A stretch of 64,000 nucleotides of DNA from Lepidostoma basale (Eukaryota; Arthropoda; Insecta; Trichoptera; Lepidostomatidae): positions 1 to 64,000 of the forward strand of contig JAHDVF020001327.1 in the NCBI GenBank assembly GCA_022606425.2. The letters run 5' to 3'. Shown piece by piece: positions 1 through 64,000 of the stretch. A program made the translations under genes and the position numbers. The notes beneath the pieces were generated by a model. That model was not told the origin of the DNA. It searched no databases and saw only the letters and a program-made list of their open reading frames with translations. The stretch's first letter is position 1. Every line of letters begins with the position of its first letter.

Positions 1-250
1 ATTTCTTTCTTACTTCATCATTAGATATTCTATCATACATTATTTTTCCGCACATCCTTCTTAGTGACCTCATTTCTACGGCATTTATCTTACTTTCACC
101 CTTCTTCTGCCAACTCCAAGCTCCGCTTCCATACATAAGGGTCGACAATAGAACTCCATTATGCACTGCCATCTTTGCTTCAGTCGATATACCTATTTCT
201 ATTTGCGGTAATGACTTTGAGTGACTATTTTGTTTCCAGCTTCAATCTTT
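1..250 (-). mobile_element. RTE-like LINE fragment (second family)
   Basis: The minus strand decodes as SLRRMCGKIMYDRISNDEV with frame breaks, matching the segment just upstream of the tail preserved at 27514-27990. The window edge cuts it. Confidence 0.65.
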
Positions 251-379
251 CTCCATTTTTCCATCTCTTGTAAACAGGTTTATTTATTTTACAATATCTT
301 TTTTTGGGCGTAAATCAGAATTTTTCGTAATCTATGGATAGTCACTTCTGCTTCTTTTTTCTTCAGTCATATTTCTCAT

Positions 380-545
380 GGTTGAGGGTCGTGTCCATCG
401 CAATAACTACCTACTAAGGCTTGCCATGCGCCCCTGTCACCAGTCGGTCTCCAGGCTGCAGCTATTGAGAGGCCAGTCGGTTCTCTGATTTGATCGGACC
501 AGGGGCTCGGTGGCTTTCCTTGTGGTTGATTCCTCTCTACTTAGG
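380..545 (-). mobile_element. LINE C-terminal fragment, unclassified
   Basis: The minus strand reads APWSDQIREPTGLSIAAAW, then RPTGDRGAWQALV. This is the usual last stretch of an insect endonuclease/reverse-transcriptase polyprotein. Short and 5'-truncated. Confidence 0.55.
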
Positions 546-1105
546 CCATTATTACGAGATCTTAGATTATTGCAACGGAATGTACGCTGGATTGCCAAAT
601 AATCAATTAAGCAGAATACATAGCGAATTAAATGCTGCTGCCCGATTGATTATGGGGTAACAAAAATACTGTCAAATCACGCCGCTCCTGAAGGACCTTC
701 ACTGGCTTAAAATCCGAGAGCGATTAAAATATTAATTGTGTTTGACAATGTTTAAGGCTCGACACTAGAGAGCGTCAGCGTATATATCGGACTTCTGCGT
801 GACACCCATGCCAACGGAAAGGCAACGTTCACTCCGTCAGTAGAAATAAGTGCAAACAACATAGCAATTCCAGTCAGAGCCAATAAAGCATGTTACTATG
901 ATCGTGCTTTCAGCGTTGCGGGTCCGTTGGCGTATATGAGCCTACATGTTAGTATTAAGTATGAGGATATTGACGTTATATTTAAGAAACTTCTGAAGAC
1001 TCCACTGTTCGGTCAGTCATTTCCTAGTGCGCCCTTGGAGTAATTGATTTTACAAAACGGCGCACTTAAAATACAAACCATCATCATAATAATAATAATC
1101 TTCTA
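546..1105 (+). mobile_element. L2/CR1-like LINE C-terminus and 3' UTR
   Basis: The plus strand decodes to DYCNGMYAGLPNNQLSRIHS, then HWLKIRERLKY and a broken YDRAFSVAGPLA motif, followed by a 3' UTR containing cgcccttggagtaattg and an aat/ata-rich tail. Nearly the same as 50790-51345. Confidence 0.7.
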
Positions 1106-1263
1106 CAAGATTGTTTTGATCTCTTCAGGCTATGTGACTTAAATATTTTAACACTCTCCAGTTCCATGGGTGGTCGCGTAACGTGTTAAAAAATCATTCA
1201 TGAACAACGACAAACGCACTAATAAAAAAAACAGGCAGCCTTTTTGTTGTTCAATGCGTTCAT

Positions 1264-1473
1264 TTACGTATTCCGTTGGCACTTAATTTCGTATTTATGT
1301 TTCCAAAAACACAGTTGGAAATCAAGTCGTAAAGTAATTTGTTGAAGAGAGGGAATAGAATCTTCATTAGGACACATGTCACCATTCAACACATTAGCCA
1401 AGTCGGCTATTCTTTCATCCAAGGGAACAAAGGAGTATGCTTCCTCTCTTAAAGCAGTGTCGCATTTAGGCAT
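1264..1473 (-). other. Unrecognised 69-codon open frame
   Basis: Minus-strand frame with a plausible composition (EEAYSFVPLDERIADLAN, then PSLQQITLRLDFQLCFWK). No family is recognised. It sits in a stretch with no other identified repeat and could be a transposon remnant, an exon or chance. Confidence 0.2.
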
Positions 1474-1593
1474 TTTGCAAGCATTTCACATTTTAAAAGT
1501 TTATTCTTAAAAAAATCTATGTATTAAATAAAATCGGTACATCAAATACGTTTTTCATAAGTATATTTATGTAACAAATTTTATGATAATCAA

Positions 1594-2040
1594 ATGATTT
1601 TACTGAAATCACTTGAAGGAAGTTCATTTTAAGTAATAATTAATTAAAACGAACTACTTCCACTTTTGTCTTCATTTTGACAGCGACCGGTTTCACCAGG
1701 CTCGCTGGCATCGACAGACTGGTGACACTTTTGCAAACCGAGTCCTTTATGTACATACAGATCAGGAGTAGTAAACATGAATACAAAAATAATCTTCAAA
1801 TATTTATGTAAACTTTACTGAATTTAAATATTGGTATTACAGGTATTCAAGAAGATTCATATTCAACACACTGGATTTAAAATTTTATTATAGATTACAT
1901 ATTTATATATAACGTTCGTAAAAATGGTACTTTTTAATTACTGAATTAAAATGTAATATGTTTTCGTTCTTGGTCCATAAGGTTGGCTTCGCCTTATTCG
2001 GTTTTCCCCATCCATATAGCTCCTAAGGTCTGAAATCAAA
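1594..2040. repeat. Family D element, copy 1 (CCGG-type, hammerhead-like but degenerate)
   Basis: This 0.45 kb segment is repeated at 39960-40470: same order of ctacttccacttttgtctt, gaccggtttc, ctggcatcgacagactggtg, caggtattcaagaagattc and cttattcggttttccccatc. On the minus strand it has a hairpin, then GAAACCGGUC with palindrome ACCGGT. The 5' core reads CUGUCGAU rather than CUGANGA, so ribozyme function is doubtful. Partial copies lie at 59880-60080 and 61545-61690. Confidence 0.65.
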
Positions 2041-2884
2041 CAAAACAATTTTTCGGCAGTAATCAATTCCAGGAATATTTATTATTTGTTTATATTGGGT
2101 ATAACAAAGGAGAGTAAGGAAACAATAATTGGTCATTATGGACTACTTGGCCAGGGGTGGTGTATTTTAGCCTATTTATTTCTAAAATCTAATTTATCTA
2201 GTTTTTTGCTTTTTGGCCATGTATGTAAAATTTTATGATTGAAATTAAATTCTAGAATACAATTAATGCATTACATATTTGACCAAATACGAGTATATAA
2301 AAAAACCCAATAAAAAACAATTTTTATCTTCCTCAAAAGAAACTTGGTTATAAATAAAAATAGTAAGCTTCAATTTAAAATATTTTTCTGTGGTTATTTT
2401 TATAAATATCTATATATTTAAAATGCCTTACCACAAAGTGAGGAAAATATGACTATTGAAATTTACTGGAAATTATTTATTATAATTTAAAAAAATACAT
2501 TTTTTTAAAAACGCCGATTTTTATAAATTAATAATCTGTATGGTGATGTAGAAATTTGGTATATACTATACACATTAAGTATGAGGGCTGCGTTATATAG
2601 ACATTTATATATATCATGGTATTCTCCAAAATGTAAGAGTTCCAATTTTAACTGATTAAAAAACATTAATATAATCATTAAAATAAACGAAGACACAATG
2701 AAAAAACAAAGCGCGTTTTTTTTAAGTTGAAAATACTTCAACTAGTCTTTAAATATTCATGGTTTCTAAGGTAATACAACAATTCCGTTTTTTTTATATG
2801 AATAGTGTTACTGAAAAAAAATATATATTAAAATGATTATTAAATTATAATGTTTTGTCTATAGTTCACAATACCTCTTTTTTA
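2041..2884. other. AT-rich unassigned stretch
   Basis: Very AT-rich, with no coding frame I can support. Near 2420 is the word accacaaagtgag, also seen at 5868 next to a hammerhead-like element, so part may be the tail of such an element. Confidence 0.4.
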
Positions 2885-3095
2885 TTAAAAAAAACAGACT
2901 AACATCAAGCATTTAAATTAATGATAGTATTTTACAACACAAAAAATACGATAGAATTTATTTAACAATCTTCAATATGAGCAGAAAATAGCTCATTATT
3001 ATGAAGAAGGAATCTGATCGTGTCCAGGCTTGAACCTAGGTCCCTTGGATCAGGAGGCAACCATTCTTTCCTCTGGCCCACCTCCTTGATAATTC
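2885..3095 (-). repeat. tRNA-like SINE, second family
   Basis: The minus strand carries a B-box-like stretch (gttcaagcctgg) and a body shared with 36085-36265 (minus) and 49535-49700 (plus): cctgatcca, agattccttcttcat, gagctattttctgctcat. Termini are not sharply defined. Confidence 0.6.
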
Positions 3096-3186
3096 CTTAG
3101 AGTAAACTAAAGTATAGTTATTAAATTTAAAAACCAGCTCTTGCTGTAACGAGGCCAAAACTCAGTGGCACAAATAGTTTCTGTCT

Positions 3187-3570
3187 TCACTGCAGCTGGC
3201 TCTGTGTCGCAGTATAAACATCTTGAAAGGGTTGTAAAACGGAATATTTATGTTCAGGATTAAATGTGGACACAAGTTGTTCGTTGTTGTCGTAGCTATG
3301 TTTATATGGAGCCACACTTAGTTCGAGTAAATAAATGGCATTCCTCGAATCGCTTTTGTTGAAGGAAATTATTGTGACAGTATCACTACTTGTGTTATTT
3401 CTGTACATTCTAAAAGGGAGGGGACACCCTTGAAAACTTCCAGGCTTTGAGGTCTCGTTTGACACGAACCGCCAAAAATTCTGAGTGTCCGTTTGGAGAA
3501 GGATAGTTAGTTTTGAGCGCAAATAAGCTGGTAGGATGATTTTGTTAAGCTCACTTTGCCGCGGAGACAA
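3187..3570 (-). mobile_element. Probable LINE fragment, linker between endonuclease and RT
   Basis: An open minus-strand frame (127 codons) contains LRSKLTILLQTDTQNFWRFV, then SDTVTIISFNKSDS. The FW.FV.. word followed by a region on excluding unwanted nucleotide positions resembles the linker before the reverse transcriptase in jockey/CR1-type LINEs. No catalytic motif is inside, so the family is uncertain. Confidence 0.4.
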
Positions 3571-3599
3571 ATCGCGTTTTGTTAGTCGGAAACTTTTAG

Positions 3600-4440
3600 T
3601 TTTGCGTTATTTATATATGGTGAATACGTAATGATTGTTATAGTACATACAAACTTAATGTAGTTAAGACAATTAGCAAAATTTATGTGAAAGAGCTATG
3701 TGTTTTCCGTTTTATTCGCCATTTATGGAAGAAATCACATGTTTGGCTCTTTTTAAACAAAACCGATGAATACGTTCTTTAAAAAGTACTGTAAGAGAGA
3801 ATTATTTAAAGTCTATAGAATTTTCTAGTGCTCTAATTGTTTGGATGATAGATTCATTGTTCGATAGCTTAGATTTTATTTTTTAAATTCCGAAGTCGAT
3901 GTAATGATGATACATAATAAGAAAGCATCGAATAAGATTAAAAAATAAATAAATTTTTAGTTTATATATATTTAAGTATATAACTAATTATTATTCATTT
4001 TTTACATTTATTCTATGCATTTTTGTCGAGTAAGACCTTTTTTAAAATCATGAAAAATCATCCAACGAAAACCTTCACGAGTGATCTCCATTTTCGCACA
4101 AACTTGCTTCTTTTAAACGTTCACTACCAACAACCTAATCGGTCAATTACTATGTTGCCACTGGCTTCGCAACAACAAACGTCAATGTTCACAAATACAG
4201 TGATGCCATAACTCACTAACGCCATCTATTGTTCGATTGTAAAAAATTTAAAGGCAACCTATGTATCAACAATTATGTATATTTAATGTAACTTAAAACT
4301 ATGAGGAGATGAGATTCACTTTATTCATACATATTTGATTAATTTTATGTCTTTATTTATTGTTGGTATATAAACAAAGCACCGAGTGTACAATAGAAAA
4401 GAGTAATAAGTTATAAAAAATATATTAAATCAGATGTTTA
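3600..4440. other. AT-rich unassigned stretch
   Basis: No repeat or coding frame that I can support. Confidence 0.4.
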
Positions 4441-4448
4441 CACTAAGT

Positions 4449-4925
4449 TCAAAACATTGTCATTACAACTATCATGCACCACCCTTCATTGCAAACAGCC
4501 GTCAGGCAAAACAAGAAATTATTATATGATAAAGAATACAAGGAAATCCACACTTCGCTCGGCGAACTCCTCGGAAATAGGAAGATTAGTTGAGCGGAAG
4601 CGTTGCCCCAGTACAAATTTCGGGGATCGAGCGTTCGCGGTAGCCGGTCCATCAGCTTTGAACAATCTCCCTTCACACCTCAGATGCATAAATGATCCGA
4701 CAGATTTCAGATCTAAACTGAAAATCCATCTTTTTCATATTTCATACCCAATTTAAACATTTATACTTTGTTCTACTTTACTTTTAACCGATCGCGAAAA
4801 TCAGATGCAGCGTTCACATTTTAAATTTTTAAGATTTAAAACACGTCTTAATGCGCCCTTGAGGTGATTATATCACGAAAACGGCGCTTTAAAAGTTAGC
4901 ATGTTATTTTTATTATTATTATTAT
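4449..4925 (+). mobile_element. L2/CR1-like LINE C-terminus and 3' UTR
   Basis: The plus strand encodes GRLVERKRCPSTNFGDRAF, AVAGPSALNNLP and then FRSKLKIHLFH, the familiar C-terminal signature (FGDRAF.VAGP..WN.LP) of L2/CR1-type reverse transcriptase proteins. The 3' UTR has cgcccttgaggtgat and cggcgctttaaaag, then an (ATT)n tail at 4908-4925. Matching 3' UTR pieces are at 8275-8510 (minus), 26370-26620 (plus) and 60990-61120 (plus). Confidence 0.8.
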
Positions 4926-5590
4926 TAAAGAAACATAATTTATTAATAGTGGTAGCCATCGCCTGAAACACATCGTGAGGTTATACTAATTTTTTTATGT
5001 ATATTTAGTTCTCCTCAAAATATTGGACTTAAAAAATAAATAAAAACTTTAACAAAAGAAAAAGCTCTTTGAATTTAAAGCAAGAAATGTTTTTGAAACG
5101 TTTCCAAAATGTTAATTTATTCACTTCGTAAACAAAATTTTACGCATAGGTTAAACTTTTACAGGAAACTAATTTTCTTTTACACATAGCATTCCTTTGA
5201 TCAATCCTTAGCAAAGATTGCTAAAGCAAATATAATAATACTTAGAAATGTTTTGTGTACATTTGTACGTGTGTGTGTCGATTTCACACACACATTCATA
5301 AAACGTACGTTCAATCTAAAGAGATATGTTCCTCATTATAAGTTTATAATATTCCGTCATTATTTACATAAGTTAAGAGAAAGGAAAATTAACATAGGCG
5401 AATCATTTCATACAAAATAACATTACGAAAATTTGTCTGAAGGTTGTATATATCATACACTGAACTTATACTGAATCCCAATTAAATATGTCGATATTAT
5501 TTATTTAAATGTATAATACCTTCGTTGTATTACAGTTTATAGAAATAAACTGATTTACGTTTCTCTAGAAAACAGATGTTTTCATTCGTA
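4926..5590. other. AT-rich unassigned stretch with a GT/AC hairpin
   Basis: At 5267-5293 gtgtgtgtcg is followed by cacacacac, forming a short hairpin. Nothing else recognised. Confidence 0.4.
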
Positions 5591-5885
5591 TTAATATATT
5601 CATTTGAATAAAATATTTACACCTAAGGATGGAAGTTACATACGAAACATGGATAATATTTTTATTTTAAACTAGTTTCGCTTGGACCCAAGCTTCATCA
5701 GTGCGATATGATAACTATTACTGTAATAACTAAGTACTGTTATTATATTGCCCTGATGAAGCTTGGATAAAAGCGAAACTAGTTGGCACGAATTATAATA
5801 ATCATATCGTGGTTAAAAACAAAACCTTTAATTATTTTGTGTCTTTCTAAAATTTAAATGTCTAACCACAAAGTGAGTTCTGCAT
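5590..5885. repeat. Family C inverted dimer carrying two hammerhead-like motifs
   Basis: Two copies of the same motif face each other: minus-strand core (tcatcag at 5695-5701, tttc at 5676-5679, palindrome ACTAGT) and plus-strand core at 5753-5759. In the minus copy, CUGAUGA, A, a GCUUG/CAAGC hairpin and GAAACUAGUU are all present. The tail ends near accacaaagtgag at 5868. Confidence 0.6.
5741..5800 (+). ncRNA. Hammerhead-ribozyme-like motif, family C
   Basis: Reading 5' to 3': stem I strand TATTATA (5741-5747) and GCC (5750-5752); core CTGATGA (5753-5759); one extra A; stem II GCTT/AAGC (5761-5764/5771-5774) with a 6 nt loop; GAAA (5775-5778); palindrome CTAG (5779-5782); TT, giving cleavage triplet GTT (5782-5784); then GGC (5785-5787) and TATAATA (5794-5800), which pair with both stem I blocks across an internal loop of 2 and 6 nt. 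All strictly conserved hammerhead positions are present. The extra A between core and stem II is unusual, and stem III could only be made by two molecules or a very small hairpin. Confidence 0.6.
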
Positions 5886-5937
5886 TTGAAATTTTAATTT
5901 TAATTTTTAAAAGTATTTAATCATTTAAGTGGATTGT

Positions 5938-6600
5938 AACGCCCTTCGGAGCCGAGTGCTCTGACTGTCATTACGAAGGTCCTGGGTTCGATTCTCGGAG
6001 ATGAAAGTGTGATTGTCACATGAGGGTATTATTTGCAAACCCGGCAAACTCCACCAACAATCAAAAGTGAATTATGAATTGGGTCTTATTCATAATACAT
6101 TTGCACACAATTTTTATTGATTTTCAGTTTCAAATTCGGCTTCATTCTGAAGAATTTTGCTATTAAAATATAGGGTATGTTGCAAACATGGTAACCTCCA
6201 CTTGAGTGTTGCAAAGCTGGCAAACTCCAAAATGAAATTCATTATTTTACTTTAATTATCAACATAATGAAGATTATTTCATGGCTGATTACTTTTAATA
6301 TACTAACTGATTGAGATGAAAAAAATAAATATCGTAAAAAAGCGCATTTTATTAGCGTATCAGTTTTTTGCGATATACTCAATACATCTAATGATGTATA
6401 ATAGTTTGCCAGGTTTGCAACTAATATCCTCACATTGTCATTGGTCTAGTGTAGAAAACACGTCACAATAAAATACCTATAGATTAGGTAGTATCACATG
6501 TGATGAGAAGAAATATGATAGCTATACCCTTTATATCGATTTGGCTCCCGCTGTAATGATGTAAAGAGCGATTCCACAAAATAATAAAAACAAAAATAAT
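5938..6600 (+). repeat. tRNA-derived SINE, split by a MITE
   Basis: The tRNA-like head (gccgagtgctctgactg, B box gggttcgattctcgg) ends in gtgattgtcacat, and the body resumes after the MITE at 6432 (acattgtcattggtctag...). It ends with the family's 3' part: cgatttggctcccgctg, aaagagcgattc, and an aat-rich tail. Confidence 0.8.
6022..6431. mobile_element. MITE, copy 1 (4 bp target duplication)
   Basis: 410 bp with terminal inverted repeats: GAGGGTATTATTTGCAAAC at the left, and GTTTGCAACTAATATCCTC at the right. It is flanked by ACAT at 6018-6021 and 6432-6435 and lies inside a tRNA SINE, whose sequence is restored when the insert and one ACAT are removed. Nearly identical to 59042-59446. No coding frame. 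Four-base duplications fit superfamilies such as Sola or Chapaev, but the assignment is open. Confidence 0.8.
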
Positions 6601-7200
6601 ATTATCCTTCTAAATTAACAATGGAATTCCACAGTGTTAAAGCCTTAACCTTCAATAATGTCATTCGAATATTGTATTTCAAGACCGTTAAATATAAATT
6701 TTTGATTCAGTCATTAGTTATCATGCTTACTATAGCAACGAATATATTGTAAATAAAAAGAAAAAATTTCTCCTTCAAGATGTATTTGCGCATTACACTC
6801 AATTCTAAAATATACGCTTTGAATTCTTATACGCGTGGTTTCCCCATACATTCGTTTGACATATTTGCTTATATAAATATGTATTTGCTTTAAAATATAA
6901 TAAATTCACACAAGCATGCATGTTTTTTCTAGAAATCACCATGTTTAAGGATTCAGTCAACATTTTGAAAACGTACTGACGAATTTTGGAATAAAATTTT
7001 ATCTAGCACAAAAAACATTGCATGTTTGAAACCTTTGCGTTCGTTAATAAGACACGAAATATAACCGATGCTTGTATAATAGATAGAACGGTTTTTGGAA
7101 GATTTACATTTAGAAATTGTGAATAGAAATTGTGTTTTGATCTCCCCTAAATTGAAATTTGTGGGGATCGATTTATATGCTTTACATGACAATGTAAAAT
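6600..7200. other. AT-rich unassigned stretch
   Basis: No supported feature; open frames here are short and of low complexity. Confidence 0.4.
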
Positions 7201-7204
7201 AACA

Positions 7205-7660
7205 TATATTTCTGTCCTGACATACATCTCTCGATTATTCTGCTTTCATACATCGTGTCATGCACGCACGTCGATTTCTTAGACTCCTCACGTGACCGAC
7301 ATTTAATATTTGATTGATTTGATCGTGTCAAGTTTTCCTCGGCCTTTCTCTATTTATAGTTCACCTTCACTCATTATTTCCATGTGTCAAAACCTTCTTA
7401 ACGACCCTTTCATTATTTTGTTCATAACAGTTTCATTCGAACCGCATTCACTTCTAATATTTGCATTTGACAGTCAATCATATACATATTTAACACACAT
7501 TCGTCTTAGAGATCCCATTTTTACTGTATTTATTATAATTTCATCCTTATTTTGATAGTTCCACGCTTCACTTCCATACGTAAGGGTCGGCACAAGAAAA
7601 CCATTGTGCACTGCCATCTTTGCTTTTTGGATAGACTTTTGTTTGCGATGACAACTTTAA
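7205..7660 (-). mobile_element. RTE-like LINE 3' fragment (second family), decayed
   Basis: Same layout as 27300-28180 on the minus strand (cgcacgtcgatttcttagac, cttcacttccatacgtaagg and others) with many frame breaks. Confidence 0.6.
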
Positions 7661-8274
7661 GTTACTATTTTACGAAACTACTTTTAAACTATCTTTCATA
7701 ATGGCAGTTTTGCTATTATAAACTTTTAACGTTTAGTAAGAAATAAGTTTCAATAATTCATTATTTTTATTGCTTTGCGAACCATTTATATGGTAGTTTT
7801 TCCTGGCTTTTAAACTTCATTTGAAAAGACTTTAAACGTAAATACAATTTAGAGATTTACAAAAGCTATAAAAATATTACCTTTTGTCATGAAGAACCGT
7901 TATTTTATGAACGCTATTTCACGTTGAAAACGACATAAAAAATTGACACGTAGAGTTTACGTTGTTAAATTTTTTAATTAGTTTAAAAACTTAGTTCGAA
8001 TTCTGAATACAACTAGTCCACCATTATTCAAATTTCGTTTTATCCGTCGACGTGATATTTTCTATTCTTGGAGGTACTTATTTCGAGTATTCAAATTTTA
8101 TATTATATTAAGCTAACCACGGCTCATATTTATTCAATTAAGTGGACCCGTCTTATACCATAGTGGTAAATGTGGTAAGGGTAAAATAATACTCACAAAT
8201 TAATTAACTAAACATCACGTCGTCTCGCCGAATGGGTAGGCAGAAATAATGGATCGCCAAACTGTTGCTTATTA

Positions 8275-8510
8275 TGGTAATAATAATAATCATAATCATA
8301 TACTAACTTTTAAAACTTCGTTTTTGTGATGTAATCACCTCAAGGGGTGTTTTAAGTCTAAAAATCTAAAAACCTTAAAATCTAAACATGAACGCTGCAT
8401 CTGATATTCGAGATCGGTTAAAAAATATAATAGAACAAAATATAGAAGTTTGAAATTGGCTATGAAATATGAAAAATATGCGTTTTCAGCTTAGATCTGT
8501 AAGTTAGTTA
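8275..8510 (-). mobile_element. L2/CR1-like LINE 3' UTR
   Basis: Reverse complement of the 3' UTR seen at 4760-4925, starting from an aat-repeat tail at 8278-8290. Just before it (8205-8270) is a tail fragment of the RTE-like family. Confidence 0.65.
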
Positions 8511-8514
8511 GCTA

Positions 8515-8690
8515 GTTATAATTAATACGGATGTGAAAGTCAGTTGTCTAGAAGTTTTATTATATTTTATGGGAATGACATTTTTCGCCCTTCAAGGCAT
8601 TATCAAATGCCTTAGAAGGGTAAACCGGTCATTCCCATAATATATAATAAAACTTCTAGAAAACTGACGTTTTCATTCGCATTAATTATT
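8515..8690. repeat. Family G inverted dimer
   Basis: Arms start with attaatacggatg and end with cattcgcattaatta. The centre reads cgcccttcaaggcattatc and its inverse, giving GCCTT AGA AGGGT hairpins followed by AAACCGGTC. One of at least eight family G copies. Confidence 0.65.
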
Positions 8691-8732
8691 TAATATGGAG
8701 TTTAATATCATTGTTCAAGAAATAATAAATTA

Positions 8733-8985
8733 GCTTGTTGTTATTTAGTCGAATCGCGCTTTACATCATTACACCGCGAGCCAATCGGTGTAAAGGGTAA
8801 AGCTATCATATTGATGCTCGTGGACATGTTGATAGGTAGCTTATCTATCGCCATCTTATTGTCACGTGACTTCTACGCCAAACCAATGACAGTATGACAA
8901 TCACACTTTCATCGCCGGGAATCGATTCCGCGACCTTCGGTGTGCTAGTCATGGCACTTATCACTCGGCCACGAAGGTCGTCGAT
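8733..8985 (-). repeat. tRNA-derived SINE, near full length
   Basis: On the minus strand: head cgaccttcgtggccgagtg (A-box-like), B box (tcgcggaatcgattcccgg), body, and a tail matching 63283-63510 and 5938-6600. RNA polymerase III promoter elements are inferred from the tRNA-like head. Confidence 0.8.
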
Positions 8986-8989
8986 CGTA

Positions 8990-9535
8990 TGCATATACTC
9001 GAACATAGTAATAGCGAGGCGTCGTCGGGTCCCCTAGTATATATGTATTTAATAGTATATATAAACCATCGGTGAGCTTAAACTTTCGAAGCTTTTAACA
9101 TTTTAAAGTAATTTTATTACCAAAAGAATAGAGACTGAGAATTTTGAGAGTTCGAAAAAATTATCCAAAAAATTTTCACGACACTTTAATAATTCATTTA
9201 AATAGCTAAATCCCCTCTTTGCGCTAAGAAAAAAGACTACGAAAAACTATTAAACGAATTTGTCCTTCAGATAACCTTTGACCTCTGAATCGAAGAAACG
9301 TATATTGGAGAATTTTTGTAATTGGAGACATCTTGTGTAGATGAATAATGATTTATATTGAGTCTTTTAAACTACAGTTTCAATAATATTTCACATCTGG
9401 TTTCATTGAATACGGAGAACTACGAAACTAAGATTATTTTCTAAACACACTGTGTTTGTCGTTTTGATTTCTCAGTGACTGTAATTTATAATTTGTTATT
9501 TATTGAACAATGATGAAAAACTCTATATTAAATAA
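8990..9535. other. Unassigned stretch
   Basis: No supported feature. A small GC-rich patch (cgaggcgtcgtcgggtcccc) lies near 9017-9036. Confidence 0.4.
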
Positions 9536-9557
9536 TTCTTCTTCTTCCTGTGCCGTG

Positions 9558-10976
9558 TCAGGTCCCCCCGACGTTGGCGATCACTCCGGCGAAAACCTCC
9601 CTGTCCTGCGCTGCCCGAAACAGGTCATCCACCGTCCTCATTCCGGTCCACTCTCTAATGTTGCGCAGCCAGGACATCTGTTTTCTGCCAACTCCCCGTC
9701 TTCCCTCTATCTTGCCCTCCAATATAAGTCGGAGGAGGCGGTACTTTTCTCCACGCAGCACGTGACCCAAATATGAGACCTTTTTCACTTTGACATTCGA
9801 CAACAGCTCTCTCTTGGCTCCGGCTCTCCTAAGTACTTCGACGTTACTGACCTTTTCGGTCCAAGGTATACGAAGCATTCTTCTGTGTATCCACATTTCG
9901 AATGCTTCTAACCGATTCATTACGTTCACTTTTAGAGTCCATGTTTCACTTCCGTATAATAGAGCTGACCATATGTAAGCTTTTATCATTCTTTGTCGAA
10001 GTTTAAGATTTAAATTATCGTCACAGAAGAAGGGTCTCATCTTATAAAATGCAGCACGTGCAACTTCTATTCTACATTTCACTTCTGTATCTGGGTCGAG
10101 TGTTTTAGTAACGATACTGCTGAGGTATTTAAACTGGTCAACCATTTCGATATTTACTCCTTTTAGTCGCAAAGATGATCCAGAATAATCAAGTCTTCCA
10201 AATGACATCCACTTGGTCTTAGCGACATTTATTGTCAGACCCAATTCTTCTCCAGCCGTGTCAATCTTATTTAGGAGCTCTTGGAGATCAAGTATACTTT
10301 CAGCCAATATGACTGTATCGTCAGCATATCTGATATTATTTATAACGACTCCATTGATCTTCACTCCAAGGCTAGAGTTTTCTAGAGTTCTTTGGAAAAC
10401 TTTATTGGAGTACAGATTAAACAATAGAGGTGACAGAATACAACCTTGTCGAACTCCTCTTTGTATAGCTTTAGCCTCTGTATTTCCACTTCCATATCTG
10501 ATCTTTGCCGTTTGACACCAGTAGAGGTTTCTTATGAAATTCAGGTCCTTGGAGTCAATGTTACAGTCTTTGAGCATCTCCATGAGTGTCGTGTGCCTTA
10601 CCCTGTCAAACGCTTTTTCATAATCCATGAAGCATGCAAACACCTCTTTGCGATGATCTCGACACTTCTGTAGCAGGACATTGACTGCCAGTAGCGCTTC
10701 TCTGGTTCCGAATGCATTTCGGAATCCGAATTGTGTGTCATCTAGATCTTGCTCGCACTTGTTTCTTATTCGGGCATGTATAATTTTAAGAAACAGTTTT
10801 AATACATGACTCATTAGGCTAATCATGCGATAGTCATTACAATTCTTTGGGTGCTGCTTCTTAGGTAAGGTGACAAATATCGATTTCAGCCATTCTTGGG
10901 GGATAACCCCTGTGTCATAAATCTTATTAAATAGCCTCAGCAGGTAGTGAATATTTTCCTCATTAATCAATTTCAA
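9558..10976 (-). pseudogene. Reverse transcriptase portion of the RTE element
   Basis: The longest open frame in the window (472 codons). It contains RT palm motifs in order: NDYRMISLMSHVLK near residue 45, the first catalytic Asp in FMDYEKAFD near 117, RQGCILSPLLFN near 175, IRYADDTVILAE near 215 and FKYLSSIV near 283. Translation actually continues upstream in the same frame (AIRTSPNRKACGPDEIP, to about 11040), so the Met at 10976 is not a true start. The enzyme would prime reverse transcription at nicked genomic DNA. The frame is open but cut off from its endonuclease by frameshifts. Confidence 0.85.
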
Positions 10977-11338
10977 TAATTCCGCAGGGATTTCGTCAGG
11001 ACCACATGCTTTTCTGTTAGGAGAAGTTCTGATGGCATGTATAACTTAAGATCTGAGGATGGAGGGTCCCTCTAATTCACCGTCAATTGTGAAGTCAGTT
11101 CTATTATCTTTGAATAACTTTTCAATGTGATCTTCCCATGTCTTAAGGATTTCTTTTTCATCCAATATTAATTTATTGGAATCGTCCATCAGACATGTGG
11201 GTGTAGCCTTCCTTGTTGTCCCAGATATTTCCTTTACTTTTTTGTGAAGCCCGAATGCATTGTGGGCATGATTGAGACTTTCAAGTTCTTCACATTGACG
11301 CTTCATCCATTCCTCTTTGGCCTTTTTGATTTCCCGTC

Positions 11339-12189
11339 TTATGGTACGTTGCAGGTTTCTATAATGTTTTTCATAGCCTTCCTTCTTTCTTCCATAAGAG
11401 AGAGAATGTGATCCGTCATCCAATTTTTCTTTTTAGCCGTTCTCTCGGCCTTTAAATGATTAGTGCAGACATCTGTAAATACCGATTTCAAATTATCCCA
11501 ATGTTCATGGACCGTCTCGTCTGCGACTGCTAGTTCCCGTAATTTGATATTAAGTTCTCCGGATACTTTTTCCTTCACAGTTATGGATTCCAGTTTTCCT
11601 GTATCTATTCTCTTAACGAATTTTCTCTTGGGCACCGTTTTCAGTTTTAGAATGAGATTCGCGACAAGTGGATTGTGGTCGGATCCAACATCAGCTCCCG
11701 GATAGGTGGTAACTCTCTGAATACAATTTCTAAATCTGTGGTTAATTAGAATGTAATCAATTTGATTTCTAACAATATTATGTGCAGTTCCGTCTTGAGG
11801 TGACCTCCACGTGTAAAGTCTGCGCTTAGGTAATTTAAACCACGTGTTCATTATTATCATATCATTCTCTTGGCAGAATTCGTAAAGTCTTTCTCCCCTC
11901 TCATTACTTTGTCCCAGCCCGTATTCCCCAACAATGTTTGTCCTTGGCCTATCTTGGCATTGAAGTCACCAATTATCATATTCATTTCACCTCCTTTCAA
12001 ACTGTTAACCGTGTTGGACAGTGATTCATAAAACTTTTCAACCTCATCATCATACCTCGCCTCAGCCGTTGGTGCATACACCTGTATGATGTTGATGTCA
12101 CACGGCTGACTATGAAGTTGTAACAATACAATCCTGTCCGAGATGGGAACAAAGTTTTTGACATATTTTATGTATTCTGCGGTGACCAT
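11339..12189 (-). pseudogene. Endonuclease portion of the RTE element
   Basis: Two overlapping minus-strand frames. The switch is near 11895: one frame reads GEKDFTNSAK while the shifted frame reads ERLYEFCQENDMIIMNTW, which is the expected continuation. The N-terminal catalytic segment of the APE-type endonuclease is missing (5' truncation), but GDFNAKIG and SDHNPLV remain. Confidence 0.8.
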
Positions 12190-12194
12190 TAAAT

Positions 12195-12360
12195 AATTAA
12201 TACGAAAGAAAACGTCAGTTTTATAGAAGTTTTAATATATTTTATGGGAATGACATGTTTTGATATTGCCTTAGTAGAGCGAAACATGTCATTCCTATCC
12301 TATAAATTATAATAAAACTTCAAAAAAACTGACGTTTTCTTTTGTATTAATTGTATAATG
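12195..12360. repeat. Family G inverted dimer
   Basis: Arms begin ttaatacgaaagaaaacgtc and end gacgttttcttttgtattaa. In the middle, gggaatgacatg and catgtcattcc are complementary and enclose GCCTTAGTAGAGC then GAAACATGTC. It abuts the truncated 5' end of the RTE element. Confidence 0.65.
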
Positions 12361-12414
12361 TCATTTGTAATTATTTCAAATCCGATTTTCAAAGCTTTAA
12401 TGCAATAGCTAGAT

Positions 12415-12500
12415 GGACGACCTTCATGACAGAGTGGTAAGAGCTCTGACTGCAATACTTGAGGTTCCACTTAATGTGGTTGTCACATAGTAAATTTTTT
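12415..12500 (+). repeat. tRNA-derived SINE head fragment
   Basis: gacgaccttcatgacagagt, then ggtaagagctctgactg, matches the SINE head at 63283, followed by a degraded B box. Confidence 0.55.
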
Positions 12501-13590
12501 TTGGCCCGATGTATATTACTTGCCTCTGAGTGCTCTAAAATGTGCTCACGAGGATTATTTAATTTAAATTACATTGATTCGTTCAAGTCAAGCCAAATAT
12601 ATATTTTGATTTAAACAGTATTATTTTTTTTAATACAATAAATAGGGTAATTGTACCGAAGACGGTTAAATTAAAAAAATTAAAGATTTATGAAATAAAT
12701 CTAAGGCCAAAAATTTAAAACGTTTATTTAAGCAACAACGAAAAAAATTTTGAAGCTGTAGACTTAATATTAAATTAGTAATAAAAAAACACACGTTCGT
12801 GTTGATAAGACGACACACCGTTAATTTAACTTCAAATATTTTAACTTTTCTGTACATTTTCTCGGTGAAAATTTTATTTAACATCTCCAACCATTATTGC
12901 ATTGCCCCTACGAAAGTCCGTCACGAGCAATACAAGAGTTTGCCGGCTCATAAAAACAGCCCTTTTATGACACATAATTTTAAATTTTTTTTTTGAAATA
13001 ATGTAATGTATTAACTTCTATGGAAGAATATTTCATCAAAAACCTATCTAATACCTCTTTTCACCGTTTGGGCGTTATTACAAAATAAACGTTAAATTTG
13101 CAATCATGAATAGAGGCTTGATGACTGAATTGTGACTATCTGTTTTTATTGTTTCTAATAGAATTGTGAACATATTCACTTATTGAGTTTGACATTATAT
13201 AGATTAAATCGCTTGCCATGTATATTATTCAAAATAATTTGTTATTTATGCAAAATCATCACAATACGTGTAATTAAACAATGGAAAGAAAATATGTTCC
13301 ATGTTTAAAATACTGCATTCTGCGTTTTACAATAATCTTGTACCTATTATTTTATGTGAATAGTTAGATGATTTTTTTAAATATATTCGTTTGTTTTTCA
13401 AGTAAAAAAAATCAAGACCTTATTTTATTATTATATAATACAAATATTAACTTCTATGTCCTGTGTTTGTAATTATTTAAGTTCATATTGTATTTTGTTT
13501 ATAATGAAATTTATATTACAGAGCCAAGATACATTTTATTACCTATATTATGAATTCTTTAATACGAAAAATTATAAATTTAAATGCGGA
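12500..13590. other. AT-rich unassigned stretch
   Basis: No supported feature; the open frames here are AT-driven. Confidence 0.4.
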
Positions 13591-13738
13591 AATATCGGAG
13601 GAGGAGAAGTCGGAGAAATCGACGCGTGTACGAGTACATGACACGATGTATAAAAAAATGAAAGAAGTATGTCAGAAAAAAATAGTGTGTTGGTCCAGTC
13701 TATCGCTTTGGGAGACGACGTGATGTTTATTTATTTAG
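13590..13738 (+). mobile_element. RTE-like LINE 3' fragment
   Basis: gaagtcggagaaatcgacgc, then a degraded gtatgtcag and gggagacgacgtgatg, is the plus-strand version of the 3' end seen at 27514-27600. Confidence 0.55.
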
Positions 13739-13739
13739 T

Positions 13740-14930
13740 AAATTTATATATTTTGAAACTAAAAACAATTTTTTAATTAATGTATAAAACCACATTTTAT
13801 TTCAATTTAAGTATGTAGATTATGATATTTTTAATAAATTTTTATTTCAAAAGATTTAATTTTCGGTAGACCATATATCGTTCATAAAGATTTTTTAAAA
13901 GTATAAGTACTTCATGGATTATATTATTTTAGACTACGAGAATAGAAATTTTCAAAAGAAAATGTAATAAAGGAAAAATTAAAACATTCAAATTTATGAA
14001 ATGAAAATCAGTTATACCAGTTTTTATATTGATAAAATTACTCTCATTACGTTTGAAATATATGTAAAAAAATGTTTTTCTTTTTCAGTTTGATCGGAAA
14101 TGTTAACGTATTCTTTTCATATAACGTAAAAAATCTACGACTTTGGATGTTCTATGAAGATATGCTATAAAGGCTGTGTATAAAAAATACCCGATCGGAA
14201 ATATCTGTGCTATTTTTCCAACTCGTAACCTATTTCTTGTATTTCCCGCGTTGGTTCCCGGGCCAAACGAATATAATTATCAAAACATGTCTAATTTATG
14301 ACCATAATAGACGCAAAACTTTGGAGAAAACTGTAGGCAACTCGCATTATTTTGGCTTCGTTAAGAATGTGCTTAAGTTCGTTAATACAAATCTGATTTG
14401 CTAGGGATTACCTCTGTCTGCCAGATATGTTTATTTAATCCACCTTTGTTATTTGCTTAATGAGTCTTGGAATTGCTTTTCGTATTCCCAAAACGATCTC
14501 CCCTTGTGTACACGCCTAACGAGGCGCCCCGCCCCGTAAAGAGAACGGAGCAGGGCTTCGCCATGCCTACACAAATTTATGGTAACCTTTAAATTTTTAT
14601 TAATCAAATTCGCTCACTTGCAATCAACGTAATTATAAAAATGACCTACGACCTCCTGATGTACCAGTTGATTTTACGGCTGAAAAAGAAGTTTCGGGAG
14701 GAGATGAAAATCCTGTTTAGAAAACATTCAAGAATGGTTCAGTTGTAGCACAGCATCCCTGTTTATAGCTGCTGTATCATAAGTAAAAATAACCATGATG
14801 TTGTCCAACCGTACGGGAGAGAAATAATCATAAAATTTGAATTTTCTTGGTAGAAATTTATTGAAAATAATCAGCGAGTTGCTGAATCCGGTCGTAATAA
14901 AAAAAACAGTGAAAAAAAACTGTTAAAAAC
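13740..14930. other. AT-rich unassigned stretch
   Basis: A GC-rich patch at 14518-14545 (taacgaggcgccccgccccg) stands out but matches nothing I recognise. A short RTE-like tail fragment follows at 14940-15000. Confidence 0.4.
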
Positions 14931-14999
14931 TAAAATATTTTTTAACTAACTAACCATCACGCCGTCTCCCCGAAGGAGTAGGCAGAAATAATGTGATGA

Positions 15000-15712
15000 C
15001 ACTCTCAGTGAACAAAAAGAAATTTTGATAATGTAACAGTGTTTAAAATTTTAATAGTAATAATGTTGAAGTATCATAGTATTTCGGCCAAAACAATGGA
15101 CTAAAATAAAATTATTATCCTGAAGATGGAAACTTTAACGATCTCCAAAACTTTGATCGAAGAAGACAAGTTACATGCATAAACCTAAGAATTCAAAACA
15201 TAATGAAATTTTTAACCTTTTTAAATTTAAGCTTTTCAAAACCCTAGATGTGTCATATATATGCGATTTGGCTGCGAAAACAACATTTGTTTAGGATAAT
15301 GTTTTTTTTTCTTCTTTTATATGAAATGGGATGCCGCCGTAAAGATTATTACGTTACTAACGTACTCGGCTATATTTTCGATTCGTTGACCCCGAATATT
15401 ACTCGGGACGTTATACCGAATGCGTTGAATTACAGGACGTCTCTTAGGGTATTATTTTATAAGCGGAAGAAAGTTTCGAAAGAACCATAAAGATAAAGGA
15501 TTGTTGATAAACCAACCGGATTTAAATAATGTAATTCCGTGGGGTACGAGTAGTTCCGTAATACTTATGGGTAAACTAAAAATCACTGACTTTTATTATT
15601 CTGCGAGTGCTCGCCACTTCTGATACTTAGTTTTTATGTGGAATTTTTATCTTTTAGAATCGTATTAAATATTGCAGGAAAATAATGGATTCCTCAAACA
15701 GAAAACTAAATT
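15000..15712. other. Unassigned stretch
   Basis: No supported gene or repeat. Confidence 0.35.
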
Positions 15713-15820
15713 TAAATAAGCACAAATAACTTAGTTAATACCACTTTATTATGAGTATATTTATTTGTCTACATGTTTCGAAAGCAATGCTTTCATATTC
15801 AGGAACAACAGTATACTGTT

Positions 15821-15863
15821 GTTCCTGAAGATGAAAGAATTGCTTTCGAAACATGTAGAAATA
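15821..15863 (+). ncRNA. Hammerhead-ribozyme-like motif, family F
   Basis: Stem I strand GTTC (15821-15824); core CTGAAGA (15825-15831), which fits CUGANGA; extra T; stem II GAAAG/CTTTC (15833-15837/15843-15847) with a 5 nt loop; GAAA (15848-15851); palindrome CATG; TA (cleavage triplet GTA, after 15857); GAA (15858-15860) pairs with TTC. Stem I is short. The inverted partner on the minus strand (core tattcag at 15796-15802) has CUGAAUA, losing the key G. Confidence 0.5.
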
Positions 15864-15905
15864 TAAATATACTCATAATAAAGTGGTGTTAACTAAGTTA
15901 TTTGT

Positions 15906-16353
15906 ATTTTTTTTAATTGTATCTCAATAGAGACGAAGACGTAAACCGGAAACTGAACATGGATGATCAAGGTGTTTACAGGACTTATGACCTGTCATTG
16001 GTTGGGTTAAGCGCACGCTTTATGTAATTACAACATTCCCCATTCCACCTTTGTTATTTGTGATCATGCATGACAAATTTTTGGAAGATGTATATATACT
16101 TCAAAATCCATATTTATCTTCACGTGGCAGTTTCAGTCAGCCATCTATGTAGATTTGGTTGCACTAGTGAATTTTTTCAAGAATTAACCTATACAACCGA
16201 CCCACTAACGCCATCTATGGATAATGATTTTCGGCATTTAGCAAACTACCCCATTAACACAATGTGAAGGTTGTTGACCAACATATTGTTAGAAGCCGCC
16301 AGGAGTATTATTCCATTCTATATGCCAAAGAATTTTGACCAGTTTTTTTTGAT
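15906..16353 (-). mobile_element. K element (SINE-like), 12 bp target duplication
   Basis: Flanked by taagttatttgt at 15894-15905 and 16354-16365. The plus-strand left end is an oligo-T run followed by aattgtatctcaatagagac, so the element's A-tail lies on the minus strand. An apparent 65-codon frame at 16070-16267 recurs at 60768-60965 only because the whole element is repeated; it is not taken as a gene. Confidence 0.75.
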
Positions 16354-16499
16354 TAAGTTATTTGTGCTTATTTTTACTTATTGAATATGAAGATTCTTTC
16401 TTCACAAAAGAAAAATAAGGTAATTGTTGTAAATAAAGTACCCAGTTTTTTTTAAGAAGATAAATTTTGTATATTTAGTAACTTATTTTTCTTCTATGG

Positions 16500-16630
16500 C
16501 TCTATAGCTCATATCAAGCCTTTACCTTCATCAGTTCTCACCTCCAAGCACTTCTGTCGCCTGCAGCGTCCGTCCTCACCTCACCCTCCCATCGGAATCT
16601 CCGCCTACAAACCTTTCTCCTTATGTTGCT
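16500..16630 (-). mobile_element. Possible LINE C-terminal fragment
   Basis: The minus strand reads VCRRRFRWEGEVRTDAAGDR, then SAWRWEL, reminiscent of the last residues of LINE polyproteins. Short and uncertain. Confidence 0.3.
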
Positions 16631-16779
16631 ATTGAAATAAAATATTTGATTAAAGAAAGGGTTCCTAAGTTTTTTTTATGTTAATAATTATAATAAGGCT
16701 AGTTTTTATAGCGCCGTTTTCGTGAGTAACTCATATCAAGTACGCTTTGACAATGTATTATATTTATGGGGAATGCATT

Positions 16780-17056
16780 AGACACTAGCAATTAGATATT
16801 AGTTGTTTATATTATGTATGGAAGTGAAGCTTGCAGTTGGCGGAAGAATTAAAGTGAAATGAAAGAAATATTTTGAATATCGAAGAAATGAGGTCACTAA
16901 GAAGAATGTGTATAAAAACATTGTATGATAGAATACCAAACGAAAAAGTAACAAATGAATATATTGTATTAAAGCGTTCTACTAAAGTTCACTAAGATGG
17001 TTTGGACATATGGAACGAATGGATGGGGGGGAAGAATGGTTAAAATATATATACAT
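16780..17056 (+). mobile_element. RTE-like LINE 3' fragment, left part (split by hAT)
   Basis: Plus-strand remnants of EMRSLRRMC..., then RWFGHMERMDGG, ending at aaaatatatatacat. The same copy resumes at 19041 after the hAT-like insert. Confidence 0.65.
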
Positions 17057-19032
17057 TAGGGTGTCCCTTATTTTTCAATGTTTTAATTTTACAATGCATA
17101 GGCTATTGTTTTATTCATTTGGGCCTAAAACATCCGAAACCAAATTTTTTCCTTATTCGGAACAGTGTAACCGGTGCCGACTTGCGCGCAAAGATGTCCC
17201 ATACAAATTGCGTCACAGGAGCGGCGCGCTGTCGTTGTTATTAGCATTTAGTTTCGGCTTATCGGGTAGGAACCATGGATTGTTTTATATTTCGAAGATG
17301 TCAGTAGAACTAAGAAGCAATTAAAAAAGTATTTATCTTGGTTGGTGAAGTAAATCATCAAATAACAGGTGCAAACAACTATCTAATCTTTAAGTTCTCG
17401 CAGTTCTATTTTTCAAAATACGTGAAGTTATTTGACTTTTAATGAAAGCGCAAATCTTGTCATTCTGGAGTCCAATATATTCTGAAAAAAGGCTGGAATA
17501 CCTACCAGAGCTGTTCGTAATTATGTTAAGAAGTTAGTGGATCTTTATCAGGTCTGACTGGAACTGCAAAAAATAGCAAGAAGATTCAGAGCTTACATAG
17601 GCGCCGCGAAGAGAACTTTCATCTTGAATTAGATAATTTATTCGATACCGCACACCCCGATGCTCTTGAATGTGCTATGATACGACAGCATCATATACAG
17701 GATACTTGAACGGAGCTTGTGTGCAAAAACTAGAAGGAGGTTTGTTATTCTTTGCTGGCCGCCATCATATATAAGAACTGATGCTCTAAAGTGCGTTTGA
17801 ATCGCAAAATCGATTGTACGACATGATTATAGGGAACTCATATTGAGCATGCTATTGTTTTTCTGGGTGGAGGCAATGAAAATAAAATAAACAGACCTGC
17901 TGGCCCAATGCATCAAGCACGATGGATGGCAAGAGCTATTTACTGCAATAAAAATACGTTTGCTGCAGTCCCAGTTTAAAATGTGCGCTAAGGATAAACA
18001 AGCTTTACCAGATGTTTGTTTATTTATTGTGTCAGTTTATGTAAAGCCCTGGCTTGAATGTAGTTTGGCGATAAAAGCTCCAAATGAAGATTTTTGTTTT
18101 TTAAAGACCTTAAAAGATTACGAAGAAGTTGACGATTTCCAAAGCGGATTTAAACAAGTTCAGTCAACATTTGTGGTACTTGTCAGAGGAAATAGCGTCC
18201 TTTTAATTTTTGATGACAACGTTGATGAGCAGACCAAAGGAAACATTGTAGAAAACTTACAAAAATAAAGTTTTGGTGAATCGGGAAAGAGATATGTTCC
18301 ATCGAAGGAACAGATGTCTGGCTCTCTATATGGTACGTAAGTAGTGTTTAATCTGGTATTTAATTTAGAACTAATTTGTTTTATTTATAGGTTCTACAAG
18401 TATTTGTTATCTTGTTTTATGGAAATCTTTGAGTGATTTTGTTTCAGTAAAGAGAAAAGATTTATTTTCACAACTAAAACATGATAGTAATTTCCTTAAA
18501 GAAATTGTATCTTCATAGAACGACAGCGCGGCGTTTGTGGAAGTTAAAAAGAAGTTTACTAGCTTAAAAGCAGTAAATGACACAACTGAAAGAGCTGTTA
18601 ATCTTATGACAGACTTTCATGGTTAGACTACCGCAGATGAAGAACATAAGCAGTTCATATTATGTTGTGTGCAAGAACATAGAAAAATTTACCCAGACTG
18701 TAAAAAAAGAGATTTTGAAGAGGAAATATCCAAGTAAATAAATATAAATTTGGATCTTTTTTGATGATTACAAGAAGAACATTATATAAATATATGTTTT
18801 CATCAATATTTATCTAACATAGTGGTTTTATGTGATCATCTACAACTACATTTAAGAGACACTTAAATCACCTATTTTCTAAAACTTTGAGGGCAAGTCG
18901 GCACGGGTTAGAATTAACGTAGGAAGTTGAAATTCTGTATTTGGGTAACTAGTAGACTATTAAACATAATTAGGGGGTATGCGTTTCAATAATCCAAAAA
19001 AAATATTTTTTGCCCATATAAGGGACACCCTA
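17057..19032 (+). mobile_element. hAT-like DNA transposon, decayed
   Basis: Terminal inverted repeats TAGGGTGTCCCTTA (17057-17070) and TAAGGGACACCCTA (19019-19032); 8 bp target duplication atatacat on both sides (17049-17056, 19033-19040); subterminal inverted repeats gtgccgacttg (17174-17184) and caagtcggcac (18894-18904). The 8 bp duplication and TAGGG start are typical of hAT elements. It was inserted into an RTE-like LINE copy. Confidence 0.85.
17880..18740 (+). pseudogene. Remnant protein gene inside the hAT-like element
   Basis: Plus-strand pieces in several frames: GPMHQARWMARAIYCNK near 17905; an open frame 17960-18268 with LPDVCLFIVSVYVKPWLE, then SLAIKAPNEDFCFLKTLKDY; FVSVKRKDLFSQLKHDSNFL near 18440; and AVNDTTERAVNLMTDFHG, then EEHKQFILCCVQEHRKIYPD, near 18565-18700. 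The order and wording recall a protein family common in insect genomes and spread by such elements, but I cannot name its function. A possible GT-AG intron lies near 18331-18391. Several stops show it is dead. Confidence 0.6.
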
Positions 19033-19040
19033 ATATACAT

Positions 19041-19200
19041 ATATATATAAGTAGTGTGAATGGAAAAATAAGTCGAGGAAGGCCAAAGAAGACATGGTAT
19101 GACCCAAATAATCAATATAGAGCGAGAGAAAGTATTATGAATTAAAATATGAAATGATAACTGCGATGGTCTGGAGACATAATGTAGATAGATGAGGAAT
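19041..19200 (+). mobile_element. RTE-like LINE 3' fragment, right part
   Basis: Continues the copy broken at 17056 (agtgtgaatggaaaaataag, then cgaggaaggccaaagaagac: SRGRPKKTW). Confidence 0.65.
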
Positions 19201-19204
19201 TTTA

Positions 19205-19304
19205 AGATAGTATGCGTAAACGATGTGAAATCACTATGATAGCTATAATACCCTTTACATCAATTTGACTCATGCTGTCAGGATGTAAAAGAGCGATTCA
19301 ACAA

Positions 19305-19349
<45 letters not shown>

Positions 19350-19350
19350 T
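19205..19350 (+). repeat. tRNA SINE 3' part with (AAT)n tail
   Basis: atagctataatacccttta, catcaatttgactcatgctg and aaagagcgattcaac match the SINE tail, followed by about 13 AAT units. Confidence 0.75.
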
Positions 19351-20264
19351 GAGTATAAAATCAAGGAAGACTGAAAAAATATGACGTTTCCAAATTAATG
19401 AAGTTTCATTTTAGTTAGAAGTTCATTTTACGATTATGAAAAAAAATATATGTATGAAAAATAGGCCCGACAAATAGATCTACACGAATAATATCTATAA
19501 CACGTATTACATCTACCGTATACGGACACAAACTGGTTAAAAGCTGACCATTTCAAAATAATTGCGTAATTCCTGGTCCACTTGATAAATTTTTTAAAAT
19601 TAATACATCGAAAAAGCTTGCGTCATAACCGAAAACACGAAGTGAAATTATATTTATTAAAATAAGTTTGTATGTTTGAGTTTGATTGTAAATCATCGTG
19701 ATAACGACATATGTCCTGTTTTCGAAGGGTCCAACATTTATTGTCTACTTGAGTAACTATTATCACGTGTTTCTCTCTATTCCAAACACATTTGTCTGGC
19801 GTCCGGCGTTTTATACTCACAGGAAAAAAGATAACACTTCACGTTATAACTGGGCGGGCGGCGCGGCCTATATTGTAAATCAGCATTACGAATACCCAGG
19901 GCTTAACAATATCTATCCCACAAAGTTCATGATATGAATCTAAATGAGTCGAAAGGCGAGTCGGAATAACTATATCCGAGTAAAAATAATTCTTTTCCCC
20001 TTAAATATGCCAATGAATGGAGAATAAAGAGGAAAATCCCTAAGCTTTTCAATATTTTACACTTGTGAAAATCCATGAAAGCTCTAAATGCATATTTTAT
20101 TAAAAATAATTTAATACCCTTTTTTACTTTATTTTTACATTTCACTTTATTTGATTTTATATAACTGCAGCAAAATCAAATTTTCAGTTTGTTTTTGGAA
20201 CCCTGACCATGATCCGGCTGGAGCAAAACCAGTCGGTTTGATAACATGTAATAAAATAATTAAT
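19351..20264. other. Unassigned stretch
   Basis: No supported feature; a small GC-rich patch (gggcgggcggcgcgg) is at 19851-19865. Confidence 0.35.
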
Positions 20265-20530
20265 ACGAATGAATAAGTCTGTTTTCTAGAAGTTTTATTA
20301 TAATTAATGGGAAAGATACGCTTCATCTTTCATAGGCATTATCAAATTTTAATTAATAACATTTGATAATAAAAGGCAAAGCATGTTATTTAACTATTGT
20401 AAATATAAAATTGAAACGATTATTTATATTTTTACTTTATTTTCATTATTTACACGTGTTTCCCATAAATTATAGCAATTCTAGAAAACAGAAGATTGTT
20501 TCGTATTAATTTGTTCAAAAAACAGTTAAC
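20265..20530. repeat. Family G element, degraded
   Basis: attaatacgaatgaataagt, then ttctagaagttttattata and ggcattatcaaat, resemble other G copies; the central hairpin is worn. Confidence 0.5.
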
Positions 20531-21034
20531 AAAATATTTTTTTTTTCATAATGCCACACCACAAATTAAGTGCTTCGTACGATATCACATTTTATTGATT
20601 CACAAAATGTATTTTAACATATAAACATATGTTTAATATAACAAGTTGATGTTTATGTTAAAATTCATTGCTATAGATTCATTATGACTAATGCAAACAT
20701 ACTTTTTTTAATGCATTAAGATTTTAATTATTTATAATAATAATGAAAATGTCGATTTTCCAGAAACCTCATTATATTTTATGAAAGTAACATGTTTCAT
20801 CTTACTAGGGAATTGATGAATTATTAAAATGTCTAAAAAACATGTTAAAATGACTAAGCAAGGTAAACTTATATTTATAACTGTTAATGAAAAAACTTCA
20901 TCACGAAACAGCTGTCGTAAAATAAAATACAATTGTGATACAAAAACACAGTTTTTTCATTAACAATTATAAAATGTTAGAGTATCATAGTGTTCCGCCC
21001 AAAACAATGGACTATTTAAACTTATATTTCCCAT

Positions 21035-21605
21035 TTTTAATTGTATCTCAATAGAGACGAAGAAACAAACTGGAAACTGAATATGGATGATCAAGGTGTT
21101 TACAGGACTTATGACCTGTCATTGGTTGGGTTAAGCGCACGCTTTATGTAATTACAACATTCCCCATTCCACCATTGTTATTATGATCATGCATGATACA
21201 TTTTTTGGAAGTTGTATATATACTCCAAATCCATACCTATCTTCACGTGTCAGTTCCAGTTAGCCATCTATGTAGATTTGATTGTACTAATTAATTTTTT
21301 TTTTTAAGATTAATCTATACAATCCACCTACTAACGCCATCTATGAAGAATGATTGTTTAGCATTTAGCAAACTACTTTATTAACACAATGCGAAGAGGC
21401 TACCGCCTCCTAGCGCACTGTAGAAGTCGCCTGGAGTATCACTCCTATTTTATACGCCAAAGAATTGACCAGAATATTTACAAATATTTGTGAAATGTAT
21501 TGTTTCTTCGTCTCTATTGAGATACAATTAAAAATTTAAAATTAACCACCCACAGGTGAAAATCCAGGATTCGTATACAGATATAAGTATACATTTCACA
21601 AATAT
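21035..21605 (-). mobile_element. K element, longest copy, 13 bp target duplication
   Basis: Flanked by ttatatttcccat at 21022-21034 and 21606-21618. It starts ttaattgtatctcaatagag and contains the shared body, then an inverted copy of its start (ctctattgagatacaattaa at about 21513-21532). The target site itself lies in a family B fragment (ttccgcccaaaacaatggac). Confidence 0.75.
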
Positions 21606-21618
21606 TTATATTTCCCAT

Positions 21619-22415
21619 ATTATATATTATAAAACCCCTAGAGAACGGAGGTTTTCGTATATAAATCGTAATCATTCTTATTATAATCTTTAAAAATGAA
21701 GATATTATTCATTCATAATGTTTGAAACGTCATAAGCAATCGTTGTGAATTAAAAATCGTTATCATGCAAATTTTAGTGTTATTTTTGGCTTGTAGCGCA
21801 TTGTGAATCTATGTTTATTTTAAGTATATAGGAGAATATTACTTTTTGAGTCTAATGGTAATGCATTCTAGTTATTTTAATTAAAAAAATGTATCTGTCA
21901 GTGCTATTCATTTTCTTTATTCTTTGAAATATGCTAATAAACTCTGCTTGAAATTCTTACCCACGATAACATATTTTCAGCTGATGTCTCATCGGCATGC
22001 TAAGGCCGGGGTCCGACCCCGAATTTCTTTAAAAAAACAAATTCCAGGTTTTTCAATTGACTTTGGAGGGTCGTGGCGTGAATTCAATAACGGTACCAGT
22101 CATTATCGATGTTTTTAAATTCGCCGAAATTGGATTACAGAACTGAAATAGTACACCAATGTAATCATTGCAGAGACGTTTTTTTGTAAAACCCCATTGT
22201 TAAAATATCCGTTTTCAATTCCTTCCAATAGATTTCTTACTATAGAATATTGATAAATGGATGCATCAAATAAATATATGTAAATGACGAAAAATAATTA
22301 TGTGAAAATCACATTATATCAGAAATGGTCTTGATGAAAACACGGATAATGTTGAAAGCAGTAATTAATATGAATGAAAACCCATGTTTTCTAAACAACA
22401 ATTACAACATATCAT
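21619..22415. other. Unassigned stretch
   Basis: AT-rich. At 22362-22400 a family G-like start (gtaattaatatgaatgaaaa) is visible; otherwise nothing supported. Confidence 0.35.
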
Positions 22416-22419
22416 TACG

Positions 22420-22870
22420 CTGTTTCTTCGAAGAGGTAGGCAGATAGAATGGATCGCCATACTATTTGATCCTAACACACCTCTCTAGATTCCTTCACAT
22501 TCATACAGCAAGTAATACACGCACGTCAATTCTTCCGATTTCTAATTTGGCCGAAATGTCCTCAGTCTCCTACGACTCCGTACTTCAATCACATCGTTAA
22601 CCCTTGCGTTCCATATGTTCAACCATCGTAGTGATCCTTTTATAATTTTGTTATACTTTATTTCGCTCTGCATCCCTTCATTATATAAGCATTTGAAATT
22701 CTGTCGTACATCGTTTTATCACACATACGTCTAAGGGATCTCATCTCTACTGTAATTATTCTCCTCTCATCTTTATTTTGCCAGTTCAATACTTCACTTC
22801 CACACATCAGGCTTTTGTACTAAAACTCCATTGTGAACGCCCATTATCGCTTTCGATGATATTTTTTGTT
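22420..22870 (-). mobile_element. RTE-like LINE 3' fragment, decayed
   Basis: Same order as 27484-27990 on the minus strand: cgaagaggtaggcagatag, cacgcacgtcaattcttccg, tctaagggatctcatctctac. Confidence 0.65.
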
Positions 22871-23029
22871 TTATCAGTTTTTAAAGTTCATTCCTATAAA
22901 CAATAATAAAACTTCTAGAAAACAAAGCTTTTCAATCGTATTGGTTTTAATTTGGAGATTTGGATCATTATTTAAAAAACAATAAATAAATAGAAAGCAG
23001 TAGTTAAAAATGAATAGAATTAACTAATT

Positions 23030-23265
23030 AACTAACCATAACGCCGTCTCACCAAGGAGTTGGCAGAAAGAATGGACTGCAACTTTTCTTTTCTGACATA
23101 CTTTTCTCGATTTATCATTTTCATACATGTCAAGCTGACATGCACGCACGTCGATTTCTCCGGCTCCTCAAGTGACGGTCATTCAATATTTGATTTATTT
23201 GATGGGATCACATTTTCCTCGTTCTTCCTATATTTCTAGTTCTATTTACATCGTTTAGGTGTGAT
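23030..23265 (-). mobile_element. RTE-like LINE 3' fragment
   Basis: taaccataacgccgtctcac, then gcacgcacgtcgatttctcc, matches the family 3' end. Confidence 0.65.
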
Positions 23266-23353
23266 AATAGGTATAACTAAAAGATAAAAAGAGTTTGCAA
23301 AATAATAATACGTTTTTGTAATATGTGTGCTAATAGAAAATTAAGAGTTGTTT

Positions 23354-23404
23354 GTAACACCCGATGATGCCAAAAATAGATTGGCGAAACAGCTGTCGCG
23401 ATAC
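23354..23404 (+). ncRNA. Hammerhead-ribozyme-like motif, family B
   Basis: Stem I GTAACAC (23354-23360) pairs with GCGATAC (23398-23404) in 5 of 7 positions. Core CCGATGA (23361-23367; U4 is C); extra T; stem II GCCAA/TTGGC (23369-23373/23381-23385); GAAA (23386-23389); palindrome CAGCTG (23390-23395); TC, cleavage triplet GTC, after 23397. Confidence 0.5.
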
Positions 23405-23476
23405 TCAAAAATTGAATACTAAAAATTGGAACAACTTGTTGATAACTTTGTATTGTCACAACACTTATTTACATCG

Positions 23477-23523
23477 TATACAGACATGTTTCGGGAAAAC
23501 AGACTTCCCTTCTTCTGTGTATA
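23477..23523 (-). ncRNA. Hammerhead-ribozyme-like motif, family H (minus copy)
   Basis: Reverse complement has the same arrangement: TATACA (23523-23518), CAGAAGA (23517-23511), GGGAA/TTCCC, GAAA (23492-23489), CATG, TC, TGTATA (23482-23477). Confidence 0.5.
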
Positions 23524-23569
23524 GTTGATGAAATTTTTTTTTCATCAAAAAAAAATATATTTCATCAAC

Positions 23570-23616
23570 TATACACAGAAGAAGGGAAGTCTGTTTTCCC
23601 GAAACATGTCTGTATA
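23570..23616 (+). ncRNA. Hammerhead-ribozyme-like motif, family H (plus copy)
   Basis: Stem I TATACA (23570-23575) pairs perfectly with TGTATA (23611-23616). Core CAGAAGA (23576-23582; U4 is A); extra A; stem II GGGAA/TTCCC (23584-23588/23596-23600); GAAA (23601-23604); CATG (23605-23608); TC, cleavage triplet GTC, after 23610. Confidence 0.5.
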
Positions 23617-23719
23617 CGATGTAAATAAGTGTTGTGATAATGCAAAGTTATCAACAAGTTGTTCTAATATGAATACATAATAAGTCATGGCGAATATGGA
23701 AGAAAAATAAAAATTGGGT

Positions 23720-24068
23720 TGCATCTTCTTCTTCTTCAGCCTTTATCGGTCCACTGCTGGACATAGGCCTCTATCTCCTGCCAGCCGTAGCCACATTTCC
23801 CCCCCCCCCCCTCCACGGCAGCAACGCGTCGGCCCACATTTTTTGCGGCCTGCCGACGTTTCTCCTATTCTCCCATGGTCTCCACCTTATTATTTTCTGG
23901 GTCCATCTATCCTCACTCTGTCTCGCCACATGACCCGCCCATTACCACTTCAGTCTCGCTAGTCGTTCCATGATGTCCGTTATTTTTGTTCGGCGTCTAA
24001 TCTCCTCATTTCTGATTTTATCTCGGAGACTGACGCCGAGCATATGTCTTTCCATGGAACCCTTGCAT
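23720..24068 (-). mobile_element. LINE C-terminus and 3' end (common insect RTE/CR1-type)
   Basis: The minus strand decodes as MLGVSLRDKIRNEE, then LKWQWAGHVAR, RWRPWENRRNVGRPQKMWAD and LAGDRGLCPAVDR. This is a typical polyprotein end; the 3' terminus has a ttcttcttcttc run at 23726-23737. A related 3' end lies at 45826-46175. Confidence 0.75.
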
Positions 24069-24079
24069 AAGAGTGTTTA

Positions 24080-24500
24080 AATTTTAACAGTTAAAATAAA
24101 TCGATAAAACGCTTTTTTGTATCAAATGTACGAATTCTGAATTGTATTTAAAAAAAGAACATTTTATTTTTAAAAATGTTTTGCACTGCGAAGATTTCGA
24201 CAATAAGACCATAACCGTTATACTTCGATCTCCGAGTTCGTAAATGGGCTCTAAAGAGCGCAAATAAATACGGCAAAGAGAGGACATTATTATTTTCACG
24301 GTGTGATGGCAGCGGCTCATGAGCATTGAAAACACATCGGTATAATATGATGTTTTGGTAGGGTCTGAGCCGGCACAAAAAATATACCCACACGCTCGTA
24401 GGAATCCTCTATAAAAATATTTGTTCTAAGAAACGCCTACCGTTCAAATTACGTGACCTTTACTGCAGTAGCGGTTAGTGTACGTAAAAAAATGTGTACA
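24080..24500. other. Unassigned stretch
   Basis: No supported feature. Confidence 0.3.
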
Positions 24501-24509
24501 TTGATAAAG

Positions 24510-24585
24510 CTAATGTTATAAACGAAACATGTCTGTGTTAAATGAAATCAAGTGTTGTAATACTTAGTGCAGTTGTATTTATTGA
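24510..24585 (+). repeat. Family I hammerhead-like element, degraded
   Basis: ttgataaagctaatgttata, then aacgaaacatgtctgtg: core UUGAUAA, broken hairpin, GAAACATGTC. Related to 44695-44880. Confidence 0.4.
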
Positions 24586-24995
24586 AATCTTTTTTTCATT
24601 TATTATTTCTTTCATGATTTTGTAATAAAAAAAATCCTTTTCAAAATTTTGCTTTGCCTTTGTTAAAAAAATATATTTGCTTTGACGAACTACTATAAAT
24701 TCGTATTTGACATTTATGTTTTGTTTTTTCGTAAAAAAAACATAGATCGGAATTGTGGAATACCACTAGCATTATTTATTACTTGTGATTGTTTTATTTA
24801 ATGTATAGAATGGCCATTTGCTTCGTGTCTCAAAATATCAACAGTTCTTTTGCCAAGCCACCCGAAAATCTCCCATTCGAAATCTTTTCAAAACATGTAA
24901 AATTAACCCTTAAATCTATTGTAAGTGTTCTGTCCTTGGTATTTTATCTAATTTTAATTAATCCACTTTACATGCTAAGGTTCTAATCGTTTCGT

Positions 24996-25041
24996 TTTCC
25001 TGAAGATGACGTTGTATAACCTTCGGAACATGTCGAGAAAA
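24996..25041 (+). ncRNA. Hammerhead-ribozyme-like motif (CUGAAGA core)
   Basis: Stem I TTTTC (24995-24999) pairs with GAGAA (25035-25039) with one wobble. Core CTGAAGA (25000-25006) fits CUGANGA; extra T; hairpin GACGTT...AACCTTC (25008-25024) with a mismatch; GGAA (25025-25028) in place of GAAA; CATG; TC after which cleavage is expected (25034). Near-complete, with one substitution in the 3' core. Confidence 0.45.
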
Positions 25042-25109
25042 ACAAAATCTTAAGTGTAGAAAACAATGGTTGAATATATAAAAAAATCGTATTCATATGT
25101 TCGTTTTAA

Positions 25110-25450
25110 GATGTTTTCTGAAAATTATTTAAGCCGCCGCTGCAGTATCGCCCTCGTAGAACAGACAAAGCACACGTAAAACTCATTGACCAAACCATCC
25201 TAGAAATAATCGGTACGTAAGAGGGTAGTGGCGGCGGGCGCGGTGTCTAAATTATTATTACCCCGGACTCCATTCGTATAAAAAGTAATTTTTCTTCATC
25301 CCTTTCACGAAAACTGCCCCCGACCGATCTTTTCTTCTGGAAACGGTCATCGCATACCTCCATTATATTAGGTATACCTTTCTAGGTACCACTTCTCTAA
25401 GATCTTGGTCTCTGGGATCTCCTTTATATATTAGTATACATCGATTGTTT
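25110..25450. other. GC-richer non-repetitive stretch, possible regulatory DNA
   Basis: gccgccgctgcagtatcgcc at 25132 and gtggcggcgggcgcggtg at 25228 stand out from the surrounding AT-rich DNA. cgtataaaaag at 25274-25284 resembles a TATA box. No coding frame or known repeat. Function is speculative. Confidence 0.25.
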
Positions 25451-25599
25451 TTATATACTCATATATAGTCAAATGAAGAAATGAAACCTAATAAATTGTT
25501 CCATTTTTAAAACATACGATATTGCTATATCTATACATATTGAAAGTTTACTTTCGGAGTTCTTGGATATCCATGTCTTATATTATTTGTATAAATGTT

Positions 25600-25690
25600 G
25601 AAGATGGAGTTTGCAATGATTGTTGTTTCAACTACCTTGAAGATGCCTTCTGAAACGATCTTTGAAACATTGGTAAAAAAGGATACCACG
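25600..25690 (+). repeat. Possible hammerhead-like element, family J
   Basis: accttgaagatgccttctg, then aaacgatctttgaaacattg: a UUGAAGA core followed by two GAAAC words, but no clean hairpin. Confidence 0.25.
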
Positions 25691-26019
25691 ACACATAACC
25701 AAGATCCTTGACTTGATAACTTAACCAAATGTGAACAATATTACAAAAATCACATTAAAATAAGGCGATAATGCAATGTTATCTGTATTACTAAGTTAAT
25801 AGGAAAATGAATCCATAAAAAAAACACTTTAAATTATCAAAATAAAAAGTGATTTTTTATACGTTTCATGATCATGCCAAGTTATTTAAAAATTGATAAA
25901 AAAAAATTATGATTTATTTTACTTTTATAAATATCTAAAAAAACAGGATTTATTTTCGCACAAATAATTGAAGAAATTTCTTTATTTTTGAACAATTATT
26001 AAAAATCTTATATTAAACA

Positions 26020-26330
26020 ATAAATCAAACATTCGATGCTGCCTTAGCAAGGCTATACATGTCATTTCTATTAAAAATGAAAGAAATAGACTTATTCGTT
26101 CCGATAAATAACTTGAAATTATTGAACAATGATGCAATGAGTCTATCTTACATATTTTTTTACGAATTAAAACGTTTATTTTCTCGATGTTTATTCTCTT
26201 TTATGGAAAAGATATCTTTCGCCTTTTTAAGGCATTATCAAATGTATCAAGTGGGCATTTGATAATAAAAGCAAAACATGTCATTCTCGTAATTCATATT
26301 AAAACTTCTAGAAAACAGACCTTTTCATTT
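26020..26330. repeat. Family G elements, degraded
   Basis: cgcctttttaaggcattatc, then catttgataataaaagcaaa and acatgtcattctc, match the G centre and arm; the palindrome is retained. Confidence 0.5.
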
Positions 26331-26369
26331 GATTTATTGTTTGATAATGCATTAGCAAGGTGAAATACG

Positions 26370-26625
26370 TCATTGCCCATCAGTTTGCAACAATCTCCGA
26401 CAGATTTCAGATCTAAACTGAAAACCCATCTTTTTCATATTTTTATACCCAATTTAAACATTCATATTTTGTTCTACTATACTTTCTAACCAATCGCGAA
26501 AATCAGATGCAGCGTTCACATTTAGATTTTTAGATTTAAAACACGTCTTAATGTTCCCTTGAGGTGATTACATCACAAAAAACGGTGCTTTAAAAGTTAG
26601 CATATTATTATTATTATTATTGCCA
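26370..26625 (+). mobile_element. L2/CR1-like LINE 3' end
   Basis: gacagatttcagatctaaac, then cgcgaaaatcagatgcagcg, tracks 4700-4925 closely, with an att repeat tail at 26607-26621. Confidence 0.75.
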
Positions 26626-26639
26626 TAAAATAAAAGTTT

Positions 26640-27300
26640 ACTTTTATAAACAAATGTTTTCATTCAGATTAATTATTAGCAGTTATTTTTTATAAATTAA
26701 ATAACCCTAATCTTGCATTAATCCTGTGTTCCACATTTTAATCATCTTTAAATGCGATTTTTAAGCATATCCGTAAAACGCTTTCTTCAATAATGTAGTC
26801 TGATCATTTTTTTCTATTTCTTCTGAATATTGCGGTAAAAGTGGCTTTGTTCACGGAGAACGTGTATTCATGAACGACGCACATTACATTATCGGGGATG
26901 GGTAGTTTTTCTTCACTTACGTTGTCCTCTCTAGCGCAAGAACCCTTATTTAAGACCCTACTTACGTCCTTTGAATAAAACCTAATTAAAGGAGGAACCC
27001 ACTGCTACTTGCTTGGAAAAATACAAACCACGAATATATAGAGCGGTCAATATGAATACTACTCTGATCTTTCATAAAAGAACGAATATATTATGACTAA
27101 TTCGAGTAACAAGATTTTTCTTTAATAAAAAAGTTTCTTTTGATAATATAACATGTTATTAAAATAAATCGAACTCTGTGTTATAAGAAATGGGAGAAAA
27201 AAGAAAGTGCTGGGGAATGGGGAGAGATGGCCATGGACAGAAGTCATTGGAGGAGGCCAAGTCCTACACCGGGATGAGCACCGAGAATTAGTCGTAGTAA
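26640..27300. other. Mostly unassigned; possible LINE C-terminus at 27195-27300
   Basis: Around 27195-27300 the plus strand (gtgctggggaatggggagag, ggccatggacagaagtcatt) could be a LINE C-terminal remnant. The rest is unassigned. Confidence 0.3.
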
Positions 27301-27483
27301 AAAATATATTATGTACTGATTTATTTTATAAAATAAAACACGACTCCTCACGTGACTGATATGTAATATTTGATTGATTTGATTATGGCGCGTTTTCCTC
27401 GCCTTCTTTAATTTCTAGCTCCTTCTTCACCGCTCTGTCTTCACTCATTCTTTCCATGCGTCCAAACCATCTTAACGACCCTT

Positions 27484-27990
27484 TCATTAACTAACTAACT
27501 AACTAACTAACCATCACGCCATTTCCCCGGAGGGGTAGGCAGAGAGGATGGATCGCCACACTAGCCTGTCCTGGCATACTTCTCGAGCTTCCTCTACATC
27601 CATACATCTTATCATGCACGCACGTCGATTGTTCCGACTTCGAATGTGGTCGCCTTTTAGTAATTGATTAATTTGGTCATGCCATGTTTTCCTCGGTCGT
27701 CCTCGGCTTCTTTTCCCACTCACACTGCTTGTGTACAACTTTTTAACCATTCTACTCTCATCCATTCGTTCCATATGTCCGAACCACCTCAGGGATCCTT
27801 TTTTAATTTTATTCATGATGCAGTCATCTGCCTTACATTTCTTTCTTATTTCATCGTTCGGTATTCTATCATACAAGTTTTCACGCACATTCTTCTCAGT
27901 GATCTCATTTCTACGGCGTTTATCCTGCTTTCATCCTTCTTTTACCAGCTCCAAGCTTCACTTCCAAACATGAGGGTTCGCACTAGAAAG
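27484..27990 (-). mobile_element. RTE-like LINE, C-terminus and 3' end (second family)
   Basis: The minus-strand frame 27888-27514 encodes RENLYDRIPNDEIRKKCK, then LRWFGHMERMD, RGRPRKTWHDQINQL and REVCQDRLVWRSILSAYP. This is the C-terminal tail of an endonuclease/reverse-transcriptase polyprotein. It ends at the 3' terminus with the repeated word taac/ctaa. The upstream part (EMRS...) continues to about 27990. This is the best-preserved copy of a family whose 3' ends occur about a dozen times in the window. Confidence 0.75.
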
Positions 27991-27994
27991 GGGT

Positions 27995-28180
27995 TGGCAC
28001 CCTTTCATTATTTTGTTTATAATACTTTAATTCGCACCGCATTCGCTTCTTATATTTGCATTTGACACTATCATGTACTGATATAACACACATTCGTATT
28101 AGAGATCTCATTTCTACTGTATATACTCTACTTTCATATTTTTTTCCAGTTTCATGCTTCAGTTCCATATATAAAAGATA
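27995..28180 (-). mobile_element. RTE-like LINE 3' fragment (adjacent second copy)
   Basis: The minus strand reads YESRVYTVEMRSLIRMC, the segment upstream of the C-terminal tail. It is a different copy from the one ending near 27990. Confidence 0.55.
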
Positions 28181-28984
28181 TCTGTATGTGGTAATTTCAA
28201 CAATCTCCGAATCGTCAGTCGAAGAGGATACCAAGATATCCAAAACCACAATAAAATATATTATATATATATTTTTACTGTTTCCTGAACAATGATACGA
28301 AACTTCACATTAAATACGAATGAAAACATGTATAATATTTTCTAGAAGTTGTTAATAAAAAAAAACTGACGATTAATTTGTATTTTATACGACATATTAA
28401 TACCATTAATTAAAATCTTCGTAGTTATTATGTATCTTTTTATCTACGCATTTAAAATTTGAAATGTTCTAGAATTTTTACGAGAATTTCATTTATTTTC
28501 CAAACACGAACTTTGATTAAGTGGAAATATTAAATAAATAAGAGTTTTGCACCTGTGTATTTCACAGCATCTATCAATATCTGGGCTTTATTGTTTCAGG
28601 AGGCATTGTATTAGAGCCCCATTCCTCTCTCTCGCCTTTGCTTGGGGGTTTGGTAACCCATACCCCTATTTTCTCCGAGTCCAGATGGCTAAAACAATGA
28701 CCCGTATTCCACGTTGACACAATGAAAGATAAAATAATTATTGTAAGGCTTGGCGTTGTTAGATTATCTTTTTAAAATGCACATTTTTTGATAAAAATAA
28801 AAATAATAATAGAAGTGAGCCTTACAATTTAATAAAAATGACGTTTAATTAATTAATTTATTCTTAATTTAATCGCGTTTAGATACGATACAATACAAGA
28901 AAAGTTAATTGTTCAGACGAAAGATCTATTTTTGGTAAGAATACTTATTAAAGAGATTCAAGAACGGATTTCCCGATATCTTTA

Positions 28985-29100
28985 GATTGAATAATTAATA
29001 CGAATAAAAACGTCAGTTTTCTAGAAGTTTTATTATATTTAATGGGAATGACATGTTTCGCCCTTCTAAGGCATTATCAAATGTGACGAAACTTTGACTC
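28985..29100. repeat. Family G half-element
   Basis: attaatacgaataaaaacgt, then tctagaagttttattata, gggaatgacatgtttcgccc and ttctaaggcattatcaaatg: one arm only. The minus strand has UUGAUAA, U, GCCTT AGA AGGGC, GAAACATGTC. Confidence 0.65.
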
Positions 29101-30099
29101 GTTGCAGTTTATATACACTAGTAAATGGAGCAGAATATGGTATTTAACGAAAATTGATGTGACTTTATACATTTTTAACAAATAATTATTTGGGTAGGTC
29201 CATAAATATTGGAAAGTGTTTCTTGGAACTCGTTAAGAAATTTTTTGACAATGATTACATGGTTAGGATACAGAATGATATTATGTACATTAGTTATTTG
29301 AGGTAGTACGAAATAAAATGTTTCCAAGAAAAACATCTTCTTACAAACTGTTTACAAATGATTTTACATATTTCAGGGTGACTAATGATTCTCAGTATTA
29401 TATATGTAGAAAATAAAATCGCCATCCTGCGGTCGTCGACTAAATCGATGTATTCTGCTCTTCTGCAGAATCAAGAGTTCTTTGAATCTAATTATATATC
29501 GGAACTACATTAAAGAGTGGGGATGAATATATGTAAGTTTGTTAATTGGTTAAAGTTCAATTAGGGTTTTTGTTTTGCTTATTAATTTCTAATTGTTCCA
29601 ATAGTTTTAGGGTGTACCCTTTATTATGAATGTGTAGCGGAATTGCTACGTTATTTGGATTGGGTAGTTCCTAGATTATTGTAGGTACCTAGTTTACCAA
29701 TCACCGTACATCTGTATGGTTGAAGAGAGTAAAAAGTAATGATCCTTTCATTATTTTATTCATTATGCCTTCATTTGCTCGGCATCCACTTATACTATTT
29801 ACATTTGACACATATCAGATCCAAATTTACTAAGCAGTCGTCTAAGAGATCTAAATACTTCTATAACTATTCTTTAATTTTTTTAGTTCCAAGCTAAAAT
29901 TTCTTACACAAGGATCGGTACAATAACATCACTGTGTATTGCTATCTAAGCTTTTTTGGATAGACTGTTGCGATGACAAGTGTATTATTCACTTTATTTT
30001 GCCTGCCCCAACGCTTCTCTCATTTTATATCTCCACTAGTCCATCCTTTTCATTGTTCGATTAGCAATAAATTATGGTAATTGTATCTTATTGAAAAAA
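29100..30099. other. Mostly unassigned; decayed RTE-like 3' piece near 29740-29960
   Basis: Near 29745 cctttcattattttattcat and later words resemble 7400-7640. The rest has no supported feature. Confidence 0.35.
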
Positions 30100-30489
30100 T
30101 TACTACTTCTTCTTCTTCAAGTGCCCTGTCGGGTCCCTCCAACGTTGGCGATCACCTCGGCGAACCTGTTCCTGTCCTGCGTCGCTCGGAACAGCTCCTC
30201 CACACTTCGGATGCCGGTCCACTCCCTTGCGTTTCGCAGCCAGGACATTTGTCTCCTTCCGGGCCCTCGGCGTCCCTCAATTTTCCCCTCCAATAGCAGT
30301 TGGAGAAGGTGGTACTTTTACTTTACTCATATGACCCAGATGTGAGATCTTTCGAACCTTGATAGTTGATAACAATTCCCTGTCAACTCTAGCTCGCCTC
30401 AGGACTTCGGTATTGGTAACCATCTCTGTCCAAGGAACTCTGAGCATTCGGCGATGGAACCACATTTCAAATGCTTTCAGTCTGTTCAT
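30100..30489 (-). mobile_element. 3' fragment of the same RTE family
   Basis: The minus strand reads MNRLKAFEMWFHRRMLRVPW and then VLRRARVDRELLSTIKVRK, closely matching the C-terminal part of the element at 9536-12189. It ends in a TTC/GAA run at 30107-30118. Severely 5'-truncated. Confidence 0.8.
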
Positions 30490-30499
30490 GAATAAATTA

Positions 30500-31065
30500 C
30501 TAATGTTAGAAAATGTATTTTGTTATGAGTAGAAAATAACAGTGTTTAAAGTTATAAAAAAACGTGATTTGAATTAGTTTTACTGATGAATTAATTTTTA
30601 AGTGTTATTTACCATCATACAAAACGTGTCGTTAAACCGAATATTTCGTTCTCTAAGGACTAAAAACATCTCTCTGTACATCATACCAGTCTCTGAGGTT
30701 TAGCAATAATGAGATCAGGTGCTTTAGAGAACCGCATCCCTCGTTAATCTTTCCTGGACTTGTAATATATGTCCGAGGTCGTTCTGTTATTAATGTGCTC
30801 GTTGCCACTTTATCTAAAGTGCGCGCGGTTTTTGGAACGCTGACTTCCTAACTCTAGATATGCGATGCCTTCATTCAACTTTCAAGCTTAGAAAAAAATA
30901 CTTCTTCTTCTTCTTAGCTTAGGTCCTATGACCTACTTGTGACGGTGAGCACTTCTGACGTAATGACATCCTGACATTCCTGCATCTCTTCGGTGACCTT
31001 CCTGTTAGTCTCTAGCTGCTTGCGTTTTATCTTTGACAATTTCTGCAAAATAAGTTTTAGTTTTT
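30500..31065. other. Unassigned, with a short LINE-like 3' end at 30900-31030
   Basis: A cttcttcttcttagcttagg start resembles a minus-strand LINE 3' terminus; no protein signature could be confirmed. Confidence 0.3.
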
Positions 31066-31069
31066 TTTT

Positions 31070-31395
31070 TATCAATTAAAACACTGTTTTTTCCACTTTT
31101 GAGTTTATTTTTCTCGACAATTTTCGAAAGCTTACACCTTCATTATCGGAAGAATGATATAAACTAACCAAAATTATTACAAACTGAGTGACAACATAGA
31201 ATTATATATAACATGTGTTAGTTAACTTGGCTAGTACTAGGGATATTACAATAGACATATCAATGGGTTAAATTTTGAAAGAATTTTTAGATGAAAGTAT
31301 TGAGTTGAGGGTGTTTTATTGCTCTATGGTAAAAATAAACTCAAAAGTTGAAAAAATAGTGTTTTAATTCATAAAAATTCGTCATTGTGGAACTC
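31070..31395. repeat. Family A element
   Basis: The minus strand from 31150 has CCGATAA, TGAAGGTGTAAGC, TTTCGAAAATTGTC, GAGAAAAATAAACTC and AAAAGTGGAAAAAACAGTGT. The last three words recur at 43370-43415, 52185-52350, 57325-57345 and 62325-62355. Confidence 0.55.
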
Positions 31396-31599
31396 CACAG
31401 CGTTAAGTTTATCTAAAATTATTATTGATTTTTTAAAATAAATTTAACAAAACTGTTTTGTAAAACGTTAGATAAACAACCACCGTCCGAAATTGATTAC
31501 CACTGCAAATAAGAGCATTTAAAAATAGTATCATAATTCTTGTTATGTAGAATAAAATGTTCAAGATATGTTGGCCCTAAATTTGTGTTAAACAGTGTT

Positions 31600-31880
31600 A
31601 AATACCGTTTTCTGGACTGTGATAGGCGGCCAAGTATGTCACTACGGCTATGAATCGGTACTCAGCCTGAGACGGAACCTTAGTATGCATGGTCTCCTGT
31701 GGATAGGAGTTAGCGAGGCAGACCTAGAGTCACCTTGATAATAATCCCGAAGGACGAGGTTAAGGTGACAGGCCTCACTTGGGATGGTGTTAGGCATCAA
31801 GCGTTTGATAGTCGTGTAGAAAAGGATCCTTGATGACTATACACAGGATACTGTGTCGACGATAACACACTCATTCCGTA
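31600..31880. repeat. GC-richer segment, unclassified
   Basis: ataggcggccaagtatgtc, tgagacggaaccttagtatg and cgaaggacgaggttaaggtg do not resemble the other repeats and contain no long frame. It may be a SINE or a processed non-coding RNA copy. Confidence 0.25.
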
Positions 31881-31964
31881 CAAAAAAATACTTAAGATAT
31901 TATGGCTCTTTGGTACGGATATGTGATAAATTAAAAAAATAACTTTATATAAATAGTCCATTAT

Positions 31965-32222
31965 TTTGGCCGAAACATTTTAAACTGTTAAATTAAATAA
32001 CTTTGTTTTTGTATCACAATTGTATTTAATTTTACGCGACAGCTGTTTCATCAACCTATGTTGACATCATCACATTGACAAAACCATCAAACTATGTTGA
32101 CATCATGATTGTAGCACCTAATCATGTCAACATAGGTTGATGAAACAGCTGTCACGTAAAATAAAATACAATTGTGGTATTAAAAACAAAGTTATTTAAT
32201 TTAACAGTTTAAACTTTAATTA
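31965..32222. repeat. Family B inverted dimer
   Basis: Arms: ttaaactgttaaattaaata ... ttatttaatttaacagttta. Plus copy: CTAATCA core, GTCAAC/GTTGAT hairpin, GAAACAGCTGTC near 32121-32155. Minus copy: GTGATGA core, same hairpin, GAAACAGCTGTCGCG near 32042-32075. Each has one or two core changes. Confidence 0.7.
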
Positions 32223-32763
32223 GTTTTCTAATTAAAATGTTCAGAAATATGGATAATGCCGCATTCCTTTTTTTGGTGTAATTAACATTATATAATATTC
32301 GCACAACTGTTCATTAAGAAAACATAGATTCAGATAAGCATTTATTCTGAATATACGATATTACGTAAAACAACGTTACATTACGTAATTTAAGCTACTG
32401 ACGCGTCACAATGGGAATTTTGATCAAACATTTAGTAGACTTTTTATTCAAACTTATCGCATTTAACTAGAATAAATGGTTCAAAACGACTTTGCTAGAC
32501 TTTTATGCGAATCCCAGATAGCTATTTTTTTAATAAAGCTGAGATGGTGGTAGTTGTATATTTGGCTGATCACTAGAAAACTGTCAAAAGATATTGGCGG
32601 AATCGGCTTACTGAGCTCGGGTATGGGCGGATTACCGTTATTTTTCTGTTTTAGGGTTGCTCTCGTATGAAAATGGCACAAAAAACAACGATGGCGTCCG
32701 GTTAACATTTTTAATGCGTTGAATTACAATCCGACTTTAAGAAACTTTTAATAAATTAACAAA
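32222..32763. other. Unassigned stretch
   Basis: No supported feature. Confidence 0.3.
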
Positions 32764-33115
32764 ACTAACTAACTAACTAACCATCACGCCATTTCCCCGG
32801 AGGGGTAGGCAGAGAGGATGGATCGCCACATTGCTCTGTCCTGGCATACCTCTCGGGCTTCCTCTAAATTCATGCGTCGTACCATGCACGCACGTCGATT
32901 ATTCCGACTTCGAATGTGACCGCCTTTTAGTAATTGATTAATTTGGTCATGCCATGTTTTCCTCGGTCGTCCTTGGCTTATTTTTCCACTCACGCTGCTT
33001 GTGTACAACTTTTTAATCCATCCGTTTCATATGTCCAAACCATCTCAGGGATCCTTTTTTAATTTTATCCATGATGCAGTCATCTGCCGTACATTTATTT
33101 CTTATTTCACCGAAA
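32764..33115 (-). mobile_element. RTE-like LINE 3' end (second family)
   Basis: The minus-strand frame reads MYTSSVSGKISQGRPRKTWH, then NNRRACMVRRMNLEEAREVC, nearly identical to the copy at 27514-27888, with the same 3' terminus next to an actaactaac tail. 5'-truncated. Confidence 0.75.
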
Positions 33116-33199
33116 GAAAAGAATAGATAATACTGAGAGTAATATAAGAAGAAAATAGATAATACTGAGAGTATTAAAATGTACATAAAAATAAAAAGT

Positions 33200-33405
33200 C
33201 GATTTTCGTGGCAGAGTGGTAAGAGCTCAGACTTCCATACAGGTTTGATTCCCGTTAGATTCCCGTTCGATTCCCGTTTCAGATTCGATTCCCGTTTCAG
33301 GTTCGATTCCCGGCGATGGCAGTGTGGTTATCACAATGTCTTTGGTCTGGTGTAGAATTCACGTAACAATAAAATGGCGATAGATTGGCGAGAGAAGAAT
33401 TTTTT
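33200..33405 (+). repeat. tRNA SINE with an amplified B box
   Basis: Head cgattttcgtggcagagtgg, then gattcccg repeated five times between 33246 and 33312 instead of once, then the normal body (gcagtgtggttatcac, tttggtctggtgtagaattc). Confidence 0.75.
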
Positions 33406-33469
33406 GTTGGCAATTGTGATTCTTCTTTCGATTTCCTTGTGATCTTCGTTTTCTTTTGTTATAACCAGC

Positions 33470-33830
33470 CAAGGTAAGTGAGTCCTCCACCATCTTGTAT
33501 CTATCCTTGAATCTGATGGTTCGCCGTGAGTTATGGGGTTACATTCCTGGTTTGTTTAGTTATTTTTGTCATTTCTTCGTTTATCTCTAAATCCACCTCC
33601 TTGGCTACTGTCTCTAAAGGCTTAAATACTTCTTGTACGGCTGCTAAGGATCTTCCTGCAATGTTAAGGTCGTCTGCATATCCTATGATCTGGCTGCTTT
33701 GAATGTATGTGTTAGAATTCGTGTTAAGGTGGTAAGTTTTCCTTATGGCATATTCCAAACTCAGGTTAAAAAGTGTTGGGGCTAAACCATCACCTTGTTT
33801 GAGACCCTTTGATACCATGAATTCATCTGT
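33470..33830 (-). mobile_element. Non-LTR reverse transcriptase fragment, other family
   Basis: The minus-strand frame 33818-33531 encodes MVSKGLKQGDGLAPTLFNL, then SQIIGYADDLNIAGRS: RT motifs with a YADD active site. The GDGLAP and GYADDLNI words differ from the RTE at 9.6-12.2 kb. Confidence 0.75.
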
Positions 33831-34133
33831 GAGCTATCAAATGTAATAAGAATCATTATAATAGCTAAAATATATTGTATTCAATAATTGGGTTCAAACG
33901 ACCTAATGAACGAATGAATGCCGTATACAAAAATAAAATTCTTGGAATAAGGAATACAAAAAAAAATCTAGGAATTGAAGAACATCGCTGTGTATGTTCC
34001 AATTTATTAAATATCAAATTAATTAAAATAGAACACAAACGGCGTTGTTTTTCATATCCACGATTTTACAATGGGATTCCAAAATGTTAATACCTTAACT
34101 TTCAGTAAAACATAATATATTTAAAAATAACTT

Positions 34134-34450
34134 TTGAAATATCTACGTCTTCTTCCGGTGCCGTGTCAGGTCCACCCAACGTTGTTGTTCATTGCAGCGG
34201 AAGTATCTCTGTCCTGCGCCACTAAGAATAGGTTCTTAACACTGCACATTCTTATATTTCGCCACCAGGACAACTGCCTTTTACTAACTCCTCGATGTCC
34301 CTCTCTTTTTTGCCCATGCTTATAAGCCGAGGGTGGTATTTTTCTCTCCTTAGCGTATAAACCAAATATATCTTTCTAACCTTCACACTCGACAAAAGCT
34401 CGCTATTGGCTAGGCAGAAGATGGTTACGAGCTTCTGAACCGATCGAAGC
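34134..34450 (-). mobile_element. Degenerate 3' fragment of the same RTE family
   Basis: Minus-strand remnants (ANSELLSSVKVRKIYLV, then LRREKYHPRL) correspond to ELLSNVKVKKVSYLGHVLRGEKY in the 9.6-12.2 kb element. Older than the other copies. Confidence 0.65.
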
Positions 34451-34839
34451 CATAAAATTAAGTGGAATAAAACTATTGTATAATAAATATACATTATAAT
34501 GCAATTTTTTTATTACAATTTATATGATTTTTATATTTTTATTATTTACAATGAACTTCTACCAGTAATTTTCCATAGACAATATCAATTATGGAAGTCG
34601 TTCTTAATATTTTTTATTAAATTATCATTTGAAATGAACTTCCATTAAGGGATTTCCAAAAAAAATATTAGATACTGTAAGTTAATTTATTAAATTAACT
34701 TATTTGTCTTTTTCCTTTTTATATATAATACTTTGTACAACACTTACTAAAAAAAAAATTAAATTACATATCAAACTTGTTTCGGGCAAATAAAATTGAT
34801 CATTTTTCTTAACAATTTAATAATATTTTGAATATCTTC

Positions 34840-35060
34840 TTCTTCACTTTTGACAGACTCATTTCAGGCGGGTCCTCTTGAGACGCTGAACCCCAGCTTT
34901 CTCTCCACCGTTTCGGGGGTCTTCCTGGTCGGCGTTGTCCGTTTGGCGTTCCATAGAGAGCTATGTATGGTATCCTATTTGAGCTCATTCTTTCGACATG
35001 TTGATGCCAGTATCGCCGTCTTTGACGTCCCCATCTGACCACATCTTCGACCACGCAGAT
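34840..35060 (-). mobile_element. LINE C-terminal fragment (RRPGRPPKRW family)
   Basis: The minus strand reads EDVVRWGRQRRRYWHQHVER, then NGQRRPGRPPKRWRESW. The same family appears on the plus strand at 54430-54700. Confidence 0.7.
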
Positions 35061-35104
35061 TTCTCGCAGATTTCTTGCAGATTATTTATGTATCTTTATA
35101 ATAT

Positions 35105-35147
35105 ATATCACTTAAGAAGGACCGGTTATCCGAAATATGTCTGATAT
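35105..35147 (+). ncRNA. Hammerhead-like motif, family E
   Basis: Stem I ATATCA (35105-35110) pairs perfectly with TGATAT (35142-35147). Core CTTAAGA (35111-35117; G5 is T); extra A; hairpin GGA/TCC; GAAA (35132-35135); TATG; TC, cleavage triplet GTC, after 35141. Followed by a tail ending near acaacacaaagcatggcgaa at 35212. Confidence 0.4.
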
Positions 35148-35408
35148 GATTTTTTTTTTAAAGTGAGTGTTGAATATACAAAGTATATAAAAAAGACAAT
35201 AAAACATCTACAACACAAAGCATGGCGAATATAGTAGAAATATATAATTAACATTTTTAAAATTGAATATTTTTAATATTTTTATACGTTACATTTTGTT
35301 TTTTTAAACTACCGAACGGTTTTGCTCCAGACTGAGCTTCATAGCGGTAACAAAACAAACTATGCATGATAACAAAACTAACAATGCAGCGTAAAAAAAC
35401 AAAATGCG

Positions 35409-35447
35409 CACTTTGTTTTGTAACCCCCGGTTACAAAACAAAGTGCA
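35409..35447. repeat. Near-perfect hairpin
   Basis: gcactttgttttgtaacc is followed, after cccc-like bases, by ggttacaaaacaaagtgc: an 18 bp inverted repeat with a minimal loop. Confidence 0.7.
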
Positions 35448-35449
35448 AA

Positions 35450-36080
35450 CCGAAGTATTAACCTGGTATGCCAAGTTTTCTTCGGCCTTTCTTGACTCTG
35501 TATTCCATTCACACCGTTAAATAATACTTCTTTAAAATTTTTTTCTTCATCCATACGTTACATGTGCCTAAATCTTTCTTATATCATCGAAGTGTACAAT
35601 GGTTGAAAACATCATATGTATAATAATTAAAAAAGTAAAGCAAAAAATCAGAGACGGTAACTGAAATACTATCTGATTAACCATCAAAATATTTTTACTC
35701 ACGTTCGAATATAAAAACATTTCTTATAGGGACATTTTTCTTTGAACATCTCTCCTTGTAAGACAATAATTATTATTGGACTAAGAGTTTCGATCCAGAA
35801 CACAAAGACAATATTCCGAGACTTTATCCTTAATTGAGGATGTTCTCGGTAAGATGTATTGTTCACAAAACACAAAGGATCCTCCTAGGACCGTTAATTC
35901 AAGGAAAATCCAAAGCAACACTGTGTCATTGCCTTAATTGCGTGTTTATTTTTTACGACTAAAATAAATGATTACCGTATAAAAAGTTGTGAGAATCGAT
36001 AGTCCGAAAACATTGTTGTAAAATTTTAAAAGCTTATTATATAGTCCATTGTTTTGGCCAAAACGCTATTTTTATTTTAT
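35450..36080. other. Unassigned stretch
   Basis: Mostly AT-rich; a degraded RTE-like 3' piece may lie at 35460-35590. Confidence 0.3.
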
Positions 36081-36084
36081 TTTT

Positions 36085-36265
36085 ATAAAAAAAGACAAAT
36101 ACCAAGGATTTAAATCAATGATATTAGAATTTATTTTACAATCTTCAATGTGAGCAGAAAATAGCTCATTATCATGAAAAAGGAATCTGGTCGTGTCCAG
36201 GCTTAAACCCATGTCCACTGGATCAGGAGCCAAGCGTTCTATCCCTTAGACCACCACCCGATGAT
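36085..36265 (-). repeat. tRNA-like SINE, second family
   Basis: Shares gagcagaaaatagctcatta and aggaatctggtcgtgtccag with 2885-3095. Confidence 0.65.
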
Positions 36266-36269
36266 ACCT

Positions 36270-36790
36270 TAACATTTTAAACTGTTAAATTAAACAACTT
36301 TTTTTATGTATCACAATTGAAATTTTATTTTTATTTTACGCGACAGCTGTTTTATCAACCTATGTTGACATCAAGTGTTACAATAATATATAAAATGTCA
36401 AATATTAGTGATTTTTCGAATCTTTATGTGTATTTGTTCCTATGTTGATTTGAATAATTTTGAATTAACATTTCGAGAAATTAATATAGGAATAAATACA
36501 CGTAAAGATTCGAAAAATTACGAAAATTTGACATTTGATATATTATTGTAACACCTGATGAAGTCGACATAGGTTGACGAAAAAGCTGTCGCGAAAAATA
36601 AAAATACAATTACGATATATAAAACAATTTTTTTTTTTATTATTTAAACTTCCATCAAGATATGTTGATGGAAAATATGTTGATGTTTCCATCAAGATAG
36701 GTTGACGAAAAAGCTGTCGCGAAAAATAAAAATACAATTACGATATATAAAACAAAGTTTTTTTTTTATTATTTAAACTTCCATCAAGGT
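36270..36790. repeat. Family B elements (dimer plus partial duplication)
   Basis: Contains the strong motif at 36548-36600 and a partial duplicate at about 36690-36760 that repeats ataggttgacgaaaaagctg and the tail. Confidence 0.65.
36548..36600 (+). ncRNA. Hammerhead-ribozyme-like motif, family B
   Basis: GTAACAC (36548-36554); core CTGATGA (36555-36561), canonical; extra A; stem II GTCGAC/GTTGAC (36563-36568/36573-36578), six pairs with one G-U; loop ATAG; GAAA (36579-36582); AAGCTG (first base changed from C); TC, cleavage triplet GTC, after 36590. Stem I is weak (CxC with GxG). Confidence 0.5.
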
Positions 36791-36799
36791 ATTTTAGTA

Positions 36800-37240
36800 A
36801 ATCATTTGATTATACCATATTTGTGTATAAAATTAACAATACAGAAAATATTCTTAAATTAATTTGTAAAACCCTGTGGGTAGCGTATGAATTAATGTAC
36901 TATTTAGAGTAGATCTCCATAAAGGAAGCATTAATAATAAATGAGGAAGAATATCCCATACTTGGCAAGTTCTCTATGATACCTTATTATTAATTCATAG
37001 TGTTTTATTATTACGATCACTCAAATACGGTGGGTCGCTTCTCAATTTATTTGTTTTTATTTCAGTTGGAGGCAGCAAATTTGTTTGTTTTTTTTAAAGA
37101 AAACAACTAAATTGTCAATTTATTATTTTGGCTGTAACACAATGATTATAAAATGTTTAAATTATTTATAATACATTATTAAAAACATTATTTCTTTTTT
37201 ATATACTTTGTATAATCACAAACTTTTATAAAAAAATAAT
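36800..37240. other. AT-rich unassigned stretch
   Basis: No supported feature. Confidence 0.35.
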
Positions 37241-37244
37241 AAAT

Positions 37245-37500
37245 AAAAACCAAACATGTTTCGGGCACACAAGCCTTTACCGCAGATTTATATATATTTT
37301 TTAATCTGTCAAAACTGGCCACCTTCATGAAATAAAAAAATGTATATTTTTAAAATTTATTAAAATCACCGATGAAGGGCTTGTGTGTCCGAAACATGTT
37401 GGGTTTTTATTTATTATTTTTTAATAAAGGGTGTGTTGTATACAAAGTATAAAAATAAGAAACATTAAACATTCGCAACACAAAGTTATGGCGATTTTAG
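37245..37500. repeat. Family E2 inverted dimer
   Basis: The minus half (aaacatgtttcgggcacaca, 37255-37274) and the plus half (37361-37409) face each other. The tail ends cgcaacacaaagttatggcg near 37478. Confidence 0.6.
37361..37409 (+). ncRNA. Hammerhead-like motif, family E2
   Basis: Stem I TAAAATC (37361-37367) pairs with GGTTTTTA-type sequence (37402-37409). Core CCGATGA (37369-37375; U4 is C); extra A; stem II GGGC/GTCC with one G-U; GAAA (37391-37394); CATG; TT, after which cleavage is expected (37400). Confidence 0.4.
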
Positions 37501-37639
37501 AAGAAATTTAAACATTGTTATTACGTATCACGATTTATTTATGAGTTTAACGCGACAGCTATTTCGCCAACATCGTTGATTTTCGTTTCGCCATCATGTT
37601 GGCATCATACTATAACACTTGATGATGCCATGGGGTCAT

Positions 37640-38449
37640 CATAGGCCACTCTCAAGGTGGTATGTGGACTGAAATGTGGACTGGAGAAATCATGTTAGGA
37701 GGGCCGACCCCTCTGAAAGTGGGAAATGGAAAAGATAAAGAAGAATAGTTGTTTAACAGGGCCTTTAATATCTCAGATATGTTTTTACGAAGACGGAATT
37801 CCATGAAATTTAATCCTGCTAACAACTTATTTTCTAAATGCCTTTATAACAATAATATTGTATTGTATAAGATGTGAGTTTCCATAATCCTCTGATTACC
37901 ATATTTTAATATATTCGGTTATACGTACAATATTATTCTACCATTTTGGATACTGTTACTTGTTTATGCATCCTTTTCAACTAATCCGGTCGCCATTCTC
38001 CTAATTTCCTGAAAACTGTCGGAATAACTGTCACAGGAGCTACTTTATGGTATAATACATAAATATTCATTTCAAATTCATAAATAACGTAGTTAAAGAT
38101 AGGAGCACGTAAAACGGAAAAATATTTAAAGTAGCAATAATATGGTTTTCGAGTTAAAATGTTACTGTATTCAAATTATTTGCGATTTAAGCTTATTTTA
38201 ATTTCATCTCAAACGTACTTTCGTGTTTTTATTTTAAATATTTTTTTTCTTTTTGGGAATTTCGTTTATGAAAAATAATATGAATTATTTTATCTAAAAT
38301 TATAGTCATTATTTAAAAGTTCTATAAGTGCTAACAGGCTTAGATTTATATAAATAATCTAAATAAATTACTTTAATAGAACTTTTAATTTAACTACAAC
38401 ATCTTCTTCCACGATTTTTTCTCTGTCATCATTTACAGCCTTACAGTTT
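37640..38449. other. Mostly unassigned stretch
   Basis: Begins just after a scrambled family B copy (37540-37640). No supported feature in the rest. Confidence 0.3.
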
Positions 38450-38459
38450 GCTATGTATA

Positions 38460-38525
38460 ATATAACAACAACAACAACGACAACAAAAACAAAAACAACA
38501 ATAGCAAAAAAAAACAACAACAAAC
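38460..38525 (+). repeat. (ACA/AACA)n low-complexity tract
   Basis: acaacaacaacaacgacaac and variants. Leads straight into an RTE-like 3' end (38525-38890, minus). Confidence 0.85.
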
Positions 38526-38890
38526 CATTACGCCTTTTCCCCGGAAGGATAACAAGAGAGTATGTCGATTCTTCCAACTTTTAACATTTGGTCATGTCAT
38601 CTTTTCCTCGGTCTTCCTCCATTCTAATCGATAATGTATTTATGTACGTCTTTCTTAAACATTACTTCGTCATCCATGTGTTTCAGATGTCCTAACCATC
38701 ACAGTGATATTTTTTTATGATTTTATTCATAAAACTTTCCTACGTATTACATTCCTTTCTCAAAAAATATAATTAAATTGTATTATCATACATAGTCTAA
38801 GCGATCTCATCTCTACCGAGTTTATTCTGCTCTCATATTTCTTCTGCCAGTTCCATGCTTCGTTTCCATTCATAAAGGTTTGGAATCTTG
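38525..38890 (-). mobile_element. RTE-like LINE 3' fragment, decayed
   Basis: ccattacgccttttccccgg, then agcgatctcatctctaccg, follows the order of 27514-27990. Confidence 0.55.
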
Positions 38891-38939
38891 GATTGAAACA
38901 TTTTCAGTTAAATTTTAATTTAATTTACTGATAATTTCA

Positions 38940-39180
38940 TAATTTTGTAAATAATCCATTGTTTTGGACGAAACACTCTGATATGATATTTCAAAATTAA
39001 TAAATATATGTTGCCATCGTCAGGTGTTACAAACAACTACTTAAACATAACTGTTTAAGCAGTTCTTTGTAACACTTGATGATGCGCGACAGCTGTTTCG
39101 CCAACACAGATTGGCGAAACAGCTGTCGCGGCAAACTCATATATACAGTATAATATGTCGTGATACGAAATAACAGTTCT
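38940..39180. repeat. Family B element, rearranged
   Basis: At 39085-39130 cgacagctgtttcgccaac and its inverse ttggcgaaacagctgtcg make a near-perfect palindrome. A separate CTGACGA core (minus, near 39020) lost its 3' half. Confidence 0.6.
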
Positions 39181-39224
39181 CTATTTTTTTATTATTATTA
39201 GATAATGTTGTACTTTATTGAAGG

Positions 39225-39460
39225 TTCAGAGAATAACACTGGAATTCGAATTGAATTAATAACACTGTTTTTATTCCACTTTTATTTATTAAATATTTTT
39301 AAGAGTGGTTAAGAAGTGACCTTTTCCATGATGTTATATATTTACACCCGATGATTGAGGTGGTCACCTCCGAATCATTGTTATCAATATTGTTATTCTA
39401 TAAAAAATATTTTAAAAATAAAATTGGAATAAAAACAGCGTTATTAATTCTATTTAAAAT
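39225..39460. repeat. Family L inverted-repeat element, hammerhead-like
   Basis: Arms: aattaataacactgttttta and its complement near 39430-39455. Centre plus strand: CCGATGA (39353-39359), then GAGGT/ACCTC hairpin, then GAAT instead of GAAA. Confidence 0.45.
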
Positions 39461-39469
39461 CTTGTCTTG

Positions 39470-39955
39470 TTAATCATATTTCTGAGACTTTAAAAACATA
39501 ATGTACCCATTGTTTACGTATTACCGTGTGTATTAATACAAATTTATATTTATTCCTATCATATTACTCAGCATTAGTCTCCCCTAGAATAACTTACGGA
39601 AGCCATTAGGGAAATTATTTTGGATGAAAGAGTGGAAAATTAAGGCGTAAACGGGTAATACTGCTTTATGCTTCATGAAAGGAAGTTTTATGGATTATAT
39701 GATAAGCTTTATCTTAAATTTCATAACTTAATGTAGTCGGAATGGGCATTCATAAAAATAATAAGGAATTAACATTAAGATTTAGGGGTTGTCACAGCAC
39801 ATAGAGCTCTTATGAATAGTGATGTACCTCTTATTAACATAAGCCAGGGGTTTGTTTATTTTTCCTTGCAATACATCTATTATACTTAAAAGTTTAAAAT
39901 TATGTATACTCGTAATTAACACGAATGAAAATTTCTATTTTATAGAAGTGTTATT
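39470..39955. other. Unassigned stretch
   Basis: No supported feature. Confidence 0.3.
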
Positions 39956-39959
39956 ATAA

Positions 39960-40470
39960 TTAATAATTAAATAAAACTATGTTTTTTAATTACATTCACT
40001 TTTGTCTTTATTTCGACAGTGACCGGTTTCGCCAGGCTTGCCGGCATCGACAGACTGGTGACACTATTGTAAACTTAGTATTTTATATACATACAGATCA
40101 GGGGTGGTAAACATGATTCTATACAAAAATAATCTTCAAATATTTATGTATTATAAAATTTACTGAATTTAAATATTGGTATTATAGGTATTCAAGAAGA
40201 TTCTTATTCAATACAATGGATTTAAAATTTTATTATCACTTACATATTCATATTTATAACGTTTGAAAAAATGTTTTTTTTTTGTTTTTATTGTTACTAA
40301 ATTTAAATATTAAATGTTTTTGTTCTTGCCGTAAGGTTGGCATCGCCTTATTCGGTTTTCCCCATCCATATAGCTGCTAAGGTCTTAGCTAAGGTAACCG
40401 AATAAGGCGATGCCAACCTTACGGAACAAGAAATCTAAGGTAACCGAATAAGGCGATGCTAAATTATTAT
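39960..40470. repeat. Family D element, copy 2
   Basis: Matches 1594-2040 along its length. Its right end carries a second inverted and partly repeated block: ccgtaaggttggcatcgcc against ggcgatgccaaccttacgg, then aaccgaataaggcgatgc twice. Confidence 0.7.
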
Positions 40471-40779
40471 TTGAAATGAACTTCCATCAAGAGATTTCAG
40501 TAAAATCATTTGTTATTTTAATTTATACTAATGACTAAGGCATTATCAAATGTAAATGTGTTTTCATTTGTAGTAATTATTTTATATAGAGTTTAACCCT
40601 ATCATTTAAAAACAGTGTATGGGCCTTAACCAAGCAACGGTTAAAATAATTTTTTTATAAAATGAAATTTACTACACATAATTTTTAAAAATAACTATTA
40701 TACCATTCCTTGATGTTATATTATACTCCGTTATGAATTATAACAATGATTTTTCAGCTAGAAAAACAACTTAATATTA

Positions 40780-41085
40780 AAACACTGCTTTTTCCACTAT
40801 TAAGTTTATTTTTCTCGACATGTTTCGAAGGTTTGACACATTTATTTTCGGGAGAACGATTCGAACGACTTCTAAATATGTCGTACTTATTTTTACGAAA
40901 TTAAAAAGGGTAGTAATTAAAAAAGTAGTTTTACACAGTGTTAAATTTTATTCCGAATACACATTGGAATTACACATTAATACCGCCTTTATATTGAATA
41001 AAAAAGTAATTTTTTATTTTTACTTTTGAGTTTATTTTTCTTGCCATGTTTCGAACTATTACTCCTTGATATTTAAAAAATCAAT
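40780..41085. repeat. Family A elements, degraded
   Basis: aacactgctttttccactat, aagtttatttttctcgaca, tgtttcgaaggtttgacac: minus-strand A words, followed by a second weaker set near 41020-41060. Confidence 0.5.
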
Positions 41086-41099
41086 TTTAACTTGAAAAC

Positions 41100-41520
41100 T
41101 GTAGTAATAAAATGTATATTATAATTCTGAAATTTCGCATTTCGGTAGATAGAGGTGCCTTAAACGTATGTGTGGTAGAACGATGTACGCCAGAATTTAA
41201 AATGCTGATATAAGAAAGGAATGTAGAGCGGAAGAAGGTATTATAAATGAAATTATGAAATGATAGCTGCGTTGGTTCGAACATATGAAGCGCATGGGTG
41301 GAGAAAAAATGGTAAAGAAAGTATACGTAACGATATAAATGGAGTACGGAGTCGAGGTACACCGAGTAAAACATGCATGACCAAATTATTAAAATTTTAC
41401 AGATTGGTCATGTAAGATGTCAGAAGAATCGACGTGCGTGTATGAGTCGTTGTATGAATGTGGAGGAAGCTAGAGAGGTGTGTCAGGATAGAATAGTATG
41501 GTGATCCATTCTCTCTGATG
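41100..41520 (+). mobile_element. RTE-like LINE 3' fragment, decayed
   Basis: The plus strand decodes as RWFEHMKRMGGEKMVKKVY and, after an internal break near 41400, aatcgacgtgcgtgtatgag, gtggaggaagctagagaggt, gtgtcaggatagaatagta. Confidence 0.65.
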
Positions 41521-41524
41521 GTTT

Positions 41525-42430
41525 GTTGTTGATGTTGTCACATTGTTAACGCTTGAAGTTTATCAAAAAATTTATTTCATAAAAATACAGAAATATTTTA
41601 CAATCATATAAAACAAATCAAAAATATACGATTTTTTGGAAGAGTCATAAAAATATAATGGTTGTACCGATAACATTTTATCACTGTGTATGAGTATAAC
41701 AATTTTGTATCCAATCCAATGTTACATATCAATACTAAATACGCCAATGATAGATTTACTAATCACATTATTTCTCCTTTCTTTCATGTCCTGGTTCCTG
41801 TATTCTCCTCGTCGCCATGGAAACAATTTCGACTGAACATCACCTTATTAACGACACCGCTAAATCGAACAATTCGAATATAAATCGCATCCAAACAAAA
41901 TTCTACGAAAATCCAATAATCTCATTAAAAATTATTTCCCTCCTAACCGAATTTCTCTTGAATGCTAATCAACTTATTAATTTTTAAATTAAAATAATTC
42001 TCTAATGATTAAAAAAACAACTGAAAATGAAAACGCCTGGATCGAAATGTTGAATTTGGCGTCCATTTTGTAACGCTTCGATCGACATCCATTTTGTCGT
42101 GAAATCAAATTTACTTTTCACTACCGGTCCGTTCTCTATCGAAGTAAAATACTTTTACACACATTGTAAATTCAAACGTGTTTTCCTGCATTATTATTAC
42201 AATCTTCATGGAAAAATTTGCTTTGAAAATATTCTCGTTTATCTAACTCTATAAATATCTCAATCTCGAGTTTATATAAAAAAAATAACGCTTCATGTGC
42301 TATTCATATCAATTTAAAAATGATAAACAATTGTAAATCGAACTAATTTAAAAAAAAAATCATTTGAATTTATTTGTTTTCGGGTGTCGTTCTAATTACA
42401 AAACCGAGTGATTTTCCTTGTAAACAACAG
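41525..42430. other. Non-repetitive stretch upstream of the lectin exon
   Basis: No repeat recognised and no further exon found. Presumably intron of the EVA-1-like gene. Confidence 0.35.
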
Positions 42431-42651
42431 CTCTCTTATCGGGAACATTAAGAACTTACCAAAAAGCCGCGTGTGATGAAGAAATGGTGACGCTAAAGTG
42501 TCCACGAGGGACGTCCATATCGATACAGCTGGCTCAGTACGGGAAATCGACTCCAGCCCAGAACCTGTGCGCAACCGAGCTTGCGCAGTACACTCCTACC
42601 ATCGTGGAAATCGTTGGTAACAGCTCGTGCATGTGGCCCAAAGCTTTGCAG
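42431..42651 (+). CDS. Internal exon, EVA-1-like SUEL lectin domain (N-terminal half)
   Basis: The reading frame starting inside codon (n)CT at 42431 gives LLSGTLRTYQKAACDEE, then LKCPRGTSISIQLAQYG, then SSCMWPKALQ. These match the start of a SUEL/galactose-binding lectin domain: the ACD...L.CP strand, the I.I..A.YG signature and the cysteines. The wording (a LLSG.L.. lead-in and CPRGTSISIQ) is closest to EVA-1/EVA1C, a membrane protein that binds Slit and glycans in axon guidance. The acceptor is aacaacag at 42423-42430, and an in-frame stop at 42421 rules out extension. The donor is cag|gtgagt, so the exon ends at 42651 in phase 0; it begins with two bases of a split codon. Its codons are GC-richer than the surrounding DNA. 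Latrophilin has a related domain but different flanking residues. The exon carrying the signal peptide was not seen. Confidence 0.85.
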
Positions 42652-43074
42652 GTGAGTTTTCTCCTTTCATTGGAATATCGCATCCCAGCAAGAACTCACA
42701 CATAACACTTACTAACAACATAACACAAGTAGCTATCTATTTGCTAAACTTCTAAACATGAACGAAATGTTTTATCAACATTAACTTAAGTGTAGACATA
42801 ATACGAGTATATGTTTAGTTACTACAATTCACATATAAAAGACACAATAACAGAGCACAAATGTGTTCTTAAACCGAATCATTAGTATGGAAGTAATGAA
42901 GTATGTTTAATTAATGCGATGTATATTGGATCTCTTAGACAAATGAGTTATATTTTATGAAATGGAATTTGATATTACGGATATTTGTAGATAATGCTGA
43001 AAGCATGATGAAACGAAAGTATTACTAAGATTCACTGATGTTTTTTCAATAATAGTATAAAAATCCATTAATGA

Positions 43075-43440
43075 ATTAAAGAGTCCATTGTCCTGGCCAA
43101 AACACTATGATTCTTCAAATACGTATTATGACTGTTAAAATATAAAACGCTGTTTACGGTATCACAATTTATTTTTTAATATTTTCTTTTCGAGGCAGCT
43201 GTTTCGTCTTGAAAAAAAAATGAAAAATTCTGGATAAACTTAAGGCGTTAACACTGTGGAATTCCATAATAACGTATTTATATGAATTAAAACACTGTTT
43301 TTTAATCGGGAAAACGATATACAAAATTATATCGTTCTCCCAATGATGAAGGTGCAAGCCTTCGAAACATGTCGATAAAAGTAAACTAAAAAGTGGAAAA
43401 AACAGTGTTTTAATTCATAAAAATCCGTAAAAAATTCTGA
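43075..43440. repeat. Family B fragment followed by a family A element
   Basis: gagtccattgtcctggccaa, tcgaggcagctgtttcgtct (B), then aacactgttttttaatcggg and the motif at 43335-43378, then aaaaagtggaaaaaacagtg (A). Confidence 0.6.
43335..43378 (+). ncRNA. Hammerhead-like motif, family A
   Basis: TTCTC (43335-43339) against GATAA (43374-43378), four of five pairs. Core CCAATGA (two changes); extra T; stem II GAAGG/CCTTC (43348-43352/43359-43363) with loop TGCAAG; GAAA (43364-43367); CATG; TC, triplet GTC, after 43373. Confidence 0.35.
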
Positions 43441-43979
43441 TATTTTTTAACAGTTAATATGTTATGTATTTAATATTGATAAAAATTACGTATTTTAAGG
43501 AAGGCCTATTATTAATTAAGAAATCTAACGGGGCTACTTAAATGTCTTCTTCTTTCTAGCGTAATACGATTTGCTTGGGGTTGGCTTATCTTGTATGGTG
43601 TCTCCAAAAGTGTCTGTCTAAGATGGCGTCTGATGGGATCCGATCTCTTTTTAGACTCCATTGAATGAGTCCCATCCATACAGAGCTGAGTCTACCATTT
43701 CCTTTGGGTCGCTTCCTAAATGTCTATGAACATAATTTTGACTAAGCATATTTAATTTAACCGTCGCGTTGCCATGTGGTAAATTGAGTTTCCACTGCCA
43801 ATTTAAAGTTGATTTTCTTAAAACCTATGGACCCTAATATTATAAAAAAAATTGTAATCCTCCATTGAAGTGTTCTCAATATTTCGTAATAAAAAAAAAA
43901 GCAAAAAATTACTTCCTTCATCCCAAAAAAAAATATTTTCTAAGACTGCCCTCACCTTCATTCGTGTTAAGGTAGAATT

Positions 43980-44300
43980 TGTTTTGCTAATATTTACAAC
44001 TTTATCAAAAGTGACAAATACTTACTCGCTGTTTTGAACGTATTATAAATTATATCTTTGGCTTTTTCAATATGTACGTAATAATACCGACTGTAGACGG
44101 AAACGCAGGACGCAACTTAATAATATCAGAACTGTGAAAATATTAACACTTTACCAAAAGGGACAAATATTAATACGTACTCGTTGTCTTGAACGTACTA
44201 TACATTTTGCCTAGGTGCCTTTATCATACGTAAAATCTCGTAAAGTCTAGCCGCGCCGGCCGCCGCGCGGCGCTTGTCTATACTTGCGTGTCCAGTTACT
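43980..44300. repeat. Imperfect tandem duplication ending in a GC-rich block
   Basis: tttatcaaaagtgacaaata (44009) and tttaccaaaagggacaaata (44152) start two related ~140 bp units (each with tactcg, ttgaacgtat/c). The second ends in agccgcgccggccgccgcg near 44249. Possibly a transposon end. Confidence 0.45.
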
Positions 44301-44689
44301 CGTATGCTATGACGCATTCCATATCAGAAATCGCATGGTTCCAGAAAAAAATTAATAATGATATGTTTTTCAAATAATCCATGTATGTTATAGATATCGA
44401 TCTATTCCTAATGAAATTCCCTACAAGATGACATAAATTAAATTTTGATTCATCTAGTCATATGCTTGATATTTAGATAAAGTTAGCGGTAAACTGAACT
44501 TACCACATGGGAGCAAGCGTTTTGTTTTGAACACGGTACGTTAAGGGTTAATTTGATTGAATGTTGGAAATGCCCCAAAAAATAATAATATTTTTATCTA
44601 TGGTATTAGTTTGATCAAAACTAATTTGTTCTATATTCGCCCTCACTTTGTGTTGCGGATTGTTATTTGAATAAATATAACTGCAAATA

Positions 44690-44885
44690 GTATTATGACA
44701 CTTTATTTCACTTATCACAGACATGTTTCGGTTATAATACAACCATTTCCAATATACAAAATATGAACCTAAAAATTTGAAAATTGAAAAAGGTTATGAT
44801 ATAACCGAAACATGTCTGTAATTAGTGGAAATAGGTTTTGTAATACTTAGCGTAGTTATATCTATTCAAACACAAGAACTACACG
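44690..44885. repeat. Family I inverted dimer, hammerhead-like
   Basis: Plus copy: TTGAAAA (44784-44790), A, GGTTAT/ATAACC hairpin with loop GAT (44792-44806), GAAA (44807-44810), CATGTC. Minus copy near 44713-44755 has GGTT/AACC. Hairpin and 3' core are intact; the 5' core is changed at C3 and G8. Confidence 0.45.
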
Positions 44886-45137
44886 TTTCAAGTGTATTTT
44901 CCTCTTCCGTTAATGTTTTATTTTATTCTAAACTTATCCAGATAAACTAATTTAAATGGAGCATACACCATTTTGATTCTTATTGAAATATTCATATACT
45001 CGTACAAAATGTGACTGTTATTTGCAAAATTCAGTTAAATGAATTTTAAAACTATTTCACGTAGGTATTACCGTTGACACTATAATAACGGGATATTTCC
45101 AATAACACGGGTCAAGGGGCAACTTAATTAAGGCCCT

Positions 45138-45479
45138 TTGTGGTTACATGAACATTCGGTGGATATTGTACTCTCAGCTGTAAGCCACCGACAGCTCGGA
45201 AGTTCCTCCTCGCGGAACAACACGCCGAAATCTTATTGGAGTTGGAATATCCTAAATAATTATTGGAGTCTGATTGAAATTCCGTTAATTTCGGATGCTT
45301 ATAGTTTTAGGTGGTTCGGTGGTTGTTTCCAAGGTTTCGCCTCGCTTGAACCCACATTCAGGATATTTAACGTGATGGCAAATGTTCCCCGATATCTATT
45401 TTGGTACCGCGTAAGTTTATTATTTACACGAAATATAAAATTGTCACACTGTCTTTGGTCTGATGTAGAATTCACGTGA
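45138..45479 (+). other. Unrecognised 113-codon open frame
   Basis: The frame has a non-repetitive composition (GSSSSRNNTPKSYWSWNIL, then FRWFGGCFQGFASLEPTFRI) up to about 45430, then runs into a SINE body. No family recognised. It lies in the intron and may be chance. Confidence 0.15.
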
Positions 45480-45825
45480 CGATAAAATGGCGAAAGATTA
45501 GCTACTTATCACATGTCATTAGAATCAATATAATACCCTTTACATCGATCTGGCTTGCGCTGGATGAGAACTATTGTTTTAATGATGTGATCGATTCAAT
45601 AAATTATTATTAATAATCAGATTAATGTTCTTATGGAAATAAAATAAAAATCCCATTGTGTTTGATCTGCTGTAGAATTCACTTGAAAATAAAATGGCGA
45701 TAGATCAACTACCTATCACATGTCATGAGAATCAATATGATATCCTTTACTTCGATTTGGCTCGCGCTGGATGAAAACCACTACTTTAATGATGTAAAGA
45801 GCGATTCAACAAAATAATAATCTTC
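45430..45825 (+). repeat. Two tRNA SINE 3' parts in tandem
   Basis: cactgtctttggtctgatgt (45449), then cgatctggcttgcgctggat, ends near 45625. A second set begins at 45655 (tgtttgatctgctgtagaat) and ends aaagagcgattcaacaaaat at 45816. Heads are missing. Confidence 0.7.
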
Positions 45826-46175
45826 TTCTTCTTCTTTAACAGCCGTTGTCGTTCACTGCTGGACATAGGCCTCCCCCATACCTCTCCATGTATGACATGT
45901 CATACGGGGGGTGGTTGGCATTACAACGCCACGCTTGCCAGACGGGTTGGCGAGGTGTCCTTCCACGTTAGCCTATGCATAAATATTATCCACCGAGGTT
46001 ATTCACACTCGATCTCTAACATTTCGCATAGTAACCAGGGGAGACCAAAGTCGAGGAGGTGTGGATAGGTACTTGGGATCAGATCAATCCTCCAGCGTAG
46101 CATGGCCATCACCACGGCGATGGCCATGCACCGCTCGAAGAGTCAATAGGATCCCCCTTACTCCCCCTATTAATA
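45826..46175 (-). mobile_element. LINE 3' end (common insect type)
   Basis: cttcttcttcttctttaaca, then cgttcactgctggacatagg, then a GC-richer stretch with atggccatcaccacggcgat. Related in its start to 23726-23790. Confidence 0.6.
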
Positions 46176-46179
46176 TTCA

Positions 46180-46905
46180 AATAGACACCCACACAATATA
46201 TTTTAAATAAAAATTTATATATTTGTCAACGGAATGAATGAATACTAATTCAGAAGAAGTACGTTAATAGATTTTTTATTAATTTGTATTTTTGTATGTC
46301 TTCATTAAAAAAAAAAAAAATTAAGATAATCATTTCAATAATTTCCTTGCATTCAATTAAGGGTTAATACGACAATACGGTTATTCATTAATGCATCAAA
46401 ATGAAATAGACGCTCGAATTATTTTACTCTTAATGGAAGTTCATGTTAAGTTAAAACGAAATAAAACGATGTTGAATCTGCAACACAAAGTAATGACGAA
46501 TGTAGAAGAAACTGTTTTATTTAATTATTATTTGAAATAGATGATTTGTATTTCTATACAATACACGTACGATCGAACATCTTGCCATACAAGTATTGAT
46601 CCCTATTGTATTGATATTTTAATAGAAATTTTTCATCTGAAATTAAGGTATCTGTCTGTAAAGACAAGGTCAAAAGTGTCATATAAAACGAAAACTATCC
46701 TTGTTTTTTGCGCGCGTAAATAAATATGGTTTATATCAATGTTTGACACCACGCATGTTCTGATAACCTTCAGATAGGGTGTGAGTGAAGACGTGACCAT
46801 CCTGTATCTCGAGGGTTCCATATATGAATATCACTTTTTTCGAATTTAAACTAGATTTGAACCTTTAATATAATATTAATGAAATCCATAAATTTCGAGA
46901 AGTTT
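46180..46905. other. Mostly unassigned stretch
   Basis: A tail word of hammerhead-like elements (caacacaaagtaatgacgaa) is at 46480. Otherwise nothing supported. Confidence 0.3.
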
Positions 46906-46909
46906 AATT

Positions 46910-47110
46910 ATATAACCCATTGTTTTGGCCGAATCACTATGATACTTTTTTAAATGATTTAATATTGAAACACTGTTATTACACGTATCCGAATTTATTC
47001 TTATAAGATTCTCGTGACAGCTATTTCGCAGTTGTTTTTAGCACCTGATGATGCCGACATAGGTTGGTGAAACAGCTGTTGCGACTATCACATAAAAATA
47101 AATTGTAATA
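46910..47110. repeat. Family B inverted dimer
   Basis: acccattgttttggccgaat, then a minus half (cgtgacagctatttcgc, 47013-47029) and the plus motif at 47039-47087. Confidence 0.6.
47039..47087 (+). ncRNA. Hammerhead-ribozyme-like motif, family B
   Basis: Stem I: TAG (47039-47041) with CTA (47085-47087), and CxC with GxG next to the core. Core CTGATGA (47045-47051), canonical; extra T; stem II GCCGAC/GTTGGT (47053-47058/47063-47068), six pairs counting two G-U; loop ATAG; GAAA (47069-47072); CAGCTG; TT (triplet GTT), cleavage expected after 47080. Confidence 0.5.
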
Positions 47111-47156
47111 GATGTAAAAACATACGCTTTGCTGCATTTGGTGTATCCTGGTGGTC

Positions 47157-47521
47157 GAAGGGTTTTTCAATAGGGACGTTCAAATTTTGACAGGGTTTAG
47201 CGGCCATTTTCGTAAAGCGGTAGTTGTCAAATTTGATAAGAATATCATTTTTTCACGAAACGCTACACGCTTCAACAACGCGTTTAAATTTATATTTATT
47301 ATAATATCAGTGCTCTGTTCGCCAAATTATTGCATTCATGGCTATCCTGCATAATACGTCGTTTCATGCATATATTTGAGTCTTGTGGCTTAAACTGGAT
47401 GATATAAATACTGACAACACGTGGTTTCATCAAGACGGTGCCACGTAGCAAACAGCGCATGCCACGATGGACATTCTGCACGAGCGATTAAAAATAGGGT
47501 ATCCCTTTTGAAAGACCCTGT
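47157..47521 (+). mobile_element. Tc1/mariner-superfamily remnant, internally deleted
   Basis: Near-terminal repeats agggtttttcaatagggacg (47159) and the complement of tatcccttttgaaagaccct (47499). Between them 47413-47448 reads DNTWFHQDGAT*, the second catalytic Asp motif of mariner-type transposases, followed by HATMDILHERL. About 0.36 kb remains of a transposon normally over 1 kb. Confidence 0.65.
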
Positions 47522-47574
47522 ATTAGTCAGTTTACTATAAAGTTTATTATTGTAGACAAATACTGAATTTTACC

Positions 47575-47790
47575 CATTGCGGATAAATTATTAATATATA
47601 CAACTTCCAAACAATTTTGTCAGTAATGGTGGTCGTAAGAAGGGCGGAATGGGGAATGTTGTTAAACATAAAGCGATCGCTTAACCCAACCAATGACAGG
47701 TCATAAGTCCTGTAAGTGCCTCGGCCACCATATTCTGTTCCCAGAAAACAATTTACATCTTCGTCTCTATTGAGATAAAATTAATCAGTA
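47575..47790 (+). mobile_element. K element, opposite orientation, truncated
   Basis: gcggaatggggaatgttgtt, then caatgacaggtcataagtcc, and ttcgtctctattgagataaa at the 3' end: the reverse complement of other K copies. Confidence 0.7.
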
Positions 47791-48690
47791 TTTATTTTAT
47801 TAAAATGATGAAACCGAGTCTCTTAAGACGAAGCATGATTCATATAATTCTTAACTGTATGTAGTAAATAAAGATTTATGCTTTAAGTTGTGTTTGCATG
47901 TGATTTTTTCTTTAAATAGACATAATGAGTAGAAATTAAAAAAATATCTTACAACCAAACTAATATTGTGCAAAACATACTCAATTAAATATGTTTTTTT
48001 TAAATCAACAGAATACACACATATTACATACGAAAAACAAATTAAAAACAAGGTTTATGTTGGGATGCGATATTCAACTGTTTAACATGTGTTATTGGCA
48101 TTTACGGTATTTGTGTATTTTATTTATTTCCCTTATTACTTTTAGAATATAATAAATGATTTTTATAATATATATGTTAATGTACTAGTACTTTAATATG
48201 TTTAGGTAATGTATATAAACATGTAAGTTTTTATTTATTTGAACCTAATCAAATAATCAAACCCAATCAAATTAAAGTCGCCTTGTTCGGGAGTGAAATG
48301 TTTGTTCCACTAAAAAATAAGTGAATATGTTTTTATATTGTTAATTAAAATATTTATTTATGATATTGCTATTTAAAAAAACGCGATATCGCACAGCACT
48401 TAATTAATTTGGAAATTATCATGAAAATGACTGGGAGGGGTAAACGTAATTTAAAATACCCCATCAGGCATTTTTCCGTAAACTGTGTTATTTATTGCTC
48501 TCAAAAATTTGAACAATGTTTCACTGCCTATGGGGAGATTTTAATTTTGAACAAATGAAATACCTTGTACAGTCCATTAGGTGAATATATATGTATTGCG
48601 TTTGTTTTAATAATGGGAAACACACAATTGAAAATACCGATAATTTTTAACGCATATACAGAAATAAAATGAATTTTTTAATATAATAAC
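47790..48690. other. AT-rich unassigned stretch
   Basis: No supported feature. Confidence 0.35.
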
Positions 48691-48694
48691 TAAT

Positions 48695-48880
48695 TAACTA
48701 ATTAACCAACCATCACGTCGTCTCCCCGAAAGGGTAGGCAGAAAGAATGGACTGTCACACTTTAACCGATGCGGCACTCCATCCTTCTCTTTTAGCCCCG
48801 CGGGAGACGCGGTGTGATGGGTTGCGAACCTCATCGCCACCAATAGGCATCTCCCCCGCACACTTCAATCGTAAAACATC
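48695..48880 (-). mobile_element. RTE-like LINE tail plus unclassified GC-richer piece
   Basis: accaaccatcacgtcgtctc, then ccccgaaagggtaggcagaa, is the family 3' end; tagccccgcgggagacgcgg follows and is not part of it. Confidence 0.5.
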
Positions 48881-49059
48881 CAGAAAATAAATCTAAAACA
48901 AATAATATAAAATACAATGATATAAAATGAAAGAACACAATAAAATTTAAATGTTATTTTTAGATGGTGCACATTGTCTATTGTCTATTATTAATAGAAT
49001 AATACTTAGGAATAATAATTATAAATTGAACAATATGTTTTACTTTGTAACACAACACA

Positions 49060-49260
49060 TTATTTAAAAAAAAAACATTTAAACAATCATGTTTCGGAAG
49101 CCCCAGCCCTTCATCATTGTAGTAAATATTATATGTACAAAATAAATATTTAAATAAATTTTAATGTGGTCAGTTTTGACAGTTGTTAAAAATATTTTTA
49201 TTTCTATTTTAATTCAAGTGTTGTGCTTCAAAGTAAAAAATAGTGTATAGTTATAAATCC
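49060..49260. repeat. Family E-like element
   Basis: The minus strand at 49082-49120 has AATGATGA, AGGGC, CTTCC, GAAACATGATT; the hairpin is imperfect. Confidence 0.4.
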
Positions 49261-49534
49261 TCAAAAAAATGTAATGGTGAATATATTTATAATAGAAGAA
49301 ATAATTATAAAGTTTTAAATAATTGCATTTCAAGATAGAAAACCTTATTCAATTATTATTATTTTTTCTCTTGTGTTGGTTTTCTCATTTGCATTTATAA
49401 AAGTTGTGTCTAAATAACATTCTTTTATTACAGACGTTTATATTATAATTAATTATTATTTATACTAATGTTTTATATAAGTGACAAATTTATTTCAATG
49501 AAAATGTTTTAAGTTTTTTTTAATAACATTTGGT

Positions 49535-49700
49535 GATGATCTATGGGAGAGAACTCTTGGCTCCTGATCCAGGGGACTTGTATTCAAGCCTGGACATGAT
49601 CAGATTCCTTCTTCATAATAGTGAGCTGTTATTTGCTCATATTCAAGATTGTTACATAAATTCTAAAGCCATTGATTTAAATCCTTGGAGTTAGTCTTTA
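49535..49700 (+). repeat. tRNA-like SINE, second family
   Basis: gagaactcttggctcctgat, then cttgtattcaagcctggac, and a body matching 2885-3095 in reverse. Confidence 0.65.
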
Positions 49701-49849
49701 AAAAAATAGCTAGATTTAATTGTCTCCAAAACTCTCTTATTATCCATTATAAAATGTTTTAGATTAAAAAAATGGATATGCAAGTACGTACATAAAACTA
49801 ATAATACGATTGTCAGTTTTTTTTCTTATTTAAAATTAATTTATTTGTC

Positions 49850-50330
49850 TTTTTTTAAAATATTATTTGTATATACAACACAAACTTAAAAAAAAAATTA
49901 ATTACATATCAGACATATTTCGGACTACCGGTCCTTCTTCATTGATACATATTATAAAGATACATATTTAAAATTGTAAATAAATGTTTATAAATGTATT
50001 ATAAAAATATTATAAAATATTATGATCAGTTTTGACAGATGTTATAAAGATGTATTTTGGAAGTTTATGCTTTTGTTATAACAAATATTATGAATCAGTT
50101 AAATTTTTTAAATAATAATTAAACGTACTTAATCAGGTTATCAGGGGATCAGGTAATTACTTACAACAAAGGAAATAAATCAAAGATTGGACTTGACGTT
50201 ATATTATACATATTTGCTTTTTTAACTTCTAAATGTTCGAGATTGCTCAAAGTTATATACTATCTATTATTAATATACTAAATTTCAACGCCATTATCTT
50301 TATTAAATTTGTTTAGAATGACATGTTCAT
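49850..50330 (-). repeat. Family E element, copy 1 of a 0.45 kb repeat
   Basis: Shared blocks with 53745-54160: gttttgacagatgttataaa, acaacaaaggaaataaatca, gagattgctcaaagttatat, atctttattaaattt. Confidence 0.65.
49907..49947 (-). ncRNA. Hammerhead-like motif, family E
   Basis: On the minus strand: TATCA pairs with TGATA (stem I); core ATGAAGA (C3 is A); extra A; stem II GGAC/GTCC with loop CGGTA; GAAA; TATG; TC, triplet GTC. Hairpin and stem I are intact. Confidence 0.4.
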
Positions 50331-50789
50331 TTTGTACTTATTTTTGTTATTAATGATTATGTGTATCTTCTCAGAGCGTTATTTAAAGTAATTCATTATT
50401 ATGATATATGTATAATGTTTATATTAGACAGATTCTTCGTTATAGGGGATGTGGAGAGGATAATACAATATTTCTTTGTAAAATATTTTTAAATACTTAA
50501 ATGTATCTAAAAATCATTGAAGAGGAAATAAAATGTAAGTATCGAATGAAAATGTAATTGAACCCAGAACTACTAATAGACCCTTTTATGAAACAGATAT
50601 CAGTGGGCTTTGTTCGAAGAACATTATAGAAGATAAAAATCTTTAAATGTCTTGCAGTATATAAAGAACAATTTTGAAATGCCTAAATATCTAGAATGTA
50701 ACTGGCAATGAAATGAAATAAAGATAAATGGAATATTTAAGATGATAATGATTTTTAAATACATGCCATTTATAATATATTCATACGTG

Positions 50790-51345
50790 TAAATACCCTC
50801 CACGTTTAGATTATTGCAACGGAATGTACGCTGGATTGCCAAATAATCAATTAAGTAGAATACAAAGCGTATTCAATGCCCGATTGATTATGGGGCAACA
50901 AAAATACTGTCATATTACGCCGCTCCTGAAGGAACTTCACTGGCTTAAAATTCGAGAGCGAGTAAAATACAAATTATTTTTGACAGTGTTTAAGGTTTGA
51001 CACCAGAGAGCGCCAGCGTATGTAACGGACCTCTGCATGACGACACCCATGCCAACGGAAAGGCAACGTTCACTCCGCCCAGTAGAAACAAGTGCAAACA
51101 ACATAACGATTTCAGTCAGAGCGAATAAAGCAAGTTTCTATGATCGTGCTTTCATCGTTGCGGGTCCATTGGCGTGGAATAGCCTCCATGTTAGTATTAA
51201 GTATAAAGATAGTGACGTTAAATTTAAGAAACTTCTAAAGACTGCACTGTTCGGTTAGTCCTAGTGCGCCCTTGGAGTAATTGATTTTACAAAACAGCGC
51301 ACTTAAAATATAAGTCATCAAAATAATAATCATAATAATGCTTGC
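50790..51345 (+). mobile_element. L2/CR1-like LINE C-terminus and 3' UTR
   Basis: The plus strand reads DYCNGMYAGLPNNQLSRIQS, then HWLKIRERVKYKLFLTVFK. The frame 51037-51258 gives SFYDRAFIVAGPLAWNSLH, then KFKKLLKTALFG, the C-terminal signature. The 3' UTR has cgcccttggagtaattg and ends in an aat-rich tail. Confidence 0.8.
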
Positions 51346-51414
51346 TTTTCATAATTATAAGATCCACTTTTCATTATATTATACTGGTTTTTCTTTCAAA
51401 TAAATTTGTATTTA

Positions 51415-51560
51415 TATAATCAGAGATGATGAACCATTGCTCTATCATGACGCAACTCTCCAGCTTCCTCTATAGTCATACAGAGGAAGCTCAAGAGTTT
51501 AATATTATATAATATATAATTAATAATTTAATATTTAACATGCACGCAGTTGACTGGGTG
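51415..51560 (-). mobile_element. RTE-like LINE tail fragment
   Basis: Degraded gcaactctccagcttcctct and acatgcacgcagttgactgg words in the usual order. Confidence 0.4.
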
Positions 51561-52110
51561 GCTCCTTTTAGATAAATGAACAATTTCATTTTGCCGTAAA
51601 AGGTTTAGTCGACGTTGTGTCGTTTTCAAAGACGCCGGGTGTTATAATAACACCACACGTAGTGGCACCATCCTTGACCCGATTTTTCTCAATTAAGTTT
51701 GGCTGAAACTGAGATCAATCGCCATAATAAACGAGTTAATAACTATTTATGGTTTTCCGTAAACGAAATATAATTTTAGAAACCAAAATGTAGCCATCGC
51801 ATCAATTCCTCTCACTTTTTTAATTCCTTGTCCTGTAATTAGTATTTTCCTTCAAGATAACAACACTTTTTCTAGAGCTTTGAACATAAACAGACGTCTC
51901 GAGTATTCCGAATTGATTCGTTTATACCATTCCTTTTTTAATTAAGCCTTCGTCCTTCTATTGGCGTGCTTAAATCCACTGCGGTTCTTGTTTCCGTTCT
52001 TAATTGAATCGAGCTTTTCAAATAAGATCCAAGCCGTATTACATTTACGTTATAAAATCACAATGTTTTACAATTCTAAGTGACTATAAATATATTTATC
52101 TTTTAATTTT
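51560..52110. other. Unassigned stretch
   Basis: No supported feature. Confidence 0.3.
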
Positions 52111-52114
52111 AGAT

Positions 52115-52370
52115 AAACTTAAGGCGTTAACACTATGGAATTCCATATTTACGAATTTAAATAAAAATATACACCATTTTTTTCACTTCAAGTTTATTTT
52201 TCTCAACATGTTTGGACGGTTTTACACCTTCGTCATTGGGAGAGCAATATCGACTTGCTATATATCTCTTTCTTGAGTGTTGAGCCTTTGAAACTAGTCG
52301 AGAAAAAATGAACTCAAAAGTGGAAAATAAGTAGAAAAAACAGTGTTTTTCAAATTCGTCATTTATTCGT
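52115..52370. repeat. Family A inverted dimer, degraded
   Basis: The minus half has aagtttatttttctcaacat and ggacggttttacaccttcg. The plus half ends tcgagaaaaaatgaactcaa and aaaacagtgtttttcaaatt. Confidence 0.5.
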
Positions 52371-52549
52371 ATTTTTAAACATTTGTTGTAAAACGATAAA
52401 GTCAGTGTATAATAATTCAAAAGAGCTAAATATCAGGAAGAACGATAAAATAGGCACATAATTAGCAATTTGTGAATCGTTCATATTGTATTTAAATTAA
52501 ATAATAAAAAATCTCATTTATTTCTTCTTTGTTAGTTTTTTTTTCATTA

Positions 52550-52700
52550 AGTTTCTCCCGCCATAATAGGCGACAGAAGCTTTACGGGTCAGATATGAGT
52601 CGAATGTGCCAGGGAAAGTATAGGTGGACTCACACATGAGCCTATAGGGCAGGAAAAAATGACTCACGGGTGAGTCACCCCTGGCAATTGGTTTATTTTA
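52550..52700. other. GC-richer segment with a palindrome
   Basis: gactcacgggtgagtc (52660-52675) is self-complementary apart from its centre. The surrounding words (cccgccataataggcgacag) match nothing else in the window. Confidence 0.35.
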
Positions 52701-53162
52701 TTTATTGTTATAAACGGAATAAATTCCAATACATTTTTTTATTACAGACAGTTTACTTAAATCTATGAACATTTTATGAGCAACGGTAAAAATTAAGCCT
52801 AAGACGAGTTAAGTCTGTGAAGTCTTAATAATACAGGTAAGAATTGTAATAGGTTTTTGATGAAAAAAGGACACTATTATAAATGAGAATACAGGTATGT
52901 TGAGTAATAAAGAAAGGACATAGTTAATATTAAGAATACAGGTATAAGATTATTAACGGGAGAAGTACAATTATAAAACTTAGACTACAGGTAGGTATAT
53001 AGATTATTTAAGAACTACAAAAAGATTACAAAGGACTTATTCAAATCGACACAAAAACAGAAGGTTCGAAAAATCACGTACATTAATACTAATACATAAT
53101 GTACTTTAGATTAACAATGTGAACATGGCTGACAATTAGCTATTTAAGTTTATATGTATTAC

Positions 53163-53510
53163 TAATCGTATGTAGTTCACGTAATCTTGGCGATAATTCA
53201 GCTGTAGGCAATCACAAATGGGTATTAAATCATTTCTTCCAGGTTGTAAACATCAGCGCATTTCTCATATAATTGTATGCATCTATGATAAATGCACTTA
53301 GAACTATAATAATCTAAATTTTATAAAAGAGTGTTAAGTGATTCGTATTTACAAGTAATGTCAGTGACAATTAAGGTGTAACTAATCACAAATTGGAATT
53401 TAAATGTTTTCTTCCAGGTTGTGAACATTAGTGCATTTCATATAATTGTATGCTTCTATGATAAATGAACCTTGAACTATAGTAATCCTATTTCTATTAA
53501 ACCATGTGAG
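53163..53510. repeat. Diverged tandem duplication, about 174 bp unit
   Basis: cttccaggttgtaaacatca (53237) and cttccaggttgtgaacatta (53411) mark the same point of two units; atataattgtatgcatctat and atataattgtatgcttctat follow in each. A third unit may start at 53511. Confidence 0.75.
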
Positions 53511-53744
53511 GTGATACGTATTTAGTCCAATTAGTCCGATGATTCAAATGGATTCCGTGAGCGTAGACAAAGGCCATACGTGTCTAATCGGATACCCGCC
53601 CATAATAACCGGCTATTATCATTCTTAATTTATTAGTATTACCCCATGTTTTGAATAATGTAATGAGGAATTGACAAGTTCATTTTCTAATTAATATCTA
53701 ATTAAGGTAATATTTTAAATTTATTTCTTTTCTTTCTCTTTTTC

Positions 53745-54200
53745 TTTTTAATGTACTTTGTGTATACAACACTTATATTAAAAAAAAAAAATTGCATAGA
53801 CATTTCTTCAGTGATACATATTATAAAGATACATATTTGAAATATTATAAAATTGTTTACATGATCTGACAGATGTTATAAAGATTTATTTTGGAACGTT
53901 TATGCTTTTGTTATAACAGACATTATGATTCATTTTAAAATTTAAAATAAAAATTTAAGGTTCTTATTGGATTTCAGGTAATTATTTACAACAAAGGAAA
54001 TAAATCAAAGATTGAACTTGACGTTAATTTTATTTGATTATTTATAATATTTTCTTCATTTTTAATTTAAAAAATTTCGAGATTGCTCAAAGTTATATAT
54101 CTATTATTAACATGCATAATTTGAACGCCAATATCTTTATTAAATTAAGAGAAATAAAGCATCATAACAACACAAAGTATGGCGATTATAGAAGAAATTA
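53745..54200 (-). repeat. Family E element, copy 2
   Basis: Blocks shared with 49850-50330 as listed there; the right tail reads acaacacaaagtatggcgat at 54167. Confidence 0.6.
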
Positions 54201-54269
54201 TTTCTTTTGTATGAAGCACTTAATTTTTGTTGTGGCATTATTAAAAATAATTATAAACAATTGTACTTC

Positions 54270-54355
54270 GCTTTCACACCACTTTATTTTGTTTTATCGA
54301 ACCAACCGGTTTCGCTTATGCTAAAACTTTGTCAGGTTTACAAAAACTCATTATA
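54270..54355 (-). repeat. Family M element, CCGG-type hammerhead-like
   Basis: Minus strand: CTGACAA, A, GTTT/AAGC hairpin, GAAACCGGTTGG. The related minus-strand copy at 58430-58510 is further decayed. Confidence 0.4.
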
Positions 54356-54429
54356 AAATATAAAAAGAAAACTCATACATAAATATTTACTAACGGAATC
54401 GAAGCAAGAGCTGACACTGTCAGAACAAA

Positions 54430-54720
54430 ATATCTCCTAAGAGAAAAATAAATGAAAACATTGTGACATATTGTAGGTAGAAACCCAAGAGGTAGAGATT
54501 TACAGATCCTGCAAAATTGATGACGCAGTGAGATGGAGAAGGCAGAGAAGACGATTCTGGAGGGACCACGTCGAGATGATAGATCCACAGGGATTCCCAC
54601 GATCGTGATGCACGACTCCAGAGAGCCATCGAATACTAGGACGACCACCAAAGAGATGGAGAGACGGCTGGACGTCTTCATCACAGGAAGAAATTTGATA
54701 TTCTGTAGATCGCAAGATCT
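54430..54720 (+). mobile_element. LINE C-terminal fragment (RRPGRPPKRW family)
   Basis: The plus strand decodes as KIDDAVRWRRQRRRFWRDHV, then a broken LGRPPKRWRDGW. The long minus-strand open frame here (54373-54858) is a shadow of it. Confidence 0.65.
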
Positions 54721-54724
54721 ACAA

Positions 54725-55480
54725 TAAGGGGAAAAAGAAGAAAAATAATACGTATATATTAAGAATGGAGTGAAGTTTGGCCTTATGAGTAAGGAAGAAA
54801 TAAGAAGAAAATAATGATATTCAGGACGCATTATAATTCTTCCTATGGTTCTTTTCAAAAGTTTGCTTTTGGCCCATATTGAACCTTGTGAAATAAATTA
54901 TTATACAATTGATTTAAATCCTTGTTGATATGATTAAAAAAAAACTTAAGATTGTTTTGCATTTTTTGTAGAAAAAACTTTGGTTTAATTAATCGTTTCA
55001 AAATCATAATTCGAGATTCCACATTGTTATTGCCTAAAGTCATCAAAAATCAAAATCATCAATAAATTTCTATAAACAAATAATTTTGTTAACTGACGAA
55101 GTAATGGCAAATATTATTCCATTATTATGTTTAAAATGAATTGAGTCCATTGTTTTGGCTGAAACACTATGATACTTCCACATAATAAAATTTTCAATTA
55201 TAAAACTTTGTTTATGTATCACAAAATTTGTATTGTGATGCATAAAGAGAGTTTAATAATTTGACACTTAACAAAATTTATTGGTTAATGACATATTTTA
55301 TTTCGAATGAAACGTTATTGTACCCATTATTATCATTTTTATTATAATTTAAATATCGATTAATGATACCACGGTTAAAATAAATATAATAAGCCGTTTC
55401 ATATACTTAAAGAAAATTATGAAGCGCCATCTATGAAATGCCAATAACACATGCGCCTTGCAATGATTCCACCCCCTCAG
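54725..55480. other. Mostly AT-rich intron end
   Basis: A family B start (gagtccattgttttggctga) is at 55144; no other supported feature before the exon. Confidence 0.35.
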
Positions 55481-55508
55481 TACGGCTGATCTGACTGATG
55501 TGGTCCAG

Positions 55509-55647
55509 TACTCTCTGTTACAGACGGTCGTGGAGGCGTGCCAGAAGAAGCAACAGTGCAAGTTCCACACTAGCCCTAAGGCTTTTGGGGGCGACCCCTG
55601 TCCAGGGGTGCGCAAGTACGTGGAAGTCGCATACAAATGCCGCCCAT
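55509..55647 (+). CDS. Next exon, EVA-1-like SUEL lectin domain (C-terminal half)
   Basis: The frame reads YSLLQTVVEACQKKKQC, then KAFGGDPCPGVRKYVEV, then AYKCRP. DPCPG..KY..V.Y.C is the hallmark end of SUEL lectin domains in EVA-1 and latrophilins. Joining phase 0 of the previous exon to an acceptor at ggtccag|tac (exon start 55509) gives an uninterrupted domain (KALQ-YSLLQ) with normal cysteine spacing. The stronger-looking acceptor ccccctcag at 55480 is out of phase and hits a stop after two codons. A possible branch point, ctgac, lies at 55491. The donor is cat|gtaagt at 55647/55648, leaving one base of a split codon (phase 1). EVA1C has a second lectin domain and a transmembrane segment; no exon for either was recognised up to 64000. 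Confidence 0.85.
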
Positions 55648-55983
55648 GTAAGTATTATCACCTATCCTAATACTATAAACTTTTGAATTACTAACATACT
55701 TTTTAAAAACTTTTTCCAACTATAAGTACTAGCAAATTATATTTTTCTAATACTTCTTCTTTGTATCGATTTGAAGTTAGTCATAGGGTAACTTTTAAAA
55801 TGATGTTAGCTTTAGTTTCACTTTCCTCTCTTGTTCTTCTTCTTTGGATTTCTTTTTTTCACTACTGGAAAAAGGCCACTTCTGGGGTATAAATAGGCTG
55901 GTGTATAATATATTGGTTAAAAAATCCCTTCCAAGAGAAATAAAACAACTTAAGCCAATTACTAATGAAATCTAAGGATAAAT

Positions 55984-56175
55984 GTGATTAATTTATATGC
56001 ACCAGTCTTAGGTGTATATAAAATAAAATTTAATGATTGTGACGCAGCATATTCTCGTATAGAAAAAACAGGTTGGACTTTTCAAAAAATAATTAACGAG
56101 CACAAAATTTCTTATAAAATTCGGTCTGTGTTTTCTGATCAATCATTGCATCGAAGAAGACCATTCTTTAGATAA
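55984..56175 (+). pseudogene. Possible Penelope-like GIY-YIG endonuclease remnant
   Basis: The plus-strand frame (first codon gtg, no ATG) reads VLGVYKIKFNDCDAAY, then TGWTFQKIINEHKISY. GVYKI.C..C...Y followed by TGR.F...I.EH is the pattern of the C-terminal GIY-YIG endonuclease of Penelope-like retroelements. Here the YIG part reads YSRIEK and the expected Arg after TG is Trp, so it is inactive. Upstream sequence keeps no clear reverse transcriptase. This rests on pattern memory only. Confidence 0.5.
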
Positions 56176-56179
56176 AATA

Positions 56180-57125
56180 GTACTTCATTCTTACACACAA
56201 TAGACAACTGTTATAAACTCAACAAATTAGAATCATTAGAAATATTGAAATCAGTTAAACTAGGCTAAAAAATTGTTAATAACCAAATTCCCCCCTACAC
56301 ACCGTTCGTAAGAAATTTAATGTACGCACGAAAGCGAATGAGAAGGTCTTTGTTTGCGTTAATATGCAGTATATATACAGACTATTCGGTCCCCGCTATT
56401 TGATTCGATAGCTTTATATTTGTAAACATATTTGATAACCCCAATACTTATAATTGTGTTTTAGCTGGTTGGATACATTTAGGTATTGCCATATAATATT
56501 ACCAAACATATTTCGATAAGTTTCCTTGCCTGGGGAAAATTTAAGTCTATGTTTGTAACTGCTTTGAATTTTTGTATAATTTTTGCCATTTCTTCCGTAC
56601 AATCATTAAAACCTTCCGTACAATACGTTAAAATCTATTCTTAAAAATTGTATTGTGTAATTGTTGTTTTTAACTTGTGTGTGTAGGGCCATCTGTATTT
56701 TGTCTTAAATATGAACCGTTCCTTTACTAAATCAATAGGTCTAGGGTAAAAGGTCTCTCTCAACTCAATATATGTTAACCTTAATTCTTATAATTGTGTG
56801 TTTTTTAGCTATTTAGATACATTTCGGTACTTGCCCAATTACATTATCAAAATTTTTCTATTAGTAAAGATCTTCACCCGTCACAAATTAAAATTTATGT
56901 TTGTAACTGTTTGGCCTACAATTATGTATCGGGGCGTAAAGTTAACGTATTACTTTTTAATATTTTTGTTATTTCTTTCGTACAATCATAAAACTGTGAG
57001 ACGAATCTTTTGGTAAAAATTCTATTTAGTATAAGTATTTTTCAACTTGCGTTAATGTCCATTTGTTTTGTCTTAAAATATAAACTGTCCCTTTGCTTAA
57101 TCAATAGCCTTTAGAGTAATAAAAC
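56180..57125. other. AT-rich stretch with an internal resemblance
   Basis: Near 56440-56760 and 56795-57120 similar words recur in the same order (attgtgttttagct / ttgtgtgttttttagcta; tcgtacaatcat; tgtcttaaa; tcaatag), suggesting a diverged ~350 bp tandem repeat. Confidence 0.4.
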
Positions 57126-57129
57126 ACCC

Positions 57130-57680
57130 TCAACTCAATACTTTCATCTAAAAATCCTTTCAAAATATAACCAATTGATACGTCTATTGTTATCTCCCTA
57201 GTACTAGCCAAGTCAACTAACACATGTTATATATAATTCTAGGTTCTTGCACTCAGTTTGTAATAATTTTGGTAAGTTTGTATCGTTTTCCCGATGATAA
57301 TGGTGTAAGCCTTCGAAACATGTCGAGAAAAATAAACCCAAAAATGAAAAAAAAAAAAAAGTTTTAATTCATAAAAAATCGATATTATTTTGAGATAATC
57401 TTTAGGGTAACCCCTAAAGATTATCTCAAAACACTATGAAATTCCATAATAACGATTTTTTTGTGAAGATAATCACTGTTTTTTCCACTTTTGAGTTTAT
57501 TTTTCATGGACATGATTCTTAGTGTTTATTATTCGATATAAATTCAATTCATATCGTTCCCCCGATGCTGAAGGCATTGGTGATTGGTGGAAAATAAGCT
57601 CAAAAGTGGTTGATGGATGATGGAAAATAAGCTCAAAAATGCATTTCGTTATCGAAAGAAAAAAAATTCGTTTCAAAAGA
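57130..57680. repeat. Family A elements (at least two)
   Basis: Motif at 57286-57329, then gggtaacccctaaagattat (inverted centre) and a second, worse copy at 57480-57620 (ccacttttgagtttattttt, cccccgatgctgaaggcatt). Confidence 0.55.
57286..57329 (+). ncRNA. Hammerhead-like motif, family A
   Basis: Stem I TTTTC (57286-57290) with GAGAA (57325-57329), one wobble. Core CCGATGA (57291-57297; U4 is C); extra T; hairpin AATGG/CCTTC (three good pairs); GAAA (57315-57318); CATG; TC, triplet GTC, after 57324. Confidence 0.4.
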
Positions 57681-57844
57681 AAAAAAAATATGTAAACGAA
57701 ACTTGGTTTATTTGAAAGTGAAAGTTCTTGTATAACTTATTTTTTATTGTTTTGTAAATCAATTTTATAAAGCACATTAAATATTCAAGTATGGACGTAA
57801 GAATAAAGATGTTTTTTTTATTTTCAACGAACCCTTTTACTAAG

Positions 57845-58060
57845 ATACGTCCTTTGGGATTATGAATTAGCTCAGGACTTCTTAAATTAGGGAGTTCTCT
57901 AGTTGTGTGTATTACGAGTAAATGTACTTACGTAATCAGTAATTAGGATTACTCTAAGAGCCAGTTTGATCCTCGGAGTCAATTAATCAATCAACAGTCG
58001 TCCTCATCAACCGGTTCAATAAGCTAATCAAAGGATCGAAATATATTATGTTTCTTCCTT
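57845..58060. other. Non-repetitive stretch rich in homeodomain/TCF-like words, possible enhancer
   Basis: Contains aattaggattactc, gtcaattaatcaatcaac and gctaatcaaagg within 200 bp. Such words are short, so this is only suggestive. Confidence 0.2.
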
Positions 58061-58544
58061 CAAGTTAGAGCTTTCCCTTAAAATATAAAACAGGGTTACC
58101 TGAATGAACACTACGTTTTATAAGCATAGCTGCTCTTATTTGTGTTTTTATTTGAAATTTACGTCATTGTAAATAATAATAAAAAAAAATTAAAAATGCC
58201 TCTACAATACATACTTAGTTTGATTTCATTAAGGTTTATGGTTTCGAATGGTTTCGGTAGTTCGCTGTCATCGTCTGGTCACCTGGTCACCAGAATATGG
58301 CAGCGAGCTGTCGATACCGACCGAAGACATGAATCTATGCGGAATTAAACTAAATATACATTAAACTTTTGAATGAAGCATTTTATTTGTGGTGTGGTAC
58401 TATTACATATAATATTCATACACTTTTGATGTGTTTTTAAACCACTTTATTTTAGTATTATACAACCAACCGGTTTCGCGCCCGCCGATGCTTCGTGAAA
58501 TATTAGAATGCTGTCCTCTTAAAGATATTTTTTTACAAATTAAA

Positions 58545-58750
58545 TATAGTCCATTGTTTTGGCCGAAACACTATGATACCTTAACATTTTATACTGTTAA
58601 ATTAAATAACTTTGTTTTTTGTATCACAATTGTATATTATTTTTCGCAACTGCTGTTTCATCGACCTATGTTGACATCATCAAGTGTTACAATTAATACA
58701 ATTGTGATTAAAAAAACAAAGTCATTTAATTTAATAGTTTAAAGTAAATA
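58545..58750. repeat. Family B element
   Basis: gtccattgttttggccgaaa, minus-strand TTGATGA, GTCAAC/GTCGAT hairpin, GAAACAGCAGTTGC, and terminal arms ttaaattaaataactttgtt with their complement. Confidence 0.6.
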
Positions 58751-58859
58751 AATATTTTTTTCCATATGATCTACTGATATTGCGGTTTGACATTTTAAGT
58801 TCATAGATTAAAATTAATTAAACAATTTGTATTTAATATTGGTATGGTACTATAATAAC

Positions 58860-59035
58860 CAAACCGATGAGATATCGGCCATGTGAGGAGTCGGGGAAAT
58901 AGGCGTGCGTGCATGACACGATGTTTGAATGTTGAGGAATCAAGTCTTTTGTCAGGAAAGAATAGTATGGCGGTTCATTACTTCTGCCTACACCTTCGGT
59001 AAGACGTTGTGATGGTTGGTTAGTTTTATAGTTTT
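58860..59035 (+). mobile_element. RTE-like LINE 3' fragment
   Basis: gtgaggagtcggggaaatag, gcgtgcgtgcatgacacgat, then aagacgttgtgatggttggt, is the plus-strand 3' end. Confidence 0.6.
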
Positions 59036-59041
59036 TTAATT

Positions 59042-59446
59042 GAGGGTATTATTTGCAAACCCGGCAAACTCCACCAACAATCAAAAGTGAGATATGAATT
59101 GGGTCTTATTCATAATACATTTGCACACAATTTTTATTGATTTTCAGTTTCAAATTCGGCTTCATTCTGAAGAATTTTGATATTAAAATATATGGTTTGT
59201 TGCAAACATGGCAACCTCCACTTGAGTGTTGCAAAGCTGGCAACACTCCAAAATGAAATCATTATTTTACTTTAATTATCAACATAATTATGATTATTTC
59301 ATGGCTGATTTCTTTTAAAATACTAACTGGTTGAGATGAAAAAAATAAATATCGCAAAAAAGCGCATTTTATTAGCGTATCAGTTTTTTGCGATTTACTC
59401 AAAACACCTAATGATGGAGTTTGCCGGGTTTGCAACTAATACCCTC
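59042..59446. mobile_element. MITE, copy 2 (4 bp target duplication)
   Basis: 405 bp, flanked by AATT at 59038-59041 and 59447-59450, ends GAGGGTATTA and TAATACCCTC. Closely similar to 6022-6431 along its length. Confidence 0.85.
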
Positions 59447-59879
59447 AATTATGAAAATAAAACTTTATTCGTGTTTCATTTAATAGTTCATTAATTATTG
59501 CAATTATATTTAGTTTGCTAACAGAAAATCGTAAAATTGTGTGTAAATAGGATTAGTTCAATGTTTAAACTATAATAAACGTAGCAGATCAGGTTCATTA
59601 AAATATCAGCCCAATGTTTATTCAGCTACATATATGGAAAGGCAGTAATGAAAGACCAATATTTATTTTTGGTTTGCAAAATCATCCGCTAGTCGTTAAA
59701 AGTAAATATTTGAGTAAAAATAAAAAACAATTAACAAATTGAATAGTATAAACTTTAATGAATAGTGTTAACTTATATTTAAAAACTAATAAATGCCGCA
59801 GAGGTAAAATTAATAACACCTCCTTCTTCAGATGTAAATATATAACAAAAAACTAAACAAAGAAAGACTTTTTTAAGAT

Positions 59880-60112
59880 AATCATATGATTATACTGAAA
59901 TCTCTTGATGGAAGTTCATTTTAAATAATAATTAAATAAAACAATGTTTTTGACTACTTCCACTTTTGTCTTTATTTCGACAGCGACCGGTTTTGCCAAG
60001 CTCGCTGGCATCTGTTTCACCTGTCTCATCACCAGTCTTTCGATGATAAAGACAAAAGTGGAAGTAGTTAAAAAACTGGATTTCACCCACCGTGGGTTAT
60101 CAATTCATGATT
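59880..60112. repeat. Family D fragment, then K fragment to 60180
   Basis: tttcgacagcgaccggtttt and ctgtttcacctgtctcatca: a D copy with an extra GTGATGAGACAGGTGAAAC block on the minus strand. K begins at 60112 (taattgtatctcaatagaga) and breaks off at 60180. Confidence 0.55.
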
Positions 60113-60329
60113 TAATTGTATCTCAATAGAGACGAAGATGCAAATTGGAAACTGAATATGGTTGATCGAGGTTTTAGTGTTTTATTTAGTGTTACATAGT
60201 TTTATTTAATTATAAATTAAATAAAGACTTACTTCTATACGAGTAGATTGTCTAACTATCACTAGCTATTGATTTTCATGTTAAGAAAATCAAAAGCTAA
60301 TAAATTCTATACAGTTATTGGATTCAAAT

Positions 60330-61120
60330 AACCCGTTGTGGAAAGCAACGGGAAACTAGCACATTATGGGACCAAGTGGCATCTCAAAGACAAGCATAAA
60401 AAATTACACTGTGCTGCAAACCATTCTCTTGGATTGAAAAACTAGCTAAGAACCTGTTGTATCCTAAAATGTGGAAATCAATGGCAAACTTCCATATTAA
60501 AGTCCCAAGCTTGGAACAATCTTCCTTTATCCTTAGGTGCATATAATACGACAGATTAAGAAACTCATATTTTCCAAATTTCATATAAAAATTAAACTAG
60601 TATAAGTGTTTTAATTGTATCTCAATAGAGACGAAGACGTAAACTGGAAACTGAACATGGATGATCAAGGTGTTTACAGGACTTATGACCTGTCATTGGT
60701 TGGGTTAAGCGCACGCTTTATGTAATTACAAAATTCCCCATTCCACCTTTGTTATTTGTGATCATGCATGACAAATTTTTGGAAGATGTATATATACTTC
60801 AAAATCCATATTTATCTTCACGTGGCAGTTTCAGTCAGCCATCTAAGTAGATTTGGTTGCACTAGTGAATTTTTTCAAGAATCAACCTATACAACCGACC
60901 CACTAACGCCATCTATGGAGAATGATTTTCGGCATTTAGCAAACTACCTTATTAACACAATGTGAAGGCTAGTATAAGTGTGTTTATTTTATTATATTAT
61001 TTTTTTACCGATCGCGAGAATCAGATGCAGATTTTTACATTTAAAACACGTCATAATGCACCATTAAGGTGATTACATCACGAAGCTGGCGCTTTAAAAT
61101 ATAGCATATTACTATTATCA
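60330..61120 (+). mobile_element. L2/CR1-like LINE 3' part, split by a K element
   Basis: Remnant protein sequence upstream of 60609 (aacaatcttcctttatcctt), and the 3' UTR resumes after the K insertion with accgatcgcgagaatcagat, then gcaccattaaggtgattaca. Confidence 0.65.
60610..60968 (-). mobile_element. K element, 13 bp target duplication
   Basis: Flanked by ctagtataagtgt at 60597-60609 and 60969-60981. The plus-strand left end is tttaattgtatctcaatag. The inner sequence is nearly the same as 15906-16260, but this copy is shorter at the far end, as expected for 5' truncation. Confidence 0.85.
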
Positions 61121-61154
61121 TATTAAAGTGACATTCCAAGAAATCAACAACAAG

Positions 61155-61545
61155 GTTACAAATTAATTGTATCTCTTGTATATCTATATTTGGAAACAGA
61201 ATATGGTGGTCGAGGCGTTTACAGGACCAGTCATTAGTTGGATTAAGCGATCGCTTTATGTAATACAACATTCCCTATTCCACCCTTCTTACGAACACCA
61301 CGTCTGACAATTATTTTATATATAGTTGTATATATGCTACTATGTTGAGAAACATTTCACATATGTTAGTTCAATCTACGCCATCTATTGAGACTAGATG
61401 TAAGCATTAAGCAGAAAATCTTTATTAATGTAATGTGAAAGGCTATCAACCAAATTATCACACATTACTAGACAACGCCTGGAGAAAACTCTCAAATTTT
61501 TATATGCTTTTAACTTTGACCAGTTTTTATACATTTTCTTTTTAA
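61155..61545 (-). mobile_element. K element, diverged copy
   Basis: ttaattgtatctcttgtata, then gtttacaggaccagtcatta, ccctattccacccttcttac and cgcctggagaaaactctc follow the K order. Confidence 0.6.
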
Positions 61546-61919
61546 TATAATCAAATGATTTTACTGAAATCTCTTGATGGAAGTTCATTTTAAATAATAA
61601 TTTAATAAAGCGATGTTTTTTTAACTACTTCCACTTTTGTCTGGAAAGTGGAAGTAGTTAAGAAACATCGTTTTATTTAATTATTATTTATTTTTAATGT
61701 ATACAAATACTTGTCTACAAGTATTTGTATACATGAAAAAAAAAATTGAACAATGTTACACTTTGCTGTAAACCAATCTCTAAGATTGTAATTAAAAAAA
61801 ATCTGAATAAAATAGGGATGGGCTCTATTTTTTCGGCATAACATTTGAAGTAAGTTAATTAAAATGACCTGTAAAGATTTTGAGGTTATCCTGTAGAATA
61901 ATAATTTCCGATTAATCAT

Positions 61920-62180
61920 CTCAACGCGATTTATCCAGCGGGGAGCTTGCCTAGGTAATTCGGCGTTAATTTATTGGGCGGTCCGCTACACCACTTTAAA
62001 TTTCAAGGCGGCTGCCGGAGCAATGGTTATTCATGATTTATAAGCCATTAATCAAAGGGCCGCGCCCCCAAATCATCTGAGTCAGGAATGAGAATTAATA
62101 TACAGAGCTACCCAGTAAAACGTAAACTCTGTTCGTGTTACTTTGACCCGTGATCCATATACGAGATTGGAAATCTTTGA
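61920..62180. promoter_or_regulatory. GC-richer non-repetitive island, possible enhancer
   Basis: In an AT-rich background, ggcggtccgctacaccactt, aaggcggctgccggagcaat, then ttataagccattaatcaaag and ggccgcgcccccaaatcatc. It has homeodomain-type TTTAT/TAAT and TCF-type ATCAAAG words and no open frame. It probably lies in or after the EVA-1-like gene. Function is inferred only. Confidence 0.3.
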
Positions 62181-62264
62181 AATGTATAAGGTTTATTATC
62201 CTTCTAAAGGTAATATGTATCTTCATTATTAAAAAATATTATATTAAAATTTTAACGTATTTTA

Positions 62265-62395
62265 TTTCGTGACCATATCAGTTTATATCGTTCCCCAATG
62301 ATAAAGGTGTAACCCTTCGAAACGTGTCGAGAAAAATAAACTCAAAAGTGGAAAAACAGTATTATTAAAAAAAAAAACATCATTATGGAATTCTA
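62265..62395. repeat. Family A element
   Basis: atatcgttccccaatgataa, aggtgtaacccttcgaaacg, tgtcgagaaaaataaactca and aagtggaaaaacagt match the A order. Confidence 0.6.
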
Positions 62396-62689
62396 TAGTA
62401 ATGATACCTCAAGATAATAATGATAACGATTTTTATTTTATTACCACATTTTAAAACGAAAACGTCTGTTTCAAGAAGTTTATACAATGACTTAATTAAT
62501 CAAATAATTTTAATATGTATCTTTCAAAACTGACCACATTCATGAAAAAATGTTTATTTTGTATATTATATATTATACAAAAAATAACAAATCATTGAAT
62601 AAGGGCTTGTGTGTCGGAAATACGTTTGTATTGATTATTATTGTTTTTTAATAAACCTGGTGTTATTAAGATGTATGAAAAACGCTAGT

Positions 62690-62885
62690 TTTCAATTAGT
62701 TTTATTTTAATATTTATGTATAACATGTTTCGCCATTCTGAGACATTTTCAAAATGTTTACGCCCTTCTAAAACATTTTGAAAATGCCTTAGAAGAGCGA
62801 AACATGTCATACATAGATATTAAAATAAAAATTCTTGAAACCTATCGTTTTTCATACATATTAATAATTTAATATGGAGTTTTAC
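62690..62885. repeat. Family G inverted dimer
   Basis: Arms run aaacgctagttttcaattag ... and back. Centre: cgcccttctaaaacattttg, then aaaatgccttagaagagcga and aacatgtcat. Confidence 0.65.
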
Positions 62886-62989
62886 AACTTTGTTCAAGAA
62901 ACAATAAAAAAGGCTAGTTTTGTTTACAAAGTAATTAACATTGTTTAATGAATCCGTAAAATATTGTTTTGGCAAATATAGAAGAAAGT

Positions 62990-63185
62990 TTTATTAAAGT
63001 TAATAGGATTGACATGTGTCGCCTTTCTTAGGCATAATCAAATGTATCATGTGATACATTTGGTTATGCCTAAGATAGGCGAAACATATCATTATATGTC
63101 AAACTATAAAAAAACTTCTCTTCTTTTTTATTCATATTATTGATTTAATATGGTGTTTTACATCATTGCTCAAGAAACGATAAAT
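62990..63185. repeat. Family G inverted dimer
   Basis: Plus-strand centre 63068-63090: GCCTA AGA TAGGC, GAAA, CATATC. The hairpin keeps pairing with A-U where other copies have U-A or U-G. Confidence 0.65.
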
Positions 63186-63282
63186 TCAACTCAATGTGTT
63201 ATTGATTTCAACCTCCCTTTGATTGTTAAGCCTTGGATCTTGTTAAGCCTACTTATCATTAGAGAGTAAAGTCCGAAAAATA

Positions 63283-63510
63283 CGATCTTTGTGACCGAGT
63301 GGTTAGTGCTTTGATTGCCATACCGAAGGTCCCAGGTTCGATTCACGGTGTTGGCTGTGTGATAACCACACTGTCATGGTCTGATGTAGAATCCGTTTGA
63401 CAATAAAATGGCGATAGATAGGTACCTATCATATGCAATGAGAATCAATCAGAAATCACTTTTACATCGATTTAGCTAATTTTATAAAGGGCGATTCAAC
63501 TAAATAAAAA
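63283..63510 (+). repeat. tRNA-derived SINE, full length
   Basis: Head cgatctttgtgaccgagtgg (A-box-like GAGTGGTTAG), B box ccaggttcgattcacgg, body with atggtctgatgtagaatccg and acaataaaatggcgatagat, and tail gggcgattcaactaaataa. Confidence 0.85.
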
Positions 63511-63664
63511 ATATACGTATTCATAAGAATGTAGAGAAATTATAATTTTAAGTTTTATCATTAAGTTACATAATTTTCCTACTATATTTCTTGTATTTTT
63601 TGTCAACGTGCAGTCTATTGCGGAAAAAAATGTTTTAGAATAATTAAGGTTTTTAAGATGATTA

Positions 63665-63765
63665 AACTTAAATAAAATGTAATTAATACGAATGATAATC
63701 GTCTGTTTTCGAGAAGTTTCATCATATCATATGGGGATGACATGTTTTGTCTTGCCAAACCAATT
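63665..63765. repeat. Family G half-element
   Basis: aattaatacgaatgataatc, then tcgagaagtttcatcatatc and gggatgacatgttttgtctt. Confidence 0.55.
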
Positions 63766-63949
63766 TTAAATGTAATACAATTTCTATACGAGCACTTCTA
63801 TTCATGCTTATTATTTTATATGGAATTTTTATCTTATCAAAGAAAATAAATAAAAACTAAAATTAAAACTAAATTTCTTTATAGTATTATATATAAGAAT
63901 TAAATTTAAATTTAATTTAATGTTATTTTAATAACTAAAATTTTAAAAG

Positions 63950-64000
63950 GATGCCTGAGATGGTTTATACATATGTAACAAATGGACGAGAGAAGAATGG
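63950..64000 (+). mobile_element. RTE-like LINE fragment, cut by the window edge
   Basis: ctgagatggtttatacatat, then aacaaatggacgagagaaga, decodes as LRWF.HM..MDERR, the segment before the RGRPRKTW tail. Confidence 0.5.

Follow-up and report, generated by a model that had tools for sequence, protein, structure and literature searches.

Minimal type I hammerhead ribozymes of Penelope-like elements (PLEs) were reportedly described by Cervera and De la Pena in 2014 and by Lunse, Weinberg and Breaker in 2017. Two publications describe such ribozymes as dispersed copies located in PLE pseudo-LTRs, with the type I strand order and a reduced helix III, and as possibly acting in dimeric form (PMC6155905; PMC7761336). 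The loop I-loop II tertiary contact is reported as absent or reduced in PLE variants, and the same text calls the role of PLE hammerheads unknown (PMC7761336). For Poseidon of Anolis carolinensis (PAc), an integration pathway has been outlined in vitro: an element with an RT and GIY-YIG ORF and a hammerhead near its start codon has two adjacent RT start sites that bound a "tail", both target strands are cut and extended, and the dominant substrate is, in the excerpted account, unprocessed RNA (PMC11167929). The Penelope of Adineta vaga has inverted pLTRs placed head to head with palindromic junctions, target duplications of 8-10 bp, and a 31-bp tail described as optional at one of the inverted pLTRs (PMC3846280). 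Type I hammerheads are also found in animal retrozymes, those of amphibians having a weak palindromic helix III and dimer cleavage, according to the sections available (PMC7229834).

The association between hammerheads and PLEs is already known; what is less ordinary in the Lepidostoma basale DNA studied here is the regular build of the two ends of the leftovers, and the newer part is the way in which the copies inserted. The window, meaning the whole 64 kb stretch analyzed, very probably contains minimal type I hammerheads in the pseudo-LTRs of several PLE lineages, with copies that would have inserted by the route proposed below. The pseudo-LTR is the promoter plus the 5' leader, and the window copies are decayed and mostly short. 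Compared with what the partial published accounts give for minimal PLE hammerheads, about 11 families occur here in 64 kb of one genome, and the core deviates in families A and B.

An earlier note on this DNA had claimed more than twenty loci on one shared plan, and this held. A strict descriptor (core with at most one mismatch to CTGANGA, 0-2 extra bases, GAAA, U, H, 4 or more perfect pairs in stem II, and a palindrome of 4 or 6 bases) gave 13 matches on both strands of the window, against a mean of 0.08 and a maximum of 2 in 100 dinucleotide shuffles. A relaxed descriptor, in which the palindrome was not demanded and stem II had at least 5 pairs, also gave 13 matches; 11 of these had one extra base, and a palindrome followed in 10 of the 11. 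A covariance model made here from 10 representatives, with E-values that are rough, found 29 hammerhead-like motifs at E<=0.06 (below 0.01 for 25), which were assigned by eye to the families. Families D, G, I, and J contributed no training sequence and account for 10 of the 29 matches; the other 19 match partly by construction. The covariance check that the earlier note had proposed succeeded only with this model: Rfam models run on the whole window gave nothing at the gathering score, nor did any hammerhead family appear when the limit was relaxed to E=10, and the Rfam hammerhead models did not match one 91-base piece either. Thus, the Rfam models miss these variants here, while the model built from them detects them. 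Several Rfam miRNA models also matched in the window, all below threshold.

A family A palindromic insertion occupies 23420..23717, in which two outward-facing PLE 5'-leader copies lie head to head. Its edges, worked out from comparisons, include the target duplication TAAAAATTGG at each side; the minus arm ends at the site called T1 and the plus arm at T2. The hammerheads are at 23477..23523 (minus; CAGAAGA core, extra A, GAAA, CATG) and 23570..23616 (plus), both with a model E of 4.7e-10. Family B is represented at 1679..1723 (minus; CTGTCGA core, extra T, CCGG; E=9.4e-8) and 40015..40059 (minus; E=1.4e-7). The first of these lies outside the span of 5590 to 63180 given in the earlier note, which is otherwise about right. 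Families C and E each form an inverted pair. In C, a training sequence at 5747..5790 (plus; CTGATGA, extra A, CTAG; E=5.1e-11) has its partner at 5664..5707 (minus; E=5.9e-8), and in E, a training sequence at 15819..15863 (plus; CTGAAGA, extra T, CATG; E=7.6e-12) has its partner at 15764..15808 (minus; E=2.5e-8). Family I includes an inverted pair with a tail-less arm at 44778..44822 (plus; E=1.5e-4) and an arm with the tail GCGAATATAGAA at 44714..44758 (minus; E=4e-4), and a further copy at 24495..24539 (plus; E=0.0024).

Family F is found at 43334..43379 (plus; E=7.9e-10, a training sequence), 57285..57330 (plus; E=1.8e-7), 24994..25040 (plus; E=5.2e-6), 31110..31155 (minus; E=6.4e-6), and 40811..40857 (minus; E=4.4e-5), with degraded copies at 52199..52245 (minus; E=1.5e-4) and 62289..62334 (plus; E=0.0015). 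Family H lies at 37363..37406 (plus; E=9.2e-9), with a degraded H-like hammerhead at 49080..49123 (minus; E=0.0063). Family K lies at 49906..49948 (minus; E=9.9e-7) and 35105..35147 (plus; E=7.7e-6), and family J at 54298..54341 (minus; CCGG; E=7.8e-5) and, degraded, at 20197..20240 (plus; E=0.0021). Two degraded motifs of family G, at 29044..29086 (minus; E=0.01) and 63054..63096 (plus; E=0.041), are hammerhead-like. So are three motifs of family D: 23355..23403 (plus; CAGCTG palindrome, weak stem I; E=7.9e-4), 47039..47086 (plus; E=0.017), and 36549..36596 (plus; mutated palindrome; E=0.054). An inverted family D pair at 32032..32155 has descriptor cores at 32073 (minus) and 32118 (plus); the model gave only the minus member, at E=2.2, and did not list the plus member. 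Family D arms also occur once as a direct tandem, at a spacing of about 128 bp.

The strand order of these motifs is stem I, CUGANGA, stem II, GAAA, stem III, UH, stem I, in its minimal PLE variant, and the short palindromic stem III is of a kind suited to a dimer. CUGANGA is exact in 4 of the 13 strict matches, with one mismatch in the remaining 9. Exactly one extra base adjoins the core in all 13. The earlier note was right about this consistency; what it called unusual here is largely explained, as PMC10085705 gives a range that includes a single inserted base next to the core, and the anole PLE ribozyme, the sole published sequence compared, has the same one (PMC11167929). Across the 29 model matches (28 distinct rows), 83.3% of the cells pair compared to 49.5% when shuffled (0/500), and 102 cells are altered on both sides compared to 36.9 (0/500), a signal partly built in since selection used stem II pairing and the alignment was fitted to the structure. 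Slid structures pair in only 31-44%. Two coarser measures, which say less, gave 8 pairs with a double change against 8.0 shuffled (420/500) and 32 further pair types against 27.2 (4/500). Stem I was not a selection criterion in the descriptor; its summed run over 13 representatives, with families F, G, and I absent, is 39 compared to 13.2 with partners shuffled (0/20000), and it is 0 or 1 in five of the 13 (D, N, K, K2, and J). Compensatory changes were found in both stems I and II, one of the comparisons taking 10 of 15 representatives. The shared plan and the type I reading are backed by the shuffles, the covariance model, and these changes. Counting against the type I reading are the little stem I of family D and the non-canonical core of families A and B, two families for which the genome has close copies.

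The link to PLEs comes from coding sequence. The 758-codon open frame at locus L060, which encodes RVT_1 (E=1.4e-13) and GIY-YIG (E=6.6e-5) domains, is followed by a family B hammerhead; the cores there are at 3469 (plus) and 492 (minus). The best 120 of 1341 homologues of this ORF are 33-59% identical to it, and among those 120, precomputed Pfam annotation gives RVT_1 in most and GIY-YIG in at least 7. Family B, then, belongs with an ORF having an RT and a C-terminal GIY-YIG, and family A has endonuclease pieces only: a tblastn search with the L060 ORF placed endonuclease sequence 5' of a family A hammerhead at L037 (4494-4796 and 4928-4974, both plus) and at L035 (5421-5293 and 4995-4949, both minus). 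In the window, the same kind of search located a PLE ORF C-terminus fragment at 2093..2240 (minus), 5' of the same-strand family B hammerhead, as two pieces aligning with residues 709-758 of the L060 ORF, partly within the GIY-YIG domain, at 63% and 78% identity. A type absent from the window, L, likewise adjoins PLE ORF or GIY-YIG sequence. Judged from sequence, families A and B and type L look like PLE promoter/5'-leader regions, and the window's remaining families probably are as well. Pseudo-LTR pieces, inverted copies, 5' truncation, and a variable 3' tail were all observed. The families had been called unrelated, which the shared adjoining PLE sequence of A and B contradicts.

Nine other stretches of the genome (89 kb), picked for containing family A and searched with default filters where the window was searched with filters off, gave 29 matches at E<=0.01. 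Since 18 of these are outside family A, the motifs are common elsewhere, though at a lower density than in the window. One 156-base copy had 84 genome matches, often both strands of a single palindrome. The number of families that had seemed unusual, about 11, is largely explained by the presence of several PLE lineages.

Each pair of head-to-head copies is one insertion, with duplication of the target. Of 46 family A pairs, 43 combine a T1 end with a T2 end, T2 lying 42 nt beyond T1 (28 of 30 found with the ribozyme query and 15 of 16 with a T2-arm query); three are not clean T1/T2, and none is T2/T2. All 5 family B inverted pairs are T1/T2, with outer ends that differ by 46-57 nt. For 41 of the 43 strict pairs of family A, the two flanks have 6 bp or more in common, compared to a mean of 9.6 pairs and a maximum of 18 in 300 shuffles of the flanks. 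In family B, duplications of 12-13 bp were found in 4 of the 5 pairs, one of low complexity, and the fifth pair (L060) sits within a TA repeat. Target duplications were not found at the old window pairs of families C, D, E, and I. In Adineta vaga, the tail is optional (PMC3846280), whereas here only one end has it in 43 of the 46 pairs of family A and in all 5 of family B, and family A's short palindromes contain the 5' leader alone. For PAc in vitro, the start site was not seen to differ between strands, whereas the ends of the genomic insertions here use different sites; the PAc ribozyme also overlaps the ORF start, whereas the first ATG of the family A tail is about 80 nt past the predicted cleavage site (PMC11167929, in part).

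Inner ends were read in 92 family A arms, 60 from the ribozyme query and 32 from the less biased T2-arm query. They fall at -60 to -53 in 47 arms (mode -57, 18 arms), upstream of the predicted cleavage site. The other 45 comprise 20 at -69 to -61, 11 at -52 to -40, 5 at -70 or beyond, 2 at -39 to -16, 4 at -15 to -5, and 3 within 4 nt of the site. Arms that stop at the predicted cleavage site are disfavored by the ribozyme query and make up 3 of 32 with the T2-arm query compared to 0 of 60 with the ribozyme query. Some cleaved templates are possible given these three and the four more at -15 to -5. The main cluster is about 32 nt past a TATA-like box (TATATAAG at -89 relative to the predicted cleavage site), such boxes having been read by eye in AT-rich DNA, and lies at a small palindrome (TTTTAAAA), which could promote joining there. 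The centers of the head-to-head copies vary, and many junctions contain unrelated filler; some fillers repeat pieces of the arm.

We infer that the mRNA serves as template, in most cases uncleaved, and that one copy is made from each of two internal start sites. The PLE mRNA would start just upstream of the ribozyme, and the PLE protein would open both target strands and prime a cDNA on each, one per internal start site, similar to the cutting and extension of both strands in PAc (PMC11167929). On a monomeric mRNA, synthesis of either cDNA would end by run-off at the 5' end, at a length of about 115 or 157 nt, and head-to-head joining of both products would give a short palindrome. The ribozyme would usually be uncleaved, or religated, in the RNA being copied, and the palindromic stem III would permit a dimeric hammerhead from two RNAs or two tandem copies. 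As a rule of PLE insertion (one T1 and one T2 cDNA, one per target strand, probably from the same uncleaved mRNA, with short palindromes as run-off products and the hammerhead not making the usual template), we consider this an even call.

Self-priming, in which head-to-head arms result when a single cDNA, or an antisense transcript, is copied after folding back on itself, is a rather unlikely alternative. Junction palindromes have been read this way for rotifer PLEs (in the part of PMC3846280 available), arm pieces are repeated in some fillers, and arms belonging to the same insertion have 7 derived substitutions in common, compared to 1.1 with partners shuffled (2/2000 reach this). Those 7 substitutions would also fit a single shared template RNA. 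Plain copying would result in equal outer ends, yet those of 43 out of 46 pairs are unequal, and many fillers are unrelated to the arms. Identity within pairs (95.7%) is hardly greater than between pairs (95.3%), a comparison masked by private mutations after insertion.

Spread as non-autonomous retrozymes, that is, tandem type I hammerhead repeats propagated through ribozyme-made circular RNA, is very improbable. Animal retrozymes do have type I hammerheads with a weak stem III (PMC7229834, in part), mobilization by PLEs is mentioned as possible (PMC7761336, likewise), and the arms span the predicted cleavage site, as would be the case with a ligated circle too. Retrozymes consist of tandem repeats that do not code for protein, whereas the window motifs are dispersed or inverted PLE pieces, with no tandems of 150-450 bp. 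The arms stop mostly near -57 rather than running round a circle, and family B belongs to RT and GIY-YIG elements.

Helitron 3' ends have a hairpin plus CTAG. The hairpins and CTAG here are similar, and near-perfect inverted repeats flanked by direct duplications are MITE-like; that these are MITEs or Helitron-like ends whose terminal hairpins merely resemble hammerheads is, nonetheless, scarcely credible and was disfavored by the fixed outer-end offsets, the varying centers, the PLE endonuclease sequence reached in longer copies, and the hammerhead-fashion co-variation of stems I and II. Chance hairpins in AT-rich DNA fitting a loose descriptor may account for the weakest model matches and the descriptor matches with 0 or 2 extra bases, and Rfam listed no hammerhead, but for the motif set as a whole this was refuted by the shuffles, the genome copies, and the compensatory changes.

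In annotation, palindromes such as these are easily taken for MITEs or microRNA precursors, as the below-threshold miRNA matches here show. In this genome, dozens of insertions can be read at both ends and at the center. They suggest that the two RT start sites have a fixed division of labor and that the template, for the most part, retains its ribozyme uncut.

A strict hammerhead descriptor run on both strands of the window, which is contig C428 of the searched assembly (769 Mb, 1572 contigs), gave 13 matches, compared to a mean of 0.08 in 100 dinucleotide shuffles. The window is 28-38% GC in 4-kb steps and its repeats are numerous. When no palindrome was required by the descriptor, one was nevertheless present in 10 of the 11 window matches with one extra base. 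A covariance model found 29 window matches at E<=0.06, 25 of them below 0.01; families without a training sequence supplied 10 of the 29, and the remaining matches are partly so by construction. The model and one pair count rest on 10 of 15 aligned representatives, and a MAFFT alignment of all 15, which misplaced families A and I (two of the by-eye groups, A to K) by one column, was not used. The hammerhead-like pattern described in the earlier note is thus real, and the window motifs are hammerhead-like motifs of the kind known from Penelope-like elements (PLEs). The Rfam models gave no hammerhead in the window at the gathering score or at E up to 10, nor in one 91-base piece. A genome search with RF00008 also gave no matches, which carries little weight because the control genomes likewise gave none. 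Below-threshold Rfam microRNA matches (MIR6136, MIR868, mir-944 and others) at 23481-23611, 31994-32199 and 44714-44822 coincide with palindromic PLE pairs and were set aside.

The proposed type I plan with conserved pairing held up. Across the 29 model matches, 83.3% of cells were paired vs 49.5% after shuffling, and 102 cells were altered on both sides vs 36.9. Pairing fell to 31-44% when the partner was shifted by 1-3 columns. Counting the pairs that show a double change does not discriminate, at 8 vs 8.0 shuffled. Stem I is a fairer test because the 29-match alignment was fitted to the model, while the descriptor ignored stem I. Among 13 representatives, the summed stem I run was 39 vs 13.2 with partners shuffled, a value reached in 0 of 20000 shuffles. 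The run was 0 or 1 in five of the 13. By inspection, stem I has 6 bp in two window copies of family K; the short run reflects decay, at least for this family. Stem I is 4-5 bp in copies of families F and I, neither of which is among the 13.

All 13 strict-descriptor matches have a single base separating the core from stem II, as do 38 of 39 distinct motifs from the window and from L001-L075, loci fetched elsewhere in the genome (20 A, 17 T and 1 G); many of the 39 are family A variants. The exception, from family A, was read as having a longer helix. The consistency of this base therefore stands, but its supposed unusualness does not. The anole PLE RNA, as presented in PMC11167929, reads CUGAGGA, one U, a stem II beginning GCC/GGC, GAAA, CG and UC, and so carries the same one-base insertion in the one outside sequence compared. 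Because that ribozyme has one too, the extra base is no departure from PLE hammerheads.

The carriers were reached through GIY-YIG matches, at least 62 among the 150 of 541 candidates that were scored, which led to PLE ORFs. One locus, L060, contains a 758-codon open frame encoding RVT_1 and GIY-YIG domains; a family B hammerhead follows it at 3469 plus and an inverted one precedes it at 492 minus. The window family B copy, at 1717 minus, comes after a PLE ORF fragment (2240-2093). Family A hammerheads lie downstream of PLE endonuclease sequence in L037 (37% identical to the L060 ORF over 112 residues) and L035 (52% over 44 residues), which is more distant from that ORF than the family B fragment's. 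In L053 and L057, GIY-YIG sequence is followed about 400 nt downstream by a further hammerhead, type L, which is absent from the window. Among the best 120 of 1341 ORF homologues, those named are from insects (Phthorimaea, Euphydryas, Schistocerca and Diabrotica), and the host is probably an insect too. The families had been called unrelated, which does not hold; they are many because several PLE lineages are present, each with its own hammerhead. Linkage was seen for A, B and type L, and families C to K presumably belong to PLEs as well. The motifs are predicted ribozymes, and the cores of families A and B give reason to doubt activity. Some PLE copies lie in or beside long TA repeats (L060 at 469 minus and 3492 plus; L039 upstream of 4947).

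Other repeats are also present in the window. A non-LTR retrotransposon ORF lies broken into several reading frames across 9558-12231 minus; an RVT_1 match covers 9558-11045 minus (E=1.1e-41), and the remaining pieces resemble its endonuclease part. A 73-base repeat (CCATCACG..GGTAGGCAGA) has six copies, at 8191, 14933, 22391, 27490, 32760 and 48689, often with TAAC-type repeats before them; one copy overlaps the end of an ORF at 27514-27930 minus. The 300-base repeats at 15911-16210 and 60609-60908 are 99% identical, which we read as a recent copy of an element. Two more pairs of long repeats lie at 6021-6320 and 59041-59340 (93% identical) and at 639-1018 and 50877-51260 (88%).

A 156-base window copy (23470-23625) had 84 genome matches, often on both strands of one palindrome, and 17 aligned copies consist of two outward-facing arms and a variable center. 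Each palindrome is one insertion: the flanks have at least 6 bp in common in 41 of 43 strict pairs, compared to 9.6 (maximum 18) with flanks shuffled. The common string measures 8-14 bp in 32 of these 43 pairs, and one or two of its bases may belong to the element. L062 was dropped as a repeat of L030 with identical flanks, while L030 and L073 were both kept though they lie in similar repeats. Nothing convincing was found in the search for target duplications around old window pairs of families C, D, E and I. Family D also has arms in direct tandem (36564-36638 and 36692-36766), 95% identical and about 128 bp apart.

The inner ends, where the arms meet, were placed relative to the cleavage site in 92 arms. 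They cluster at -60 to -53 (47 arms; mode -57, with 18 arms), a position 29-36 nt downstream from the first T in TATATAAG, though TATA-like strings are commonplace in AT-rich DNA and a small palindrome coincides with the cluster. In family B, TATATAAAGG lies 36 nt upstream of the core. The other arms end at -69 to -61 (20), -52 to -40 (11), -70 or beyond (5), -39 to -16 (2), -15 to -5 (4) and no more than 4 nt from the cleavage site (3). Arms would be expected to stop at 0 if templates were usually cleaved. None of 60 arms from the ribozyme query did so, but this query is poorly suited to showing such stops. The T2-arm query (T2 is the farther outer end site, described below) can reveal such stops, and 3 of its 32 paired arms end there (L103 at -2, L100 at +1 and L096 at +4), and four more end at -15 to -5 (L082, L086 twice and L095). 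Since only three stop at the site, an uncleaved template appears usual in this sample, with room for some cleaved RNA. On the simplest reading, the mRNA would start just upstream of the ribozyme, and the cDNA would run off the mRNA 5' end. Arm identity is 95.7% within insertions and 95.3% between them. Derived changes common to both arms number 7 vs 1.1, with 2 of 2000 permutations reaching 7, which weakly favors one source RNA for both arms.

The outer ends take two forms. In family A, T1 is 58 nt past the cleavage site and T2 a further 42 nt, and the tail between them contains an ATG (ATGGCGAATATAGAAGAA) that is probably the ORF start. Pairs were T1/T2 in 28 of 30 cases from the more biased ribozyme query. 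Of the 28 T2-arm-query loci, 15 were T1/T2 and 1 was unclear; in the other 12 the fetched sequence contained no second arm. Neither query gave a T2/T2 pair in family A. The exceptions are L004, which is complex and was scored T1/T1, its tailed arm having an internal deletion by eye, and L070 and L098, in which one arm is short and the other T2. All five inverted family B pairs follow T1/T2 (near 58 and near 107), including one that surrounds the 758-codon frame, and one window family I pair has a tail on a single arm only. PMC3846280 describes the tail at one inverted pLTR as "optional"; the rule here is stricter. The genomic ends also contrast with the anole PLE in vitro, for which PMC11167929 gives no start-site difference between strands. 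What most merits further attention is how regular these insertion ends are.
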